Below, piece by piece: positions 1-64,000 of a DNA stretch of 64,000 bases. The stretch spans positions 139,001 to 203,000 of the forward strand of contig JAPMOS010000058.1 in assembly GCA_027972325.1 (NCBI GenBank). The letters are read 5' to 3'. The notes under the pieces are model-generated. The model was not told where the DNA came from. It worked only from the letters and a program-made list of their open reading frames with translations, and searched no databases. The DNA comes from Paratrimastix pyriformis. Taxonomy: Eukaryota > Preaxostyla > Paratrimastigidae. Every line of letters begins with the position of its first letter. The first letter of the stretch is position 1. The translations under genes were made by a program, and so were the position numbers.

Positions 1-2174
1 GGTGTGGTGGCTGGCGCAGGCTGGGGGGCGGAGCGGACCATGGCCAGGACGAGGCAGTATGCGAGGAAGGGGCCCAGCGATGCCGAGGCCGGGGAGCGGA
101 CCCCGCCCAGGGTCGCCTCGTAGGCGCACTCGCTCGACCACAGCCGTCCGGTGGCCGTCAGGTTCCCCGGCGAGGCTGCCGGGGCCCACCACCGCGGCAC
201 AGAACGGAAGGAAGGGTCAGGGGCAGGCCAATGGTGGAAGAATCCCTGGTTGAGTCATGCCGGGGCCAAGGGGCATGGGGACACGGGACAAGGGGGTATG
301 GATGGGTGGCACGGGGGCACGGGGACGGGGGTATGGGGCCGACCGAGGGTGAGGTTGATGGCCAGCACGTATGCGCACCGCTCCCGCTCGGCGGCCGGGT
401 GGGGCGCCTTGGGCACCCTGCACACCAAGAAGATCAGCAACCCCACCCCGCCAACCGATGAGCCCGGGCGTGCGAAACGGGCGTGGGTGAGGGACGTGTG
501 TGTGGTAGGCGGGGACCTCCTTGGGCCCAGGGCGAGCCGGTACCAGCGGAGGATGTCCTGCGGGTCGGAGCTGTCGAAGGGCAGCCAGGACTCGTCGTCC
601 AGCAGCTGCTGCAGCAGGTCCTGTGGGGCCGATCGGCGGGGGGAGGTGGGGGGGGAGGGGAGGGGGGAGGGGGTAGAGCGTGAGGATGGTTTGACTGGCG
701 TATGGGAAGGGAGGGGGCTGGGACGGACGGGCTGGCTGTTCTCGGTGGTGGCCTCGAGGCGGCCCTCGAGGGCGCGAGGGCCCTGGGCGAGCACATCGGC
801 GCCCCCATCGCCCTCCGAGCGGCGGCCCGGGAAGGCCCGCGCCAGCAGGGCGAGCTCCTCCTCCCCGGGCTGCATGTCCAGCCGCGCCCTCCGGCCCGGG
901 GCCCTGGGCGGGCCCAGAGGCAGAGACAGAGGCAGAGGCAGACCAACCCGGCCGGTTGCCAGGGCGAGCGGGCACCACCACGGATGAGCATCAGCATCAG
1001 CATGAGCATCAGCACAACCAAACCCCATCGGGCGCCAGGGCAACCCGAGCACCGCCGGGGGGGGCGAGCGTCATGGGCCGCCCAAACACAACAAAAAGGC
1101 CGCGGGGCGGACCCTGCAGATACATCTGCTGCTGCCGAGATCGCCCGCATGGCCGCCGGGGGGGTCGTGGCCGGGGGTGTTGGGGAGGATGTTGGGGGGG
1201 AGGGGGAAGGGGAAGGGGAAGGGGAGTGGAGGGCGGGTGCGGCCGGGGAGGGGGAGGAGGGGGGGTGGGGGGGGGTGGCCGAGGCCGATGTGGCCAGGGA
1301 GAAGTCCGGGAATGACCCCGGGGCGGCCCCCTCGGCCAGGATGAGCCCCAGCGGGAAGGGGTACGCCAGGGCGCTCATGTTGGCCCGAACAAGCTGCACC
1401 CCCGCCACCACCAAGCCATCACCCAAGCCATCACCCAAGCCATCACAAGCCACCACCCAAGCCACCACCCAAGCCGCCATCGCCAGGCATGACGAGCAAC
1501 AGGAAAGGACGGAATGATGAGGCCAGGGCGCACACCTTGCTCCGCCACCTCTCCATCATCACCACCGCCACATCAGCATCAGCACCAGCATCAACATCGT
1601 CAGCATCAGCATCGTCATCATCAGCATAGGGGGACAGCCGACCTCGTGTGGGGACTGGAGGAGGATCCCGTCGCGGATGGTGCGGCTCCGCTCCATGTTG
1701 ATGACCATCCCCTCGGCCGTCTCGTTGTCCCCGATCGGCGGGAAGGTCCGCACGATGGGCTGCCCCACCGAGCGCCGCAGCAGCATCGCCAGACGGGGTG
1801 AGGGCAGCAGCAGTCCCCGGAGATTGAGGCTCAGATCGGTCTCGCTCCAATAATCTCCATCTCGCAGGCTCGCCATTCCCTGGTGAGACAATGCAGGAGA
1901 ATGCGCGAAAAAAGGTGTGGTGGCCGACCTGGGCAAAGACGAAGGGGGAATGATCGGTCGAGAAAAAATTGAAGTGGATGCCAAGTTTCCCGGATGTATG
2001 CCCGAAAATGTTCTCGTTTGGCAAGATGTTTGATAAAGATTGTGCCCACGAGCCACGGAACACTGTACTCAACGGGATCCGAGCCGGGTCGTTATCCTCA
2101 TCGGCTGCGTGGACCACCGAGAATAAGAGAAAGAAAAGTAGGGATCGGCGAAAAACACGCGGGCGGAGTGGCAT
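1..2174 (-). CDS. Signal-peptide lumenal/membrane protein, possibly Tul1/Dsc1-like E3 ligase (partial, runs off window)
   Basis: The ATG at 2174 begins a clear signal peptide (MPLRPRVFRRSLLFFLLFSV...) followed by an ectodomain-like sequence. Exon 1 ends in ...FVFAQ and is joined through a short intron (donor GTCGGC) to an exon reading GMASLRDGDYWSETDLSLNL and ...GMVINMERSRTIRDGILLQ. Further exon pieces lie near 1395 (NMSALAYPFPLGLILAEG), 900, 600 (LLQQLLDDESWLPFDSSDPQDILRWYR), 400 (RCAYVLAINLT) and 150 (NLTATGRLWSSECAYEATL). The last two recall the lumenal part of the Tul1/Dsc1/FLY transmembrane ubiquitin ligases, where a C-x-Y strand is followed by a G-x-L-x-S-x-x-C motif just before the membrane helices. 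The membrane and RING parts would lie outside the window. The signal peptide is secure; the family is a tentative inference. Introns hold GC-rich filler. Confidence 0.45.
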
Positions 2175-2445
2175 CGGATCGTGGAAGCCACGCTGCGTCT
2201 GTGCCTGCTCGCGGCGGATCTGCCGCGTGTAGCCTGAATGGCCTTTAGGTTCTAGCGGTAAATCAAGAAATTCAGCGTCCTTCCCAGAGAGACACGTGTT
2301 GGGCCGGGAACACGACAGCAAGAGCCAAAGGGGAGAGGCTGAGGTGTGGATTCAGAGGGTAGAAAAGGGAGGGGAAGCTTTGACAGCCGTTGGTGACAGG
2401 ACTAGTTGGTTCCCCCACCGGTTCGCGCCGTGCAGGTAAAATAAA
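2175..2445. other. Intergenic space between two divergent genes
   Basis: This holds the upstream regions of the minus-strand signal-peptide gene and of deoxyhypusine synthase. It is AT-richer than the gene bodies. I see no clear TATA box or other motif. Confidence 0.5.
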
Positions 2446-3213
2446 ATGCAGCCACAACAGCAGCAGAAGGAAGAACAACCCACTCTTGCCAAGGAGGCCG
2501 TCCTTGTCCAATCTGTCCCTATGACAGATGGCATTCCCGTTCGGGGATACGATTTCAACCGTGGTCTGGACTACGCCGCCATGCTCGATGCCTTTGCCAC
2601 GACGGGATTCCAGGCCACCAGTTTCGGCCGTGCCGTTGATGAAGTTAATCGAATGGTCTGTCCCGGATTCCACCACGGGGGACACTTTTTCCTCATCATT
2701 GACACACATCTCTCTCTCTCTCTGTCGTCGTAGCTCCACTGGCGTCTGAGCCAGGAGCCCATCAAGCCGGACGAAGACGATGCCATGAAAATCATGGCCA
2801 ACCGAGAGAAGGTGAAGACCACCATCTTCTTGGGGTACACCTCGAACCTGGTGTCGGCTGGCACCCGGGACACCATCCGCTTCCTGGCCCAGCACCACCT
2901 CGTGGACGCCATCGTCACCACCACCGGCGGCATCGAGGAGGATTTCATTAAGTGCCTCGCACCCACATTCCTGGGCGACTTCGAGCTTGATGTCTGCCTC
3001 CTCCCCCCCCCCCCCCCCCCCCCGCCTCTCCCCGCCTCTCCCCGCCTCTCCCCGCCTCTACCCGCCTCTCTTTCACCGCCCTCGTTCACCGCTCGCCGAC
3101 CACTCGACCACCGAACCTGGTCGTGCCCAACGACAACTACTGCAAGGTCCGCTCGCCCCGCCGATCCCTTCCCATTCCTCATACGCCCTGTCCGTTCCCC
3201 GCATGGCCGGTGC

Positions 3214-3282
<69 letters not shown>

Positions 3283-4420
3283 GATGGGGGTGGTGGTGGT
3301 TGGGGCGCAGTTCGAGGACTGGATCAACCCCATTCTGCTGCAGATCCTCAACGAGCAGAAGTCCCAGGTCTGGCGCGGCTATCACCCCCCCCCCCCATCG
3401 GGCCGCCTCCCTCCCCCACGTTCACCCCAACCCAACCCAACCCAACCCAGCACACTCACGTTTGGTGGGGGTTTCTGGGGGTGAGCAGCACATCAACTGG
3501 ACGCCCTCGAAGATCATCGACCGGCTGGGCCGCGAGATCAACAACCCCGAGTCGATCTACTACTGGTGCCACAGGGTCCGCACCTCGCCCCCAATGCCAC
3601 GTCAGGCCACACTGCCGGGCAGGACACACTGCCAGGCAGGCCACACGTCAGGCCCCCGGCACGTTCTCACCCCCGTCTCCCATCCCCTGGCCCACCCTGC
3701 CCCCCGCCATCCCGCCCCCCCAGAATCAAATCCCGGTCTTCTGCCCGGCCTTCACGGACGGCTCGGTCTGTCTGGGGTCCCCCCCCTGCCGTGGCTGCCG
3801 TTGCATCCACCCACATGAGCGCCCTCTTCACGCCCTCTCTCCCCTCTGGGTCTCCCCGCACGCCCCATCGGCACCCAGATCGGGGACATGATCTTCTTCT
3901 TCTCCTTCAACCACCCCGGCCTGGTGGTCGACCTGGTCGAGGGTCCGCCTGCATCCCCGCCCCCCCAGCCGCCCCCACCCCCACCACCGCCATTCCATTC
4001 ATCTGCCCTCCCTCCCTCCCGCCCTCCCCGATTGCAGACATCCGGAAGATCAACATGATGGCCATGAAGGCCCCCAAGACGGGCATGGTCATCCTGGGGG
4101 GCGGCGTCATCAAGCACCACATCTGCAACGCCAACCTGATGCGCAACGGGGCCGACTTCTCCGTCTACATGAACACCGCCCAGGAGTTCGACGGCTCCGA
4201 TGCCGGCGCCCGGCCCGACGAGGCCAAGAGCTGGGGCAAGATCCGGGCCAATGCCAGCGCCGTCAAGGTGTACGGTGAATGCACCCTGCTCTTCCCGTTG
4301 CTCGTCGCCCAGACATTTGCCAAGGCCGTCTTCCCTCCGGCGGCCTCGGCGCCCGCCACGGCCACCTCATCTGCGGCGGCATCGGATGCCGCCGCCACTC
4401 CTGCCGCTCCCGCCCAGTAA
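2446..4420 (+). CDS. DHPS: Deoxyhypusine synthase
   Basis: This enzyme transfers the aminobutyl group of spermidine to one lysine of eIF5A, the first step of hypusine formation. Exons by homology: 2446-2655, 2734-2991, about 3114-3146, 3311-3367, 3489-3575, 3724-3765, 3879-3942 and 4038-4420. Recognisable blocks are [96 protein letters not shown] and [20 protein letters not shown]; the last contains the catalytic lysine (SWGK). The length of about 377 residues fits the family, and an Ala-rich tail is extra. All seven donors are GTCTG or GTCCG. About 14 residues expected just before NLVVPN, and an AG acceptor for that exon, cannot be found (see findings). An intron at about 3147-3310 holds a long TTG repeat. 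The CDS lies about 140 bp before the next gene on the same strand. Confidence 0.95.
3213..3281 (+). repeat. (TTG)n microsatellite in a DHPS intron
   Basis: About 23 near-perfect trinucleotide units lie in the intron between the NYCK and FEDW exons. Open frames across it (poly-Val, poly-Cys, poly-Asn) are not coding. Confidence 0.95.
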
Positions 4421-4563
4421 ATGGTGAATCATCTTGGTGGTGGATTCAAACGATTGAATCGGTTGAACCAACCATTCTCTTTTTCCGTGCACCACCTTTC
4501 TCTTTTCTCTTGGTGAGAACCCCAGATTCCACATGCCGGTGCCGGAAAAACCCGAGGGAGAGA

Positions 4564-5634
4564 ATGATTCTTGTCCTCGCGTTGGTATGCGGCGTCTCTG
4601 CGGCAGCCATGAATGTTGTCGGACATATGGGCAGCCCCCGCAGGGAGTGTGAGAACACACTTGCATCATTCAATCTGGCCATGTCGGAAGGTGCTCTGGG
4701 GCTTGAAATGGACCTCTCCATGACACGCGACGGGGTTGTGCTGATGTGGCACGACTGGGATCCAAAGTCTGCTCTCCGTACAGTCCTTATTCACTTCATC
4801 GACATTCATCCACCCAGCGCCCTTGACGCCCTCCTTCGGCAGTGGGGTTTGCAGGGCCATCGATGTGTACCGTCGGTTCCTCGTTTCGGAACTCCGATGA
4901 GACAGCCAATCCACAAGCTCGACTATCTTCCCTTCATTCAGCACTTCGGTTACCGTCGGCGGGGCTTTATCATCCCGAGAGGGCCGATCTATCTCCCAGA
5001 ACCCTTCGAGGATTTCATCTCGGGGCTGAAAGGGAGCCATTGTTCGCCATCTTTGGTGATGCTTGACTTGAAATTCCCCACTGCTCTTGCCGCAGACAGG
5101 AGCAACAGAGAGGTGGAACAGTTGATTGACACAGTGATGACCATCCTGATCCAAAATGGGTTGGGCTGGGGCTCGTCGCCGCATTTTGTGTTTGCCCTGA
5201 GCTCCCAAGAAAGTTATTCAAGGTCAGGTCGCTCCTCCATGTCATAAAATAACGGTGGGTTGTGCAGGGCGAGGGCACAACTGCGCCAGTACGGACAAGT
5301 CTGGGAAGATCGACTCCTCCGCGACTTTGTGATCGATCAGCCCGTCCTGCGGTGGCCAAAGAACCTGTCCATGTTGCACGAGATCGACCGCCAAACATGG
5401 GCCTCCATGGGCAGGCCGGTCATGGCTTGGCAAGGGTGGCGACACTACCTTGCCCTCTACAAGAGCGAGTGCGCCAGAGTGCAAGAAATCAACGAAGCCC
5501 GGAAGCGAAAGAGGAAAGAAATAATCAGGGTTCTTGCGTGGACTGTGAACGACAGAGCCGAGGCGGCCGCCCTGTGGGCCGCCGGGGTCGATTACCTGCT
5601 AAGCGATGATATCCAGAGCGTCACCTCCGCGTAG
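4564..5634 (+). CDS. Glycerophosphodiester phosphodiesterase, secreted or lumenal
   Basis: The protein of about 317 residues starts with a hydrophobic signal peptide (MILVLALVCGVSAAAM). The GDPD catalytic signature follows: GHMGSPRRECENTLASFNLAM, then LGLEMDLSMTRDGVVLMWHD, which supplies the first histidine, the Glu/Asp metal ligands and the second histidine. Later blocks are SLVMLDLKF (metal-binding region) and the C-terminal VLAWTVNDRAEAAALWAAGVDYLLSDD typical of the TIM-barrel end. The family cleaves glycerophosphodiesters to glycerol-3-phosphate and an alcohol. Exons are 4564-4782, 4855-5222 and 5268-5634, with donors GTCCTT and GTCAGG; the 45-bp second intron is among the shortest seen. 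The signal peptide suggests secretion or residence in an endomembrane compartment. The exact substrate cannot be told. Confidence 0.88.
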
Positions 5635-5742
5635 GCGGAGACGCGCCCCCGCGCCACGCGCCAGATCGCAATTTTCTGGGAGAGCGGCGTATTCCCTGGG
5701 GATAGCGGAGCTATTGCGAGGCGAACGGGAATCCACAAAATC

Positions 5743-6891
5743 ATGCAGGCACCCACGCCAAGACCGCCACCAAAACAGCTTAACCAGAGCATCATCGATG
5801 TATGGAACGATAACCTCGAAGAAGAAATGGCCAAGATTCGCGACCGTGTCGAGACACACCCATACATAGCCATGGTCTCATCGACTTTTTCTGTCTCTTC
5901 GCCTCACCTCACCCCCTGGACCCTTCACCATATCCATTTCCGTTCGACTTGGACGCTCAGGATACCGAGTTCCCTGGTGTTGTCGCCCGACCCGTTGGTT
6001 CGACCTTCAAAAGTGATTATCAGTACCAGAAGCTCCGCCTGAACGTTGATATCCTCAAAATCATTCAACTGGGGTTGACATTTGCCAATGACCAAGGGGA
6101 TATGGTTCCCGACTCATGCACGTGGCAGTTTAATTTCCGCTTCAACATCAAGTCCGTCTCCTCGCACGATCTCGTCCCACATTCATCGTCTTCACACGAC
6201 CTTTTTCTGCCCTCGCGTTTCAGTGAGGACACATATGCCCAGGATTCCATTGAACTTCTCCAGACTGCCGGCATCGATTTTGACAAACACATGAAGCAGG
6301 GGATCGACGTCACTCAGTTTGCTGAACTTTTGACGGCGTCCGGGGTGGTGCTGAACGACGGTGTGCACTGGATTACCTTCCACAGCGGCTACGACTTTGG
6401 ATACCTCCTCAAAATCCTGACCTGCAAGCCGCTCCCAGAAGGGGAAGCCGAGTTCTTCGAACTGCTGAATCGGTTCTTCCCCTGCATCTATGACCTGAAG
6501 GTCCTCACCAACACCAAGCGGGGCCTCAACCACGTCGCTGAGGAGATGCAAGTCAGTCTCCCAAATGCGCACCAGCGGGTCGCTCACCGCCCACTCTGCG
6601 TGCCCCTCCACTTCGCAACAGGTACATCGGATTGGGCCCAACCACCAAGCGGGAAGCGACTCGCTGCTCACGTGCGGCACCTTCTTCCAAGTCAAACAGC
6701 AGCTCTTCAAGGGGGCCATTGACGACAAGTTCCTTGGCCAGATCTGCGGCCTGGGCGAATGCTCCAGTCGGTTCGAATCGGCGTACTCTCCTTCTGACCT
6801 GCCCATTGTACAACACGGGGCAGTGGGGGCCGTGGGGGCCGGTGGATACAATGCCCCACTACTGGACATGTCCTCCTCGGCACCGGCCTAA
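5743..6891 (+). CDS. CNOT7: CCR4-NOT deadenylase subunit CAF1/CNOT7
   Basis: This DEDD-type 3'-5' exoribonuclease of the CCR4-NOT complex shortens mRNA poly(A) tails. Exons are 5743-5874, 5961-6151, 6224-6551 and 6622-6891, giving about 306 residues, close to human CNOT7/8. Motifs in order: [17 protein letters not shown] (catalytic Asp and Glu), [63 protein letters not shown] (catalytic Asp), [11 protein letters not shown] and [15 protein letters not shown] (fourth acidic residue, NHQAGSDSL). All four DEDD residues are present. Donors are GTCTCA, GTCCGT and GTCAGT. The gene lies 108 bp after the phosphodiesterase stop. It looks fully intact and the assignment is secure. Confidence 0.96.
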
Positions 6892-7720
6892 GTTTGTGAA
6901 ATGGCGAGAGCAGCACACAACAAAAACCTCTTTTCCTTCTTCTTGCCGCTTGTTTGATGGGCACTGTGCTGGCCTCTGTTTTGCCTCTCTGTCGCGCTCT
7001 CGCCTTTGTTTTTCTTCTCTTGGAGGAACCTAACCGAACATTTGCCATTTCTATGGCCTTCCCCCACTCCCCACTCCGTGCCCATGAATGATGGACACGA
7101 GAATCGTAAATAACGAGGTGATGACGGCGGAGCCCTGTTGCTGCGGATGCAATTGGTCCGCTGCGGCCACTGCGTGTCATGGGACCGGCGAGGGTGAGCG
7201 ACGCGGTGGTGGTGGTGACAAGTGGCAGGACCTTGGGCGGAAAACAAGTGAATCGGCTGCTTTCGTGGCGACTTATGATGGCAGCGTACTGACCAAGCTG
7301 GGCCACAACACTGGAAGAAAGGAGTGACTGATGATGAGGCGATTCGTGTGAGGGTCATTGGGGGAAAAACGTGTTGGCCCGGGGACAATGGGGCAATTGC
7401 TGGAGAAGAACGATGGAAGGGGTGAGGGAAGAAAGAGAGAAAGAAAGAGAGGGAAGAGGAGAACGATACAAAAGGAAAAGAAGAGGATTCATTTCGAGAA
7501 AAGGGACAAAAAGAAAAGGGTCACTCAAAATAACTTCCCCAAATGTTTCACTCCAAATTTTTGTTTCCCTTCTCCCCCACCCAAACCCACCTCGAGTGGA
7601 ACGAGCACGAACAACGAACACAAACACCAGAGAAAAGAGTGACTTCAACCTCTTTGGGGGAAACTCGGCAGCCGGAGTAGCCAGGCAGGAATTGAGTCCT
7701 ATCATCAAATCGGTCCGTCC
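6892..7720. other. Intergenic, no gene recognised
   Basis: This space between the CAF1 stop and the next 5' hairpin is about 830 bp. It contains purine-rich stretches around 7410-7520 (GAAAGAGA-type) and short frames with no family signal on either strand. Confidence 0.6.
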
Positions 7721-7744
7721 GTTAGTGCCGCCTCGGAGGCTAAC
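7721..7744 (+). promoter_or_regulatory. Bulged hairpin motif, copy 1, upstream of the membrane-protein gene
   Basis: GTTAGTGCCGCCTC is followed after one base by GAGGCTAAC. GTTA pairs with TAAC and GCCTC with GAGGC, with a 5-nt bulge on the 5' side; the 1-nt loop is too tight for the full inner stem here. Copies occur at 43701 and 48981 in the same orientation, each upstream of a plus-strand gene. This copy ends 26 nt before the proposed ATG at 7771, so it may be in the 5' UTR. Confidence 0.6.
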
Positions 7745-7770
7745 TAAAACCTTCAAAAGAGAATTAAACG

Positions 7771-9000
7771 ATGCAGGTCGGACAGAAAGCTATGGTCACA
7801 GCGTCCTTCGGGGCGATGACAACGGTCTGCCCAAAGGGCGGCCTGGGAGTTGACCCCATAACCTCCCCTAGGCCTACGTTGGGTTCTTGCTGGGGATGCC
7901 GAAGGTTCTCTTTCCGCTTCCAGCAACTGATGTGTATCGGCTCCATTCTCTGCTGCCATTGATGCCTGCAAGTTACACATTCCTAATTGCCCCCGTCATT
8001 CATACCATGCTGCTGGGTCTTGTTGTGTGCCAATGGATCTCGCGGAAGGGCGCTCGCACCATCTTGAATGAGACCGTTCGTCGGAACGGCCTGATCCTCT
8101 CTCTCAGCATGCTCACCAACGTCGTTTGGTCTGTCCTCTGAGAAGTAGGTGATTTCCAACTCGCCGGCGACACAACAAATAGGATGTACCTCTTCAGCCG
8201 GAACAGCCAACTCTACTCGTGCCTCGCGATGATGGCTCAGGCTGTGATGCTCTCGACTTGCGCGACTGACATCCACGCCATCCTGCCGCAGCCCATTGCT
8301 CGGGGTGCTGGCAGGATGGAGACGAAGGGCAAGATGTGGCTCAACCGGGCCAAGGACGAACTGACCCGCTGGGATGTGATCTTGACGCAGGGGACTGTCA
8401 GCATGTCTGGAGGAGCACCCCCAAATCAATCCGACCACCGCCCCCGACCAACAGGTACACCGCGTTCTCTTGGTGGGTTGCCATTTTGCAGGGGGCCCTC
8501 TTCCTGGAGTCGCGTTACTCCTTCCTGATGGGCCTCTTCCGCCATCCTGTGGCTTCTTCGGCCCTCATCCTGCTGGCTATGGTTCAGGTCTGGTGGTGGA
8601 GTCAAACACTCGCTTTCACTTTTTCTTGTCCCCACTCCGCCCCGGTCCCTCGACCCCCCGTTACAGACCTGGTCGAACATTCAGACTGGCGAGGTGTTCT
8701 CAACGATCACCAGCCTGTGGATGCTCGTTGGAGTGCTGGTAAGCAGTGCTTCCAAGAAAGAGGTGCCCACCATTGTCGCATCGTCTGCACACGAGCCCCC
8801 CTCCCCGGATCGTTCACACCCTTCGGTTTAGCTCGGTGGGTATGAACTTCATTGTCATCTTTGGCCTTGTCATGGCCGCCCTGGGCCTGGGCCTCCACCG
8901 GATGCCGTTCATCACGTCCATGCTTGGAATGAAGAGCAAGAGGCGCGCGTCACAGCCAGCGACAAATGTGCCCATCCAACCCACTGTGGCGGCACGTTGA
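7771..9000 (+). CDS. Unknown multi-pass membrane protein
   Basis: A six-base first exon (ATGCAG, 7771-7776) is followed by exons 7872-8128, 8183-8404, 8455-8587, 8667-8782 and 8832-9000, all in frame, giving about 300 residues. Donors are GTCGGA, GTCTGT, GTCTGG, GTCTGG and GTCTGC. Hydrophobic segments: FLIAPVIHTMLLGLVVC, LILSLSMLTNVVWMYLF, FSWWVAILQGALFL, SALILLAMVQ, ITSLWMLVGVLV and FIVIFGLVMAALGL. The C-terminal tail is basic (MKSKRRAS). I do not recognise the family; a TMEM33-like protein was considered but the sequence does not match well. A canonical-looking GTAAGC at about 8741 appears not to be used, because splicing at GTCTGC (8783) keeps the frame and the last membrane segment. Confidence 0.75.
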
Positions 9001-9045
9001 GGAGCCCGACGGGATCATAAAAACGGGGGATTGGGAGATTTCTTG

Positions 9046-9051
9046 AATAAA
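9046..9051 (+). terminator. Likely polyadenylation signal AATAAA
   Basis: AATAAA lies 46 nt after the stop of the membrane-protein gene, between two convergent gene ends. Confidence 0.6.
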
Positions 9052-9100
9052 AGTCCAAGAATGGAGAAAAAGCGAAGCGAAGATGACAGCTTACCGACGC

Positions 9101-10640
9101 CTAGGGGAGAATGGGGGAATCAAACATCGCAAAATGAGGCCAAAGCGAGCCGACAGACTTGGGATTGGGGTTGAGAATCAAGCGAGGGCCAGAGGAGGAT
9201 GGAGGGAAGTGGGGGGGCTTGTTCTTGGGGCTGCTGGGTGCCCCCAGGGAGCCCGACGAGGGCGGGTACTGGTAGAGGTTCGGGTTGAGGGGGAGGCTCT
9301 GTTCGAAGGGGTCGTACGCCACCGTGTGATGGGTGGGGGTGCTGGGCGCACGGTGGGGCACGACCCGGGCCGGCGCGGGGGGTGGCGTGGAGGCCGTGGC
9401 CAGGGCCGGCCCTGCCGGGCGGAGCACAGCTGGGATGCGGGGCGGGGCGGGGCGTGGGGCGGGGAGACCAGCCAGGGGGACGGTCAACACTCCATCACCA
9501 ACCAGAAAGCGAGGCAGCGGGGCCCGAGCAACGGGGGGGATGGGTGGCGGACCCGGGGGGCGTGAGACGGCCGCGCCGTGGTCGTCGAAGAGGGCCGCCG
9601 CAGGGTAGGTCTCGTCTCGGGCCCCCTTCCGCAGGGCCATCATCGTCTCGCCCCACTGGTCCGCTGCACCAGCCGCGACCGGGGTGTGGATGGAGGGGGT
9701 GAGGATAGCGGGGGGTGAGGATAGCGGGGGGTGAGGATGGCGGGGGGTGAGGATGACAGGGGGCTCTGGGTGACTGGGGTGAGGGCGGCCGCGGGCAGGG
9801 CATGCGGACCGCGGGGCGGAATGCGCTGGGGGGCCTCGAGGGGCGGTGTGCCTGGGGGCTGGAGGCCCGCCCCGGGGGCCCCGGCCGTGGTCTTGGCGGG
9901 GACTCCGGGCACCTCGCCGGCGGGGCGATCCCTGTCCCGGTCCCGGTCCCGATCCCGGTTGGCCAGGGCGGGGGTGCCGCTGCTGGCCAGGATGACGGCC
10001 GCGCTGGCGGCGGCGAAGTAGCGCTCCTCCTGGGATCGCTCGAACTGCAGCACAAGCCGCTTGTTGGTCTCGACCTCCTCCCGCTCCTGCGCCCCCACAC
10101 ACCACACACACATGACACATGACACGACGGCACACCACACATGAAGTGTGCTTGTGCTGTGTGTTGTGTTGTGTTGTGTGTTGTGTTGTGTTGTGTGTTG
10201 TGTGGTGCTGTGCTGTGCTGTGCCCTGTGGTGCTGGCTGGGGCTGGGGCTGGGGCTGGGGCTGGGGCTGGGGCTGGGGCTGGGGCTGGGCTGGGCTGGGG
10301 CTGGGCTGGGGCTGGGGCTGGGCTGGGGCTGGGGCTGGGGCTGGGCTGGGGCTGGGCTGGGCTGGGGCTGGGCGGGACCTTGGCGTCCCTGACGGCGGCG
10401 GCGGCGGGTGCCGAGGCGGCGGCCACGTGGCGGCCCAGGTCCGAGTCGGCCGGCACGGCAACTTGCCGCATCTGCGGCCCACGCAGCAGCCCCCAACCCC
10501 ACGGTCCCACCACGGGCCACCCGGGCAAAAGGGCCGATGGGGGGATGGGCAGACACGGAGGCAGGGCATCCCGATGGGTGCGTGGTGGTGGATGCTGATG
10601 ATGGTCGTGTGATGATGGATGGTAATGTGATGATGGTCGT

Positions 10641-10735
<95 letters not shown>

Positions 10736-13700
10736 GGTGGTGGTGGTGGTGGTGATTGAATGATGATGCAAATGCTGGTGATGATGATGGTGGTGGTGGT
10801 GGTGGTGTTGACGGGGTGGGGTGTGCGGGACGGACGACGGGCTTGTTGGCCCGCTTGAGGAGCACCCTCACCATCACCTGCTGCTCCCGGGGAGCGCCCT
10901 CCTCCTCGGGCTCGTCCTCCCCTGCGCCGCCCCGTCCCGCCGGCATGGTCGCAGCGAGCGAGCGAGCGGCCAGCAGCACAGCGGCAGGAACCAGAGAGGG
11001 GGCCCCGAGTGAGCCCGGGATGGATGCTCGCCCGATACAGCACTTCGGGGGGGCGGGGGATGCGGCTGGGCGGGGGGGTGCGGGGGGGTGCGGGGTGGGT
11101 GGGTGGCGGACTGTCGGATTGCGTGGCGGGCCGATCGGGCCGTTCGGGCTCGGGGGCTGCCGTCTCGAGCTCCTCGAGGGGCCCGCTGCTTGCCCCCGGT
11201 GTGGCCGGCCGGCCCCCCAGGGCGCCCGCTGCCCCCGCCGCGGTGCCGGCCAAGGGGGTCAGTCCCGGGGCCGGGGCGGGGGCGGGGGCCGGGGAGGCGG
11301 CAGTGGGTGCAGAGTCCTTGAGGAGGCGCAGGGGCAGGGCCAGGTCGAGCCGGCCGCGGCGCTGGGCCAGGGCCCCCACCGCGTGGGTGGCCGCCAGGGA
11401 GTCCTGCACCATACGCTCAAGCTCCCGGTCCAGCTCCTGTCTCGGCCCCCCGGCCCGGAGACACAGGCACAGACACAGACACAGCCAGGCAGCCATGCCG
11501 ACATGGGAGACACACAGGCACAGCACACACAGCCAGGCAGCCGTGACGAGATATGGGGAGTGAGGACGGCCCCCAGGGGGGGGGGGGGGGTGGCGGACGG
11601 CGGATGCAGTGCGGGACAGGGTGCCGTGATGGAGCCCCTGATGGAGCCCTGGGCGGGGCGGGAGGCCATTTGTGGCATGGGATGCGATGGGATGCGATGG
11701 GATGCGATGGGATGCGATGGGGGATCGGGATGGGGATGGGGGATGGGGACGGGGATGGGGATGGGGATGGGGACGGGGATGGGACGGGGGACGGGGATGG
11801 GGACGGGGATGGGATGGGGATGGGGACGAGGGATGGGATGGGGATGGGGATGGGGATGGGGATGGGATGGCCTGCGGACGTCCTCTTCTGGGGCGGGGGC
11901 CTGGGGACGGGCGCCTGCTTGGGCTTGGCCTTGGCCTTGGCAGCGGCAGCCTGGGCGGCCGCCTCCTCGTCGTCGTCCCCCTCGCCCTCGCCCTCGGCAT
12001 CTTCCCCGGCCTCCTCGGCCTCGGGGCCCCGGGTGCGACTGGGGCCCCCAGACAGACAGCACCCGCACCCGCACCCGCAAAACACAGGGGCGCCCCCCAT
12101 GAGGGGACCCCGTCGTCACAGGCCACCACCCAGCCGATCGATCACAGGGGACCCCCAACCACAGGCCACCATCCCTCCATGCAACCCCCCAGGGTGGGGG
12201 GCCGCGCGGATGGGCGGATGGGGGGGGGGGGAGGGGGGGGGGGGCGGACCTCGTCGGTTGTGGTGTTGAGGTCGAGGTCATCGTCGTCCTCATCCTCATC
12301 CTCATCCTCATCGTCCTCGTCCTCGTCATCGTCATCCACCTCGGCCGCCCCGTCCAGCCCCTCGCCACCCGCCGGCACACCCTCGGCCTCCTCTTGGGCG
12401 CCCACACCCGCACCCGTGGCCACTGGGGGCTGCTGCTGCTGCTGCTGCTGGTGCAACTTGGGGATGGCCGCTGGGGGCGGCATCACCGGACCGGGGGCGG
12501 GTGCGGGTGTCGGGGCGGGGGCGGGCCGTGGCGGGGCGGCAGCTGGGGGCGAGGGCGACCGGGCGGGTGGTGGCGGCGGGCTGCCGGGGGCTGGGGGCGG
12601 GCTGCTCGCGACGACGGGCGGCGGCGGCGGGGGGGACATCGCCCCTCGGGCCGCCGCAGGTGGGGCCCCCAACCGGCCGTCAAGGGCAGTCGCGGCCTCG
12701 TGGGCCGGGCCGCTGCCTGCTGCTGGCGGGCCCGCGGGGGCTGGGGCGGCCTCATGCGGGGGTGGCGGTGAGGCGGCCTGCGGGGCTGCCGGCTGGGGCT
12801 GGGCTGGCGGGGGGGCTGCCGTGGTGGCGGTGGTGGTGGTGTGTGCGGGGGTGGCGGTGGCGGCGGCTGGGGGCGAGGCGGCCTGGAGGCTGCTGCTGCG
12901 CGGGGCGGCGTGGAAGGGGCCGGCGCTCGAGAAGGCGCCCCGGGATGAGGGGCCCGCGCCCCCGGCCGCCCCGGCCGCCCCGGCCGCCCCGGCGGAGGGC
13001 CGGGGGCCGAGGCCGAGGTGTCCCAGGATGGCCGACTTGCCGCGGCTGGAGAGCCCAAGCCCCGCGGGGCGGCCCGGGGTGCCGATGGGCGAGGGGGTCA
13101 GGTTGATGGCGCCCCCGGTGGGCCGGCCCCCTGCAGGCCCCGGCGCTGCTGCTGCTGCTGCTGCTGCTGGGGCGGCGGTGGTGGCGGTGGTGGTGGTGGC
13201 GGTGGCGGTGGTGGTGGTGGGGGCAGGGCGAGGCTGGGCGCTGGGTGCTGCATGTGGGCGGGGCCGTCTGGGGCCGCGCCTGCGAGACGGCGGCCGCCCT
13301 GGGGGCCACTGCTGCCTGCTGCTGCTGCTGCTGCTGCTGGGGGGTGGTGGCGCCGGCGGCTGTGGGGTGGTGCTGGGCGGGCGGGGCCATGGCGGTCTTG
13401 ATGGGGGCCGCCGTCAGGGCCACCCGCTGCCGGGCCGCCCGGTCGCGCTCCTTCCGCCTGCGGGCCTCCTCGGCCTCCCGCTGGAGGGCCACCAGGGCCG
13501 CGTCGATCTGGGCCACCGACAGGTACCGTCGCGTATGCAGCAGCGGGGGCACCAGCGGGCCCGTTGGGGCCGGGGCAGGGCAGGGCCGGGGCATGGGCGG
13601 GTCTGCTGCCGGGTGGTGGTGGTGGTGGTGGTGGTGGCTGGGGCCTGGGGCTGTGGGGCGGTGGCGGGGTGGGGGCGGCGGCGGGGGCGGCGGGGCGCGT

Positions 13701-14804
13701 CGGGCTGGAGGAGGTCGAGCAGCTCGCTGAGCTCGATCTCCACGTCGATGGGCAGGTAGGGCTCCCTTCCACACAAGCAGGTACCGCTAGACACATGCGG
13801 GGGGGGGGGGGGGGGGACCAAACAGGGGCCGGTGGATGGAGAAATCAGGGCGGGCGCTCGGGGAGGCATGGATATGGGTGGGTGTGCCAAGGTGCGTGTC
13901 AAGGTGTGTGAGTATGCGGGTGCGGAGCCTGGAAGGAGGGCGGGAAGGCTGGGCATACGGGTGGGGGGGGCATGTCATGAGCTCAGGACATGAGGGCGGG
14001 CCAGGAAGTCGAGCAGGAAGACGTCGAGCGGGTGGCATACGGGTGGGGGCATATGTCATGAGGGGGGCATGCCATGAGGGGGGCATATGTTGTCATGAGG
14101 GGGGCATGCCATGAGGGGGGCATATGTCATGAGGGGGGCATGCCATGAGGGGGGCATATGTTGTCATGAGGGGGGCATGCCATGAGGGGGGCATGCCATG
14201 AGGGGGGCATATGTCATGAGGGGGGCATATGTCATGAGGGGGGCATATGTCATGAGGGGGGCATATGTCATGAGGGGGGCATATGTCATGAGGGGGGCAT
14301 GCCATGAGGGGGGCATGGGCATGGGGGCGGGCCTGGAAGTAGAGCAGGAAGACGTCGAGCCTGCGCCTGAGGAGGCCCCGGTCGAAGTAGGGCCCGCAGG
14401 TGGCCAGCAGCACGCAGACCAGATGCACCCGCTGGTAGTCCTCGGGCGGGTCGGGGTACCTGCGCACAGCCACAGCCACAGCCAGCACAGCACAGCCAGT
14501 CCGTCCCCACACCCATGTCAGGGCAAGCAAGCGACCAGGGGTGTGCGGTGGTCTGACCGGGGTGGCTATGCTCGGGGTGGCCATGCCCAATGGCGGCTGT
14601 TGAAGCGGGTGGCAATGCCCGGGGTGGGGCGGCTATGCACGGCAGTGGGCGGCTCTGCCTGCTGGGGGGCTGGGCGGGGCGAGGGCCGGACCTGAGGGCG
14701 TCCTCGAGGTGGGCCGTCAGGGCGCCCATGCCCCCCGCGGCTGCCCCCCCGGCGGCCGGCGGCCCGGCGGGCGGCTGGGCTGCGGCCTCCTGGGGGCTGC
14801 CCTG

Positions 14805-14864
<60 letters not shown>

Positions 14865-16820
14865 CTGGGCAGGTGGTGGTGGGCCATGAGGAGCTCGAGG
14901 GGGGCCGGGTGGCCGCGGGTGATCAGCTGGTAGAGCAGCTCAAAGACCGTCCCGCTGGCGATCAGGCAGTAGTTGTACATCTCCCCCACAAACTTCACCT
15001 GCGCCCCCACACACACCAGCCCACCAGCCCACCCCAGCCCACCAGCCCACCCCAGCCCACCAGCCCACCAGCCCACCAGCCCACCAGCCCCACCAGCCCC
15101 AGCCGGGTCCATCCCGAGCGAAGTGGAGGCGTGAGGGGGTGGGATGGACGGGGGACGATGCCGATCGTCGAGCGGAGAGGGGATCGGGTGTGGGGGCCGG
15201 GTGTGAGCGGGTGTGTGAGCGGGTGCGGGGTGCGGACCTGGGCGTTGGTGCGCTGGAAGCGCTGCCCGGGCTGCTTGAGGGGCGCCCCCGGCCGCCCCGT
15301 GGGCCGCTCTGCAGATCCCCGCCGCCACCACCCAGCCACACGGGTCCCAGCAGCCGGGGAGCAGGCGAGGCGACGGTGGTGATGATGATTGGATGAGGAT
15401 GATGATTGGATGATGATTGGATGAGGATGAGCCAGCCATGCGAGCGAGCCAGCCGGCAGGCCGGATCATCGTGGCCGCCCAATGGCCATCCCGACTCGAC
15501 TGCCCCCCCCCCCCCTTCGTCTCCATGTCCGCGGCTGTGGCCATGTGTGTCTGTGTGCCTGTGTGCCCGTGTGTGTCTGTGCGGACCGAGAGGCCTCGAG
15601 GAGCCTGTCTGTCCATGTCTGTGCCCATGCCTGTGCCCATGCCCATGTCTGTGCCTGCGCCCGTGTGTGTGTGTGTGCCTGTGCTAATGTGTGTGTCTGT
15701 GCGGACCGAGGGCGCGCCTGAGGGCCTCGAGGAGCCTGTCTGTCCATGTATGTGCCTGTGCCCATGTGTGTGTGCCTGTGCCTGTGCCTGTGCGGACCGA
15801 GGGCGCGCCTGAGGGCCTCGAGGAGCCTGTCGACGAGGCGGCACATGAGGGCGGGCAGGGGGGCCGCCTTGCGGCTGAGGATCCGCACCACGGCGGCCAG
15901 CAGGTGGATGGAGCCGTACCGGCAGTGGTGCACCTTGAGCAGGGTCTCCACCAGGCACCGGCCCACCTCGGGCTGCTCCAGGGGAAGCTTGCACACCTGC
16001 CGCGCAACCTGCTCGCCGGTTGGGGTATGGCACGGGGGTATGGGCGGGGCGGAGGGGCATGAGCTGCTGGGGTTGCGGCAGGGGCAGCGCGCACACCCGC
16101 ACGGCTCGGGGCACAGGGGGACACGTGACATGGGGCCACATGGGGTCATATGGGAGGGGGTGAGGGGTATGGGGGTGGCGGGGTGTGGGGACCTTCTCGA
16201 CTGTGATCTTGTTGAGGGTCCCGGTAGAAGAGCTTCCGCAGGTACGCCTCCAGCACCGGCCGCGCCTGCACACCACCACGCCCACACACACACACCCACC
16301 CACCCCATCCCGCCCCCGCAGTCCGGTGAGGAATGCCCCCTCCCCCTCCCCTCCCTCCCCTCCCCCTCCCCTCCCTCCCCTCCCTCCCCTCCCCTCCCTC
16401 CCTCCCCTCCCTCCTCTCCCCTCCCTCCCCTCCCCCGAGCCCATGGGGCAAGGGTATAGGGCCCCACGGGTGGCAGCGGTCACGTCCCCGGGGGGCGGTT
16501 GGCAAGCATATGGTGGTGAACATGAGGTGGGGAGGAGGCGGAGGAGGAGAGGAGGAGGAGGAGGAGGAGACCTTGGCCGGGCCTGGGGGCGCTCGGGGGG
16601 CTTGACGTGGTAGTATGCGTTCTCGAGCCCGTCCAGGCGCGGGTCGAGGTTCTTCAGGGTCCGGATGCGCCACATCCGCTCAAGCTGCACCCCCGCCCAG
16701 TACCCGCACCCCCGCCCAGTACCCGTACACACACACACACACACATACGCGCCATGATGGCAATGAGAGAGGTTCTTCAGCGTACGGATGCGCCACATCC
16801 GCTCAAGCTGCACCCCAGCC

Positions 16821-16851
<31 letters not shown>

Positions 16852-18829
16852 ACATCCAGCCCAGCCCCGGCCCCCGCCCAGTCCCCGCCCAGTCCCCCGC
16901 CCAGTCCCCCCCTCCCTCCCCCCCCCCTCCCCCCCCCCCCCCACCAGGCAGCAGCATGTGGCTGTCAGTTGGTGCGGCCGTCGTGCAGGCCCCCCACCCA
17001 CCCACCCACCCACCCAGGTGGAGGCGGCGGGACACACAGGCGGCGAGGGGAGGCAGCGGTGGGGCATGAGATGCATGGATGAGGGGCTGGGCGGGGACCA
17101 TGGTCTCGAGCTTGAGGTGGGTCTGGGGCAGCCTGAGCAGGAAGCGGCCGGCGCACTCGAAGAAAGCGCACGTCATCTCGACGTTGTGGTGGGTGAAGTC
17201 GGACAGGCACTTGTCCAGCATCCAGAAGGCGTCCCCAGCGGAAACACCCGGAACTTGCAAAGCTCACCCACGTAGCGCATATTCTGTGGGGGGGCATGAG
17301 TGGGGGGGGGGAGGGGGGGGGGGCAGATGGGGCATGAGGGGCATGAGGGGGCATGAGGGGCATGGCAGCAGGGGCGTGATGAGGTGGGAGCACCCGGAAC
17401 TTGCGCAGCTCACCCGCGGAGCCCATGTTCTGTGGGGGCCAGAGGGGCAGAGGGGCAGAGGGGCCAGAGGGGCCAGAGGGGCCAGAGGGGGCATGCGGGA
17501 CACGGGTGGATGGGATGGATGGATGGGATGGGATGGGATGGGATGGGATGGGATGGGATGGGATGGGATGGGATGGGATGGGGATGGGATGGGATGGGAT
17601 GGGATGGGATGGGATGGGATGGGATGGGATGGGATGGGATGGGGATGGGATGGCATCTGGGGGTTGTGACCTTGATCTTGGACTCGATGTTGACGGGGTT
17701 CTTCTCGCGCATCATGTGCCGGAACTCGTCCTCAGCTGCACCCCAGCCCGCCACCCACCCACCCGCCCACCCAAGCATCCACCAGCCGCACCCAGCCCCC
17801 GGACCCCCAAGGAATCGCCGCCAAATCCCCGGGTCAGTCGTGGGTCTGATGGCCGCGCGGCACCGAGATGGCCGGCGTGTCGGGGGCGGGGGGGGGGGGG
17901 GGGGGGGCGGGCCGGGCGTGGTGGGCAGCCGACCATCTGGACGAGGGCCGGGGCCAGGTCGGGAAGGGCCTGCTGAGGGCGGCCACGATGCGGGCGCATG
18001 CGGGCAGCAGCTCGAGCCGGGTCCGCGGCACCCGAAGAGGCCCTGCGCATAGCACAGCCCACAGCCCCCGGCACACACAGACACCCAGACACAACAACAA
18101 ACCACACCCACGCACAGCCACCCACACGGGTATTGGCGCCCAGACACACTCGGTGGGGGGGGGGGGGGGGGGGGAGAACAGGTGCATATGTGCAGCGCTC
18201 ATGTGCGTTGGGTCATGATGGGTGGGTCCTGGGTGGGTCCTGGGTGGGTCCTGGGTGGGTCCTGGGTGGGTCCTGGGTGGGTCCTGGGTGGGTCCTGGGT
18301 GGGTCCTGGGTGGGTCCTGGGTGGGTCCTGGGTGGGTCCTGGGTGGGTCCTGGGTGGGTCCTGGTCGTGATGGGTCCTGGGTGGGTCCTGGGTGGGTCCT
18401 GGGTGGGTCTGGCGGGAGGCAGGTGGGCAGCCCACGTCACGGCGGGCCTGGCGGGGCACATGGGGCATGGGGCCATAATGGGGCCATAATGGGGCCATCA
18501 TGGGGCCATAATGGGGCCATCATGGGGCCATAATGGGGCGGGGTGATGAGGGCACATGGGGTCCTTGGGGGGCGTGGGGGGCGTGGGGGGGGGGGGGGGG
18601 GGGGGGGGGAGGGAGGCGTGGGGCGTGGGGGCGTGGGGGCGTGGGGGGCATACGAGGGGCGGGCGGGCCTTGACGAGTTTCCTGCGGTTTGCCTTGGTGG
18701 CGACGGGCATGAAGTCGGCCAGGAAGCGGTCGGTCTGGTCGCGGTTGAGGCAGTGCAGCAGCCGCTCCAGCAGCGGCGCCATCGCGTCCCCGCCCCGCCG
18801 CCCCCGCCGCTGGCCGCCCTGCAGGCCAG

Positions 18830-18863
<34 letters not shown>

Positions 18864-21800
18864 GCGGACACACAGACCAGACCGGGGTGAGGGGCGGGGG
18901 TGAGCGGGTCAGGCGGGGTTCGCGGATACCCTGCCTCAGAGACAGGAGCAGAGACAGGAGCAGGGGAGGGAGGGAGGGGGAGAGGAGGGGAGGGTATGGG
19001 GGGCTGGGGGGGTCGGCCGACCCGGCTGGGTGGGAGGCGGCAGCGCCATCTCTGTCCCTCTTCTTGTCGCCCTTGGACGGCGGGGCCTCCCGGGGGCCCT
19101 CGGCCTTGGCCCTCTCCTTGGTGTCCCTCTCCTTCTCCTTCTCCTTCTCCTTGGCCGCGGCAGCGGCGGCAGCGGCGGCGGCGGCGGCCCGTTGGGCGTC
19201 TGCCACGAGGGCAGCCAGGGGGTCGACCTCGGCCTCGTCCTCCTCGGAGTGCCCCTCGGGCGCCCGCCCCGCGGCCGCCTCCTCGTCATCGCTGCTCTTG
19301 CTCTCCTCGTCCTCATCCTCGTCGTCCTCATCATCGTCCCCGGTGGCCGCCCCGTCCCCCCGGTCGGCCTCTGCTGTGCTGGTGGTGGTGGTGGTGGTGG
19401 GGGCGGCGGCTGGGGGCTGCTCGCCATCGGGATGGGCGGCCGGGGCGGCCCCATCGGCATCGGCAGCCGGGTCCTTGCTGCCCCCCGCAGCCGCCACGGG
19501 GACCTGCCCACCCACCCACCCACAGCCAGCCAGCAGCCAGCCCCGGCCACAAGCTCGGTGAGGCACCGCCCGCCCCATTATTCCATCCCGCTGGGGCGGA
19601 CCGGGTGTGGCCCCCATGGCGGTGGGCGGGCGGGCATGACGGTGGGGGCATGGCAGAGTATTGGAGGGGGGGCATGGCGGGGGAGTGGGGGAGCATGGCG
19701 GGGGAGCATGGGAGGGGGTGCATGGGCGGACGGGGGGGCGCAGGTCGGGGATGTCCTCGTAGAAGAGCCGGGTCTCCTCGTCGTCGAACAGACTCTCCGC
19801 CAGGGCCCCGTCCTGTCCCGCCCGAGGCACACCATCCGCACACCATCCGCACACCATCCGCACACCATCCGCACACCATCCGCACAGCCCACCATCCGCG
19901 CACCGGGGGACAGCCGGCCAGCTCAGCTCAGTGTGGGCAGTGTGGCCATGAGGGGGAGCGGGACGGGCAAGGGCGTGAGGTGAGGGGCGTGAGGTGAGGG
20001 GCGGGGGCGGGGGCGGGGGGACCTTGGCCGGTGCCTCGGCCTCTGTGGACTGCTGGCCGGGCATCTCGCCCACCGTCAGGCAGGCCGGCGGCGCCACGTC
20101 GAGCAGCTCGGCGTACCTGCAGCGCCCAGACCCCCACCACCACCACCGCCCCCCAACCGCCAGGAGCCCCCCCGCCAGCCCTGGGTTGGCCTCCCCTTCA
20201 CCACCAGATGGTGTCGCCCCAACTTTGGCGGGGCGTGGGGTGGGGCGTGGGGTGGGGCGGGGCGGGGGGCGGACGCTGTGAGGAGGGCCGCCTGGCGGGC
20301 GTATCTGCGGGTGAGCAGCTCCAGATCGCGGGTCAGCTCGGCGCTGACCTCGCCCCGGGCCGCCAGCTGCCGCTCCCGGTCGGCCTCGCGGTGCCGCACC
20401 GCCTGCACACACCCCAGCCACCCCGCCACCCGCCGCCACCCGCTGTCAAGCAGTGCCGCAGCCGCTCGGCCGCACCAGGGCCAGAGGCGGGGGTGCCCAG
20501 AGGGCCGCCCGGGGAGGGGCGCAGGGTTGTCAGGGTGACCTTGTCCGTGTCGAGGCAGCCCCGGGCGGCGGCCTGGTAGCAGCCCTCGGCCACGGCCTGA
20601 AAGAGGCGCTGCTGGGGCCGCCCCGGGGCCACCTCGGGCGGGTAGGGCAGGGGCGGCGGCATGGCGGCCAGGGTCACGGCCCCGCCCGACTGCAGGGCCG
20701 AGGCCAGGGCCGAGGGGGGCAGCGAGGAGGAGGACAGCACCGCGCTGGCAACCACCGGGGCGGCCGGGGCGGCGGCCGGGGCGGGGGCCCCTGGCGGGGG
20801 CGGGGGCAGGGTGCCGAAGAGGTGCCCGTAGGCCCGCAGGAAGTGGACGACCGTCTGCAGGTTGGTGTGCATCAGGGCGGGGCCCTCCCGGGTCGCCTCC
20901 AGCGCCTGCCCCCCGCACCCGCACCCGCACCCGCAAAGGAGAGGCCCCGATAGGGGGTGAGGTGGTGAGGCAGAGGTGGTGCCCTGGGAGCGGGCCCGGG
21001 AGCCCGGTGGGGCGCGCTGGAGATGCCGAGACAAAGGACGAACGAGGGGCAGAGGCAGGGGCAGGGGGGCGGGTGCGGGACGGGGGGGCGGGGGCAGCCG
21101 GTCAGGTGGGCGGACCATAGCCTTGAAGGGGTCCAGGACCATCGAGAACTGGTTGAAGACCCCCGCAATCCACAGCTCGGCCATCAGCTTCAGCAGGTTC
21201 CGCCGCCGGATGGCGTCTGCGGCCCGCCCAACACCCCCGCCACCACCGCCGCCATCACCACCCGAGGGGAGCGATATTGGAGGAGGCCGCCAAGGGACGA
21301 TGGCGGTGCGGACCGGCGGTGGGCCCGGCGGTGGGAGCCGTGGTGGGCTGCTGTGGGGGCTGCTCGCCCCGCTGGGCCGCGTTGCCCAGCCCATCGAAGA
21401 AGACCCGCGCGAGGGCCACGTAGAGCTGCGGGGCAAAGTCGGCGTATCGCTAGTGCCCCGGGGAGGAGCAGGAGAAGACGACCGGAGATGTGTGATACGT
21501 CGCTCCGAGGGAGGCGTTAGAGACCTGGTAGAGCGCAGAAATCACCTGAACAGCACAGGGAATGTCTGCCGACTTGAAAGTGGCCTCGGCCAGTGAGGTT
21601 GTAATCTCACTGATGTATCGGGTCAGATTGAGCTGACGGGCATCGCTATGGGAGCAAGGCGGATTGGCAGTGTCGCCGAAAAACGCCAGACCTGACAAGT
21701 GAAGCCCTTTCCTTCTCATTCAGTGTTCGAAGGCGCTTGATGAATCCCTGACATCGTTTCCGGGTGGAGTCCAGTGTTCGAAAGAAATCCTCCTCTATAC

Positions 21801-22000
21801 CCATGGGTCGTTATTGACAGGGGTTCAATTTCCGGAAACAGACCTGGAAGCGATTGGATGGCAAGTTTATTCTCTCGCCTGATGCGCAGCTTTGCTTCAA
21901 GCAACTTTTCTGGGTCGTCTTTTTCGTCGGTTTGAAGATGCGCTGATGGCGTGGGCGTGGGGATTGGAGGAGGGCCAGCATCGTTCGGCAAAGTAGCCAT
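9101..22000 (-). CDS. UPF2: UPF2, nonsense-mediated decay factor, strongly expanded
   Basis: UPF2 bridges UPF1 and UPF3 in nonsense-mediated decay. From the ATG at 22000: EKLLEAKLRIRREN; MIF4G-1 (LNLTRYISEITTSLAEATFKSADIPCAVQ, YADFAPQLYVALARVFFDGLG, LLKLMAELWIAGVFN); ETRLFYEDIPDL near 19770; MIF4G-2 (LLHCLNRDQTDRFLADFMPVATKANRRKLVKA near 18700, LFRVPRTRLELLPACARIVAAL, FRHMMREKNPVNIESKIK, YVGELCKFRVF, FTHHNVEMTCAFFECAGRFLLRLPQTHLKLETM, GLENAYYHVKPPE); MIF4G-3 (RFQRTNAQ, VKFVGEMYNYCLIASG, CVLLATCGPYFDRGLLRRRLDVFLLYFQ, LPIDVEIELSELLDLLQP); acidic DDDDEDEDDEDED near 12300; and the UPF1-binding end (LERMVQDSLAATHA...LDLALPLRLLKDSA, VMVRVLLKRANKP, ETNKRLVLQFERSQEE). Long Pro/Ala/Gln-rich insertions separate the domains. 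Many introns have GTCCGC donors. The KFRVF and SAGDAFWML segments near 17243 differ by one base in frame (sequence error or splice variant). The exact 3' coding end is unsure. Confidence 0.9.
10210..10376 (-). repeat. GGGGCT-type hexanucleotide array
   Basis: GCTGGG and GGGGCT units are repeated with small variations over about 165 bp inside the UPF2 locus. It reads as Pro/Ala-rich in some frames; coding status is unclear. Confidence 0.85.
10639..10755 (-). repeat. (ATG)n / (GTG)n microsatellite in a UPF2 intron
   Basis: About 27 ATG units pass directly into about 11 GTG units. Poly-His, poly-Ser and poly-Ile frames across it are not coding. Confidence 0.95.
11676..11872 (-). repeat. GGGATG-rich satellite in a UPF2 intron
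   Basis: The tract begins with GATGGGATGC units and continues as GGGATGGGGACG variants over about 195 bp. Confidence 0.9.
14045..14316 (-). repeat. Tandem repeat built on CATGAGGGGGGCATATGT
   Basis: Units of about 18 bp alternate between ...GGGGGGCATATGT and ...GGGGGGCATGC over about 270 bp, just before the MIF4G-3 exon at about 14335-14460. Confidence 0.92.
14808..14863 (-). repeat. CAG repeat encoding polyglutamine in UPF2
   Basis: An uninterrupted GCT/CAG run of about 18 units follows LELLMAHHHLPS in the MIF4G-3 exon frame, so it probably encodes a Gln tract in the protein. Confidence 0.75.
17517..17655 (-). repeat. (GGGAT)n pentanucleotide array in a UPF2 intron
   Basis: About 26 GGGAT units, with two GGGGAT variants, fill the intron next to the ESKIK exon. 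Confidence 0.95.
18216..18410 (-). repeat. 12-bp minisatellite GGGTGGGTCCTG
   Basis: About 15 nearly identical 12-bp units lie in a UPF2 intron, broken once by GTCGTGAT. It is followed at 18473-18540 by a second array of GGGGCCATAAT/GGGGCCATCAT units. Confidence 0.95.
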
Positions 22001-22285
22001 GGATAGTCGATGTTCCCTGACAGGTTGATGAATCCTCCGGATTTGTCAACGCGTCGTCCCCCCCATCATCGTCTCCGCACCACCGTTTCTAATCGCTCAT
22101 CATCACAGTCGTCGCACGGTGTATGGTGGTTTGGTGGCTGAATCCTCCGGAAATCGTGTTCCCTATGCACAAGCGCACAATTGACACGCCCCAGCCACTC
22201 TTGAGCTTCCAAAACCGGACGGCCAGTCTGCACAAACATCAATTTACAGGAGACACGCACCTGGGGAGCACGTGTCCCCGACTCT
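22001..22285. other. Intergenic space between tandem minus-strand genes
   Basis: About 285 bp, AT-richer than its surroundings, contains the UPF2 upstream region and the 3' flank of the leucine-rich gene. No clear motif is seen. Confidence 0.5.
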
Positions 22286-24785
22286 TCAGGCCTGCCGCAA
22301 CCGGATGGCCACGCGACACCCCGCGGGGATGCCTGCCAGCTGGGGGAATGCCGGTGCCCCGCCGCCATACGTGGGCGCCGTGGCCCGGACCAGGTTGGGG
22401 AACGGGCCATCATCGGGGATGGTCAGCTTGGTGACCCGCGCCACATCGATGGATTCCAGCCCCGCAGCCCCGCCGCCCTGCAGCCGCACCTCGACGGCCT
22501 TCCCCATGACCGCAAGCGAGCGGACCCAGGGCGGCAGGGCCACCTCCAGCGGGACGGTCTTCTTCCGGACCAGGAGAGCCAAGTCGATGAGCGGATGGCC
22601 GGGGGCGGTATCCAGGATCTGGGTGACGACAGCCGGGATCCAGGGCACCACCAGGCGCAGCTGGGCCAGGGCCTGCAGGCCGGCCAGCGCGGCGGGGAGG
22701 GCCGAGAGGTTGTCGTCGTGGCATTCGAAGGAGAGCCGCCGAAGGGCGGGGGTCGCCAAGCGGACGGTGGGCTGATACGAGCGGGCCTCCAGGCGACAGG
22801 CACGCAGCCGGGGCGCCTCGATGACCAGCGGGGGCATTCGGGTGGCCTCCACCTGGAGCCGGACGAGGGCCGGGCCCTCAATGTGCAGGATGGGGTGGGG
22901 ACGATCGAGGTGGAGGGTGAGCACCCGGAGGATGGCGCTGCACAGGAGCCGAAGGCCCTTTGGTCTGGTGGAGGTGGTGGCCTCGAGGTGGGCCAGGTGG
23001 GGCACGAGGGCACCGGAGCACAGCTCGGCCAGGAGGGGAAGGTGGTCGGGGTCGGTCAGGGCGATGCCTGTGGGGGTGGTGTCGTGGTGGTGGTGATGAT
23101 GCAGGGTGGGCGGAGGAGGGGGACGCAAACCCCACAAATGACACAGGGGGCAGCCCCACCTCGCCACGCAAGGGGCGGGACCTTTCAGGGTGGTCAGGTT
23201 GGGCGCAAGGGCGAAAGCGGCCCGCAAGGTGGCGGGAAAGGCCTCATTTTGGGACTCAGAATGGGCGCATTCATGGATGGTGAGGCTGCGCAGCTGGTCG
23301 AATCGCTCGCCCGCACACCGCCACGGCCAAGCCGGCTGCGGCATCGGAACGCACCCAACGCACAGACACCGACCGACCGACCGATGACCGGAGAAGAGAC
23401 GAGAAGATGGGATGAGGCTGGTCCGCAACAGCATATGATGGCGGTGCCGACGCAGGAGGGGGTGTGGTGTGCGTGGAGGTGTCTCACACAGATGGGCGGG
23501 GGTCAAAGCGACAGGCATCGGGGGCGGCGGCCCACGCACGGACCAGCCGTTCTGTCAGGGACCGCAGGGTGAGCGAGCGGCGGGCGGGGCAGTGCAGCTC
23601 GACCGCCTCGATGCTGCCGCCGATCCACACGTAGTACTCCAGCCGCTCCAGCAGGGGCGCCTCCAGCCGCTTGAGGGAGGCGAAGTCGGCCCCGGGCCCG
23701 CTGAGGACCGCCAGCCGGCGCAGCCGGGGCGCCACCAGCTCGAGCTGGGCTCGGTCGGTCCCGAAGAGGGTGGCGTCTTCCAGGGTCGCCCAGGCCTCCG
23801 GCGGGCAGCGGCCCGACTGGCCCTCGTACTGCACCATGTGCGGCATGGCCACGGGCGGGCCGCCCCAGGACGCGGGAAAGGCCACCCGGCGCAGGTGGGG
23901 CCCCAGCTGGGCGAGGAGGCGGTCGTTCAGGCCGCCCGTGAGCTCGGCCAGCCCCGTCAGCCGGTCGAAATGAGCGGTGGCGCAGGGGTGCGTGACGGCC
24001 CGCAGTTGGTCCGGGTGGGCCAGCCGGGAGAAGTCCAGGGGAATCGGGTATTGTGATGCGCGCGCCGCCTTGAGGAGCCGGAGGTGGGGCAGCCGGGGCA
24101 GGACGGCATTGAGCGAGGCCACGTCGGCGGGGGCATCGCCCAGATCCAACTCGACCAACTCGGGGCACCCCGCAAGCGGATGGCACGAGAAGACCTCGAG
24201 CAGATAGGGCAGCTCCTTCCGATCGGCCGGCTGCTCGGCCCCGAAGTGGATGCGGCGCAGGCGGGGGCAAGCCGGGCAGAGCATCGCAAGCACGGCGTCC
24301 GGGGCGCCCTCGTCGGGCAGGTGGAAGGTCACGCTGAAGTGCTCCAGCGCGGGCAGGTAGCCCAGCATCCGGCGCAGGGCCCCCGAGCTGAGCCCGTCCA
24401 GCGAGCGGATGGTCAGCGACCGGAGGGAGCCGCTCAGCCCCCCGCCGAAGGCGGCATCCACCCAGCCGGCAAAGGAGGCCTCCTCACGCCCACATCCTGT
24501 CAGCGAGCGGCCCGAGGGCAGCGCAAGTGAGCGCAGGGTGTTTTGGCAGGGCCCCAGGAGGGCCACCAGGGTGGCCGGACGGAGGACGGGAGCATACCGT
24601 TGGCAATCGGGTGTCGAGTCATCGTTGAGATCGTCTCGGGGGCACTCAAAATCCAGTGTGCGCAGTGTTCCGCGGATCTTTGTGCGAAGTGCGTGCGAAA
24701 ATGCGATGAACTGGCAGTAGGTTTCCAGGGGCCAGTCGGACATTTCCACAAGCCCCTGGAGCAAATCAATCGGAAGGCATTCGAG
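22286..24785 (-). CDS. F-box-like leucine-rich protein, function unknown
   Basis: The main exon (24785 to about 23485) starts after an AG acceptor with LECLPIDLLQGLVEMSDWPLETYCQFIAFSHALRTKIRG, which resembles an F-box (LP-x-x-LL...L...R), then many leucine-rich segments such as LRSLTIRSLDGLSSGALRRML, LVELDLGD and LRRIHFGAEQ. Further exons carry FDQLRSLTIHECAHSES...NLTTLK (23310-23185, donor GTCCCG) and GIALTDPDHLPLLAELC through ...CRVAIRLRQA (23065-22286). The repeats have variable spacing, as in divergent F-box/LRR proteins that act as SCF substrate receptors. A first exon with the start codon must lie upstream of 24785 and was not identified. The link across about 23500-23310 is uncertain. 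Family by pattern only; substrate unknown. Confidence 0.6.
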
Positions 24786-25194
24786 CTAGCAAATCATCAA
24801 TGCTTAAACATCATCGCAAGGTTCTTTATGCGATGCAGACCATCAGCAAAACACAGCCCCAAACCCACACCGGCGCGGCGCCTCGAACCACCGGTGAGAC
24901 TCTCACACACCACCGAAAGAGGGAGGAGGGAGGGAAGGAGAGAGGTTTTGGAATGGTTGGCAATAAATAATTCGTGAAGAGAAAAATATACCCAAAAGAG
25001 ACACGACGCCAAGAGGGGAGATGGAGGGAGGGAGATCGAGAGGAGGCGAGAAAACAGTCGCTCAACTCCAAGCCGTGCGGCTCTGGTTTGGGCCATCCAG
25101 TCAAAACCAATGAACCAGCCAAACAAACAAACCGTCCCATACAGTCCGGAAGGTTGCCCGAAAAACACATCGGCTCCAGCCGCCTCCACGCTGC
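24786..25194. other. Intergenic, AT-richer
   Basis: This is the 5' flank of the leucine-rich gene and the 3' flank of the vasohibin gene, about 410 bp. It contains GAGGGAGG-type purine runs near 24920-25060. No gene recognised apart from a possible short first exon of the leucine-rich gene. Confidence 0.5.
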
Positions 25195-28100
25195 TCAAAC
25201 GCCGTGGCGGCCTCTCCCCCCGGGGATGGGCGGCATGCCCAGGGATAAGGACGGCTTGGCCGGGGCGGCCAGGGCTGGGCCGACGATGACCACCTTGCCC
25301 ATGGGAAGCGGGCTCTGGGCCCGATCCCGCCTCGAGGCGCCGATCACCACGGGGTGCTGCAGGCTGCTGCTGCTGCTGTGGTGGTGGCCCCCCGGCACGG
25401 CCAGGCTCCGCGAGCGACGGTGCACAGGGGCCGCCCCGGTGGCTGCTGCAGCGGGGGCATCCGCTGGGGTCGGGGTCGGGGCCGGGACTGGGGCCGGGGC
25501 GGGGGCCGGGGTGGGGTCGCGCCCCCTTCGCTCCTTGTCCTTGCCCCTGTCCTTGGGGCGTGATGAGGTCGGGGCCGGCTGGGGCGGGGGCCGGGAGGTC
25601 GAGGGTGGGGGCGCCTCCTTGTCGGCGGCGGTGAGGCTGCGGCTGCGCTGGCGGCTCCTGGCGGTGGACGGTGCGCGGCCGTGGGGGGCCGCCGGGCCGG
25701 CCGGTGGTTTGGGGGGCGACTCGGCGAGGGGCGGGTCCTGGGTGGGCGTCTGCGGGGGCCGGCGCGGCGAGCGGGGCCCCATACGGGCCCACGGGTCGGG
25801 CACCGGGAAGGTCAGCGTCAGGGCCCCCGCTGCCGCTACGGGAGGGGGGGGGGGGTGGGGGGTGGGGGGTGGGGATGAGGTGAGCGGCACAAGCCGAGGC
25901 GGCCCCTTCCCATCCACTCGCACCCGCGGAGGGCGGGTCAGGACGCTGGGTGGGGGGGCTGGGCGGCGGACCGAGGGATGAGCGCTCGGAGGGGATCATG
26001 TCCAGGTCGGGGGGCGCCACGCAGAGGGCCTCCAGGGTGGGCAGGCCCAGCGAGCCCAGGGGCAGCGTGGGCACGTGGACGTGGGCCGGCCCCGCCCCCG
26101 GCAGGCCCGAGCAGGACGGGTCCCGGTCCCGGCTGTGGCTGTGGCTGTGGCTGCGGCCCTGGCGGTGGGCAGCGGCCCTACTGGGCGATCGGGAACCTGC
26201 CGGGGCCGTGCCGGGCGGCGGGGCGGCGGGGGCAGACGAGGAGGAGGCGGATGCGGAGGATGCGGAGGGGGCGGGCGAGGCGCTGGGCGGGGCGGCGTGC
26301 GCGGTGCCCCCGGCATCGCCGCTGGGCGGCTGGGCGGCGGCGGCCTGGGGCGGCCTGGGGTCCGAGGAGGCGGCGGCGGCGGCGGTGGCGGGGGGCGGGG
26401 GGCAGGCGGGCCGCTCGAAGACCACAAGCGGCATCAGCGAGGCCGGCAGGTCCACCAGCCTGCGCCCCCACCAAGACCCCGCCCACCCCCACCCGTCCGT
26501 CCGCCCAGCCAGCCACCCATCCAGCCATCCACAGCCCCGGAACGCACCCGCCCAGGCCAGCCAGCCATCCACCCATCCACAGCCCCGGAACGCACCCGCC
26601 CAGGCCGAGCCGGAGATCGCTTGGTGAGGCGGCGAGGCGGCCAGTGGGCAACCCCGCCCCCGATCAGGCCAGCCCGGGGGGCATGGATGGGGGACGGCCA
26701 GAGCAGCGTGGGGCATGGGGGTGCGGGGGGGGTGCGGACCGCTCGGTGAGGATGAGGACGTGCAGGTCGGGCGGGCAGGGCGTGGGCAGCAGGCTGGGGC
26801 CGGTCGGCGTCTGCGGGGGGGTGCAGCATCAGATCCGTGGGGTGGGTGCGGAGAGGTGACATTAAAGGGGGGGGGGGGGGGGGGCATGGATGGGGGCATG
26901 GATGGTGGATGGATGGATGGATGGGGCATTGGATGGGCAGGGCGGGGCCAGTGTGTGACCTTGCCGCACCAGAAGTCGGCCAGGCGGCGCATCGAGGCGG
27001 CGTAATGGTCCAGCAGCCGGGCCGCGCTCTCCCACGAGCTGCGCACCATCTTCAGCTTGAACCGCTGCCCCGGGGGGGGTGACGTGGGGAGGGACGGGGG
27101 GGGGGGGGGGGTGATTGGTGGAGTGGACAGGATGTGAGCCCGGAGGGCCGAACCGCCGTGCAGCCGTGCCCCGGCCCGTGGCCAATGCCGAACCCAACCC
27201 ACCAGGGCGGCATCAAGGCGGCATCCGGGTGCATCAGGCGGGGGCATCGGGGTTCAGCGCCATGGGGGGTGGGGGGGGGGGGGGGGTGCTTGGGTCGCGT
27301 GGGCGGGGCGACCGTGCGGACCTTCCAGCAGATGGGGTTCAGCGAGTACTCGGTCTCGTCGACGGGCAGGCCGCACTTCATGGCCACCACCTCGTGGCCC
27401 CTGCCACACACACACACCCGATGGCCGACCCCCGCCAGGCCCCAGGCTCCAAGTGAGCCACACCGTCGGCAGGGCATCCTGGCCAGCGGGGACTGCAGCC
27501 ACGGGTGGGCGGGCGATGCTGGGGGACACCGGCATGCAGGGGGTGGGGGGTGGCGGCAGCCGGGGCGGACACTTGTGGTAGCCGTCGAAGAACGACCGCA
27601 CCAGGGCGGCCAGGCTCTGCCCCGGGGGGGGGGGGGGGGGGGGGGATGAAGATGGTCGGCGGAGTGGCGGAGGGGCGAGGAGTGCGCTCGGGGAGGGGGG
27701 GCGAGGAGGGGCGGGGAGGGGCGGGGACGCCTGACGGACGGGGAACCGGAGGGGCTTGTACATCAGCTCCGCACGGCGGCTCAGCCCCAGGGCGCCGTAT
27801 GTCTCACCCACGCGGACCCCCAGCACAATGTGCCTGTTGGAGGCCAGGGAGGGCAGCTAATGAGGGGCCAGCGGGGCGGCGAGGGGCATGCCGGCAGGGA
27901 GGCTATGCCCCACCCCCCACTCCCCTCCCCCGGCCCCCAGCCTGGCGATGGGGCCGGACCGGTGCAGCTCGCCTTCACATCGGGTTGTAAAGTTGATCGT
28001 GAACCGCTCCAGAGCAGGCGAGATCCCGTTGGTGAGGTACCTGTCACGAACCCGGGGGGGATGGATGCTGCCGGGCAGCGCAAAGAGGCACAGACAAGGC

Positions 28101-28463
28101 CAAAAAGACCGCTTCTAGGCACTGGATCGGGAAGGCAACTCGGGCAATATGCCGGGCTGTCTCCAGAATCGCCCTGTACGGCCGATATTTATCGGTGTTG
28201 AAGAAGACCCGCCCCGTGTGATTGTACTGGAAGCTGGAGATGTAATTTTGAATTGCTTTGAGATGGAGCAAGAGCCCATTCTTGGATCCTTCCCGGTACT
28301 GCGGAGGAGCAGTGGGGAGTCGCGGAATGGGGATGGTGGCCTCGTGGTGGATGCGCTCGAGCAGGGCATCGAGTTGGGCGGAGTTCGGACGGTCTTGCTG
28401 GCTTATGAATTGCTGATAAAGATCAGCAAGAAAGCTTGGGATGTTTATCTCATCCAGTCCCAA
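25195..28463 (-). CDS. Vasohibin-type tubulinyl-Tyr carboxypeptidase
   Basis: Vasohibins are transglutaminase-like cysteine proteases that remove the C-terminal tyrosine of alpha-tubulin. The match to the animal proteins is clear: LKAIQNYISSFQYNHTGRVFF, ILETARHIARVAFPIQCLEAVFLALYLTNGISPALERFTINF, HRHIVLGVRVGETYGALGLSRRAELMYKPLRF, then LAALVRSFFDGYHK, EYSLNPICWK and KMVRSSWESAARLLDHYAASMRRL. The proposed catalytic Cys (FPIQC), His (RHIVLG) and Ser (GLSRR) are all present. Core exon edges: ...-28096, 28040-27960, 27833-... ; donors GTCTGT and GTCCGG. After the core comes a long Pro/Ala/Ser/Arg-rich tail (to GMPPIPGGRGRHGV) absent from animal vasohibins. The first exon with the ATG is not identified: an in-frame TGA lies upstream of the FLGLDEINIPSF segment. 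No SVBP gene (the usual small partner) was seen here. Confidence 0.88.
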
Positions 28464-28590
28464 AAAATTCGACGAAAACCGCTCCGGAAAAAAGAATCAC
28501 AAAATATAGTGGGAACAACACTCAGGTCATTGCCAACACGCCGCAAAGTGACGTGTCCCCCTCCGCATCAACTTCTGGCAACTCCGGCAG

Positions 28591-30004
28591 CCAACATCGT
28601 TTTTCGCTCGACCTCGGGGGATGTCTCTATGAATGGTGTCTCCCTGGTTCTGACAGTGCGAGAAGTCAAGGCCAGTCTCCAGCCGCTGCTCTCTCCTCCA
28701 GTTGAACCGTCCCGGATGGTTTTGATTTACTCTGGGAGGCCCCTCGATGATGCCCTCCCATTGCACTCCTATATTGACACGAATAATCTGATCCCGGATC
28801 CTCTTGTGATCCATCTCATCGTTCGGTCTCTCCCGGTTGCCCAAGCGCAGGAGGTCGGGCGGCTTTTTCTCTCGAGGTTTTTTGAATTCTCATGGTCGAT
28901 GTTAGAATCCCATGCCAACCGGTTTTCCCGTCGGCGCCCCGCCTCCGCCGGTGCCCCCCCAGAACCTGGAGGCCCTCCTGCGGGCCTTCCATGCCGGGGT
29001 GAATCCCAACCAGGCGGCTCCGTTCTATCTGGCCGGGACATACCACCCGTTTTACCAGGTGCATGCCGACGCACAGGGGCAACCCCCCGTTCCAGCGGTC
29101 CGTCCCGGCTGCTCGAGGAGGTCGCGTTGCTCACTCGGACCTCCTCTAGATGCAGATGCAGGGCCCCCAATTTTTCCCCTTTGGCCCGGCGGCCTTCTTC
29201 CCTGCCCTGCCGCCAGCCGGCCAAGGGGCACTCTTCCCCATGCCCATGCCCGCCAATTTCCAACCCATCGCACAACACACCCCGGGGGCCGTCCCCTACG
29301 GGCCAGCCGTGCCCGGGTACCCCCCACTCCAGGTTCCTCCACGTCCTCCACCTCCGCGCGACTTGCACTTGCCCCTCCCGCCGATGATGCAACCCGCCGC
29401 CGCCCAGCAGGAGCCGTTGGCGCCGCCCGAACCAGAACCGCGGGCCCCCATCCATCTGGTCATCCCCGTCCAGCTGCTGGTGCGGGCCTTCTTCACCTTC
29501 ATCACGATGGGCATGCTCTTCGCCGAGGGGGACCGCTTCCTGCCCTCATCGCCCTCCCGCCTGCTGATCGCCGGCGCCTTGACGGTTCTCTCGCTGGCGT
29601 CTGTGCAGCCGCGCCCCGGGACCCCCCGCCGATCGTCATCGCTCACACATGATTCCTGTCGGGCTTGGGTGGTGGCTGCGCGCAGTCCCGAGCTGATGGC
29701 CATCTACCGATCCCTCCATCCGGCTCCTCCCGCCCCGCCCCCAAGGGCGGCGGCCCCCGGTGCTGAGGCGCAGGACGAGAACCCCCCGAACCCCCAGGAA
29801 CCAGGGCGGTGGCGTCGGGTTGCCCTGCATCGGGCGCCGCTTCCCCTGCGGACCCTCGGCTGGGCGGTCAGCCTGTTCGCCAGCCTGCTGCCTTTCTGGC
29901 AGCCCGCCCACTTCTTCGAGGAGCCCCCGGCCACCCCGACCCCGGCCCCCGTCGCGGCGGCGGGTGGGGCCGACGCTGCCCCCGAGCATTTGCACCGACT
30001 TTGA
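28591..30004 (+). CDS. HERPUD-like ubiquitin-domain membrane protein
   Basis: The first recognisable exon encodes a ubiquitin-like domain: IVFRSTSGDVSMNGVSLVLTVREVKASLQPLL...SRMVLIYSGRPLDDALPLHSYI...IHLIVRS. It is spliced (donor GTCGGG) to NPMPTGFPVGAPPPPVPPQNLEALLRAFHAGVNPNQAAPFYLAGTYHPFYQ, then (donor GTCCGT) to MQMQGPQFFPFG and a Pro-rich stretch. A hydrophobic region follows (LLVRAFFTFITMGMLFAEGDRFL...LLIAGALTVLSLAS), then APLPLRTLGWAVSLFASLLPFW near the end. This order (N-terminal UBL, Pro-rich middle, paired membrane segments) is that of HERPUD1/2, which helps retrotranslocation in ER-associated degradation. Sequence identity is modest, so the call is by architecture. The start codon is unresolved; the 5' end faces the vasohibin gene in a head-to-head arrangement. 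Confidence 0.6.
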
Positions 30005-30454
30005 GGACCATCCACCATCATCATCCCACCCCCTTGTGTTTGATTTCTTAACGCGTCCGTATTTGTGTGTTTTGCACCGCCACCGCCGCGCGGGTGTGAA
30101 TATCATGCCCCCTCCCGCCCTCCCGCCCCCCCACCTTCCATTTTACGGGACTCGGCCACAAACGCAACCAGACCGGCACCACACGCAAAGGGTGATATTA
30201 CCGCAAAGCCTCCCTCCCCTCCCCCAAAAGATCAAAAGACGAACTCACACCAAACCCCCAAAAAAAGATCAGGTCGCCATCAAGTCGCGGCGGCGGCGGC
30301 GGCCCGCCAGGCCAGACCACCGAAGGGGTAAAGAAGCCCGGAATGCGATGGTGGGTCCGGGACTTCGATCAGACTCGGATCGAAGCGGAGAGGTTCCCTG
30401 AGCAATCTCTCCCGGCCGGGGAACAAAGTGAGCAACGGAGGGCAGGGTCGGCCC
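30005..30454. other. Intergenic between convergent genes
   Basis: About 450 bp of C-rich sequence lies between the HERPUD-like stop and the coiled-coil stop. It includes A-rich stretches near 30220-30270 but no clear AATAAA. No gene seen. Confidence 0.6.
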
Positions 30455-33400
30455 TTAGTGCGGGGGGCTCATGAGGGGCACCGCCACCGAGCCGCGTCGG
30501 GGGGCCTGCCCGGGCCCGGGCGGGGGCGTGGGGCCGCCGGGGGCAGCGGCCCTGAGGCGCTCAATGTCGAGCTGCAGGGTCATGCTCCGGCGCAGGGTCT
30601 CCTGCATCAGCTCGCCCAGCCGCGCCCGGGTGGCGCTCTCGGCGGCCCCCTGCCCACCCGACACGAGAAGAGACCCCCAAGAGAACCCCCCCAGGCCGTC
30701 AGTCGGGATGCGAAATCAGGCAGCGGCAGCAGAACTGGCGTGCCGGGGGGCACCAATGCACCTCCGTGCTGGCGGTGGGCCTGCCCGGGCCGGCGGGCCG
30801 GCGGGACGGGCGGGACGGGCGGGACGGGCGGGACGGGCGTACGGGCGGACCTTCTTCTTGTCCTTCTCAGCGGCCTGGGGCATGGCCCGGCGGACGGCGT
30901 CCTTGACGATCATCAGCACGGTGCCCTCCTCCTCCAGCTGGCGGGCCCGGGCCTCCAGCTCGCCGCACTGGGCGCAGGCCGCCCCGCCCCCCAGGCTGCT
31001 CAGGCTGGCCGACGAGCCCGTCCGGCCGCCCAGGGCGGGCTGGGTGCCCTCGCCGGCGCCCGCGGCGGCTGCGGTGAGGGAGTCGAACTCGCGCTGGAGG
31101 GCCAGGTTGGAGGTCAGCGTCTCCTGGATGACGTCCACCATGCTCACGATCGCGTCCCCTTGGCCCTGCGGGGTGCGTGGGGCGGGGAGGGAGGGCAGTG
31201 GGGGGATGAAGGCAGGGGGTGGAAGAGCGTGAGGGGTGAAGGACACGACGACGGCCGCGATGATGACCCGGGGTCCGGGGCTGCTGACCCGAACGCACCC
31301 GTCCCACACCATCCCCAGCCAAGCATGCACAAATCTTTTTGCAAATCGAGCTATTTTTTCGAAGCCCTCTCTAACTCTTCAATTACCCGGTGCGTATCCT
31401 CGAAGCACCAGCTGTTAAACTGTTGCCTTCGGAGAAAAGCGATGGCCTCGGGCGAGAGAATCTCGCGACGGAAACGTTCCGATTTGAGAAGATCCAAGAA
31501 AAATAGGCATTGTGGATAGCTAGAGAGGCGATTGGTCGGTGGCCCAGGACAGACAGAGTCCAATGACAGACACGAGGAAACGGGCGTATTGGGGCTGCTT
31601 CCAGTATTTAAGGTACTCTAAATAATGTAAGAATGCATTGTCCTCAAAATATCTTCTTTGTGCAAGGACTAAAGGAGCGGAATCAAGACGGAGTGGAGAA
31701 AACCCCGGCAGACAGAAAAGATATTCAGGATTGGCTAAAAGTTGGACAAACTCCAGTTCAGTGTTGAATCTCAAAGCATCGAGTGATTGAACTTCCGGAT
31801 TTGTGCCAGTTGGTGGCGGGGGAGGAACAGTAGTGCTGTTCGCGGCTGGCTCGAACATAGTCAACAAAACCTAATTGGTTGTCGCCACTCTTCATCATTT
31901 GGAATGATTCCGGAGAGCTGGGATGTTCCCGACCAAGACCAAAAACCAGATGCGTTTGCCAAGTTTATGGACAAAGCAATGTGGAATTTTAAAAAGAAAA
32001 TCACTGGGTCGGCTCTTCTTTCGGAGATGAAAGAAAAGGTTCCGGCGCCCCTCCCCGGACGGCACCGTTTGATGTTACGCTTGTAGACTGTCTCCGTACT
32101 AAAAGGTTACGGACATGATCTTGAGGATTTTGCCCGGACGATCAAATCAGATACGCAATCCGTCATCCAGGCACAATTGAAGGTTGGCCCTCCCTTTCTG
32201 CGGGCGGAAACTGAAGCAGTGGTTTCCGTAGGATCCAACTGTGCCCATAGGACCCTCGGGACGCGACAGCACCACCCCGGCACCCGATCGGAGCGGGCTC
32301 TCGCAAAGGCTGCAGAGCCTGCAGGCCGATGTCCATACGTTCGATCAGCCCGAAGGCTGCTTCGCGGACGACTACCAAGAGGTTGGGCTCTGTTCCTCAA
32401 TGAGTCGTCATAGTCGACATCTCCACCCCCCCCCCCCCCCCCCAGTTTGCCGCCGGGTTTGCGCTGGACGGGCGCATGGCCGAGATTACGAGTCTCCTGG
32501 AGGGGTCGGCCCCGCTGCGGAGGCTGCAGACCCAGCTCGGTCCGTGGGCCCGGCATGGAAGATGGTGGATTGACACTGCTCTTATGGGTCCCCCCTCCGC
32601 TCGGCCAGTCCCGAGGGAGGTCACCTTCGAGCAGTTCTGGAAGCGCTACTTCTTCCGGGCCGACCGGCTGGTGCGCGAGGAGCAGCGAAGGGTGGCCCTG
32701 CTGCGGCACGGTCTGGTCGCCTTGTTTGCCCCCAACAAGGGCGTGCTGACCCCGAGCCGCCCCCTCCATCCCGGCAGGCATCCCCGACACGGAGGATCTG
32801 GGCTGGGGCGACGAGGCTGCCCCCTCGGACCCATCGTCGTGGGGCCAGGCGGAGCCCGCCTACACCCCGCTGCGCCCGGCCCCCCAGCCTGCCGCCCCGC
32901 CCGCCGCCCAGCCGCCAACCAGCCTGAGCCTTCCCGCCCCTGAGGAGGAGGAGCAGCCAGGGCCAGGGCCCATGGCCCCCGAGCAGCCGCCCGTCCCCAC
33001 CCCCGTCCCCACCCCCCTCCCGACCCAGGCCCCACAGGCCCCAACGCAACCGGAAGGGGAGCTGCGCCTCCGGGAACGGGGCGGCCCGGAGGGCGCGCCG
33101 CCATCCACCGAGGGCACGGGCTCCAAGAATGGCCTGGAGCGGCTCACGGAGACCCTCGCCGCCCAGCCCGAGGTCCGTGGCTCGGCGCCCCTCCTTCGCT
33201 CAGCTCGCCCTCACCCCGCCCTCTCCTCTCCTCGCCCCCCTCGCCTCGCCTCCACAGGAGGATGCCTGGGATTAAGGCGCCCTAAATGCCGTGCCGCCGG
33301 GATGCGGGCTCAGTCATCGCCGCGTTCTCGGGTTGGCTTTGCTTTGCTTTTCTTTCTTTTTGTGCCCACCCACCCTCCCACACCCCCCGAGGGCTCCTTC

Positions 33401-35154
33401 TTTTCACGAAGAGCCGCTGCTCGTCGAGCCCTCCAATGCCCCGTGCCCCGTGGTGCCCCGTGCCCCAGCACACGGACCTTGCCGGCCCCCTTGACGGAGA
33501 CGACGCGCAGGTCCTTCTTAAGGGCCTCCTTCTCGGCCTGCAGCACGTTGTTCTGGTCCTCCAGGTACTTGCACTGCCCAGTGGGGGGGGGGGGGGAGAG
33601 GGGGGAGGGGTGAGGAGGGAGGGTGAGTGGTGCCCGTTGTTGTTCTGGTCCTCCAGGTCCTGGCACTGCCCAGTGGGGCGAGGCGAGGCGAGGCGAGGCG
33701 AGGCGAGGCGAGGCGAGAGAGGGTGCAGGCAGGCGCACCTTGACCGTGAGCTCGGCGCAGCGCTTGCATGGGGCGGGCTGGCCCTCGGCGGCGGGCTGGC
33801 CGGGCGACGGGACGGTGGGCGGGTAGGCGAAGCCCACCGCCATGGCCATGGGCCCCCCCGCCCCCACGGCCCCCCCGCTGCTGCTGCTGCTGCTGCCCGC
33901 GCTGCCCCCGGGGGGTCCGCGGGTGGGACGGCGGCAGGGCGGCGGCGCCCGGGGGTGGCGGGGTCTCGCTCACCCGGGGCGGGGCCGCCTGCCCGGATGT
34001 CGGGCCGGGCCCCGCGGACCCGGCTGCTGCTGCTGCGGGCGCGGCCCCAGCAGGGGCGGCGGCAGAGGCGGCCGGGGGGGCGGCCGGGCCGGGGCCCGAG
34101 GGGACCGAGCCCAGGGCGGCCGTCAGGTGGGAGACGTCCTGCTGCAGGGCCAGGTTGCGGCGCAGGGTCTCCTGCAGGATGCCCGTTAGCATGGCCACGC
34201 TGTCCCCGCCCTGCGCCCCCGCCCGCCCCCGCGAACACCACAAAGGATGCCAGTTGTGGTGGTGAGGAACGGGCTGAGCGGCTGCTGAGCGGGCGACCAA
34301 ACCAGAAGCCAAGAAGGCGCTGGCGGACGGGCAGAGCAGGGCAGAGGGCATGGATGGAAGATGGGCAGGGCAATGGAGGGCGCGGACCTTTCCCCCCCTG
34401 GCGGCCACGTCCTGGAGGGCGCGCTTGAGGCTCTCGTTGTCGGCCCGCATGACTTCGATGGTCTCCTCCAGGAACTGCAGCTTGGCCTCGACCTGCGCAC
34501 CCCCAGGCACCCGCCGCATCCCCCCATGGTCAAGATCGTCGCCGAACAACAACAACAACGTCATCATCATCATCATCACCAGCCATCGTCGTCGTCATCA
34601 TCGCCATCATCATCGCCATCACCATCCAACCAGCACCATCCAACCAGCACCATCCAACCACCACTATCACATCACCATCACACCCGCATCATGCATCGAC
34701 ACTTAGCCCCCCGACCCGACCGAGCCGGCCCGAGCAGCCCAGAGCCGAGGTGGCCCGCGGGGGGCGGGACATGCGGACCTGCTTGCAGTGGCGGCACGAG
34801 GCCGCGGCGCCCCCGATGGCGGGCAGGGCCAGGGCCGCCCCGACACCCGGCCCGGCCGCAGGGCCGCCCACCGGCAGGGACCCCGGGAGGACCATCAGGG
34901 GGCCGAGCCGGCCTGGGCGAAGCGCTCGCGCTGGAGGGCCCGCTTGAGCTCGCGTACCTGCTGGTCGGTGCGCCGCTGGGCCAGCAGCAGCTCCGTCCGG
35001 GCGTCCTCCAGGTCCCGCTGCAGCCCGTGCAGCTGCCCAACCTGCCCGCCCCCCACAGGCGGCCCCCCGGGATGCCATCAAGGCGCCATGATGAGAACGA
35101 TGGGATCATGGCAGTGGTGGTGATGAATAATGATGGTGATGATGGTGATGATGG

Positions 35155-35225
<71 letters not shown>

Positions 35226-38048
35226 TCGGGGGGATGACGGGGGGATGACGGGGGGATGACGGGGGGATGACGGGGATGACGGGGGATGACGGGGGATGAC
35301 GGGGGATGACGGGCGGGGGTGGCACAGTGGGGGCGGGGGTGGCAACAGTGGGGGCGGACCAGGTCGGCGCAGCGGACGGCCTGGGCGATGAGGTCCTCCT
35401 GGCCCATGGCCCCATAAACGGCCTGCTGCCCCGCCTGCTCGCCCCCCACACGCACACACGGTGAGTGAGGTGACGGCTGACTGGAGCCCAGTCGCAGGGG
35501 GGCCAGTCGCGAGGGGCGTGGACGTGGACGGTGGGGTGGATGGTGGACCCACGAGGGGCAGACGCAGGGCGGGCATGGACGGTGGGGCGGCTGAGCGGCT
35601 GGCCAGGAGGGGCAGGCGTGTGGGTGGGGCGGCTGAGGGGCGGCTGAGGGGCGGCTGAGGGGCGGCACGGGCCTGGGCCTGGAGGGCGTCCAGCTGCCCC
35701 TCGAAGCTGCTCGCCCGGGCCTGCGCAGCCCTCAGGGCCGCCTCGGCTCCCTGCCGCCACCCACGCCACAGACACAGAGACACACGGACACACGGACACA
35801 CGGGCACACAGACGAGACACAGGGGCACACAGGGGCACACAGACACACGGGCACACGGGCACACGGGCACACGGGCACACGGGCACACAGACAAGACACA
35901 GACAAGACACAGGGGCACACAGACACACGGGCACACAGACAAGGCGCAGGGGCACGAGGAAGATGCGGCGATGAGTGGAAGGGACCGGGCCAGGGGGCCA
36001 TCCCGCAGCCAGCCGGGCGGGGCAGGGGAGCCGTGGCGGACGTCGGCCCGCTGGGCGGCGAGGGCGAGTGCGCGCTTTGCCCTGTCGGCCTCGGCCAGCG
36101 CGGCCTCCTTGGCGGGCCGCAGGGCAGCCAGCTCCTGGCCAAGCGAGGCCGCCTCGGCCGCCAGACGCTGCCGCTGCTCCCGCTCCCGCTGCACCGCCAC
36201 GTCCTGCTGGGCCCCAACCTGCACCCACCAGGCCACGGAGCCGCCCCACGCACCAGCCCACGCCAAGGCCACGCCGCCACAATGGGCGACCCGGGCCCCG
36301 ACAGCAGCAGCAGCAGCAGCATCCAAACGTCCCCACGAAGGCCACGGGAGGCGGACGGGTGAGCCCTCCCGCCGTCACCGCCGCCACGCACCGCCCCCTC
36401 GCCGCCGGTCCGTCGAGCCATTCCGGGCCATCGCCCAGGGCCTGGCGGGACCCCCCGGGCGCCACCCTCCACACCCAGCAACAGCGCCCCTCGCCCCCAG
36501 GCAGTCAGCCCACCCCAGGGCGTGGCGGGACCGCCGCCAGGCACCCCACTCGCCCCCCCCCCCCCCCCCCCCCCGCCCCCCCACGCACCCCCACCCCACC
36601 CCTCCCACCCCCGGGCAACCAGGCCAGCCCAGGGCGTGGCGGGACCTCGTCGAGGCGTGCCCTGAGGGCGGCCAGGTCGACGGCCGCCTGGGCGACCCGC
36701 TCGTTGGCCTCGGCCCGGGATGTCTGCAGCTCACGCCGCAGCTGGGCCGCCTCGGCCTCCCGCTGGCCCTGCTCCTGCGAGGCCTGCACTCAGACATGCC
36801 AGCCCACATCGGACCACCCGACCGCAGCAAAGATGAAGATGGCTGGCCCTGCTCCTGCGAGGCCTGCACTCCATGCCATCCCACAGCACGTCCGCCACCG
36901 CACCCGCCCCAGTTGAAGATGGCCTCTGCCGGTCGTGCCCGCCTCTGCATGGGCGCGCGATGTTGTCGTCTGCGTCGCTGTGTGTCGGGGCATGTCGCTG
37001 TGTGTCGGGGCATGTCGCTGTGTGTCGGTGCATGTCGCTGTGTGTCGGTGCATGTCGCTGTGTGTCGGTGCATGTCGGGGCATGTCGGGGCATGTCGCTG
37101 TGTGCATGTCGGTGCATGTCGTTGTGTGTCTGTGTGTGTCGGGGCATGTCGGGGCATGTCGGGGCATGTCGGGGCATGTCGGGGCATGTCGGGGCATGTC
37201 GGGGCATGTCGGGGCATGTCGGGGCATGTCGGGGCATGTCGGTGCTTGCGAGGGGGAGGAGGAGCCAACGAGGGACCTGGGCCCTGGCGATGTCGAGGTC
37301 GTGGAGTCTGCCTGTCTGTGCATGCGAGGGGGAGGAGGAGCCAACGAGGGACCTGGGCCCGGGCGATGTCGAGGTCGTGTAAGGCCTGGGCGAGCCGCTG
37401 GTCGGCTGCCTGCTGGGCGGTTGCGGCCTCCTGGAGGGCCCCCTGCCGGGCGGCCTCGGTGTCGTCCTTCTGGTGGGCCCGGGCCTGGGCAAGCTCCTCC
37501 TTCAGGGTGGCCACCTTGGCCCGGGCCTTCTGCCGCAGCCCCTCCAGGTCCGCCTGGGCCTTGGCCTTGCCCTGCGCCGCCCACAGCCACCCCCGCCGCA
37601 TCATCATAACCATCCAAGCATCATCGTCATCATCACCATCACCATCACCATCACCATCATTCACGCTCTAGCATCGTCCGCAGTGAGCATCGGCTGCCCA
37701 GCGGGGGCGGGGCGGGGCGGGGCGGGGCGGGGCGGGCGGACGGCGTCGATGTCGGCCTGCAGCCTGGCCCGGAGGGCCTCCAGCTCGGTGGCGGCCTTGC
37801 GCTTGGCCTCGTCCAGCTCGGTGGCGGCCTTGCGGCGGCACTCGTCAAGGTCGGCGGCCCCCTTGCGTCGGCACTCGTCAAGATCGGCAGCGGCCTTGCG
37901 GCGGGCCTCGTCCAGGTCCGTCCGGGCCCTGCCCAGCACCCAACCCGCAACCCCACCCCCAGCAGCAGCAGCAGCAGTGACAAGCACAGGTCAGCGGAGC
38001 ACACGCCTGTCCATCGCAACACCCGCCGGGCGGGGCATGGGATGGGCA

Positions 38049-38082
<34 letters not shown>

Positions 38083-38139
38083 GTAATGGGCATGGTAATG
38101 GGCATGGTAATGGGCATGGTAATGGGCATGGGCATGGTA

Positions 38140-38202
<63 letters not shown>

Positions 38203-38244
38203 ATAATGTCATGGGCATGGGATGGGCATGGGCATGGGCATGGG

Positions 38245-38277
<33 letters not shown>

Positions 38278-38322
38278 GACATGGTAATGGGCATGGTAAT
38301 GGGCATGGGATGGGCATGGTAA

Positions 38323-38396
<74 letters not shown>

Positions 38397-41300
38397 GTAA
38401 TGGCATGGGCATGGGCATGGGATGGGCGGGGATGGGCATGGGATAGGCATGGACACGACAGGCATGGGCAGGGCCATGGACGGGGCGGGGCGGACTTCTT
38501 CTGGGCGGCCTCGAGGTCGGCCCTTGCCTTGGCGGCCTCCAGGCGTGCCTTCTCGGTCTCCTGGTGGGCCTTGTCGACATCCTGCTGGGCCCGGGCGCAG
38601 CGGTGGTCGGCCTCCAGGCGGCCCTGGTTGAGGGCGTCCAGGTAGCTGGCCCGGTCCGCGTTGGCCCCATGATCTGCGCACCCCACCCCAACAGCCCCCC
38701 CCCCCCCCCCCCCAGATCGACACCACAGCACTGCGGTCAGGCTCGGCCCCTCGGCATCCGCTCGACCCTGTGGCGGGGCGTCCGGTGGGCTTTCTTGGGG
38801 GGGCCCGTCAGCCTGCCATGCCGCGGCCGGTCGGGTGCCCAACCCCCACCCCAATCCCCAAGCCCCCACCCCAATCCCCAAGGGGCCCCCGGGCACCCAG
38901 CAAGGGGGCGTGGCGGGACCTGGGCCTGGTAGGCGTTGGCCAGCTGCTCGGCGTCGGTGGCCCGCTTGGTGAGGCGGCCCAGCTGCTCCTCGAGGGCCCG
39001 CTGGGCCTGGGTGGCCGCCTCCAGGCGCCCCGTCAGGTCGCCCAGCCGCACATCCGACGCCGCCTGCTGCTCCTGCGGGGGGCACACCGACCGGCAGGGG
39101 CAGGGACGGGCAGGGACGGGCAGGGACGGGCAGGACAGGGCAGGACAGGGCAGGACAGGGCAGGACAGGGCAGGACAGGGCAGGACAGGCCCAGGGCAGG
39201 GCAGGGCAGGGCAGGACAGGACAGGACAGGGCAGGGCAGGGCAGGGGCGGGCAGGGACGGGCAGGACAGGGCGGGCCGGGAACAAAGGTGAGTGGTGGCT
39301 CAGGGCCGTCCCGTCCCGCCCAAAAACGGCATGGTGCACGCGGTGACGCATGGGGCGGAGGGTGGAGGGTGCACGGGTGTCGATGGTCGGCATGACATGG
39401 GGCGGAGGATGGATGGCGCACGGGTGTCGATGGTCGAGCGGGTGGCGGCTGGGCGCCCGGACCTGGGCAGCCCTGGTGGCCCTGGCGAGCTGGTCCTTGG
39501 CTGCGAGGAGCATGTCGTTGAGGCAGCGCTCCTCGAAGCTCATCGCCCGGGGCCGGGGCGGCTCCAGCACAACCACAGGCGAGGGCGCCGGGCTGGCCGG
39601 GGCCGGGGCCGGGGGGGCGCCCTCCTCCGAGCCGACGGGACCCGAGTCGGTCGTGGGCGCGGGGCCAGGGGCCGCGGCCGTGAGGCCCTCGCCATCGCCG
39701 TGGCCCTGGCCATCAGCAGGCTGCAGTGCCAAAGGGCGGGCCCAAGACAGGTGGATGTGAGGGGCGGGTCAGCGTGAGGGGCGGGGCTGGGCGGAAGTAG
39801 CTGGCGGCGGCAGGGGGCTGGTGGCTGGTGGCCGGCATTTCGGGCACCGTGGGGACGGTGGGGGCGCGGGATGGGCCTCATCATGCGCGGGTGAGGGCTT
39901 GCTCGGAGGGCGAATGCACGGGTGGCTTGGAGGGAGGGGGGCTGGCGGACCGTCTGCTGGGTGGCCGGCTTCCCGGCGTCGGCGGGCTCCGCGGCTGGGG
40001 CAGCCGGGGCCGGGGCGGGCCCATCGGGTGCAGGGTGGCCACCAGCGGCGGGTTGCTCCGGTCCGCCCGCGGGCTGGCGCTGCTCCTGTGGGCGGGGCGG
40101 TGGGCACGATGGCTCCGGGGCCGCCCGCGAGGCCGCAGTAAGGACACTCTCGGCCGGGGCCTGGGTGGCCTTGGGGGCGGGGCGGCGGGGCTGCAGGTCG
40201 GCCGCGAGGAGGTCCCGCAGCACCAGCGTCAGGCGCTGCTCCCGCAGCAGCAGCCCGTCCGTCGCGCTCTGCAGGTCGCCCACCTGGCGCCCTGCAGGCC
40301 CCAGGCCCCAGTCCCAGCACAGCCACCACCATCACCATCAGCAGCATCAGCAGCATCAGCAGCATCATCAGCATCATCAGCATCATCAGCATCATCAGCA
40401 TCAGCACAGGGATGCTGCCTGGCACCGCTTCCACCACCCGCCGTCCCTCCGACGTGATGCCCGCCTTCCCACGCCATTGCATCGCATCCGAGCTCCTTGC
40501 GAGTGTCTGATGGGTCGGGTGTATGGGGATGGGGTGGGGTGGGGTGGGGGGCCTGCAGACCGAGCTCCTTGCGGACCCGCTCCGTGGCGGCGGCCAGAGG
40601 CGAGGCCCCCTCACCCTCGCCCACCTGCAGACCCCCGTGCCGCCCACATGCGGTCGGTGCCTCATGAGGGCGGTCCGGGCAGGGCCAGGGCAGGGCACAG
40701 GGCAGGGCACAGGGCAGGGCACAGGGCAGGGCACAGGGCAGGGCACAGGGCAGGGCACAGGGCAGGGCACAGGGCAGGGCACAGGGCAGGGATGGCGGGG
40801 CGGCCAGGCGGGACCTTGGCCTCGTCCGGGGGCGACTGCTCGGCCGGCTGCTCGTCGGGCTGGGCCGCACCGGCCCCCGCCCCCGCCCCGGGCGCGGCAG
40901 CAGGCGGGGCAGCCTCCCGGCCGGCATCCTTCTCCTTCTCCTTCTCCTTCTCCTTCTCCTCGGCGGGGGCTGGGGCCCCGGCGGGGGCGGCAGGGGCCGA
41001 CGGGGCGGCCGCGGGGGACGCCTTGTCCTTGTCCTTGTCCTTGTCCTTGTCCTTGTCCTTGTCCTTCTTGCCGAAGGAGAACAGGCTCCGCATGCCGCCC
41101 GCCAGGTCGCGGAGGCCCGCCCCGGCCCCCGCCCCGAAGGGGTTCAGGGCCAGGTTGAGGTTGGCCCCCGGGCTGCCGCCGGCCGGCCCGCTGGCTGCAG
41201 CTGCTGGGGGCGGCGGGGTGGCGGGCGGGCCCTGGGGCAGGGCCATCCCCACGGCCATCCCGCCCCCGCCCCCGCCCGGCTGCTGCTGCAGCTGCTGCTG

Positions 41301-43599
41301 TTGTTGCAGCATCTGTGCCTGCAGCTGGGCGTACTGCTGCTGGTTGATGGCGAAGAGCTGGTTGGTGGCCGGCTGGAAGTAGTAGCACTGACCGCCCTGC
41401 ACGAACAGCTGCGGCTGGGCCGCCGCCCCCGGGCCCGCGGGGGGTGTGGCCGTGCCCTGGGCAATCCCGGGGCCCGCGGCGGCGGGGGGGCCCGGCGGGG
41501 GCGGCGGGGGCGGCGGGATTTTGCGGGCCGGGGGCGCGGCCGGGGGCGGGGGTGGCGGAGGGGGTGGCGGCCCAGGGGGCGGGGCCGGGTGGGGGCCTGC
41601 CGGGTGGGCGGGCCCGGGGCGGGGGCGGGGCGGGGCGGGGCGGGGGCGGGGCGGGGCGGGGGCGGGGGGCGGGGGGGCGGGGGCGGGGGCGGGGCGGGGC
41701 GGAGTCGAGGAAGCTTGACAGGCTCCCCGAGGCGAAGGGGGCCCCACTGCTCCCGGAGGTCGAGTTGGGGCTGAGCGGGTTGGAGCTCAGCGGGTCCTCC
41801 ACCACCCGGGTGGTGGCTGGGGTGGGATGGCGGTGGAGGCTGGGGTTGTGGTTGGGGCTGGGGTTGTGGTTGGGGCTGGGGCTGGGGCTGGGGCTGGGGC
41901 TGGGGCTGGGGCTGGGGCTGGGGCTGGGGCTGGGGCTGGGGCTTGGTGAGTGGGGGGGTTTCTGGCGGGCTTGGAGTTGGGGCGTAGTCGCCCGGTGCCG
42001 TGGCAGGGGCAGGGGCAGGGGCAGGGGCAGGGGCGGGTGCCGTGGGCGCTTGCTGGGGCTCGGCCGGGGCGGCAGGGGGCGCCTGCAAGGGGTCATCGTA
42101 GGGCGGGGGCGGCCCCACAGCGTCAACCGCCGGCTGGCCCCCGGTGGGGGCCTCGGGGGCCGCTGCCTGGGGGCCACTCGCCTCGGTGGCGGCTGCGGGC
42201 TGGCGGGCATCCTCCATGGCGGGGGCTGGTCGCCCTTGGGCCCGGCGGCTGGCGGCCCCTCGGCCTGGGGCGGCCCCTCGGCCTTGGCGACCTCGGCCTG
42301 GGCCTCGGCTGCGTCGGGTCGCTTGGCCTCCTCCGGTCCGACTGCTGCAGCCGCGGCGGCGGTGGCTGAGGTGGCGCTCGATGGCGCGGGGGCCGATGAG
42401 GCCTTTGGGGCCTCCCCGGCTCCCGAGGGGGCTGCTGGCCCACCCGCCCCGCTGCTGGGGGCCGGGGCCGGGGCGTGGCCCATCAGAGCCTCCAGGCGGG
42501 CCCGACACTGGGCCAGCGAGGCGTCGTGCTGCACCGAGCCCACGCAGCCCCATCACCCAGCCCGTCCGACCAGCCGCCGCCCGTCGCCAGTCAGCCCCAT
42601 CGATGCCGACCCCGCCCCCGCCCCCGCCCCCGACCCCCGACCCCCGACCCCCGACCCCCGACCCCCGACCCCCGACCCCGACCCCCGACCCCCGACCCCC
42701 GACCCCGACCCCGACCCCGACCCCCGACCCCCGACCCCCGACCCCCGACCCCCGACCCCCGACCCCCGACCCCCGACCCCCGACCCCCGACCCCCGACCC
42801 CCGACCCCCGACCCCCGACCCCCGACCCCGACCCCGACCCCCGACCCCGACCCCCGACCCCCGACCCCCCGACCCCGACCCCGACCCCGACCCCCGACCC
42901 CCGACCCCCGACCCCCGACCCCGACCCCGACCCCCGACCCCCGACCCCCGACCCCCGACCCCCGACCCCCGACCCCCGACCCCCGACCCCCGACCCCCGA
43001 CCCCCGACCCCCGACCCCGACCCCCGACCCCCGACCCCCGACCCCCGACCCCCGACCCCCGACCCCCGACCCCCGACCCCGGCGGCCGCTCCGCGTGTGT
43101 GGGCCAGTGGCAGACCGCCTTGCCAGCCTCCTCGATCTTGGCCATGATCAGCCGGTTCTCCTCGAGGGCGCCCTCGAGGCCCCGGAGCTGCTCCTCCTCC
43201 AGGGTCAGAGCCGCCTGGGCGGCCTCCAGGGCCCGCTCGAGCTCCTCCTGCCGCTTGATCAGCGACCCCTTGGATCCCTTCGTGCTCGCCTTCAGCTTCT
43301 CGTTGCTCTCTGCAGGCGGGACGGCCGGGTGAGTGCCCCGGGGGGGACGATGGCGTTTACCAGACCGAGCGATTTCTGAAGTTCCTGCTCCAGCGTGGCA
43401 ACTTGCCTCCGAAGTTGGCAGAGATCTACGGGCATGGCGGTGGCAAAGTTGGCGGTGCGTGCAGTGGAAACGGACCATTTTCGACCTCGCTCTGGGTCGA
43501 CTGGAGCTGGATGTTTTCCTGCTTGAGCAAGATGTACCGCTCTACCAGTTGCTCCTCGCTCAGCCCTGTGATACTCTTGTGGGGAGCCGGGGCAGCCAT
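30455..43599 (-). CDS. Very large coiled-coil protein with Pro/Ala-rich middle; probable host of two nested genes
   Basis: The ATG at 43599 starts [33 protein letters not shown], followed by [17 protein letters not shown] and [19 protein letters not shown]. Around 42.5-40.8 kb the protein is Pro/Ala-rich with [17 protein letters not shown], a Gln-rich stretch and a KD repeat. From 39.6 to 34 kb many exons are pure heptad sequence, for example ADLDECRRK repeats (37.85 kb) and [19 protein letters not shown]. The 3' part carries a repeated module: [23 protein letters not shown] (34.2 kb), [23 protein letters not shown] (31.15 kb) and [19 protein letters not shown] (30.6 kb), often with a nearby C-x-x-C. 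The 33.5-kb exon ends SVKGAGK in phase 0 and the 31.17-kb exon begins GQGDAIVSM in phase 0, copying the 34.4/34.2-kb junction, so I join them across MED31 and the BSD gene. It looks like a golgin- or centrosome-type scaffold, but no family is recognised. The alternative is a separate short gene at 30455-31170. Confidence 0.6.
31351..31858 (-). CDS. MED31: Mediator subunit 31
   Basis: Exons 31858-31714, 31668-31572 and 31519-31351 give 136 residues, close to the 131 of human MED31 (Soh1). The conserved core is unmistakable: [72 protein letters not shown], then [13 protein letters not shown]31 binds MED7 in the Mediator middle module and links regulators to RNA polymerase II. The 45-bp and 52-bp introns have donors GTCTGC and GTCTGT. 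The first has a length divisible by three and no stop, so a naive frame reads straight through it and adds about 15 false residues. Divergent from the BSD gene with 45 bp between start codons. Appears to lie inside an intron of the coiled-coil gene, on the same strand. Confidence 0.95.
31904..33275 (+). CDS. BSD-domain protein, BSDC1-like
   Basis: The ATG at 31904 starts [45 protein letters not shown]. Next exons: [45 protein letters not shown]...[14 protein letters not shown] and [20 protein letters not shown]. The BSD domain follows: [32 protein letters not shown], with its paired aromatic residues in FWKRYFF. A Pro-rich tail ends in an acidic/aromatic EDAWD, as in BSDC1 and synapse-associated proteins. 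Donors are GTTCCG, GTTGGC, GTTGGG, GTCCGT and GTCCGT, so the 5' introns are exceptions to the GTC rule. Function of this group is poorly known; a role near membranes or vesicle traffic is suggested in animals. The gene ends about 300 bp before the nearest exon of the opposite coiled-coil gene. Confidence 0.8.
35117..35310 (-). repeat. (GAT)n microsatellite followed by GGGGGATGAC repeats
   Basis: About 25-30 GAT units with interruptions lead into about eight GGGGGATGAC-type 10-11-bp units, in an intron of the coiled-coil gene. Confidence 0.92.
35762..35943 (-). repeat. ACACACGGGCAC-type minisatellite
   Basis: Related 8-12-bp units (GGACACAC, GGGCACAC, GACAAGACAC) run over about 180 bp in an intron of the coiled-coil gene. 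Confidence 0.85.
36975..37246 (-). repeat. GGGGCATGTC decamer array
   Basis: About 12 perfect GGGGCATGTC decamers (37140-37240) follow a degenerate block of GTCGCTGTGTGTCGGTGCAT units. Inside an intron of the coiled-coil gene. Confidence 0.93.
38037..38435 (-). repeat. (GGGCAT)n array with GGTAAT variants
   Basis: About 60 hexamers, mostly GGGCAT with scattered GGTAAT and one-base slips, lie between two coiled-coil exons. Confidence 0.95.
39097..39275 (-). repeat. GGGCAGGACA/GGGCAGGGAC array
   Basis: Pentamer-decamer units of GGGCA and GGACA over about 175 bp in an intron of the coiled-coil gene. Confidence 0.92.
40676..40796 (-). repeat. 12-bp repeat GGGCAGGGCACA
   Basis: About nine near-perfect 12-bp units lie directly in front of a coding exon of the coiled-coil gene. 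Confidence 0.93.
41866..41942 (-). repeat. GGGGCT hexamer array
   Basis: Twelve to thirteen GGGGCT units in a frame that reads Pro-Gln/Pro-Ser-rich on the coding strand; it may be part of the Pro-rich middle of the coiled-coil protein. Confidence 0.88.
42607..43080 (-). repeat. Long CCCCCGA/CCCCGA array
   Basis: About 470 bp consist almost only of 6-bp (CCCCGA) and 7-bp (CCCCCGA) units, in an intron of the coiled-coil gene next to the exon ending [13 protein letters not shown]. Confidence 0.96.
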
Positions 43600-43700
43600 T
43601 GAGAGGCACTGGAGCAAAAACGGCCAATACGAATATAGCGGGTTTCACTGGGGTTCTTGCCGTTAGTTTGACGGAATTCTTTCTTTTCTTTCTTTCTCGT

Positions 43701-43727
43701 GTTAGTGCAGCCTCGTGGGAGGCTAAC
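43701..43727 (+). promoter_or_regulatory. Bulged hairpin motif, copy 2, upstream of a CRN-like gene
   Basis: GTTA, GTGCA, GCCTC, loop GTGG, GAGGC, TAAC. The stem pairs GTTA/TAAC and GCCTC/GAGGC around a 5-nt bulge. Similarity to copy 3 continues about 35 nt downstream (CTCAAAAGGTTTTT against TCACAAAAGGTTTT). It ends 97 nt before the candidate ATG at 43825. Confidence 0.65.
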
Positions 43728-43824
43728 TGAAAATTAAAAAGGAGAATCTCAAAAGGTTTTTATCCCACACCCCGCCCACCCATTCCACCCACCCATCGAC
43801 TCCAGGCATCTCCGGAGTGATCAC

Positions 43825-45117
43825 ATGCACACGGCCGGGGGTCCAGCTGAGCCAAGGTCCCGGCCAACGTCATCCCGCAAGGTCGGCGTATGCCCCCAAC
43901 CTAGGCATCACGGGAGCGAGACAAGAGGAGAAGGGGACTGGAAAGAGCGATTCGTTGGTCATCACCCCCCCCCGGTGGTCGCCCTCTACCACTTTGTGCT
44001 CAGGCAGCTTGCCACAGACCCGGGCAGAATCGTTTGTGTGGGCGGACCTCCCTTTGCGGGGAAGAGCCAAGCCTTAAAGCTCCTCGCGGCCGCGCTCGGC
44101 TGAAGGTACCCGACAAAGAGGTTTGTAGCCCCCTCGACGCTTTTGGTCAGATCAAGATGACCGGATAGGTGTTTTACTATCGCTTTCCGGGTGACTTCTA
44201 GCACCGCTTGTCGGACTTCCCGGCGCGTTGCATTGTGATCATCGACCAAGTCATGGATTTTTCGAGCTTCACAGATGCCACGCGCGGCAATTTTCTCCTC
44301 ATCCTGGCCTCATCCGCAGGCCTCACTTACCCCAATCGCGGCGCCTCGGACCAGACCCCCATTGCGTCTTTCTCATTTCCGTTTGATGTTGGCCGACAAG
44401 CATTCGATCTCTATGTCAACGCTGCCAAGGCGATCCCGATCGTGAACGATCCTGATGCCGATGCCGCCACCAGCACCAGCAGCTCCGCTCCATTCGTCCC
44501 GCAAACCGAGGATGACGTGGGCCGCTTGTGCGAATTCCTCGGCGGATCGCTCCTCGCGGCCATGTGTCTCATGTCCCGGCGCCGGTTCCCTGCCCTGCTG
44601 ACGGCCCCTCCCGCACTGGAGGGAGTTCCCGCAGCGCCTGAAATCTCTCAATACCCGCCGGCCGCCCGTTTCGTTGCTGCCCTGGTTGCCGATGAAGGAC
44701 GCCCTGGAATCGACTCGCCGTGCCGGATATTTCTTCGATGCGGCGGCCATGATCAGCTCGGATGAGGATGAACTCTGCTTTCGCAAAGACCCCAAGCAAG
44801 ACAAGCCACAGACCGATCTCCGCTGGTTTGTGCCCCCAACCGAAACTGGCCCTCCGCCGCCGATGTCGTTGCGCATCGCCTCACCTCTTTACCGGTATGC
44901 GCTCTCGTTGGCTTCGAGGGCTGCCCAGCTCGGACCGGAGCACCACATTCCCGCCTGGATCAGCTCTAACCCGGTGATGAGGGGCTTCTACCATGAGCAC
45001 AAGTTCCTGGTCCATACTGCGGTATCTCCCACAGCTCCGTTCAGTCATCTGTGCACAACCACTCGAACAGCAGAATATGGATTTGCCCAGGACGTGCGTC
45101 CGATCATATGGCGGTAA
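43825..45117 (+). CDS. Crinkler-type P-loop NTPase, incomplete or unusually spliced
   Basis: The first part reads ALYHFVLRQLATDPGRIVCVGGPPFAGKSQALKLL, a strand plus Walker A loop (GPPFAGKS). A Walker B-like strand CIVIIDQVMDF and FSFPFDVGRQAFDLYVNAAKAIP follow, then WISSNPVMRGFYHEHKFLV near the end. Strand order and the late aromatic block resemble the NTPase of Crinkler/RHS-type (CRN) proteins such as the neighbour at 45672-48012. Several frames contribute, and it lacks the header domain and the nuclease end of that neighbour, so it is treated as partial or decayed. CRN proteins are nuclear effectors in pathogens but also occur in free-living eukaryotes; the function here is unknown. A bulged hairpin lies upstream and an AATAAA downstream. 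Confidence 0.5.
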
Positions 45118-45185
45118 TGGCTGCGTGCAAAGAGTTTTTTTATTATTTAAAATTTTTTTTTTGAATCAATCCTGTTGGTTTGCGC

Positions 45186-45191
45186 AATAAA
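45186..45191 (+). terminator. Likely polyadenylation signal AATAAA
   Basis: AATAAA about 70 nt after the end of the CRN-like gene, after a T-rich stretch. Confidence 0.55.
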
Positions 45192-45256
45192 ACGAGTCTT
45201 AGCATGATTGGCTCAATATTGGACGGATCGGTTGGCTGAACAAATGAAACAGCTTC

Positions 45257-45267
45257 CCCCCCCCCCC

Positions 45268-45298
<31 letters not shown>

Positions 45299-45580
45299 AC
45301 ACCATCCCCACCCATCCGCCCCTCCCCACCCATCCGCCCCTCCCCACCCATCCGCCCCGCGCCCCGCGCCCCGCGCCCCGCGCCCCGCGCCCCGCGCCCG
45401 CGCCCCGCGCCCCGCGCCCCGCGCCCCGCGCCCCCGCGCCCCGCGCCCCCGCGCCCCGCGCCCCGCGCCCCGCGCCCCGCGCCCCGCGCCCGCGCCCCGC
45501 GCCCCCGCGCCCCGCGCCCCGCGCCCCGCGCCCCGCGCCCCGCGCCCCGCGCCCCGCGCCCCGCGCCCCGCGCCCCACCG
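45257..45580. repeat. Poly-C, CA and CCGCGCC arrays between convergent genes
   Basis: A run of about 28 C passes into about eight CA units, three CCCATCCGCCCCTC-type units, and then about 235 bp of CCGCGCC heptamers with occasional one-base changes. Frames through it (Arg-Gly-Ala repeats) are not coding. Confidence 0.95.
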
Positions 45581-45671
45581 CCAGTGAATGGAGTTGACGA
45601 GGGCACAGTGTATTGGTAATTCGCGCAGCGAGCGGGCTCACAAAAGCGAGGTAAGAAAGAAGCTGCTTCAA

Positions 45672-48012
45672 TTATTCATCATCGACATCGTCGTCGAGAA
45701 TCTGAAGAGGGATCTCATCAGAGTCGAAATCTGTGCGGGGAGGCGATGTGAGCGCAGTTGTCGAGGGTGGTTCGATGTAGAGGACGTACTGATTGAAAGC
45801 GAGAAAGTCATTGACCACCACTTGGGACTTGTACGGCTTCATATGGGCAGGGACGACGAAGACGAGGGAAATGGGTTCACGGCAACCGAGCGCGAAGGCC
45901 AGCTTCTTGAACTGCTGCGTCCGTCCGTTTTTAATGGGGTGGGTGGCCGCTATCAGGATGGGAAAGATGATGCCAACTCGAGCTCAGATGCTGCCGACGG
46001 ACAGACCCGTCGTCATTTGGAAGAACACGGGCGGTTGGGCGGGATCGGGGTAAAAGAGGGCGTCGATTGCGGGGAAGTTGGCCTGGCTAGGGATCCAGTA
46101 GACGGCATCGGGACTGGGGACAACATCCCCAGGGGTTTTGAAGACGCGCGCGGGATGGGGTGTGAAGCGAAGGGGCAGGGAATGGGGGGACGGCAACAAC
46201 GCCTGGGCCTCCAATTGACAGTCGAGTTTGCTGAGGTAGCTGTGAGCCACGTCTTCGAAGTAATCGCCCTGGAGACGGGCCAGTTGAGGGGAGATGGTTT
46301 TTCGCAATGCAAATTCTGCCATAGTCCGCTCGATTTTCAGCCTCAGTAGGTCTTTGACCAGACACCGCAGGTAGGGGGTGCCCGGACGGATTTGGCGCCG
46401 CTCCAAGGAACTCGAAGGGAAAATTTGGAAGATGTGGTGGTGCTGGTCCGGGTCTCCGAATTCATTTGCCAGGGCATCCACCGTAGTGTTGGGGTTGACA
46501 CCTATCGAGACGAAAGATCGCAGGTGACATGCGGAAATGATCACGATCAAAAGGGGTTCGACCATCCAAACGGGTGCGGAATGCCTGGTCGGTCCGGGCC
46601 AAGAACTCCTCTTGAGACAACGTGCACTGCAGCTCTCTGGCCAGCCGCGCGATGCCCCCGTAATGGGTGAAGAGCTTTTTCAGCTCCGGGGACTCAGGGA
46701 AAATGGGCGTCAGTTCCTCGTAGGACCAGAGGGGCAGGTAAAGCTGCATGGGCGAGAATTTGAGGGTCCAGTTCATTCGGGCGGTCGTGATGACAAGAAC
46801 TCGGTGGCTCTCGGGGACACAACTGGCCAAATCCACAGAATCGGCGACAATGAAAAGCGGAGGGGCACGGGCGTCCGCCGGAGGCGCGGTGGTCAAAATG
46901 TTCTTGATTTGACTCCCGGCGATCCGTGACCAGAGGCCATCGGCATAGAGGAACCCATTGTTGAGTTGTTGTTGGAGGTACAGCACCCGCCCACCCGGGG
47001 GGAAGCTGGCGAGCTGGCGGACGAACCAGTAGACGAAGAACAGCGACTTGCCAATGCCGGGGGTTCCCGAGAGGACAACGACGCGGGTTTTAGTAGTTAA
47101 AAGGTCTAATGGCGGGTCAGCGCGCATCCAGGCAGACAAACCGAAAAGGCGGACCAGGTGGTGACGGGGCCATGAAAACCGATTGTATCTTGTCGAAGGC
47201 CGTTGGGTAACAGTCGCGCACGAGAAAGCGAGGAGTGGTGGTCCGGAAGTGAGCCGCGACCTCCGGGGGGATCTCCCAGATCTGGGGGCCGGGGGGAGGC
47301 AACTGTGTCTTCGGGATTTCAGCGGCTGAAGCCGTCTTCGGGATTTCAGCGGCTGAAGCCGTCTTCGGGATTTCAGCGGCTGAAGCCGTCTTCGGGATTT
47401 CAGCGGCTGAAGCCCTCTTCGGGATTTCAGCGGCTGAAGCCCTCTTCGCGAACTGGACGAGGAGGTTGAGCGCTTCAAAAGAAAAGCGGTGGTGGAGGTG
47501 AAAGGTCAGGGCTTGATTGCTTCAGACCAGTGGTTGCGTCCTGTGGAGCAGGGCCCGTGACGGAAGTGGATGCTGGAACGTCGGCTCCTTCACAGGGGTT
47601 ATTGATCAGGGAAAAGCACAAGTATGAGCCATGATGCGTGGAAAACCAACAACACAAGAGAGAGAGCAGAGAGAGCAGAGAGAGAGCAGAGAGAGAGAGA
47701 GCAGAGAGAGAGAGAGACCTGAAGTCGCTCTGAACACTAAATGAGGTTCAAGCCGCGCAAGCGGCAACGTATCGGCACCAAGTTCCGTAGACACCGGTCC
47801 CACGCCATACGAAGTGACCAAGAATGAGATTTTTGGAATCTGGGCGACGTTGAAATGAGAAGCAATAGTCTGTTTGATGATGGCGAAATCCTGCCCCAGA
47901 TCAAGGTAGAGAAGTTTCGCGTCATTCCCATCGACAGAGACACTAGAAGGATGTCATATGATTCAATTTCAGACACACGCAAACAGACAGGACTGGAGTG
48001 CCTGCGGCTTCC
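45672..48012 (-). CDS. Crinkler-type (CRN) protein: header, repeats, P-loop NTPase and nuclease-like end; looks whole
   Basis: The ATG at 48012 (MEAAGTPVL) joins in frame to a header with ubiquitin-like character: LYLDLGQDFAIIKQTIASHFNVAQIPKISFLV...LARLEPHLVFRATS. A linker follows, then a 9-residue repeat K(T/R)ASAAEIP (about five copies), IPPEVAAHFRTTTPRFLVRDCYPTAFDKI and the NTPase core TKTRVVVLSGTPGIGKSLFFVYWFVRQL (Walker A) with LFIVADSVDLASC, VLVITTA and MQLYLPLWSYEELTPIF. The C-terminal part has FPAIDALFYPDPAQPPVFFQMTTA.THPIK and LAFALGCREPISLVFVVPAH, the pattern of the PD-(D/E)XK-like nuclease end of CRN/RHS proteins. All parts can be joined by introns with donors GTCTGT, GTCTCT, GTCTGA, GTCCGC and GTCTGT. 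Proposed roles in other eukaryotes are effector or intragenomic-conflict functions; nothing here shows which. It shares an upstream block with the gene at 49016. Confidence 0.75.
47311..47448 (-). repeat. 27-bp in-frame coding repeat in the CRN gene
   Basis: About five nearly perfect 27-bp units encode the 9-residue repeat K(T/R)ASAAEIP between header and NTPase. Near-identity at the DNA level points to recent expansion. Confidence 0.9.
47658..47718 (-). repeat. (AGAG)n purine tract in a CRN intron
   Basis: AGAGAGAGC-type units of about 60 bp directly follow a GTCTCT donor on the minus strand, so the intron starts with a CT repeat. Confidence 0.85.
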
Positions 48013-48037
48013 ATCGAGAGTCGTCGGAAAAACCCCG

Positions 48038-48087
48038 AACGAACACCCCCAGGGGGTTATATACGTTGACACGGGGGTGGTCACGAG
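48038..48087 (-). promoter_or_regulatory. Shared promoter-like block upstream of the CRN gene
   Basis: On the minus strand this reads CGTGACCACCCCCGTG, two bases, AACGTATATAACCCCCTGG, and ends about 30 nt before the CRN start codon. Nearly the same block occurs in opposite orientation at 48909-48948 ahead of the gene at 49016. The TATATAA element makes a core promoter role likely. Confidence 0.6.
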
Positions 48088-48908
48088 CTATTTTTCCGGC
48101 TGACTTGGCCACTGCCACCGAAGCTGACCACGACAGCCATCAAAAATCAAGATGGGATGCTCTTCTTCCTATGGCGCGGAATTGGGCGATTCGCCCGAGC
48201 CGTTCTCTGTGGGGAGCATCAATAATGCTGTGCGTTCATCGAGTTGACAACCAACCTTCTGACATTGATTCCGCCCTTCGCAGGGCTATTTTAAAACAAC
48301 TTATGATTGAAATTTGGGTTAAAAACGCTGATCTGGTGCCGAGTAGCCTCATGGATCATCTTGCCCACTTTGACGATCAGCCCGTTATCGACTCTCGAAA
48401 ATGGGATCCACCTTCACGTTTCAGTCTGTCCCACCAAGCTGGATGGTTTTCTCGCGCTTTTCCAGGATGGCGGTAAATTCGGGCGCCGCACGGGCGAGGA
48501 ATCAGTTTGAATGCTGTTTTTCTGTGAGGGGTATGTGAGTATTGTGTTGGCGAATAGAGAATTGCGATTTGATGCCCGCATCGGATTTTGACATCAGTCG
48601 ATCATTTTTTCCATCAAACATGGTTCGCCACCTGGTAGAACCTTTTTCGACCCTTCGGCGGATTTCTTTTTGGAAGAGGTATCGTCCGCACTGCGGGGCG
48701 TTTGGGTACAACCATATAGCCGAGGCTGCACCGGATATGGCACCCATCGTCGGGCCCCCACGGTGACCCCGCGTTGCACCAAAGGGCTAAACGCCACTAC
48801 GAGCCCCCAGGCCCAGGTGACTCCTGGGGTCAGAAAAAGGCCCGGGGGCCCCGGGCGGGAGAACTACTGGGTACGGTATGTTTCAAACTTCTCGGCCGCT
48901 TTTTGAAC
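48088..48908. other. Unassigned stretch between two divergent CRN-cluster genes
   Basis: About 820 bp of moderate GC. Short plus-strand frames (for example LRRAILKQLMIEIWVKNADL near 48270-48340, and FFPSNMVRHLVEPFSTLRRISFWKRY near 48600-48680) show protein-like composition but no recognised domain. It may be an extra exon set or decayed coding sequence. Confidence 0.4.
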
Positions 48909-48948
48909 CCGTGACCACCCCCGTGATAACGTATATTACCCCCTGGAA
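48909..48948 (+). promoter_or_regulatory. Shared promoter-like block upstream of the 49016 gene
   Basis: CCGTGACCACCCCCGTGATA, then ACGTATATTACCCCCTGG, the plus-strand counterpart of the block at 48038-48087. It lies about 35 bp before hairpin copy 3. Confidence 0.6.
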
Positions 48949-48980
48949 CACCCCGAAATCCTCGCGCCAGTCAGTCCCGT

Positions 48981-49007
48981 GTTAATGCAGCCTCGTGTGA
49001 GGCTAAC
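48981..49007 (+). promoter_or_regulatory. Bulged hairpin motif, copy 3
   Basis: GTTA, ATGCA, GCCTC, loop GTGT, GAGGC, TAAC. It has the same bulge and stem lengths as copy 2. The bases GTTA/TAAC and GCCTC/GAGGC are kept in all three copies, while loop and flanks vary. The first downstream ATG is at 49016. Confidence 0.65.
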
Positions 49008-49015
49008 TAAGGAGC

Positions 49016-50130
49016 CATGAGAAAGAAATCACAAAAGGTTTTGTCCCCCAGTTCCCCCGTCACCTCATCACCCCCGATAGGCTCGAGCCGGATCTTCGCC
49101 CGTAAATGTGACCGGCGAAATGTCGCCGTGGCTCGCCGAAACTGGCCGAAACTGGCCGAGACTGGACTGGACTGACTTCCGTTCACTCCCCGACCCCGCC
49201 ACGAGAACCCTGCCCCCCCTGGTTTTCTCACCGCCCTTGGACGCACCCTCCCTCAGACACCTTCGTCGCCAGTGTCGCAGCCCTGAGCGCTTTGCTCCCC
49301 TCCCTCAGGCCTCCACATCATCGCGGGCCCCCGGCGGCAGAGGTCGTCCAGGCCAAGGCGGAGAAGATGATTGTCAGCCGCTCAACCCTCAATGTGCCAA
49401 CTCAGGCCGAGATCCGGCGGCGAATCGAAGTCGAAGTCTGAGCTCCGCCCCCCGGCACGCAAAAGGGTGATCACTTTGCGACCAACTTTTTTTTCCCCAG
49501 GAAATGCCGACGTGCCTCCCAGGTGCCTTTCTCGGTGCTCGTGGCCGCGCCACTCCCCCCGCCCTCAATTCCTCCCAACGAGAGACTTTACGGCGGCTCG
49601 TCTCGCAAGCGATGAAGAACGCCACAGACGAGGAGAAGCTCATGCAGCCCTCCCGCGCCATCCTCGACCTGTTTCGCGTGACTGCCGGCTCGCCTGCAGA
49701 GGTGAACGACACCTCCAACTCGCCCCTTTCCTTCTTCGGAAAGACCAAACCTGATTTCTGTGTGGTTGCCCACCCAGGCGGCCCGCCCAGCCTGGCCAAC
49801 TTGCTCGTCCCCGTCGAGTTGAAATCAGAGCTCTGCTGGGGGGATGCCCTTCCTGATGCCATCGGCTACGGCGCACGCCTGCTCGACGCACACCGGCTCC
49901 GGCAATCCATCTTTGTGATCGCCCTGGGGCCCAACCGCCTCCAGTTGGCCCTGTTGGAGCGGCACGAGCAAGAAATCACTTTCACCCGGACGGCCCCGCT
50001 CGCTTTGCTGGTTCCCCGGGGCCACGGGACGGCCAATGGGGAGCTGAATGAAGAGGGTCTTTTTCTCCGCACCGCACCCACCGGACGGTTCGCGCTCTTT
50101 TCCTGTGGCTATCAATGTTTGTTGAGCTGA
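49016..50130 (+). CDS. Unknown protein with a PD-(D/E)XK-like domain
   Basis: Secure coding begins about 49350 with AEVVQAKAEKMIVSRSTLNVPTQAEIRRRIEVE, spliced to EMPTCLPGAFLGARG (an internal GTCTGA donor and CCCCAG acceptor fit). The main exon runs on through LRRLVSQAMKNATDEEKLM, SFFGKTKPDFCVVAHPG, LANLLVPVELKSELCWGDALPDAIGYGARLLDAHRLRQSIFVIALGPNRLQLALLE and ends GRFALFSCGYQCLLS. The order PDF...VPVELKS...AIGYGARLL..R.SIFVIAL resembles the restriction-nuclease-like region found before FunK1-type kinases and in some CRN-associated proteins: Asp of PDF, Glu-x-Lys of ELK. No kinase domain follows. Start site is uncertain (49016 is the first ATG after the hairpin; 49367 is an alternative). Shared upstream motifs suggest membership in the same gene family network as the CRN gene. 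Confidence 0.55.
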
Positions 50131-50237
50131 CTCGAGATCTGTTATCGAGCCAGGCCAAAAATTGGGGAATTGGGAAAACAGGCCAGAAACAAATTAATAG
50201 AAGAATAAGGCAATTTACTGGATCACAAGAAGATAAT

Positions 50238-52120
50238 TCAATCGAACCCGTCGGACTTGGAAATTGGCCGAAGAGGTGGGGCAGTCACCACATCGAGAAC
50301 CTCGTGAATCACCTGCACACATGTGGGGAAGACAGATGATGTGTGAGTTGAAGAACAGTGCCGTGGACCGACCTGTTCGTCGAAGAGGATGGAGAGGTGC
50401 GATCGGCCGGGCCACCGCTTCACCGTCACGGGCTGTGTCTGGGTGCTGGCCCACTGCTGGCAGTAGGACAGCGACTTCTACGGGAGGGGGGATGGCGGGT
50501 TGCAGTCGCGGTGAGGAAACGGCAGGGGCACGGCGGTGCACCCCAGACCAGGGGAACGGTGCCGTCGCCCGTGGTGTAGAGCAGGCCCGGGTTCTGGTCG
50601 AACGAGTCCCCGTACCGCAGCCGGCCCTCGGTGGGGACGGCCGTCCCGTAGATGCAGTGAGTGGGCACGCGGGGCGGGCCCAGGACGTGGATGCTCTGGT
50701 TGCGCGTATGTCCGTAGATGGCGGCCGTGTCCTGGTGGCGGCGACCAGGGGGGGGGGGGGGGGGGTGAGCGACCAGATCCAGATGGCGGAAGGGTGGGTT
50801 ACGGACCGGGTCGAGGGAGGCGAAGAGGTCCGCCAGCTGGGCGCCGGTGTAGGTGCGGTTGTTCGTCTGCACCAGGATCTCATCTGCGTAGGCCTCGGCC
50901 TCGGGGACCATCCACACGGCGCCCCCTAAAGGATGGATGGGGATGACCCCGCCAAAACAGAAGTCGCCTCCTGGCAAAGGACCAGAAGGGGGGCAGACCG
51001 CTCTTGCGCATGGTCTGGCGGATGTCCAGGTGGGGCAGGACCTCAATGTCCCCCATGTGGGCACCCAGGTTGTCCCCCGACACCACAACCCGGAGCCCCT
51101 TCGTCGCGCCCAGCCAGGGCGCCGAGAGGGTCACAAGACCCGCCACGTAGCGATCTTTCCATTCCTGGGGCATCTGAGCCAGCAGATAGGCCATCTAGGA
51201 GGGGAGGAGAGGGAGGCCGGTGGTTGGGGGTCGGGGACTGGCCACGGCCGGGGCGGACCTTCAACCCGCCCATCGAGTGGGTCACCAGGTAGGCAGGCCG
51301 GTCACCGTTCTGCCGGTATGTGTCCTCGATCAGCCGGGCGAAGGTCTCCCAGCTCCGCTCGGCGTCGACCATGTCGGCGGGCATCCGGAAGTCGTAGGGC
51401 ATCCCCCGGAGCTCGACCCCCGGCCGGTAACCCAGCTTCACCAGAGCATCAATCAAGCTGTTGGAAAAGGTGAAGAGCAGAGAGAGGGTGAGGCGAGGGT
51501 GGCGGTGAAGTGTAGAGGGGCGGAGGGATGGGGGCAACGACAGACTGTGAGAAGTAGGACGTGAAATCGATCGGAAACCCAAGAACCCGACTCAAATAGT
51601 TGATGCCATCCAAGCCACCAAAGTCCCGTGGCCGAATGTGGACCCCCTGCCGGGGACTGTACCGGTTGGCGGCCGGGTCATAGTTCAGGGTGAGCTCCTC
51701 GAAGAAGCAGTTCCGAGTGAAGAGCAGATTGGGAATGTTGAGCCAGAGCGGTTCGTAGTGGTCGGTGTGTTTTGGACAGGACCAGTGATAGTCAAAGCCC
51801 GTAAGCTGGGCCTCCAGAACACTGCCACCCAGGCCAGGAACAAAAATGATGGGATGTCGATCCTGCGCGATCTGATCGAGGGATACTTTGCGAGACGCCA
51901 AATAATTGTGAACAAGTTCGATCGGTACCACTGGGGTCCGAGCTCCAAAGAGAGCGCTCTGGGTCGCATCCTTCGGAGGACTGGGCAGAGAGAAGAGAAC
52001 ATCTTCGGCCGGCCACTCAGCCGATCGGGTTCCTTGCTGGCGATTCGGAGACGCCGAAGAGACCCCGCACATAACAAGGAGGACGAGCAACACCACCCGA
52101 TACACTCCCTTGTTCGTCAT
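50238..52120 (-). CDS. LCAT/lysosomal phospholipase A2 family acyltransferase
   Basis: A signal peptide (MTNKGVYRVVLLVLLVMCGVSSA) at 52120 precedes an alpha/beta-hydrolase of the LCAT/PLA2G15 family, which moves or releases phospholipid acyl chains in secreted or lysosomal settings. Blocks: HPIIFVPGLGGSVLEAQL, HYEPLWLNIPNLL (lid), LIDALVKLGYRPGVELRGMPYDFRM, SWETFARLIEDTY, PAYLVTHSMGGLK (nucleophile Ser), MAYLLAQMPQEWKDRYVAGLVTLSAPWLGATK, GLLYTTGDGTVPL (catalytic Asp) and WPGRSHLSIL (catalytic His), ending LRPISKSDGFD. The full Ser-Asp-His triad is present. Six introns: donors GTCTGT, GTCCGC, GTCTGC, GTCGCT, GTCTGG and GTCGGT, each confirmed by frame. The stop lies about 110 bp from the convergent gene end at 50130. 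The start is 214 bp after the end of the upstream RNA-repair gene, same strand. Confidence 0.9.
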
Positions 52121-52333
52121 CCTTCGTCCCAGACCCAAATGCCTGCGGGCGCCATGCCCCGGCAGAGAAAGGCTAAACCCGGGTAATTTTTGAATACAAA
52201 AAGCCACAAAAAACGGGACTGACCGGCTTTCAGAGCCATCCAAAACGCGCAATACGTTTGCCCCATCATTCGTACACGATCGGCATGCCTCAGTAGAAAG
52301 CATTCTCTCATCGGCAAAGGCCCGGAGCAGCCC

Positions 52334-53972
52334 TCAGAGATGGGAAGGGAGCAGCCCAGCCCGGGCGAGGCCGCCCCTTGGGCACTGCAGGATGCTGAGG
52401 GTGCACCCTTCGGCCAGGGCGCCCGAGTCGCGGGCCCACTGGTCCCAGGCGGCCTTGAGGCTCTGCAGGGGTCCCATCAGGGGGCCCGCCAGGGGCGCGG
52501 CCGGCATGGGGGCCGAGGGGCCCGTGAGCCCGGGGGCCGACGGGTCGGGGGCCTGCACCCAGGCGGGGGCCGTGGCAGCCAGGCCCACGTAGAAGGTGGC
52601 CGGGTGGGAGCACTCCTCCGAGCAGACCGTGATCGGCTGCCCCTCGGCCGCTGGGGGGCGGGGCGTGGACAAGATCGGGTGATGAGCTGCTGGGGGGGGG
52701 GGGGGGGGGGGGGGGGGCTGGGGGCCTAATTGCTGCACGTTCATGTGGTCTGGGCGGGGCGGGGCGGGCCGACGGACGGGGGGCGGGGCGGATGCCGGTC
52801 AGGTAGCGGTCGAGGGGCATGGCGAAGAGGGTCGGGCTGGCCCCCTCGATCTCCTCCAGGAAGCCCGCCAGCCGGCTCTGCTCCCAGCAGCCCCCGCCCA
52901 AGATCATGGCCATCATGGAGGGGAGGGTTGACATGAGCAAGGAGGTCATGGGGGTGGGGTGCGGGGTGGTCGGGGCGGGGCGGGTGGGCTGGTGCGGGTT
53001 TGGCCTACGGACCTCCATCCAGCCGCAGGCCTCGGCCTGGCGGAGGGGGCTGGAGGCGCGCAGGTGGAGGATCAGGTAGGCCGGGCACCGCTCGAAGAAG
53101 GGCGCCTCCTCGAACAGGGCGGCCCACTCTGCCGCCACACACACCCACGCCACCCGCCGCCCCCCGAGTCGCCATGAATGAAGCCGCCGAACACCTAATG
53201 GAAGGGGCGCAGGCCCAAGCGGGGGGGAGGGAGGGAGGGGGGCGGGGCGGGGCGGGGCGGGACGGGACGGGACGGGACGGGACTGGGGGCGTCAGGCGGA
53301 CCCTGGGTGGATGCGGCCCGGGCCGCGAGGGCGGCCGCGCGGCGCCACTCGGCCTTGAGGATGAGGGCCGTCGAGCGGGTCACGTGGCGGGCCGTGTTGG
53401 GGTGGGGCGGCACCGGGCTCAGCACGGGCGCCCGCCAGTCGGCCGGCTGCTGGGGCTTCCAGAGGCCCCAGATCTCCTGCGAGGCCCCCCCGCGCCCGGC
53501 GGCGGGGGCAGGGGCGTTCGCTGGGGCGGCCGGGTCGCACCGGACGGGCCGCGGCCAGGCCCACTCGGCAAGCTGCCACCACCACCACCACCACCAGCGT
53601 CCCCGGGGGGGCAGCCAGGTGGCGCCAGGTGAGGTGTGGGGCGTGGGGGGCAGGACGCATGTGGGGCGTGGGGGGGCATGGGGCATGGGGCAGGGCTCAT
53701 GTGGGGCATGGGGCAGGGGGCGTGCGCTGACCATGGCGAAGTGGTCGCGGACGAGGGCCGCCAGGGCATCGGGCCCGGGGGCCGTCGGGGGGTGGGCCGC
53801 GTGGGCCAGGCAGGCCGCAGCGGCGGTGATGGCGTGCGAGATGCCCCCGTAGAAGCCCAGCGCGCACGAGCTCACCCCGCGCGCCTTCGCCTGTCCGCCC
53901 ATCCACATCCCCCACCGGCCCGAGGCGAGCCCCAGCAGCGATGATGATGGTGATGGTGATGGTGGTGGTGGT

Positions 53973-54016
<44 letters not shown>

Positions 54017-57000
54017 AGGAGGAGGAGGAGGAGGAGGAGGAGGAGGAGGAGGAGGAGGAGGAGGAGGAGGAGGAGGAGGAGGAGGAGGAGGAGGAGGAGG
54101 AGGAGGAGGAGGAGGAGAGGTCCCCCACCGCCTGTGCTGCCCGCCCCTCGGCCAGTGGGAGGGGGCAATACCGGATGGCGGGTGCAGGGTGTCCACGGGT
54201 CACGGGGGGGCAGGGCGGACCCATGCGCGGACGGCCCTGAGGAGGGCCCGGTAGGTGGCCAGGTCGGGGACGGCCTGCAGCAGGAGGGGCGCCTCGTGGA
54301 GGGCCGCCAGGGCCAGGGCCGAGGCCCCATCGAAGCGGCCCCGCAGCGACCGGGCCCCGATCCGCAGCGGGTGCTGCCACCACTCGGGCCCTGCACCACG
54401 GGGGCACGGGGCCACGGGGGCGCATCACCAACCCCCCAAACCACCCCCAAACCAGTGCCGGCACACGCACCCGCAAAGACAGGGGCAACCCATGAGGGCC
54501 GCCCAGGCCCCAGCAGCAGGGAAGGCCAGGCGGAGAGTGGGCTCCCGGGGCGGCATGCGTGTGTGTGGGGCGGCTGGCGGCTCCTGTGCGGACCGGCGGG
54601 GGCGTGGGGCCCGTAGGAGGCGTACTGGAGGTCGACCTCGAGGCCGCGGTAGCGCAGTTTGCAGACAGGCACCAGCGCGTCCGCCACCAGGCGCACGTAC
54701 TCGAGGCCCTCGCCCCCCGCGGCCACCAGCCGCTCCCGGAGGGCCTCCAGGAAGGCGGCCCCCTGCAGGGCGCCCGGCCCGATGCAGAGCAGGTCCAGGT
54801 CGCTGCCCGGGCCGGCGACCCCGAGCAGGTGCGACCCCAGCGTGAACAGCACCTGCCCACCCACCGCCCAGCCGCGCGCCCGGCCCCCCCGTCAAGCCAC
54901 CCCCCAAGCCCGGAAGTCACCCATGAGCGCGCCGCTTGGGAGGAGCCGCCCCACGGGACCGCCCACCACGACGGGGAGGGGGCAGCGGGTGCTAGGGAGG
55001 TGGAAGGGGCGGCGTACGGACGGGCTTCTCGGCGGCGGGGGGTGGAAGGGGGCGGTAGGGAGGTGGACGGGGCGGCATACGGACGGGCTTCTCGGCGGCG
55101 GGGGGCGGAGGGCTGACCCATGCCGCCCCCCAGACGATCTCCGTGCAGATGGTCTCCAGCAGCCCCACAACCTCCCTGCGCACCTCGGCCCGGGCACGCG
55201 CCGCGGCCCCGTCAGCCTCCTCGCCCTCGTCCCCGTCGGCCTCAGCCTCAGCCTCGGGCTGGCCCCTCGGGGGGGCGGCCGGCTGGCGGCTGGTGGCGGC
55301 GCAGGGCAGCTCGGCCTCGTCGGCGGGCCGTGCGTGGCGCTGCCAGAGCCAGGCGCTGCCCTCGCCCGTCCCGGCGGGGGCCCCCCGGGCGCAGGCCGGC
55401 TGGGTGGCCGCTGGGGCGGCCGGGCCGGGGCCACTGGGGCGGGGGGCGGGGGCGGGACCACACGTCGCCGTTGCCGTTGCCGTTGCCGCTGCGACCGAGG
55501 CGGGGGCCGGGGCCGGGGTGGGCGGGGCCGGGGCCGGGGCAGCCGCGAGGGGGATCCGGTGGACCACCCGGAAGGGCCCGTCGCCCGAGCGGGCGATGAG
55601 ACACACCTCGCGGGCCGTCCAGTGGAGCGGCCGCCATCCCGGCTGCCACTGCTCAGCACGCTGGCGCGCCTCCTGCCGGGGCGGGGAGCGGGGCGGCAGG
55701 CCACACCGAGGCGGGGCGGTGGGGCCAGGAAGAGCAAGAAGCGAAGAAGAAGCGAAGAAGCGGTGAGGGCCGAGGGGTGGGTGGGTGGGTGGTTGGGGTT
55801 GAGGTTGGGGTCAGGCGGGGGCTGGGGGCTGGGGGGCTGGGCTGCTGGGGGCTGGGGGCTGGGGGCTGGGGGCTGGGGCGGGGGCTGGGCGGACGATGCG
55901 TGTCTTGAAGGCGCCGACGGAGCAGTGGGGCGTGAAGCCGCCCTGCTCGGTGCCCTTGAGGGCCAGCTCGTTGCACTGCGGGTAGAGACCCTCCAGCACC
56001 CGCTGCAGCCGCTGGATGGCCGTCAGCCGCCCGGCCCCGGGCTCCTCGGGGGCAGGGATCCCCGCGCCCCCACCGCAGCACCCGTCCCCGTCCGCGCTGC
56101 AGCAGAACGCAGGCACAGGCACACACAGGCACACAGACACACAGGCACACAGGCACACAGGCACACAGGCACACAGGCACACAGGCACACAGGCACACAG
56201 GCACACAGACACACAGACACACAGGCACACAGGCACACAGGCACACAGACACACAGGCACACAGGCACACAGGCACACAGGCACACAGGCACACAGGCAC
56301 ACAGGCACACAGGCACACAGGCACACAGACACACAGACACACAGGCACACAGGCACACAGACACACAGACACACAGGCACACAGGCACACAGGCACACAG
56401 ACACACAGGCACACAGGCACACAGGCACACAGGCACACAGGCACACAGGCACACAGGCACACAGGCACACAGGCACACAGGCACACAGGCACACAGACAC
56501 ACAGGCACACAGGCACACAGGCACAGACACACAGGCACACAGGCACACAGACACACAGGCGCACAGGCACAGACACACAGACACACAGACACACAGGCAC
56601 ACAGGCACACAGACACACAGACACACAGACACACACACACACAGACACGAGACATGGGGCATGAGACACGAGACGGGAGGGCCGCTGGGGCGGACAAGCG
56701 ATGGATGCGGGGCGAGGTGTGGGCAGGGCGAAGGACACGAGCGGGACGAGGCGGGTGGGGGCATGGCTGCGGACCCGCCCGGGATGACGTCGGGCCTGAG
56801 CCAGGTGGTGCTGGAGCGGGCGTGCTCGAAGTAGCCGAACTGCCCCAGCCGGATGTGGATCGGCCCCAGCGGGCTCACCGCTACGCCCCCCAGGGGGTCC
56901 CGCCAGAAGGATCGTGCGGATGATGATGGTGGGGATGACGGGGGACGGGGACGGGATGATGACGGGCGGCAGAGACAGGTGGGTGGGTGGCGGACCCTGC

Positions 57001-60000
57001 CTGATCAAGTCGGCCGCCTCGGCGAAGGCCGCCTCGGGCAGGAAGGGGTACAGCAGGTTGACGTGGGGCATCCAGCGGTCGTAGCTGCGATCCCACGTCC
57101 GCCGGATCTCCTGGATGGGCCCCCAGATCTGCTCACACGCACACACATTGAACACACACACACCCGCCCACCGGGCCGGCATGAGACCCGTTCAGATCCA
57201 CTCAGGCCGCCTGGGCGAGGGTGCGGGGGCTGGGTGGCGGGGGTGCGGACCTGCTCGTCGGGGATCAGGACTACGGCGCTGGTGTTGACCAGGCCCGCCG
57301 CGGGGCCGCCCTTGGGACGGGCGCGGAGGGCCGCCATGGCCTGGGCGCGGGCTGCCGCTGGGCCCTCGGCCGGGGCGGCAGCCACCATCCGCAGCGGGGC
57401 GGCCGGGGCGGGGCCCACCTCCAGCTGGCAGACGAGCCCCCAGTGGTCCGAGGCGAACAGCGGGAAGGCCGACCGCGCCTCGGGGTACTGCCCCACACAC
57501 ACACACACGCACACCCAACCGTGAGATGGGTCCGAGGCGAACAGCGGGAAGGCCGACCGCGCCTCGGGGTACTGTCTCCCCCATACATGCACACCCAACC
57601 GTGAGATGGGGTGGTGAGCGGGCAGAGAGGGCCAGTGGTGAGCAGCAGGGTATGCCCGGTGATGGGATGTCACCCTGTCCATGGATGGGCCTGGCGATGG
57701 GGGGCGGCCAGCAGACGGGGGCCGGGATGAAGTCGTCCTCCTCGGGCGGGGGCAGCACGGCCGGGATGGGCTCGCACCCGAAGAGCCGGATCTCCACCGG
57801 CCGCTGGGCACCACCGGCACCGCCGGCACCAGCAGGGTCGGGCGGGGGCGGTACAGAGGGCCGGGGGCGGTACGGGCGGGAGCGACGAGCATGAGGCAGG
57901 CCCATGACCACGCTCCCGGGTCGTCCCCACCCCTCTACGGCCCCACCGAGCCCGGGCGCCGGGCGGCGGGAGAGAGAGAGAGAGAGTGGGGGGGGGGGCC
58001 GGGCGGCGGGGAGGGGGCGGGAGGGGGGCGGACCAGCCTGCCGGGGGTATTTGCCCGCACCATGACCCGGTCGTAGCGGCGGCCGACGCCGAGGATGGTC
58101 GACAGGGCCGCCAGCGGGTTGCGGTAGGGGTCGAAGGTGCACCAGCCGTCCACCAGGCCCGTCGCCAGGGGGTCCTGCGGACCCGTCGGGTGCTGCAGCT
58201 CTGCACGGGCGCCCCGACACACACCCCCGGGGGGGGGACCGCAGGGCAGGGGTGAGACGGGCCCCCCAAAAGGCATGTCCCACCCCCCGAGCGGCCCCGG
58301 CCATCCTCGGGTCGGGCAGACCGGGTGGGCAGCGGCCCATCGGGTAGCGGGCGACGGCGTCTCGATGGGGCGGCACCTCTGCCCACCCGCCCGCGCGCCC
58401 ACCCAGCCACCCAGCCAAGGCCCGGAAGTCATTCATGGTTCATGGAAGTCATTCATGGAAGTCATTCATGGTTCATGGAAGAGCAGAGGGCGCCTGAGTG
58501 AGCATGGGCGGGTGAGTGGGTCTGGGCAGGTGAGTGAGCATGGGCGGGTGAGTGGGTCTGGGCAGGTGAGTGAGCATGGGCGGGTGAGTGGGTCTGGGCA
58601 GGTGAGTGAGCATGGGCGGGTGAGTGGGTCTGGGCAGGTGAGTGAGCATGGGCGGGTGAGTGGGTCTGGGCAGGTGAGTGAGCATGGGCGGGTGAGTGGG
58701 TCTGGGCAGGTGAGTGAGCATGGGCGGGTGAGTGGGTCTGGGCAGGTGAGTGAGCATGGGCGGGTGAGTGGGTCTGGGCAGGTGAGTGAGCATGGGCGGG
58801 TGAGTGGGTCTGGGCAGGTGAGTGAGCATGGGCGGGTGAGTGGGTCTGGGCAGGTGAGTGAGCATGGGCGGGTGAGTGGGTCTGGGCAGGTGAGTGAGCA
58901 TGGGCGGGTGAGTGGGTCTGGGCAGGTGAGTGAGCATGGGCGGGTGAGTGGGTCTGGGCAGGTGAGTGAGCATGGGCGGGTGAGTGGGTCTGGGCAGGTG
59001 AGTGAGCATGGGCGGGTGAGTGGGTCTGGGCAGGTGAGTGAGCATGGGCGGGTGAGTGGGTCTGGGCAGGTGAGTGAGCATGGGCGGGTGAGTGGGCGAG
59101 TGGTTAGTGGCGCGTGGCGGACCCGCGCCCAGTGCCCTGATGCGTGCGAGGGTCTCGGGAGCGTCGTGGGGCCCGCGGAGGGCCGTCCAGCAGTCGGTGA
59201 AGCCGGCCCCGGTGGGGCCCGTCAGCGGGCAGGCCTCCTCATCGCCCATGTTGGTGTCCCCCACCAGCACGCACTCCAGCGGGCCCCCCGCCCCGCCCCC
59301 GCCGCCATCCTCGCCGGGCCGCTGGCCCAGCAGCTGGGCAATGGCCGCCACCTGGCTCTGGCGCTGCGCCCAGCCAACCACCCGCCCAGCGCGACCCCTC
59401 CCCGTTATGACACACCTGCCTCTGACGCCGCGCCCAGCCAACCACCCGCCCGACGCAACCACCCGTGGTATGGGCATGCCGGCTGCCCCCGTCCGTGTCC
59501 CCGTGTCCGGTCGGCATGTGGGTGGGTGGGTGGGTGGGTGGGTGGGTGGCGGAGGAAGGCGCACCTTGCTCATGGTCCGGGCCTGCTGCTGCTGGGGGAC
59601 GGGGCCCGGGGCGGCCTCGGGGCCGGCCGAGAGGTCGACGGGCCTGGGGGCGCCGCCCTTGTGGTGGTCTGAGGTCAGATGCACCACCGGCACCCACAGC
59701 GGCCCGCCCTGGGCCCACAGCTCGCACAGCAGGATCCGCTTGCACTGGCCCACCATCTGCATCCACACGCTGCAGCCCCAGCCGGGGGGTCGGAGAGGGC
59801 AGGGGGGCAGGGGACAGGGGTGTGCCTGGTGAGAATGGAAGAACGGGAGGGGGTCGGGGATCCGGGCGGCCGGGGGGGTGGAGTGGGGTGGGGTGGGGGA
59901 CGGGCCTGACGAGGGGCAGCCTGGAGAGGAGCACCTGGCCGTAGGGGTCGATGGTGGGCCCGGCCGGGCGGCCCTCGGTGCAGTAGTAGTCCCGCCGCAC

Positions 60001-61661
60001 CCAGGGGGCCGCCAGCAGGGCCTCCAGGAAGGGGGCTGTCACCTCCTGCAGCGCAATCAGGTCCGCGTCCAGGCTCTGCCGCCACAGCCGGAGGAGGAGG
60101 ACGGGATGGGGATGGGTGGAGATGATATGAATGGAAGGCGCACAGGCTCTGCCACAGCCGGAGGAGGAGGACGGGATGGGATGGGTGGAGATGATAGGGA
60201 TGGGTGGAGATGATATGAATGGAAGGCGCCCAGGCTCTGCCACAGCCGGAGGAGGAGGACGGGATGGGATGGTGGATGGGAGATGATGGGCGGGAGGCGA
60301 GAAGGCGGGATGGGTGGGTGGGGAGTGATGGGCGGGTGCTGGGGGTGCTGGGGGTGCTGGGGGTGCTGGGTGTGCTGGGGGTGGGGGCGGCGGGGACCTT
60401 GAGGATGCGCAGGGCGGCTGCGGTGCGGTGCTCGGTGTATATGTTGCGCTCGTAGAGCGGCATCAGCACGTTCCAGGTGGCCACCCGCAGGGGCAGCGAC
60501 CCTTCGGGCCGGGGCGGGGCGGCGAGGGGGAGCGGGCAAACCGCCTGGTGAGCAAAACAATCCGCGCGATCGGCTCCCGCCCCCAGCAGAGCCCCACCGT
60601 CCCCCTGCCCTGCACCCTCGCCCACCCCGCCGCACGGCCACCCCTTCCGTTGGGACGGACCGGACGTGGTGGCGGTGGCGGTCGGGGCGCCCCCCGCGAA
60701 GACCTCCTGCCACTGGGCCGCGGCCCCGTTGAAGCGCCACGCGGGCAGGGGCACGGGGCGGCCCCCCGCCGCGAGGACGTTCTGGCGGCGCTGCTGGAAG
60801 GGCTGTTGCTGTCGGGGCCGCGGGGCCGTGGTTGCAGCCCGGGGTCCGGACTCCTGTGGTCACCACAGGCAGGGCGGGAGGCCGAAGGTGAGCAGGGACG
60901 GCAAGAGCGGCGCCAGGCGGCCTCTGTGCGGCGCGCGGCAACGCGGCCCTCTGGGCTGGTGAGGTGGGGCCGGTGAGGTGGGGCCGGTGAGGGGCGGGCG
61001 ACCTGGCGAGGGGCAGGCGGGGCCGCCTCGACGGCCATGTCGCCCCGGCCCGAGCCGAAGACCCGATCGACACGCTGCGCCGAGGGGAGCGGCCCATCCA
61101 GAGCAGCCCAAGTCAGCGGGCCCGTTCCGGGGGAGGAGGTACCTCAGCCCAGCCCAGCCCAGCCCAGCCCAGCCCAGCCCGGCCCAGCCCGGCCCGCCGG
61201 GAGGCCGAGGCCCGGGGGTACGGACCGCGTCCCGGTCCCAGATGCGCTCCCGGGTGCCGAACTCGGTGATGCGGTCGAAGAAGTACACCCGGTGCCAGGG
61301 AATCTCACCTGGAAGAAACAGGGTGATGGCGACGGGTTGGGCAGAGTGGGGGACGCAACCTTCGGGCGGCGGGACAAAGGTTGCGAAATTGGCATCTTGC
61401 ATGCCATCGAAACGATCCTAGGAGGCAAGACTGTGTGTCGGTGGGAAAAAATGCGGGCATCCATACCAAGTGGCCAATGATGATCTTAGAAGGATCAGTC
61501 TTCGGGTCCCACTTCAGCCGGTGGTAGATATCATGGGACGTTCTGAGTTTTTGCTTCTCAATGGGCTCGGGCTTCTTCTTCCCCTTGGGCTTCTTGGCCT
61601 TCTTGGGCTTATCGCCCTTCTCGGGTTTCTCGGGTTTCTCGGGGGTTTGCCTGTCAGCCAT
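52334..61661 (-). CDS. Multidomain RNA-repair-type protein: MJ1316, EEP nuclease, 2H phosphoesterase and poly(A)-polymerase-type nucleotidyltransferase
   Basis: From the ATG at 61661: a Lys-rich head, then an MJ1316 (DUF504) domain ([34 protein letters not shown]...[14 protein letters not shown]; introns GTATGG, GTCCGT). An endonuclease/exonuclease/phosphatase domain follows: [22 protein letters not shown] (60.5 kb), [10 protein letters not shown] (60.06 kb, catalytic Glu), [10 protein letters not shown] (59.67 kb), [14 protein letters not shown] (59.25 kb, D-x-N), RYDRVMVRA and [10 protein letters not shown] (57.45 kb, terminal Asp-His). Then a 2H domain: [29 protein letters not shown] (57.1 kb) and [15 protein letters not shown] (55.9 kb). 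Last a poly(A)-polymerase fold: [23 protein letters not shown] (54.82 kb), [11 protein letters not shown] (third Asp), [21 protein letters not shown] (53.87 kb), [40 protein letters not shown] and a C-terminal RNA-binding-like part ([14 protein letters not shown]). Catalytic residues of all three enzymes look intact. Such fusions have been linked to RNA end repair. Introns are long and repeat-filled. Confidence 0.82.
53940..54117 (-). repeat. GGT, GGC and (GGA)n trinucleotide tract
   Basis: About eight GGT/GGC units pass into about 34 perfect GGA units, in an intron of the RNA-repair gene. Confidence 0.95.
56108..56646 (-). repeat. ACACAGGC octamer array
   Basis: About 65 octamers ACACAGGC with scattered ACACAGAC variants lie in the intron inside the 2H domain region. 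Frames across it (Cys-Val-Pro repeats and His-Thr-Gly repeats) are not coding. Confidence 0.96.
58498..59098 (-). repeat. 36-bp minisatellite, about 16 copies
   Basis: Units of GTGAGTGGGTCTGGGCAG + GTGAGTGAGCATGGGCGG repeat with almost no differences, so the array is young. It lies in the intron between the EEP exons [12 protein letters not shown] and RYDRVMVRA. The preceding 58428-58480 holds short direct repeats of GGAAGTCATTCATGG. Confidence 0.97.
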
Positions 61662-62024
61662 CAAGGCGAATGGTGCCTGTCAGCGGTGGGTGGAGGGACG
61701 GGTGCCCGGGGTGTGACCCTCTTGGATGGGAGATGGCGACAGACATCTGCCGCCACACGACGTGCTTCGCGAGAAAATACACGCCCGGCACATTTTCCCC
61801 CTGCGGACCTCTTTCAGCAGCACAATTTTCCCCATTCCCCCAAACTGCCATCATTTGATACATGCGTGCGCTCGCCATCCGATCGGTCAGGACTGTTGGA
61901 AGAAGCGAACGACATCGTTGCTGCACTCAAAGAACAATATCATCGGCTCCGCCGACCCTCCAGGGCTAAAATACCGCCTTCTTGAGGCCGCCTTGTGGTT
62001 TCCTCAGTCAGGCATTGAGCTATC
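61662..62024. other. Intergenic between the RNA-repair gene start and tRNA-Val
   Basis: About 360 bp of moderate GC with no recognised motif. Presumably holds the promoter of the minus-strand RNA-repair gene. Confidence 0.55.
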
Positions 62025-62098
62025 GTCCGGGTGGTGTAGTCGGTTATCACATATGTCTCACACACATGAGGTCCTGGGTTCGAATCCCAGCTCGGACA
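62025..62098 (+). tRNA. tRNA-Val (anticodon CAC)
   Basis: The 74-nt cloverleaf is clear. The acceptor stem GTCCGGG pairs with CTCGGAC (one G-T), followed by discriminator A. The D arm is GTG...CAC around TAGTCGGTTAT, containing the A box TGGTGTAGTCGG. The anticodon stem is TATGT/ACATG with loop CTCACAC, so the anticodon is CAC (Val, codon GTG). The variable loop is AGGTC, and the T arm CTGGG/CCCAG around TTCGAAT includes the B box GGTTCGAATCC. There is no intron and no encoded CCA. Confidence 0.95.
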
Positions 62099-62100
62099 CA

Positions 62101-62105
62101 TTTTT
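62101..62105 (+). terminator. RNA polymerase III T-run terminator
   Basis: Five T residues start three nucleotides after the tRNA discriminator base. Confidence 0.8.
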
Positions 62106-62156
62106 GCGGCCCCCCCCCCCAAGCCGACCTAACCCCAACCCCGACCCCCCCAAGCC

Positions 62157-62272
62157 CAAGCCGCCCTCCTCCAAGCCGCCCTCCTCCAAGCCGCCCTCCT
62201 CCAAGCCGCCCTCCTCCAAGCCGCCCTCCAAGCCGCCCTCCTCCAAGCCGCCCTCCTCCAAGCCGCCTCCCC
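62157..62272. repeat. 12-bp repeat AAGCCGCCCTCC
   Basis: About nine units AAGCCGCCCTCC, one of them shortened, lie between the tRNA and the GTPase 3' end. The frames through it (Ser-Lys-Pro-Pro) belong to no recognised gene. The rest, to 62524, shows nothing clear. Confidence 0.92.
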
Positions 62273-62524
62273 GGAGAAGCAGGAGCTTGTCCTTTGGATG
62301 TGCGATCGATCAGAAACATGGATCCCCCGCCTCTTCCCCATCCAACTGCCCGTTGGAAACCGCGTGATTCTTGGGGGGTTTCACGCTAATAACAAGCCAG
62401 ACGCGCCAAACACGCGAGTGGAGGGGAAAAAAAGTGTTCAACAAAATTGTGGGGGGGATGGGGGATAAGAGGTACAACAGCGGAGAGGCAGAGGCAATAT
62501 TGGGAAGCTTCTCGCAAAAGCACT

Positions 62525-63350
62525 TCAAAGGATGGTGCAAGCCTTCTTCTTGGGGGGCTGGGGGCGGAACTCGCTGTTGTTAACCCGGCGGATGATCTCC
62601 TCGAAAACATCACGAATCTTCAGGTTCGCCTTAGCGGAGCATTCAATGAAGCCAGCATGGATGCTCTCAGCGAACTTCTTGCCGTCCTCGGTCGACACGG
62701 CACGCTCATCCTCAAGATCGGTCTTATTGCCAACAACGACCATGGGAATCATACAGGTATCCTGTGAGTGCCAATGATGATGATGGACCAGGCCATAAAA
62801 GAGGAAAAAGAGAAAGAGCGATCGCAGGGAAGAGAGCTGAGATGAGCGGAACAAAAAAAGAACAATCCACGGACAGGCTTCTGCTTCACCGAGTAGATCT
62901 TGTTGCGCATCTCACGGAGGGTATCCAGAGACTGGGCAGAGGTAATGGTGTAAACGAGAATGAAACCCTGGCCGCTCTGCATGTACTGCTCGCGCATGGT
63001 GCTGTATTCCTCCTATTGGCCCACAACGAAAAAAATGAGAGGGAAAAAGCATCAGCCGAAGAAGCCAACCTGGCCGGCAGTATCGAGGATCTCAAGGACG
63101 CAAGCCTTGCCGTCGAACTCGTCCTGCTTGGTGCACATATCCTCAATGGTGGGATCATACTACCCCCAAAAACAGGTTTCGAAAACGAAGGGGACCCAAG
63201 AAAAAAACAGACGATATCAGTGAAGGACCCACGAGAGTACCGCACAACGATACTGGATTTACCAACGGCACCCGAGCCGAGAACGGTAATCTAAAAGAAG
63301 CATAAGAAACCCAAAGAGCAAAAAAGCACGGTCCCTACCTTATAGTTCAT
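62525..63350 (-). CDS. Ras/Rap-type small GTPase with CAAX box
   Basis: Exons 63350-63339, 63290-63213, 63159-63070, 63012-62875 and 62761-62525 give exactly 184 residues. The protein has the full GTPase set: [18 protein letters not shown] (G1), YDPTIED (G2, switch I Thr), [26 protein letters not shown] (G3 and switch II), VVVGNKTDL (G4), [10 protein letters not shown] (G5), then a lysine-rich end [12 protein letters not shown] is a CAAX box with final Leu, predicting geranylgeranylation and membrane attachment. Effector loop and length fit Ras/Rap rather than Rab or Rho. Donors are GTAGGG, GTCTGT, GTTGGC and GTCCGT, so this gene contains two of the few donors without C at +3. The first exon has only four codons. 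It looks intact. Confidence 0.95.
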
Positions 63351-64000
63351 TTCGCAAATTCAACCCTGGGCTTGCAGACTCTCTCGATCAAATTCCGCCC
63401 CGCCCCGCTCAGTCGCAGGGGGCCAAATTGCCTCTTTCCAGGACAATCATCAAATGGTCATTCAGGACATACACACAAAGCATGTACCATCGGTGGAATC
63501 TTCATCCGGCTTCCATTTCCACATTTCCTTCATCCTCCTCGTTTTGTCTCGTCATGTCACCCACCCACGGCAAATTTTCTCCCTGACCACCCGCAGATGC
63601 CGATCTGGGGGGCGCCAAAATGGCAAAATGGTAGTGTCTTTGGCGTCTGAATGCCAATAATTTTCGTGAATATGATAGCTACGGAACCCTTGGACACACG
63701 GCGGCTCTTTCGACAAAGCACTGTCGTACTCATCCGAACCCTAAACTTCGAATGGGCCGTGAAGCCTTACGTTTCGCCGACGCTCTCGGTGAAGGATAGC
63801 CGAAGTACATGCGAAGTACAGCCGTCACGCTGAAGTGCAGACAGGGACCGTCCCTCTGAATAAGGAAACCGAAAAAATAGACCGTCCGTGACAGAGTCGT
63901 TCCCACCCCGTGGTTTTGGAGATCCTCAACCCAGACCGAATTCAGTCAGGCAATGCGGTCGTCTTCTGTGCCCATTCCTGGTAGCGACGCTCGCGAAATT
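63351..64000. other. Upstream flank of the GTPase gene; no gene recognised
   Basis: About 650 bp of moderate GC. A plus-strand frame at 63372-63650 could be the start of a divergent gene but has no recognisable domain. Imperfect GCCGAAGTACATGCGAAGTACAG-like doublets occur near 63799-63822. Confidence 0.4.

Follow-up and report, generated by a model that had tools for sequence, protein, structure and literature searches.

Genes and introns in the window

The window, a 64-kb stretch of DNA within the 56.06-Mb, GC-rich genome of the free-living protist Paratrimastix pyriformis (Preaxostyla), carries a deoxyhypusine synthase (DHPS) gene, a CAF1/CNOT7-like gene, a membrane-protein gene and a Ras-like gene. 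The introns traced in them are listed below with their donors and the evidence that places them, flanks being given as identical residues out of ten on each side.

2656..2733, forward strand: DHPS intron, donor GTCTGT (P0121, flanks 10/10)
2992..3310, forward strand: DHPS intron according to the deposited model, donor GTCTGC (P0121 alignment)
3147..3310, forward strand: alternative DHPS intron if the stretch omitted by that model is an exon, donor GTCCGC (human DHPS, flanks 8/7)
3368..3488, forward strand: DHPS intron, donor GTCTGG (P0121, flanks 10/10)
3576..3723, forward strand: DHPS intron, donor GTCCGC (P0121, flanks 10/10; human DHPS, 6/7)
3766..3878, forward strand: DHPS intron, donor GTCTGT (P0121, flanks 10/10; human DHPS, 8/7)
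3943..4037, forward strand: DHPS intron, donor GTCCGC (P0121, flanks 10/10)
6152..6223, forward strand: CAF1/CNOT7-like intron, donor GTCCGT (human CNOT7, flanks 7/9; Pfam CAF1)
6552..6621, forward strand: CAF1/CNOT7-like intron, donor GTCAGT (human CNOT7, flanks 5/7)
8783..8831, forward strand: membrane-protein gene intron, donor GTCTGC (reading frame only)
63013..63069, reverse strand: Ras-like gene intron, donor GTTGGC (human KRAS, flanks 8/8; Pfam Ras)

Six DHPS introns agree with the deposited P. pyriformis protein P0121 over 366 of 366 residues. A conserved exon-like stretch, visible with the human protein and omitted by the deposited model, lies inside 2992..3310. A protein search with an open reading frame of the window that had been taken for UPF2 gave no match.

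In the membrane-protein gene, a normal-looking GTAAGC had been described at 8741 as passed over in favour of GTCTGC at 8783; the GTAAGC is present, but starts at 8739. Use of the GTCTGC connects two hydrophobic frames, one upstream and one downstream, the latter closing at a stop. Splicing from 8739 can also stay open, though only by abandoning one of the two hydrophobic frames, so the use of 8783 over 8739 is supported by the frame rather than proved.

A shifted donor consensus

Donors were traced with a spliced protein aligner that rewards GT and AG alone and leaves positions +3 to +6 uncredited. This yielded 71 introns from 16 gene copies, 46 of which were well supported, i.e. had at least five of ten identical residues on each flank; 45 of those 46 were GT-AG, and the non-identical set comprised 41 introns from 14 gene copies. 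All 41 start with GT and end with AG, a count to be read with the aligner's reward for both in mind; unrewarded, GT-AG is allowed at seven of seven CCT4 introns. The CCT4 donors, fixed by a transcript-derived protein of the same species (460/460 residues), read in order GTTTGT, GTTTGC, GTTTGT, GTTTGT, GTCTGT, GTCCGC and GTCTGC.

Across the 41 donors, the counts are 32 C, eight T and one A at position +3; 25 T, 10 C, three A and three G at +4; 39 G and two A at +5; and 22 T, 16 C, two A and one G at +6. GTYNG begins 39/41 introns, whereas among the remaining GTs of these regions it is found at 401/2673 (Fisher p = 2e-29). No intron begins with GTRAG, which is little proof alone because only 73 of the 2673 background GTs have this form. 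Counts of 7-mers against the reversed word, over 209,185 bases and both strands, are a weak control, and they agree: AGGTCTG occurs 58 times against 25, and AGGTAAG twice against 34. RTATCCTT, the donor motif of U12-type introns, was found in none of the 41, and the branch-point motif CTRAY occurs within the last 45 bases of only five, giving no clear signal.

The introns belong to the GT-AG class of the major spliceosome, with a donor consensus that has moved from GTRAGT to GTYTG (mostly GTCTGT, GTCTGC and GTCCGC); exceptions are C at +4 (10/41), a missing G at +5 (2/41) and A at +3 (1/41). The fresh tracing bears out the original prediction, made from this stretch of DNA, that GTCYG replaces GTRAGT and that +5 is mostly G. 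Its majority of C at +3, counted over 49 donors in 14 genes, also stands, although the share of T is higher in our sample (8/41 versus 4/49).

Eight U1 snRNA genes with a changed tip

The original prediction proposed either an altered U1 or a different means of recognising introns, and suggested reading the first 12 bases of U1. All eight full-length copies found start ATACAGACCTTG. Every copy begins AUACAGACCU where canonical U1 has AUACUUACCU (in short form, AUACAGACC for AUACUUACC): AG replaces UU at nucleotides 5-6, and U replaces G at nucleotide 11. The two altered letters in the intron-reading part are those that face +3 and +4, and they are now complementary to +3C and +4T; this supports the first proposal, and no other means of recognition need be invoked.

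The match to Rfam RF00003 spans model positions 1-166 in each copy, with scores of 50.8-60.2 bits that all lie below the curated cut-off of 69.5. The predicted fold is a four-stem cloverleaf, with an Sm-like site, AAUGUUUGG, ahead of the last stem; it sits at the consensus position in the alignment of copy L004, and its letters are the same in all eight. The copies are too similar to show paired changes: none of the 53 predicted pairs differs at both bases. A CCCATAA element lies 45-60 bases upstream of all 19 U1, U6 and U5 loci. Judging from sequence, the eight genes are probably expressed, and their products probably bind the donors described above.

U1 assembles with Sm, U1-70K, U1-A and U1-C proteins, and domain searches for such partners told us less. 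The U1-70K N-terminal domain gave no match, and control genomes likewise gave none, whilst the zf-U1 search for U1-C returned a single protein, presumably WBP4-like rather than U1-C.

Outside the genome, a search of viral contigs with the 17-base U1 tip matched one contig (L066), which we took as chance: the match falls inside open frames of a phage-like contig, with no Rfam match at E 0.01. Searching the genome contigs and viral contigs with a structured U1 pattern that carried the changed tip gave no match; since the canonical-tip pattern also matched nothing in the viral contigs, these blanks are uninformative about other lineages.

Predicted pairing between U1 and the donors

In the human U1 snRNP, donor choice is described as made mainly by U1 base pairing, with U1-C contacting no bases (PMC4383343). 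In P. pyriformis, U1 5'-AUACAGACCU would pair with AG/GUCUGUAU (slash, exon-intron boundary), G6 facing +3C (or +3U as a wobble) and A5 facing +4U, with the remaining positions as usual. By Watson-Crick pairs with the 41 donors, ACAG at U1 nucleotides 3-6 ranks first of 256 variants and ACUU 45th, and the mean number of pairs per donor is 8.02 for the species' own U1 and 6.39 for the canonical one. Its own U1 pairs better at 35 donors, equally at three and worse at three; by duplex energy it is better at 39 and worse at two. The fit is not perfect: allowing for G-U wobbles puts at least three variants (GCAG, ACGG and GCGG) ahead of ACAG on average, and the +4C of 10 donors is a mismatch to A5.

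We consider it highly probable (about 0.92) that the donor shift to GTYTG, in GT-AG introns of the major spliceosome, goes together with the replacement of UU by AG at U1 nucleotides 5-6. We infer a joint change of donors and U1: the nucleotides of U1 that normally read +3 and +4 and the starts of the introns carry matching changes, so that what was long regarded as a fixed recognition code appears to have been rewritten.

The core sequences of U6 and U5 are the usual ones, and AUACAGA is common to the new U1 tip and the U6 ACAGAGA box, so that U1 and U6 could read the same donor letters. Perhaps, then, matched changes in U1 and donors rewrote the code genome-wide, with the new tip copying the U6 box, U1 and then U6 reading the same letters, and the U1-to-U6 exchange becoming a swap of two near-identical strands; to this fuller scenario we give even odds.

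Alternative explanations

Could GC-rich mutation pressure alone have drifted the donors, pairing at +3 and +4 being irrelevant and the U1 change incidental? The genome is GC-rich, and +4C is confined to introns of at least 50% GC (10/26, versus 0/15 below 50%). However, +3 is still T in seven, C in seven and A in one of the 15 introns below 50% GC, the U1 tip is the best of the 256 variants by Watson-Crick pairs, and U1 columns 1-58 are identical in all eight copies; we regard drift as very improbable.

Slightly less probable still is a hidden canonical U1 that carries out the bulk of splicing and leaves the changed copies as minor variants. There is a precedent of sorts in a diplonemid reported to have a variant U1 beside an ordinary one (PMC12621601), and a very divergent or unassembled U1 would escape searches that score the best candidates only. 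Yet a canonical U1 should outscore the eight copies on the Rfam model, no canonical tip was found behind the shared TCCCATAA element, and such a U1 would pair more poorly at 35/41 donors; in a search from which the first 13 bases of U1 were left off, the remaining body recovered these eight loci again, plus a 32-base fragment. It is barely credible that the introns have been drawn at the wrong places and that their real donors are ordinary: without any splice-signal reward, GT-AG placement was possible for 33 of 54 well-flanked introns and 21 were placed at non-GT-AG boundaries, as expected from references only 50-60% identical, but same-species proteins fix seven CCT4 and six DHPS introns with flanks of 10/10 and a GT-AG placement for each, even unrewarded.

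Significance and comparison with known systems

Earlier work could not clearly link donor variation to U1, according to a cross-species study (PMC10599564). A natural matched change, as favoured here, provides direct evidence from evolution that the donor consensus is set by U1 pairing, and offers a system for studying how a multi-copy RNA and its numerous donor sites can shift in step. It also has a practical side: gene finders built around GTRAGT donors will misinterpret genes of this lineage. In the open-licence literature searched, we found no report of this U1 and donor change.

The shortest path that we can propose would start from GTATG, the donor form of the oxymonad Streblomastix, for which +3A, +4U and +5G are reported (PMC1501061); its +4U suits the U6 box whilst mismatching canonical U1. 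If +3 then went from A to C and U1 from UU to AG, complete pairing with U1 would be regained.

The comparison with known systems is as follows. U1 nucleotides 1-10 are called invariant from yeast to human, and the human U1 snRNP resembles P. pyriformis U1 in the register and kind of pairing, the four-stem fold and the Sm-like site (PMC4383343); P. pyriformis differs in having AG rather than UU at nucleotides 5-6, U rather than G at nucleotide 11, and GTYTG rather than GTRAGT donors. With Streblomastix GTATG (PMC1501061) and yeast GTATGT (PMC4383343) it shares the +4U and +5G that go well with the U6 box, but +3 is A in both of those and Y here, and yeast U1 is canonical. Lastly, the diplonemid S. 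specki also has a natural U1 gene with an altered 5' end: the 5' end is conserved in one of its copies and replaced by a run of C in the other, with comparable donor fit (PMC12621601), whereas in P. pyriformis all eight U1 copies found are changed, and it is these that the donors fit better.

Donor sites depart from GTRAGT

The donors that we traced follow GTYNG in place of the expected GTRAGT: 39 of 41 carry this motif, against 401 of 2673 other GTs in the same regions (p = 2e-29). At these background sites +3 is G in 34%, C in 31%, T in 26% and A in 9%.

Base counts at donor positions (n = 41)
Exon position -1: G 33, A 5, C 2, T 1
Intron +3: C 32, T 8, A 1
Intron +4: T 25, C 10, A 3, G 3
Intron +5: G 39, A 2
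Intron +6: T 22, C 16, A 2, G 1

The two donors without G at +5 are GTCTAT and GTATAT, the latter being the sole donor with A at +3. A pyrimidine directly precedes the acceptor AG in 40 of the 41 introns, whose median length is 73 (range 40 to 463). Donors with T at +3 (GTTTGT and GTTTGC; C473 region and C474b) belong mainly to AT-rich introns, seven of the eight being in introns below 50% GC.

The genome searched comprised 56,060,509 bases in 495 contigs; the published P. pyriformis assembly has 633 scaffolds, 56,627,582 bp and 10,815 predicted protein genes (PMC10703272). Introns were placed with a purpose-written spliced aligner (protein against DNA) that rewarded GT and AG and gave zero credit for +3 to +6, using as references a same-species CCT4 protein (EukProt GAFH01001239.1, which the concatenated CCT4 exons matched best), chains from the PDB covering another five CCT subunits, and human proteins. 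Sixteen gene copies yielded 71 introns; setting aside 25 with fewer than 5/10 identical residues on either side, and one well-flanked placement that was not GT-AG, left 45, and removal of identical copies gave the 41, among which the same intron recurs in tubulin paralogues, making the independent positions somewhat fewer. Within the window, the genes traced were deoxyhypusine synthase (DHPS), a CNOT7-like gene and a Ras-like gene, plus a single membrane-gene intron. Outside the count lie the unaligned loci of two further CCT subunits, contig C51 and a Prp8 fragment, the weakly aligned tubulin-like loci on C332 and C446, and C68 and C441. Stripped of any splice-signal reward, the aligner returned 54 well-flanked introns, with a GT-AG placement possible in 33; we take most of the remaining 21 to be the same introns in shifted placements.

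U1 carries a matching change

A Rfam U1 search of the genome gave eight matches spanning the whole model at 50.8-60.2 bits, all below the curated cut-off of 69.5 bits. Every one of these genes begins with ATACAGACCTTGCTTGG, in which nucleotides 5-6 are AG where canonical U1 has UU, and alignment columns 1-58 do not differ among the copies. A query made of the U1 body with the first 13 bases removed, able to detect canonical-tip copies too, recovered the same eight loci and one 32-base fragment. The predicted fold is a U1-like cloverleaf containing an Sm-like site; when the RNA is folded by itself, some of the tip is paired with this region, an interaction that protein would be expected to block. 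Double changes occur at 0 of 53 pairs, the copies being too alike to show covariation.

With donor +1 to +6 set opposite U1 C8, A7, G6, A5, C4 and A3 respectively, the species' own U1 forms on average 8.02 pairs per donor over -3 to +8, versus 6.39 for canonical U1 (better at 35 of 41 donors, equal at three, worse at three), and the mean duplex energy is -8.7 versus -4.2 kcal/mol (better at 39, worse at two). Among all 256 sequences at U1 nucleotides 3-6, other positions being held as in the own U1, ACAG ranks first and ACUU 45th by Watson-Crick pairing; with wobbles included, at least GCAG, ACGG and GCGG outscore ACAG. The match is imperfect at ten of the 41 donors, where A5 faces +4C; all ten belong to introns whose GC content is 50% or more, a pattern that points towards mutation bias. 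As predicted from G6 pairing, +3A is rare even in the 15 introns below 50% GC (T 7, C 7, A 1).

A CCCATAA element, usually TCCCATAA, lies upstream of all 19 snRNA loci (eight U1, four U6, seven U5), its end 45-60 bases away, and resembles the plant upstream element; a TATA-like motif is restricted to the four U6 loci.

Protein domain searches, which covered single exons, gave one zf-U1 match (C86:24809-24916), in a protein that we take to be WBP4-like; the frame shifts downstream, consistent with an intron beginning GTCCGT. A METTL16-type domain fragment was found, and the U1-70K N-terminal domain had no match in these single-exon searches, which does not equate to absence.

Deposited models and other window features

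Window DHPS matches the deposited P. pyriformis protein at 366 of 366 residues, and the deposited model already uses the non-GTRAG donors; those who built it may have come across the motif and not reported it. Donors are undiscussed in the passages available from PMC10703272, where 'intron' occurs twice and 'splice' once. Among the matches listed from open-licence papers (supplements and most subscription papers and preprints being outside this scope), no title concerned a matched U1-donor change, and no open-licence paper was found that combined Paratrimastix with snRNA.

2992-3146: contains an 11-residue stretch like human DHPS NLLVPNENYCK, ending at 3146 and skipped by the deposited model
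10640-10756, 35087-35227 and 53941-54117: simple repeats, read as runs of 1-2 amino acids in several frames
62025-62098: tRNA gene match, 63.4 bits, the sole Rfam match above cut-off in the window

No AG acceptor was seen within the intron upstream of the DHPS-like stretch; either the acceptor is an unusual one or a CCCGCCTCT repeat has been collapsed in the assembly.

U6 and a proposed path of change

All four U6 loci carry AUACAGAGAAG and all seven U5 loci CGCCUUUUACUA. The own U1 tip and U6 have AUACAGA in common, the canonical U1 tip and U6 only AUAC. In yeast, ACA of the U6 box pairs with UGU at +4 to +6 (PMC4383343); applied to GUCUGU, this register would allow pairing with U6 from +2 through +6, and across the 41 donors U6 would pair at a mean of 4.88 of the seven positions from +2 to +8. 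We infer that U1 and U6 could read the same donor letters in the cell. As for how such donors might have arisen, Streblomastix donors have A at +3, U at +4 and G at +5 (PMC1501061), and because of these letters we put forward GTATG to GTCTG as the shortest path.
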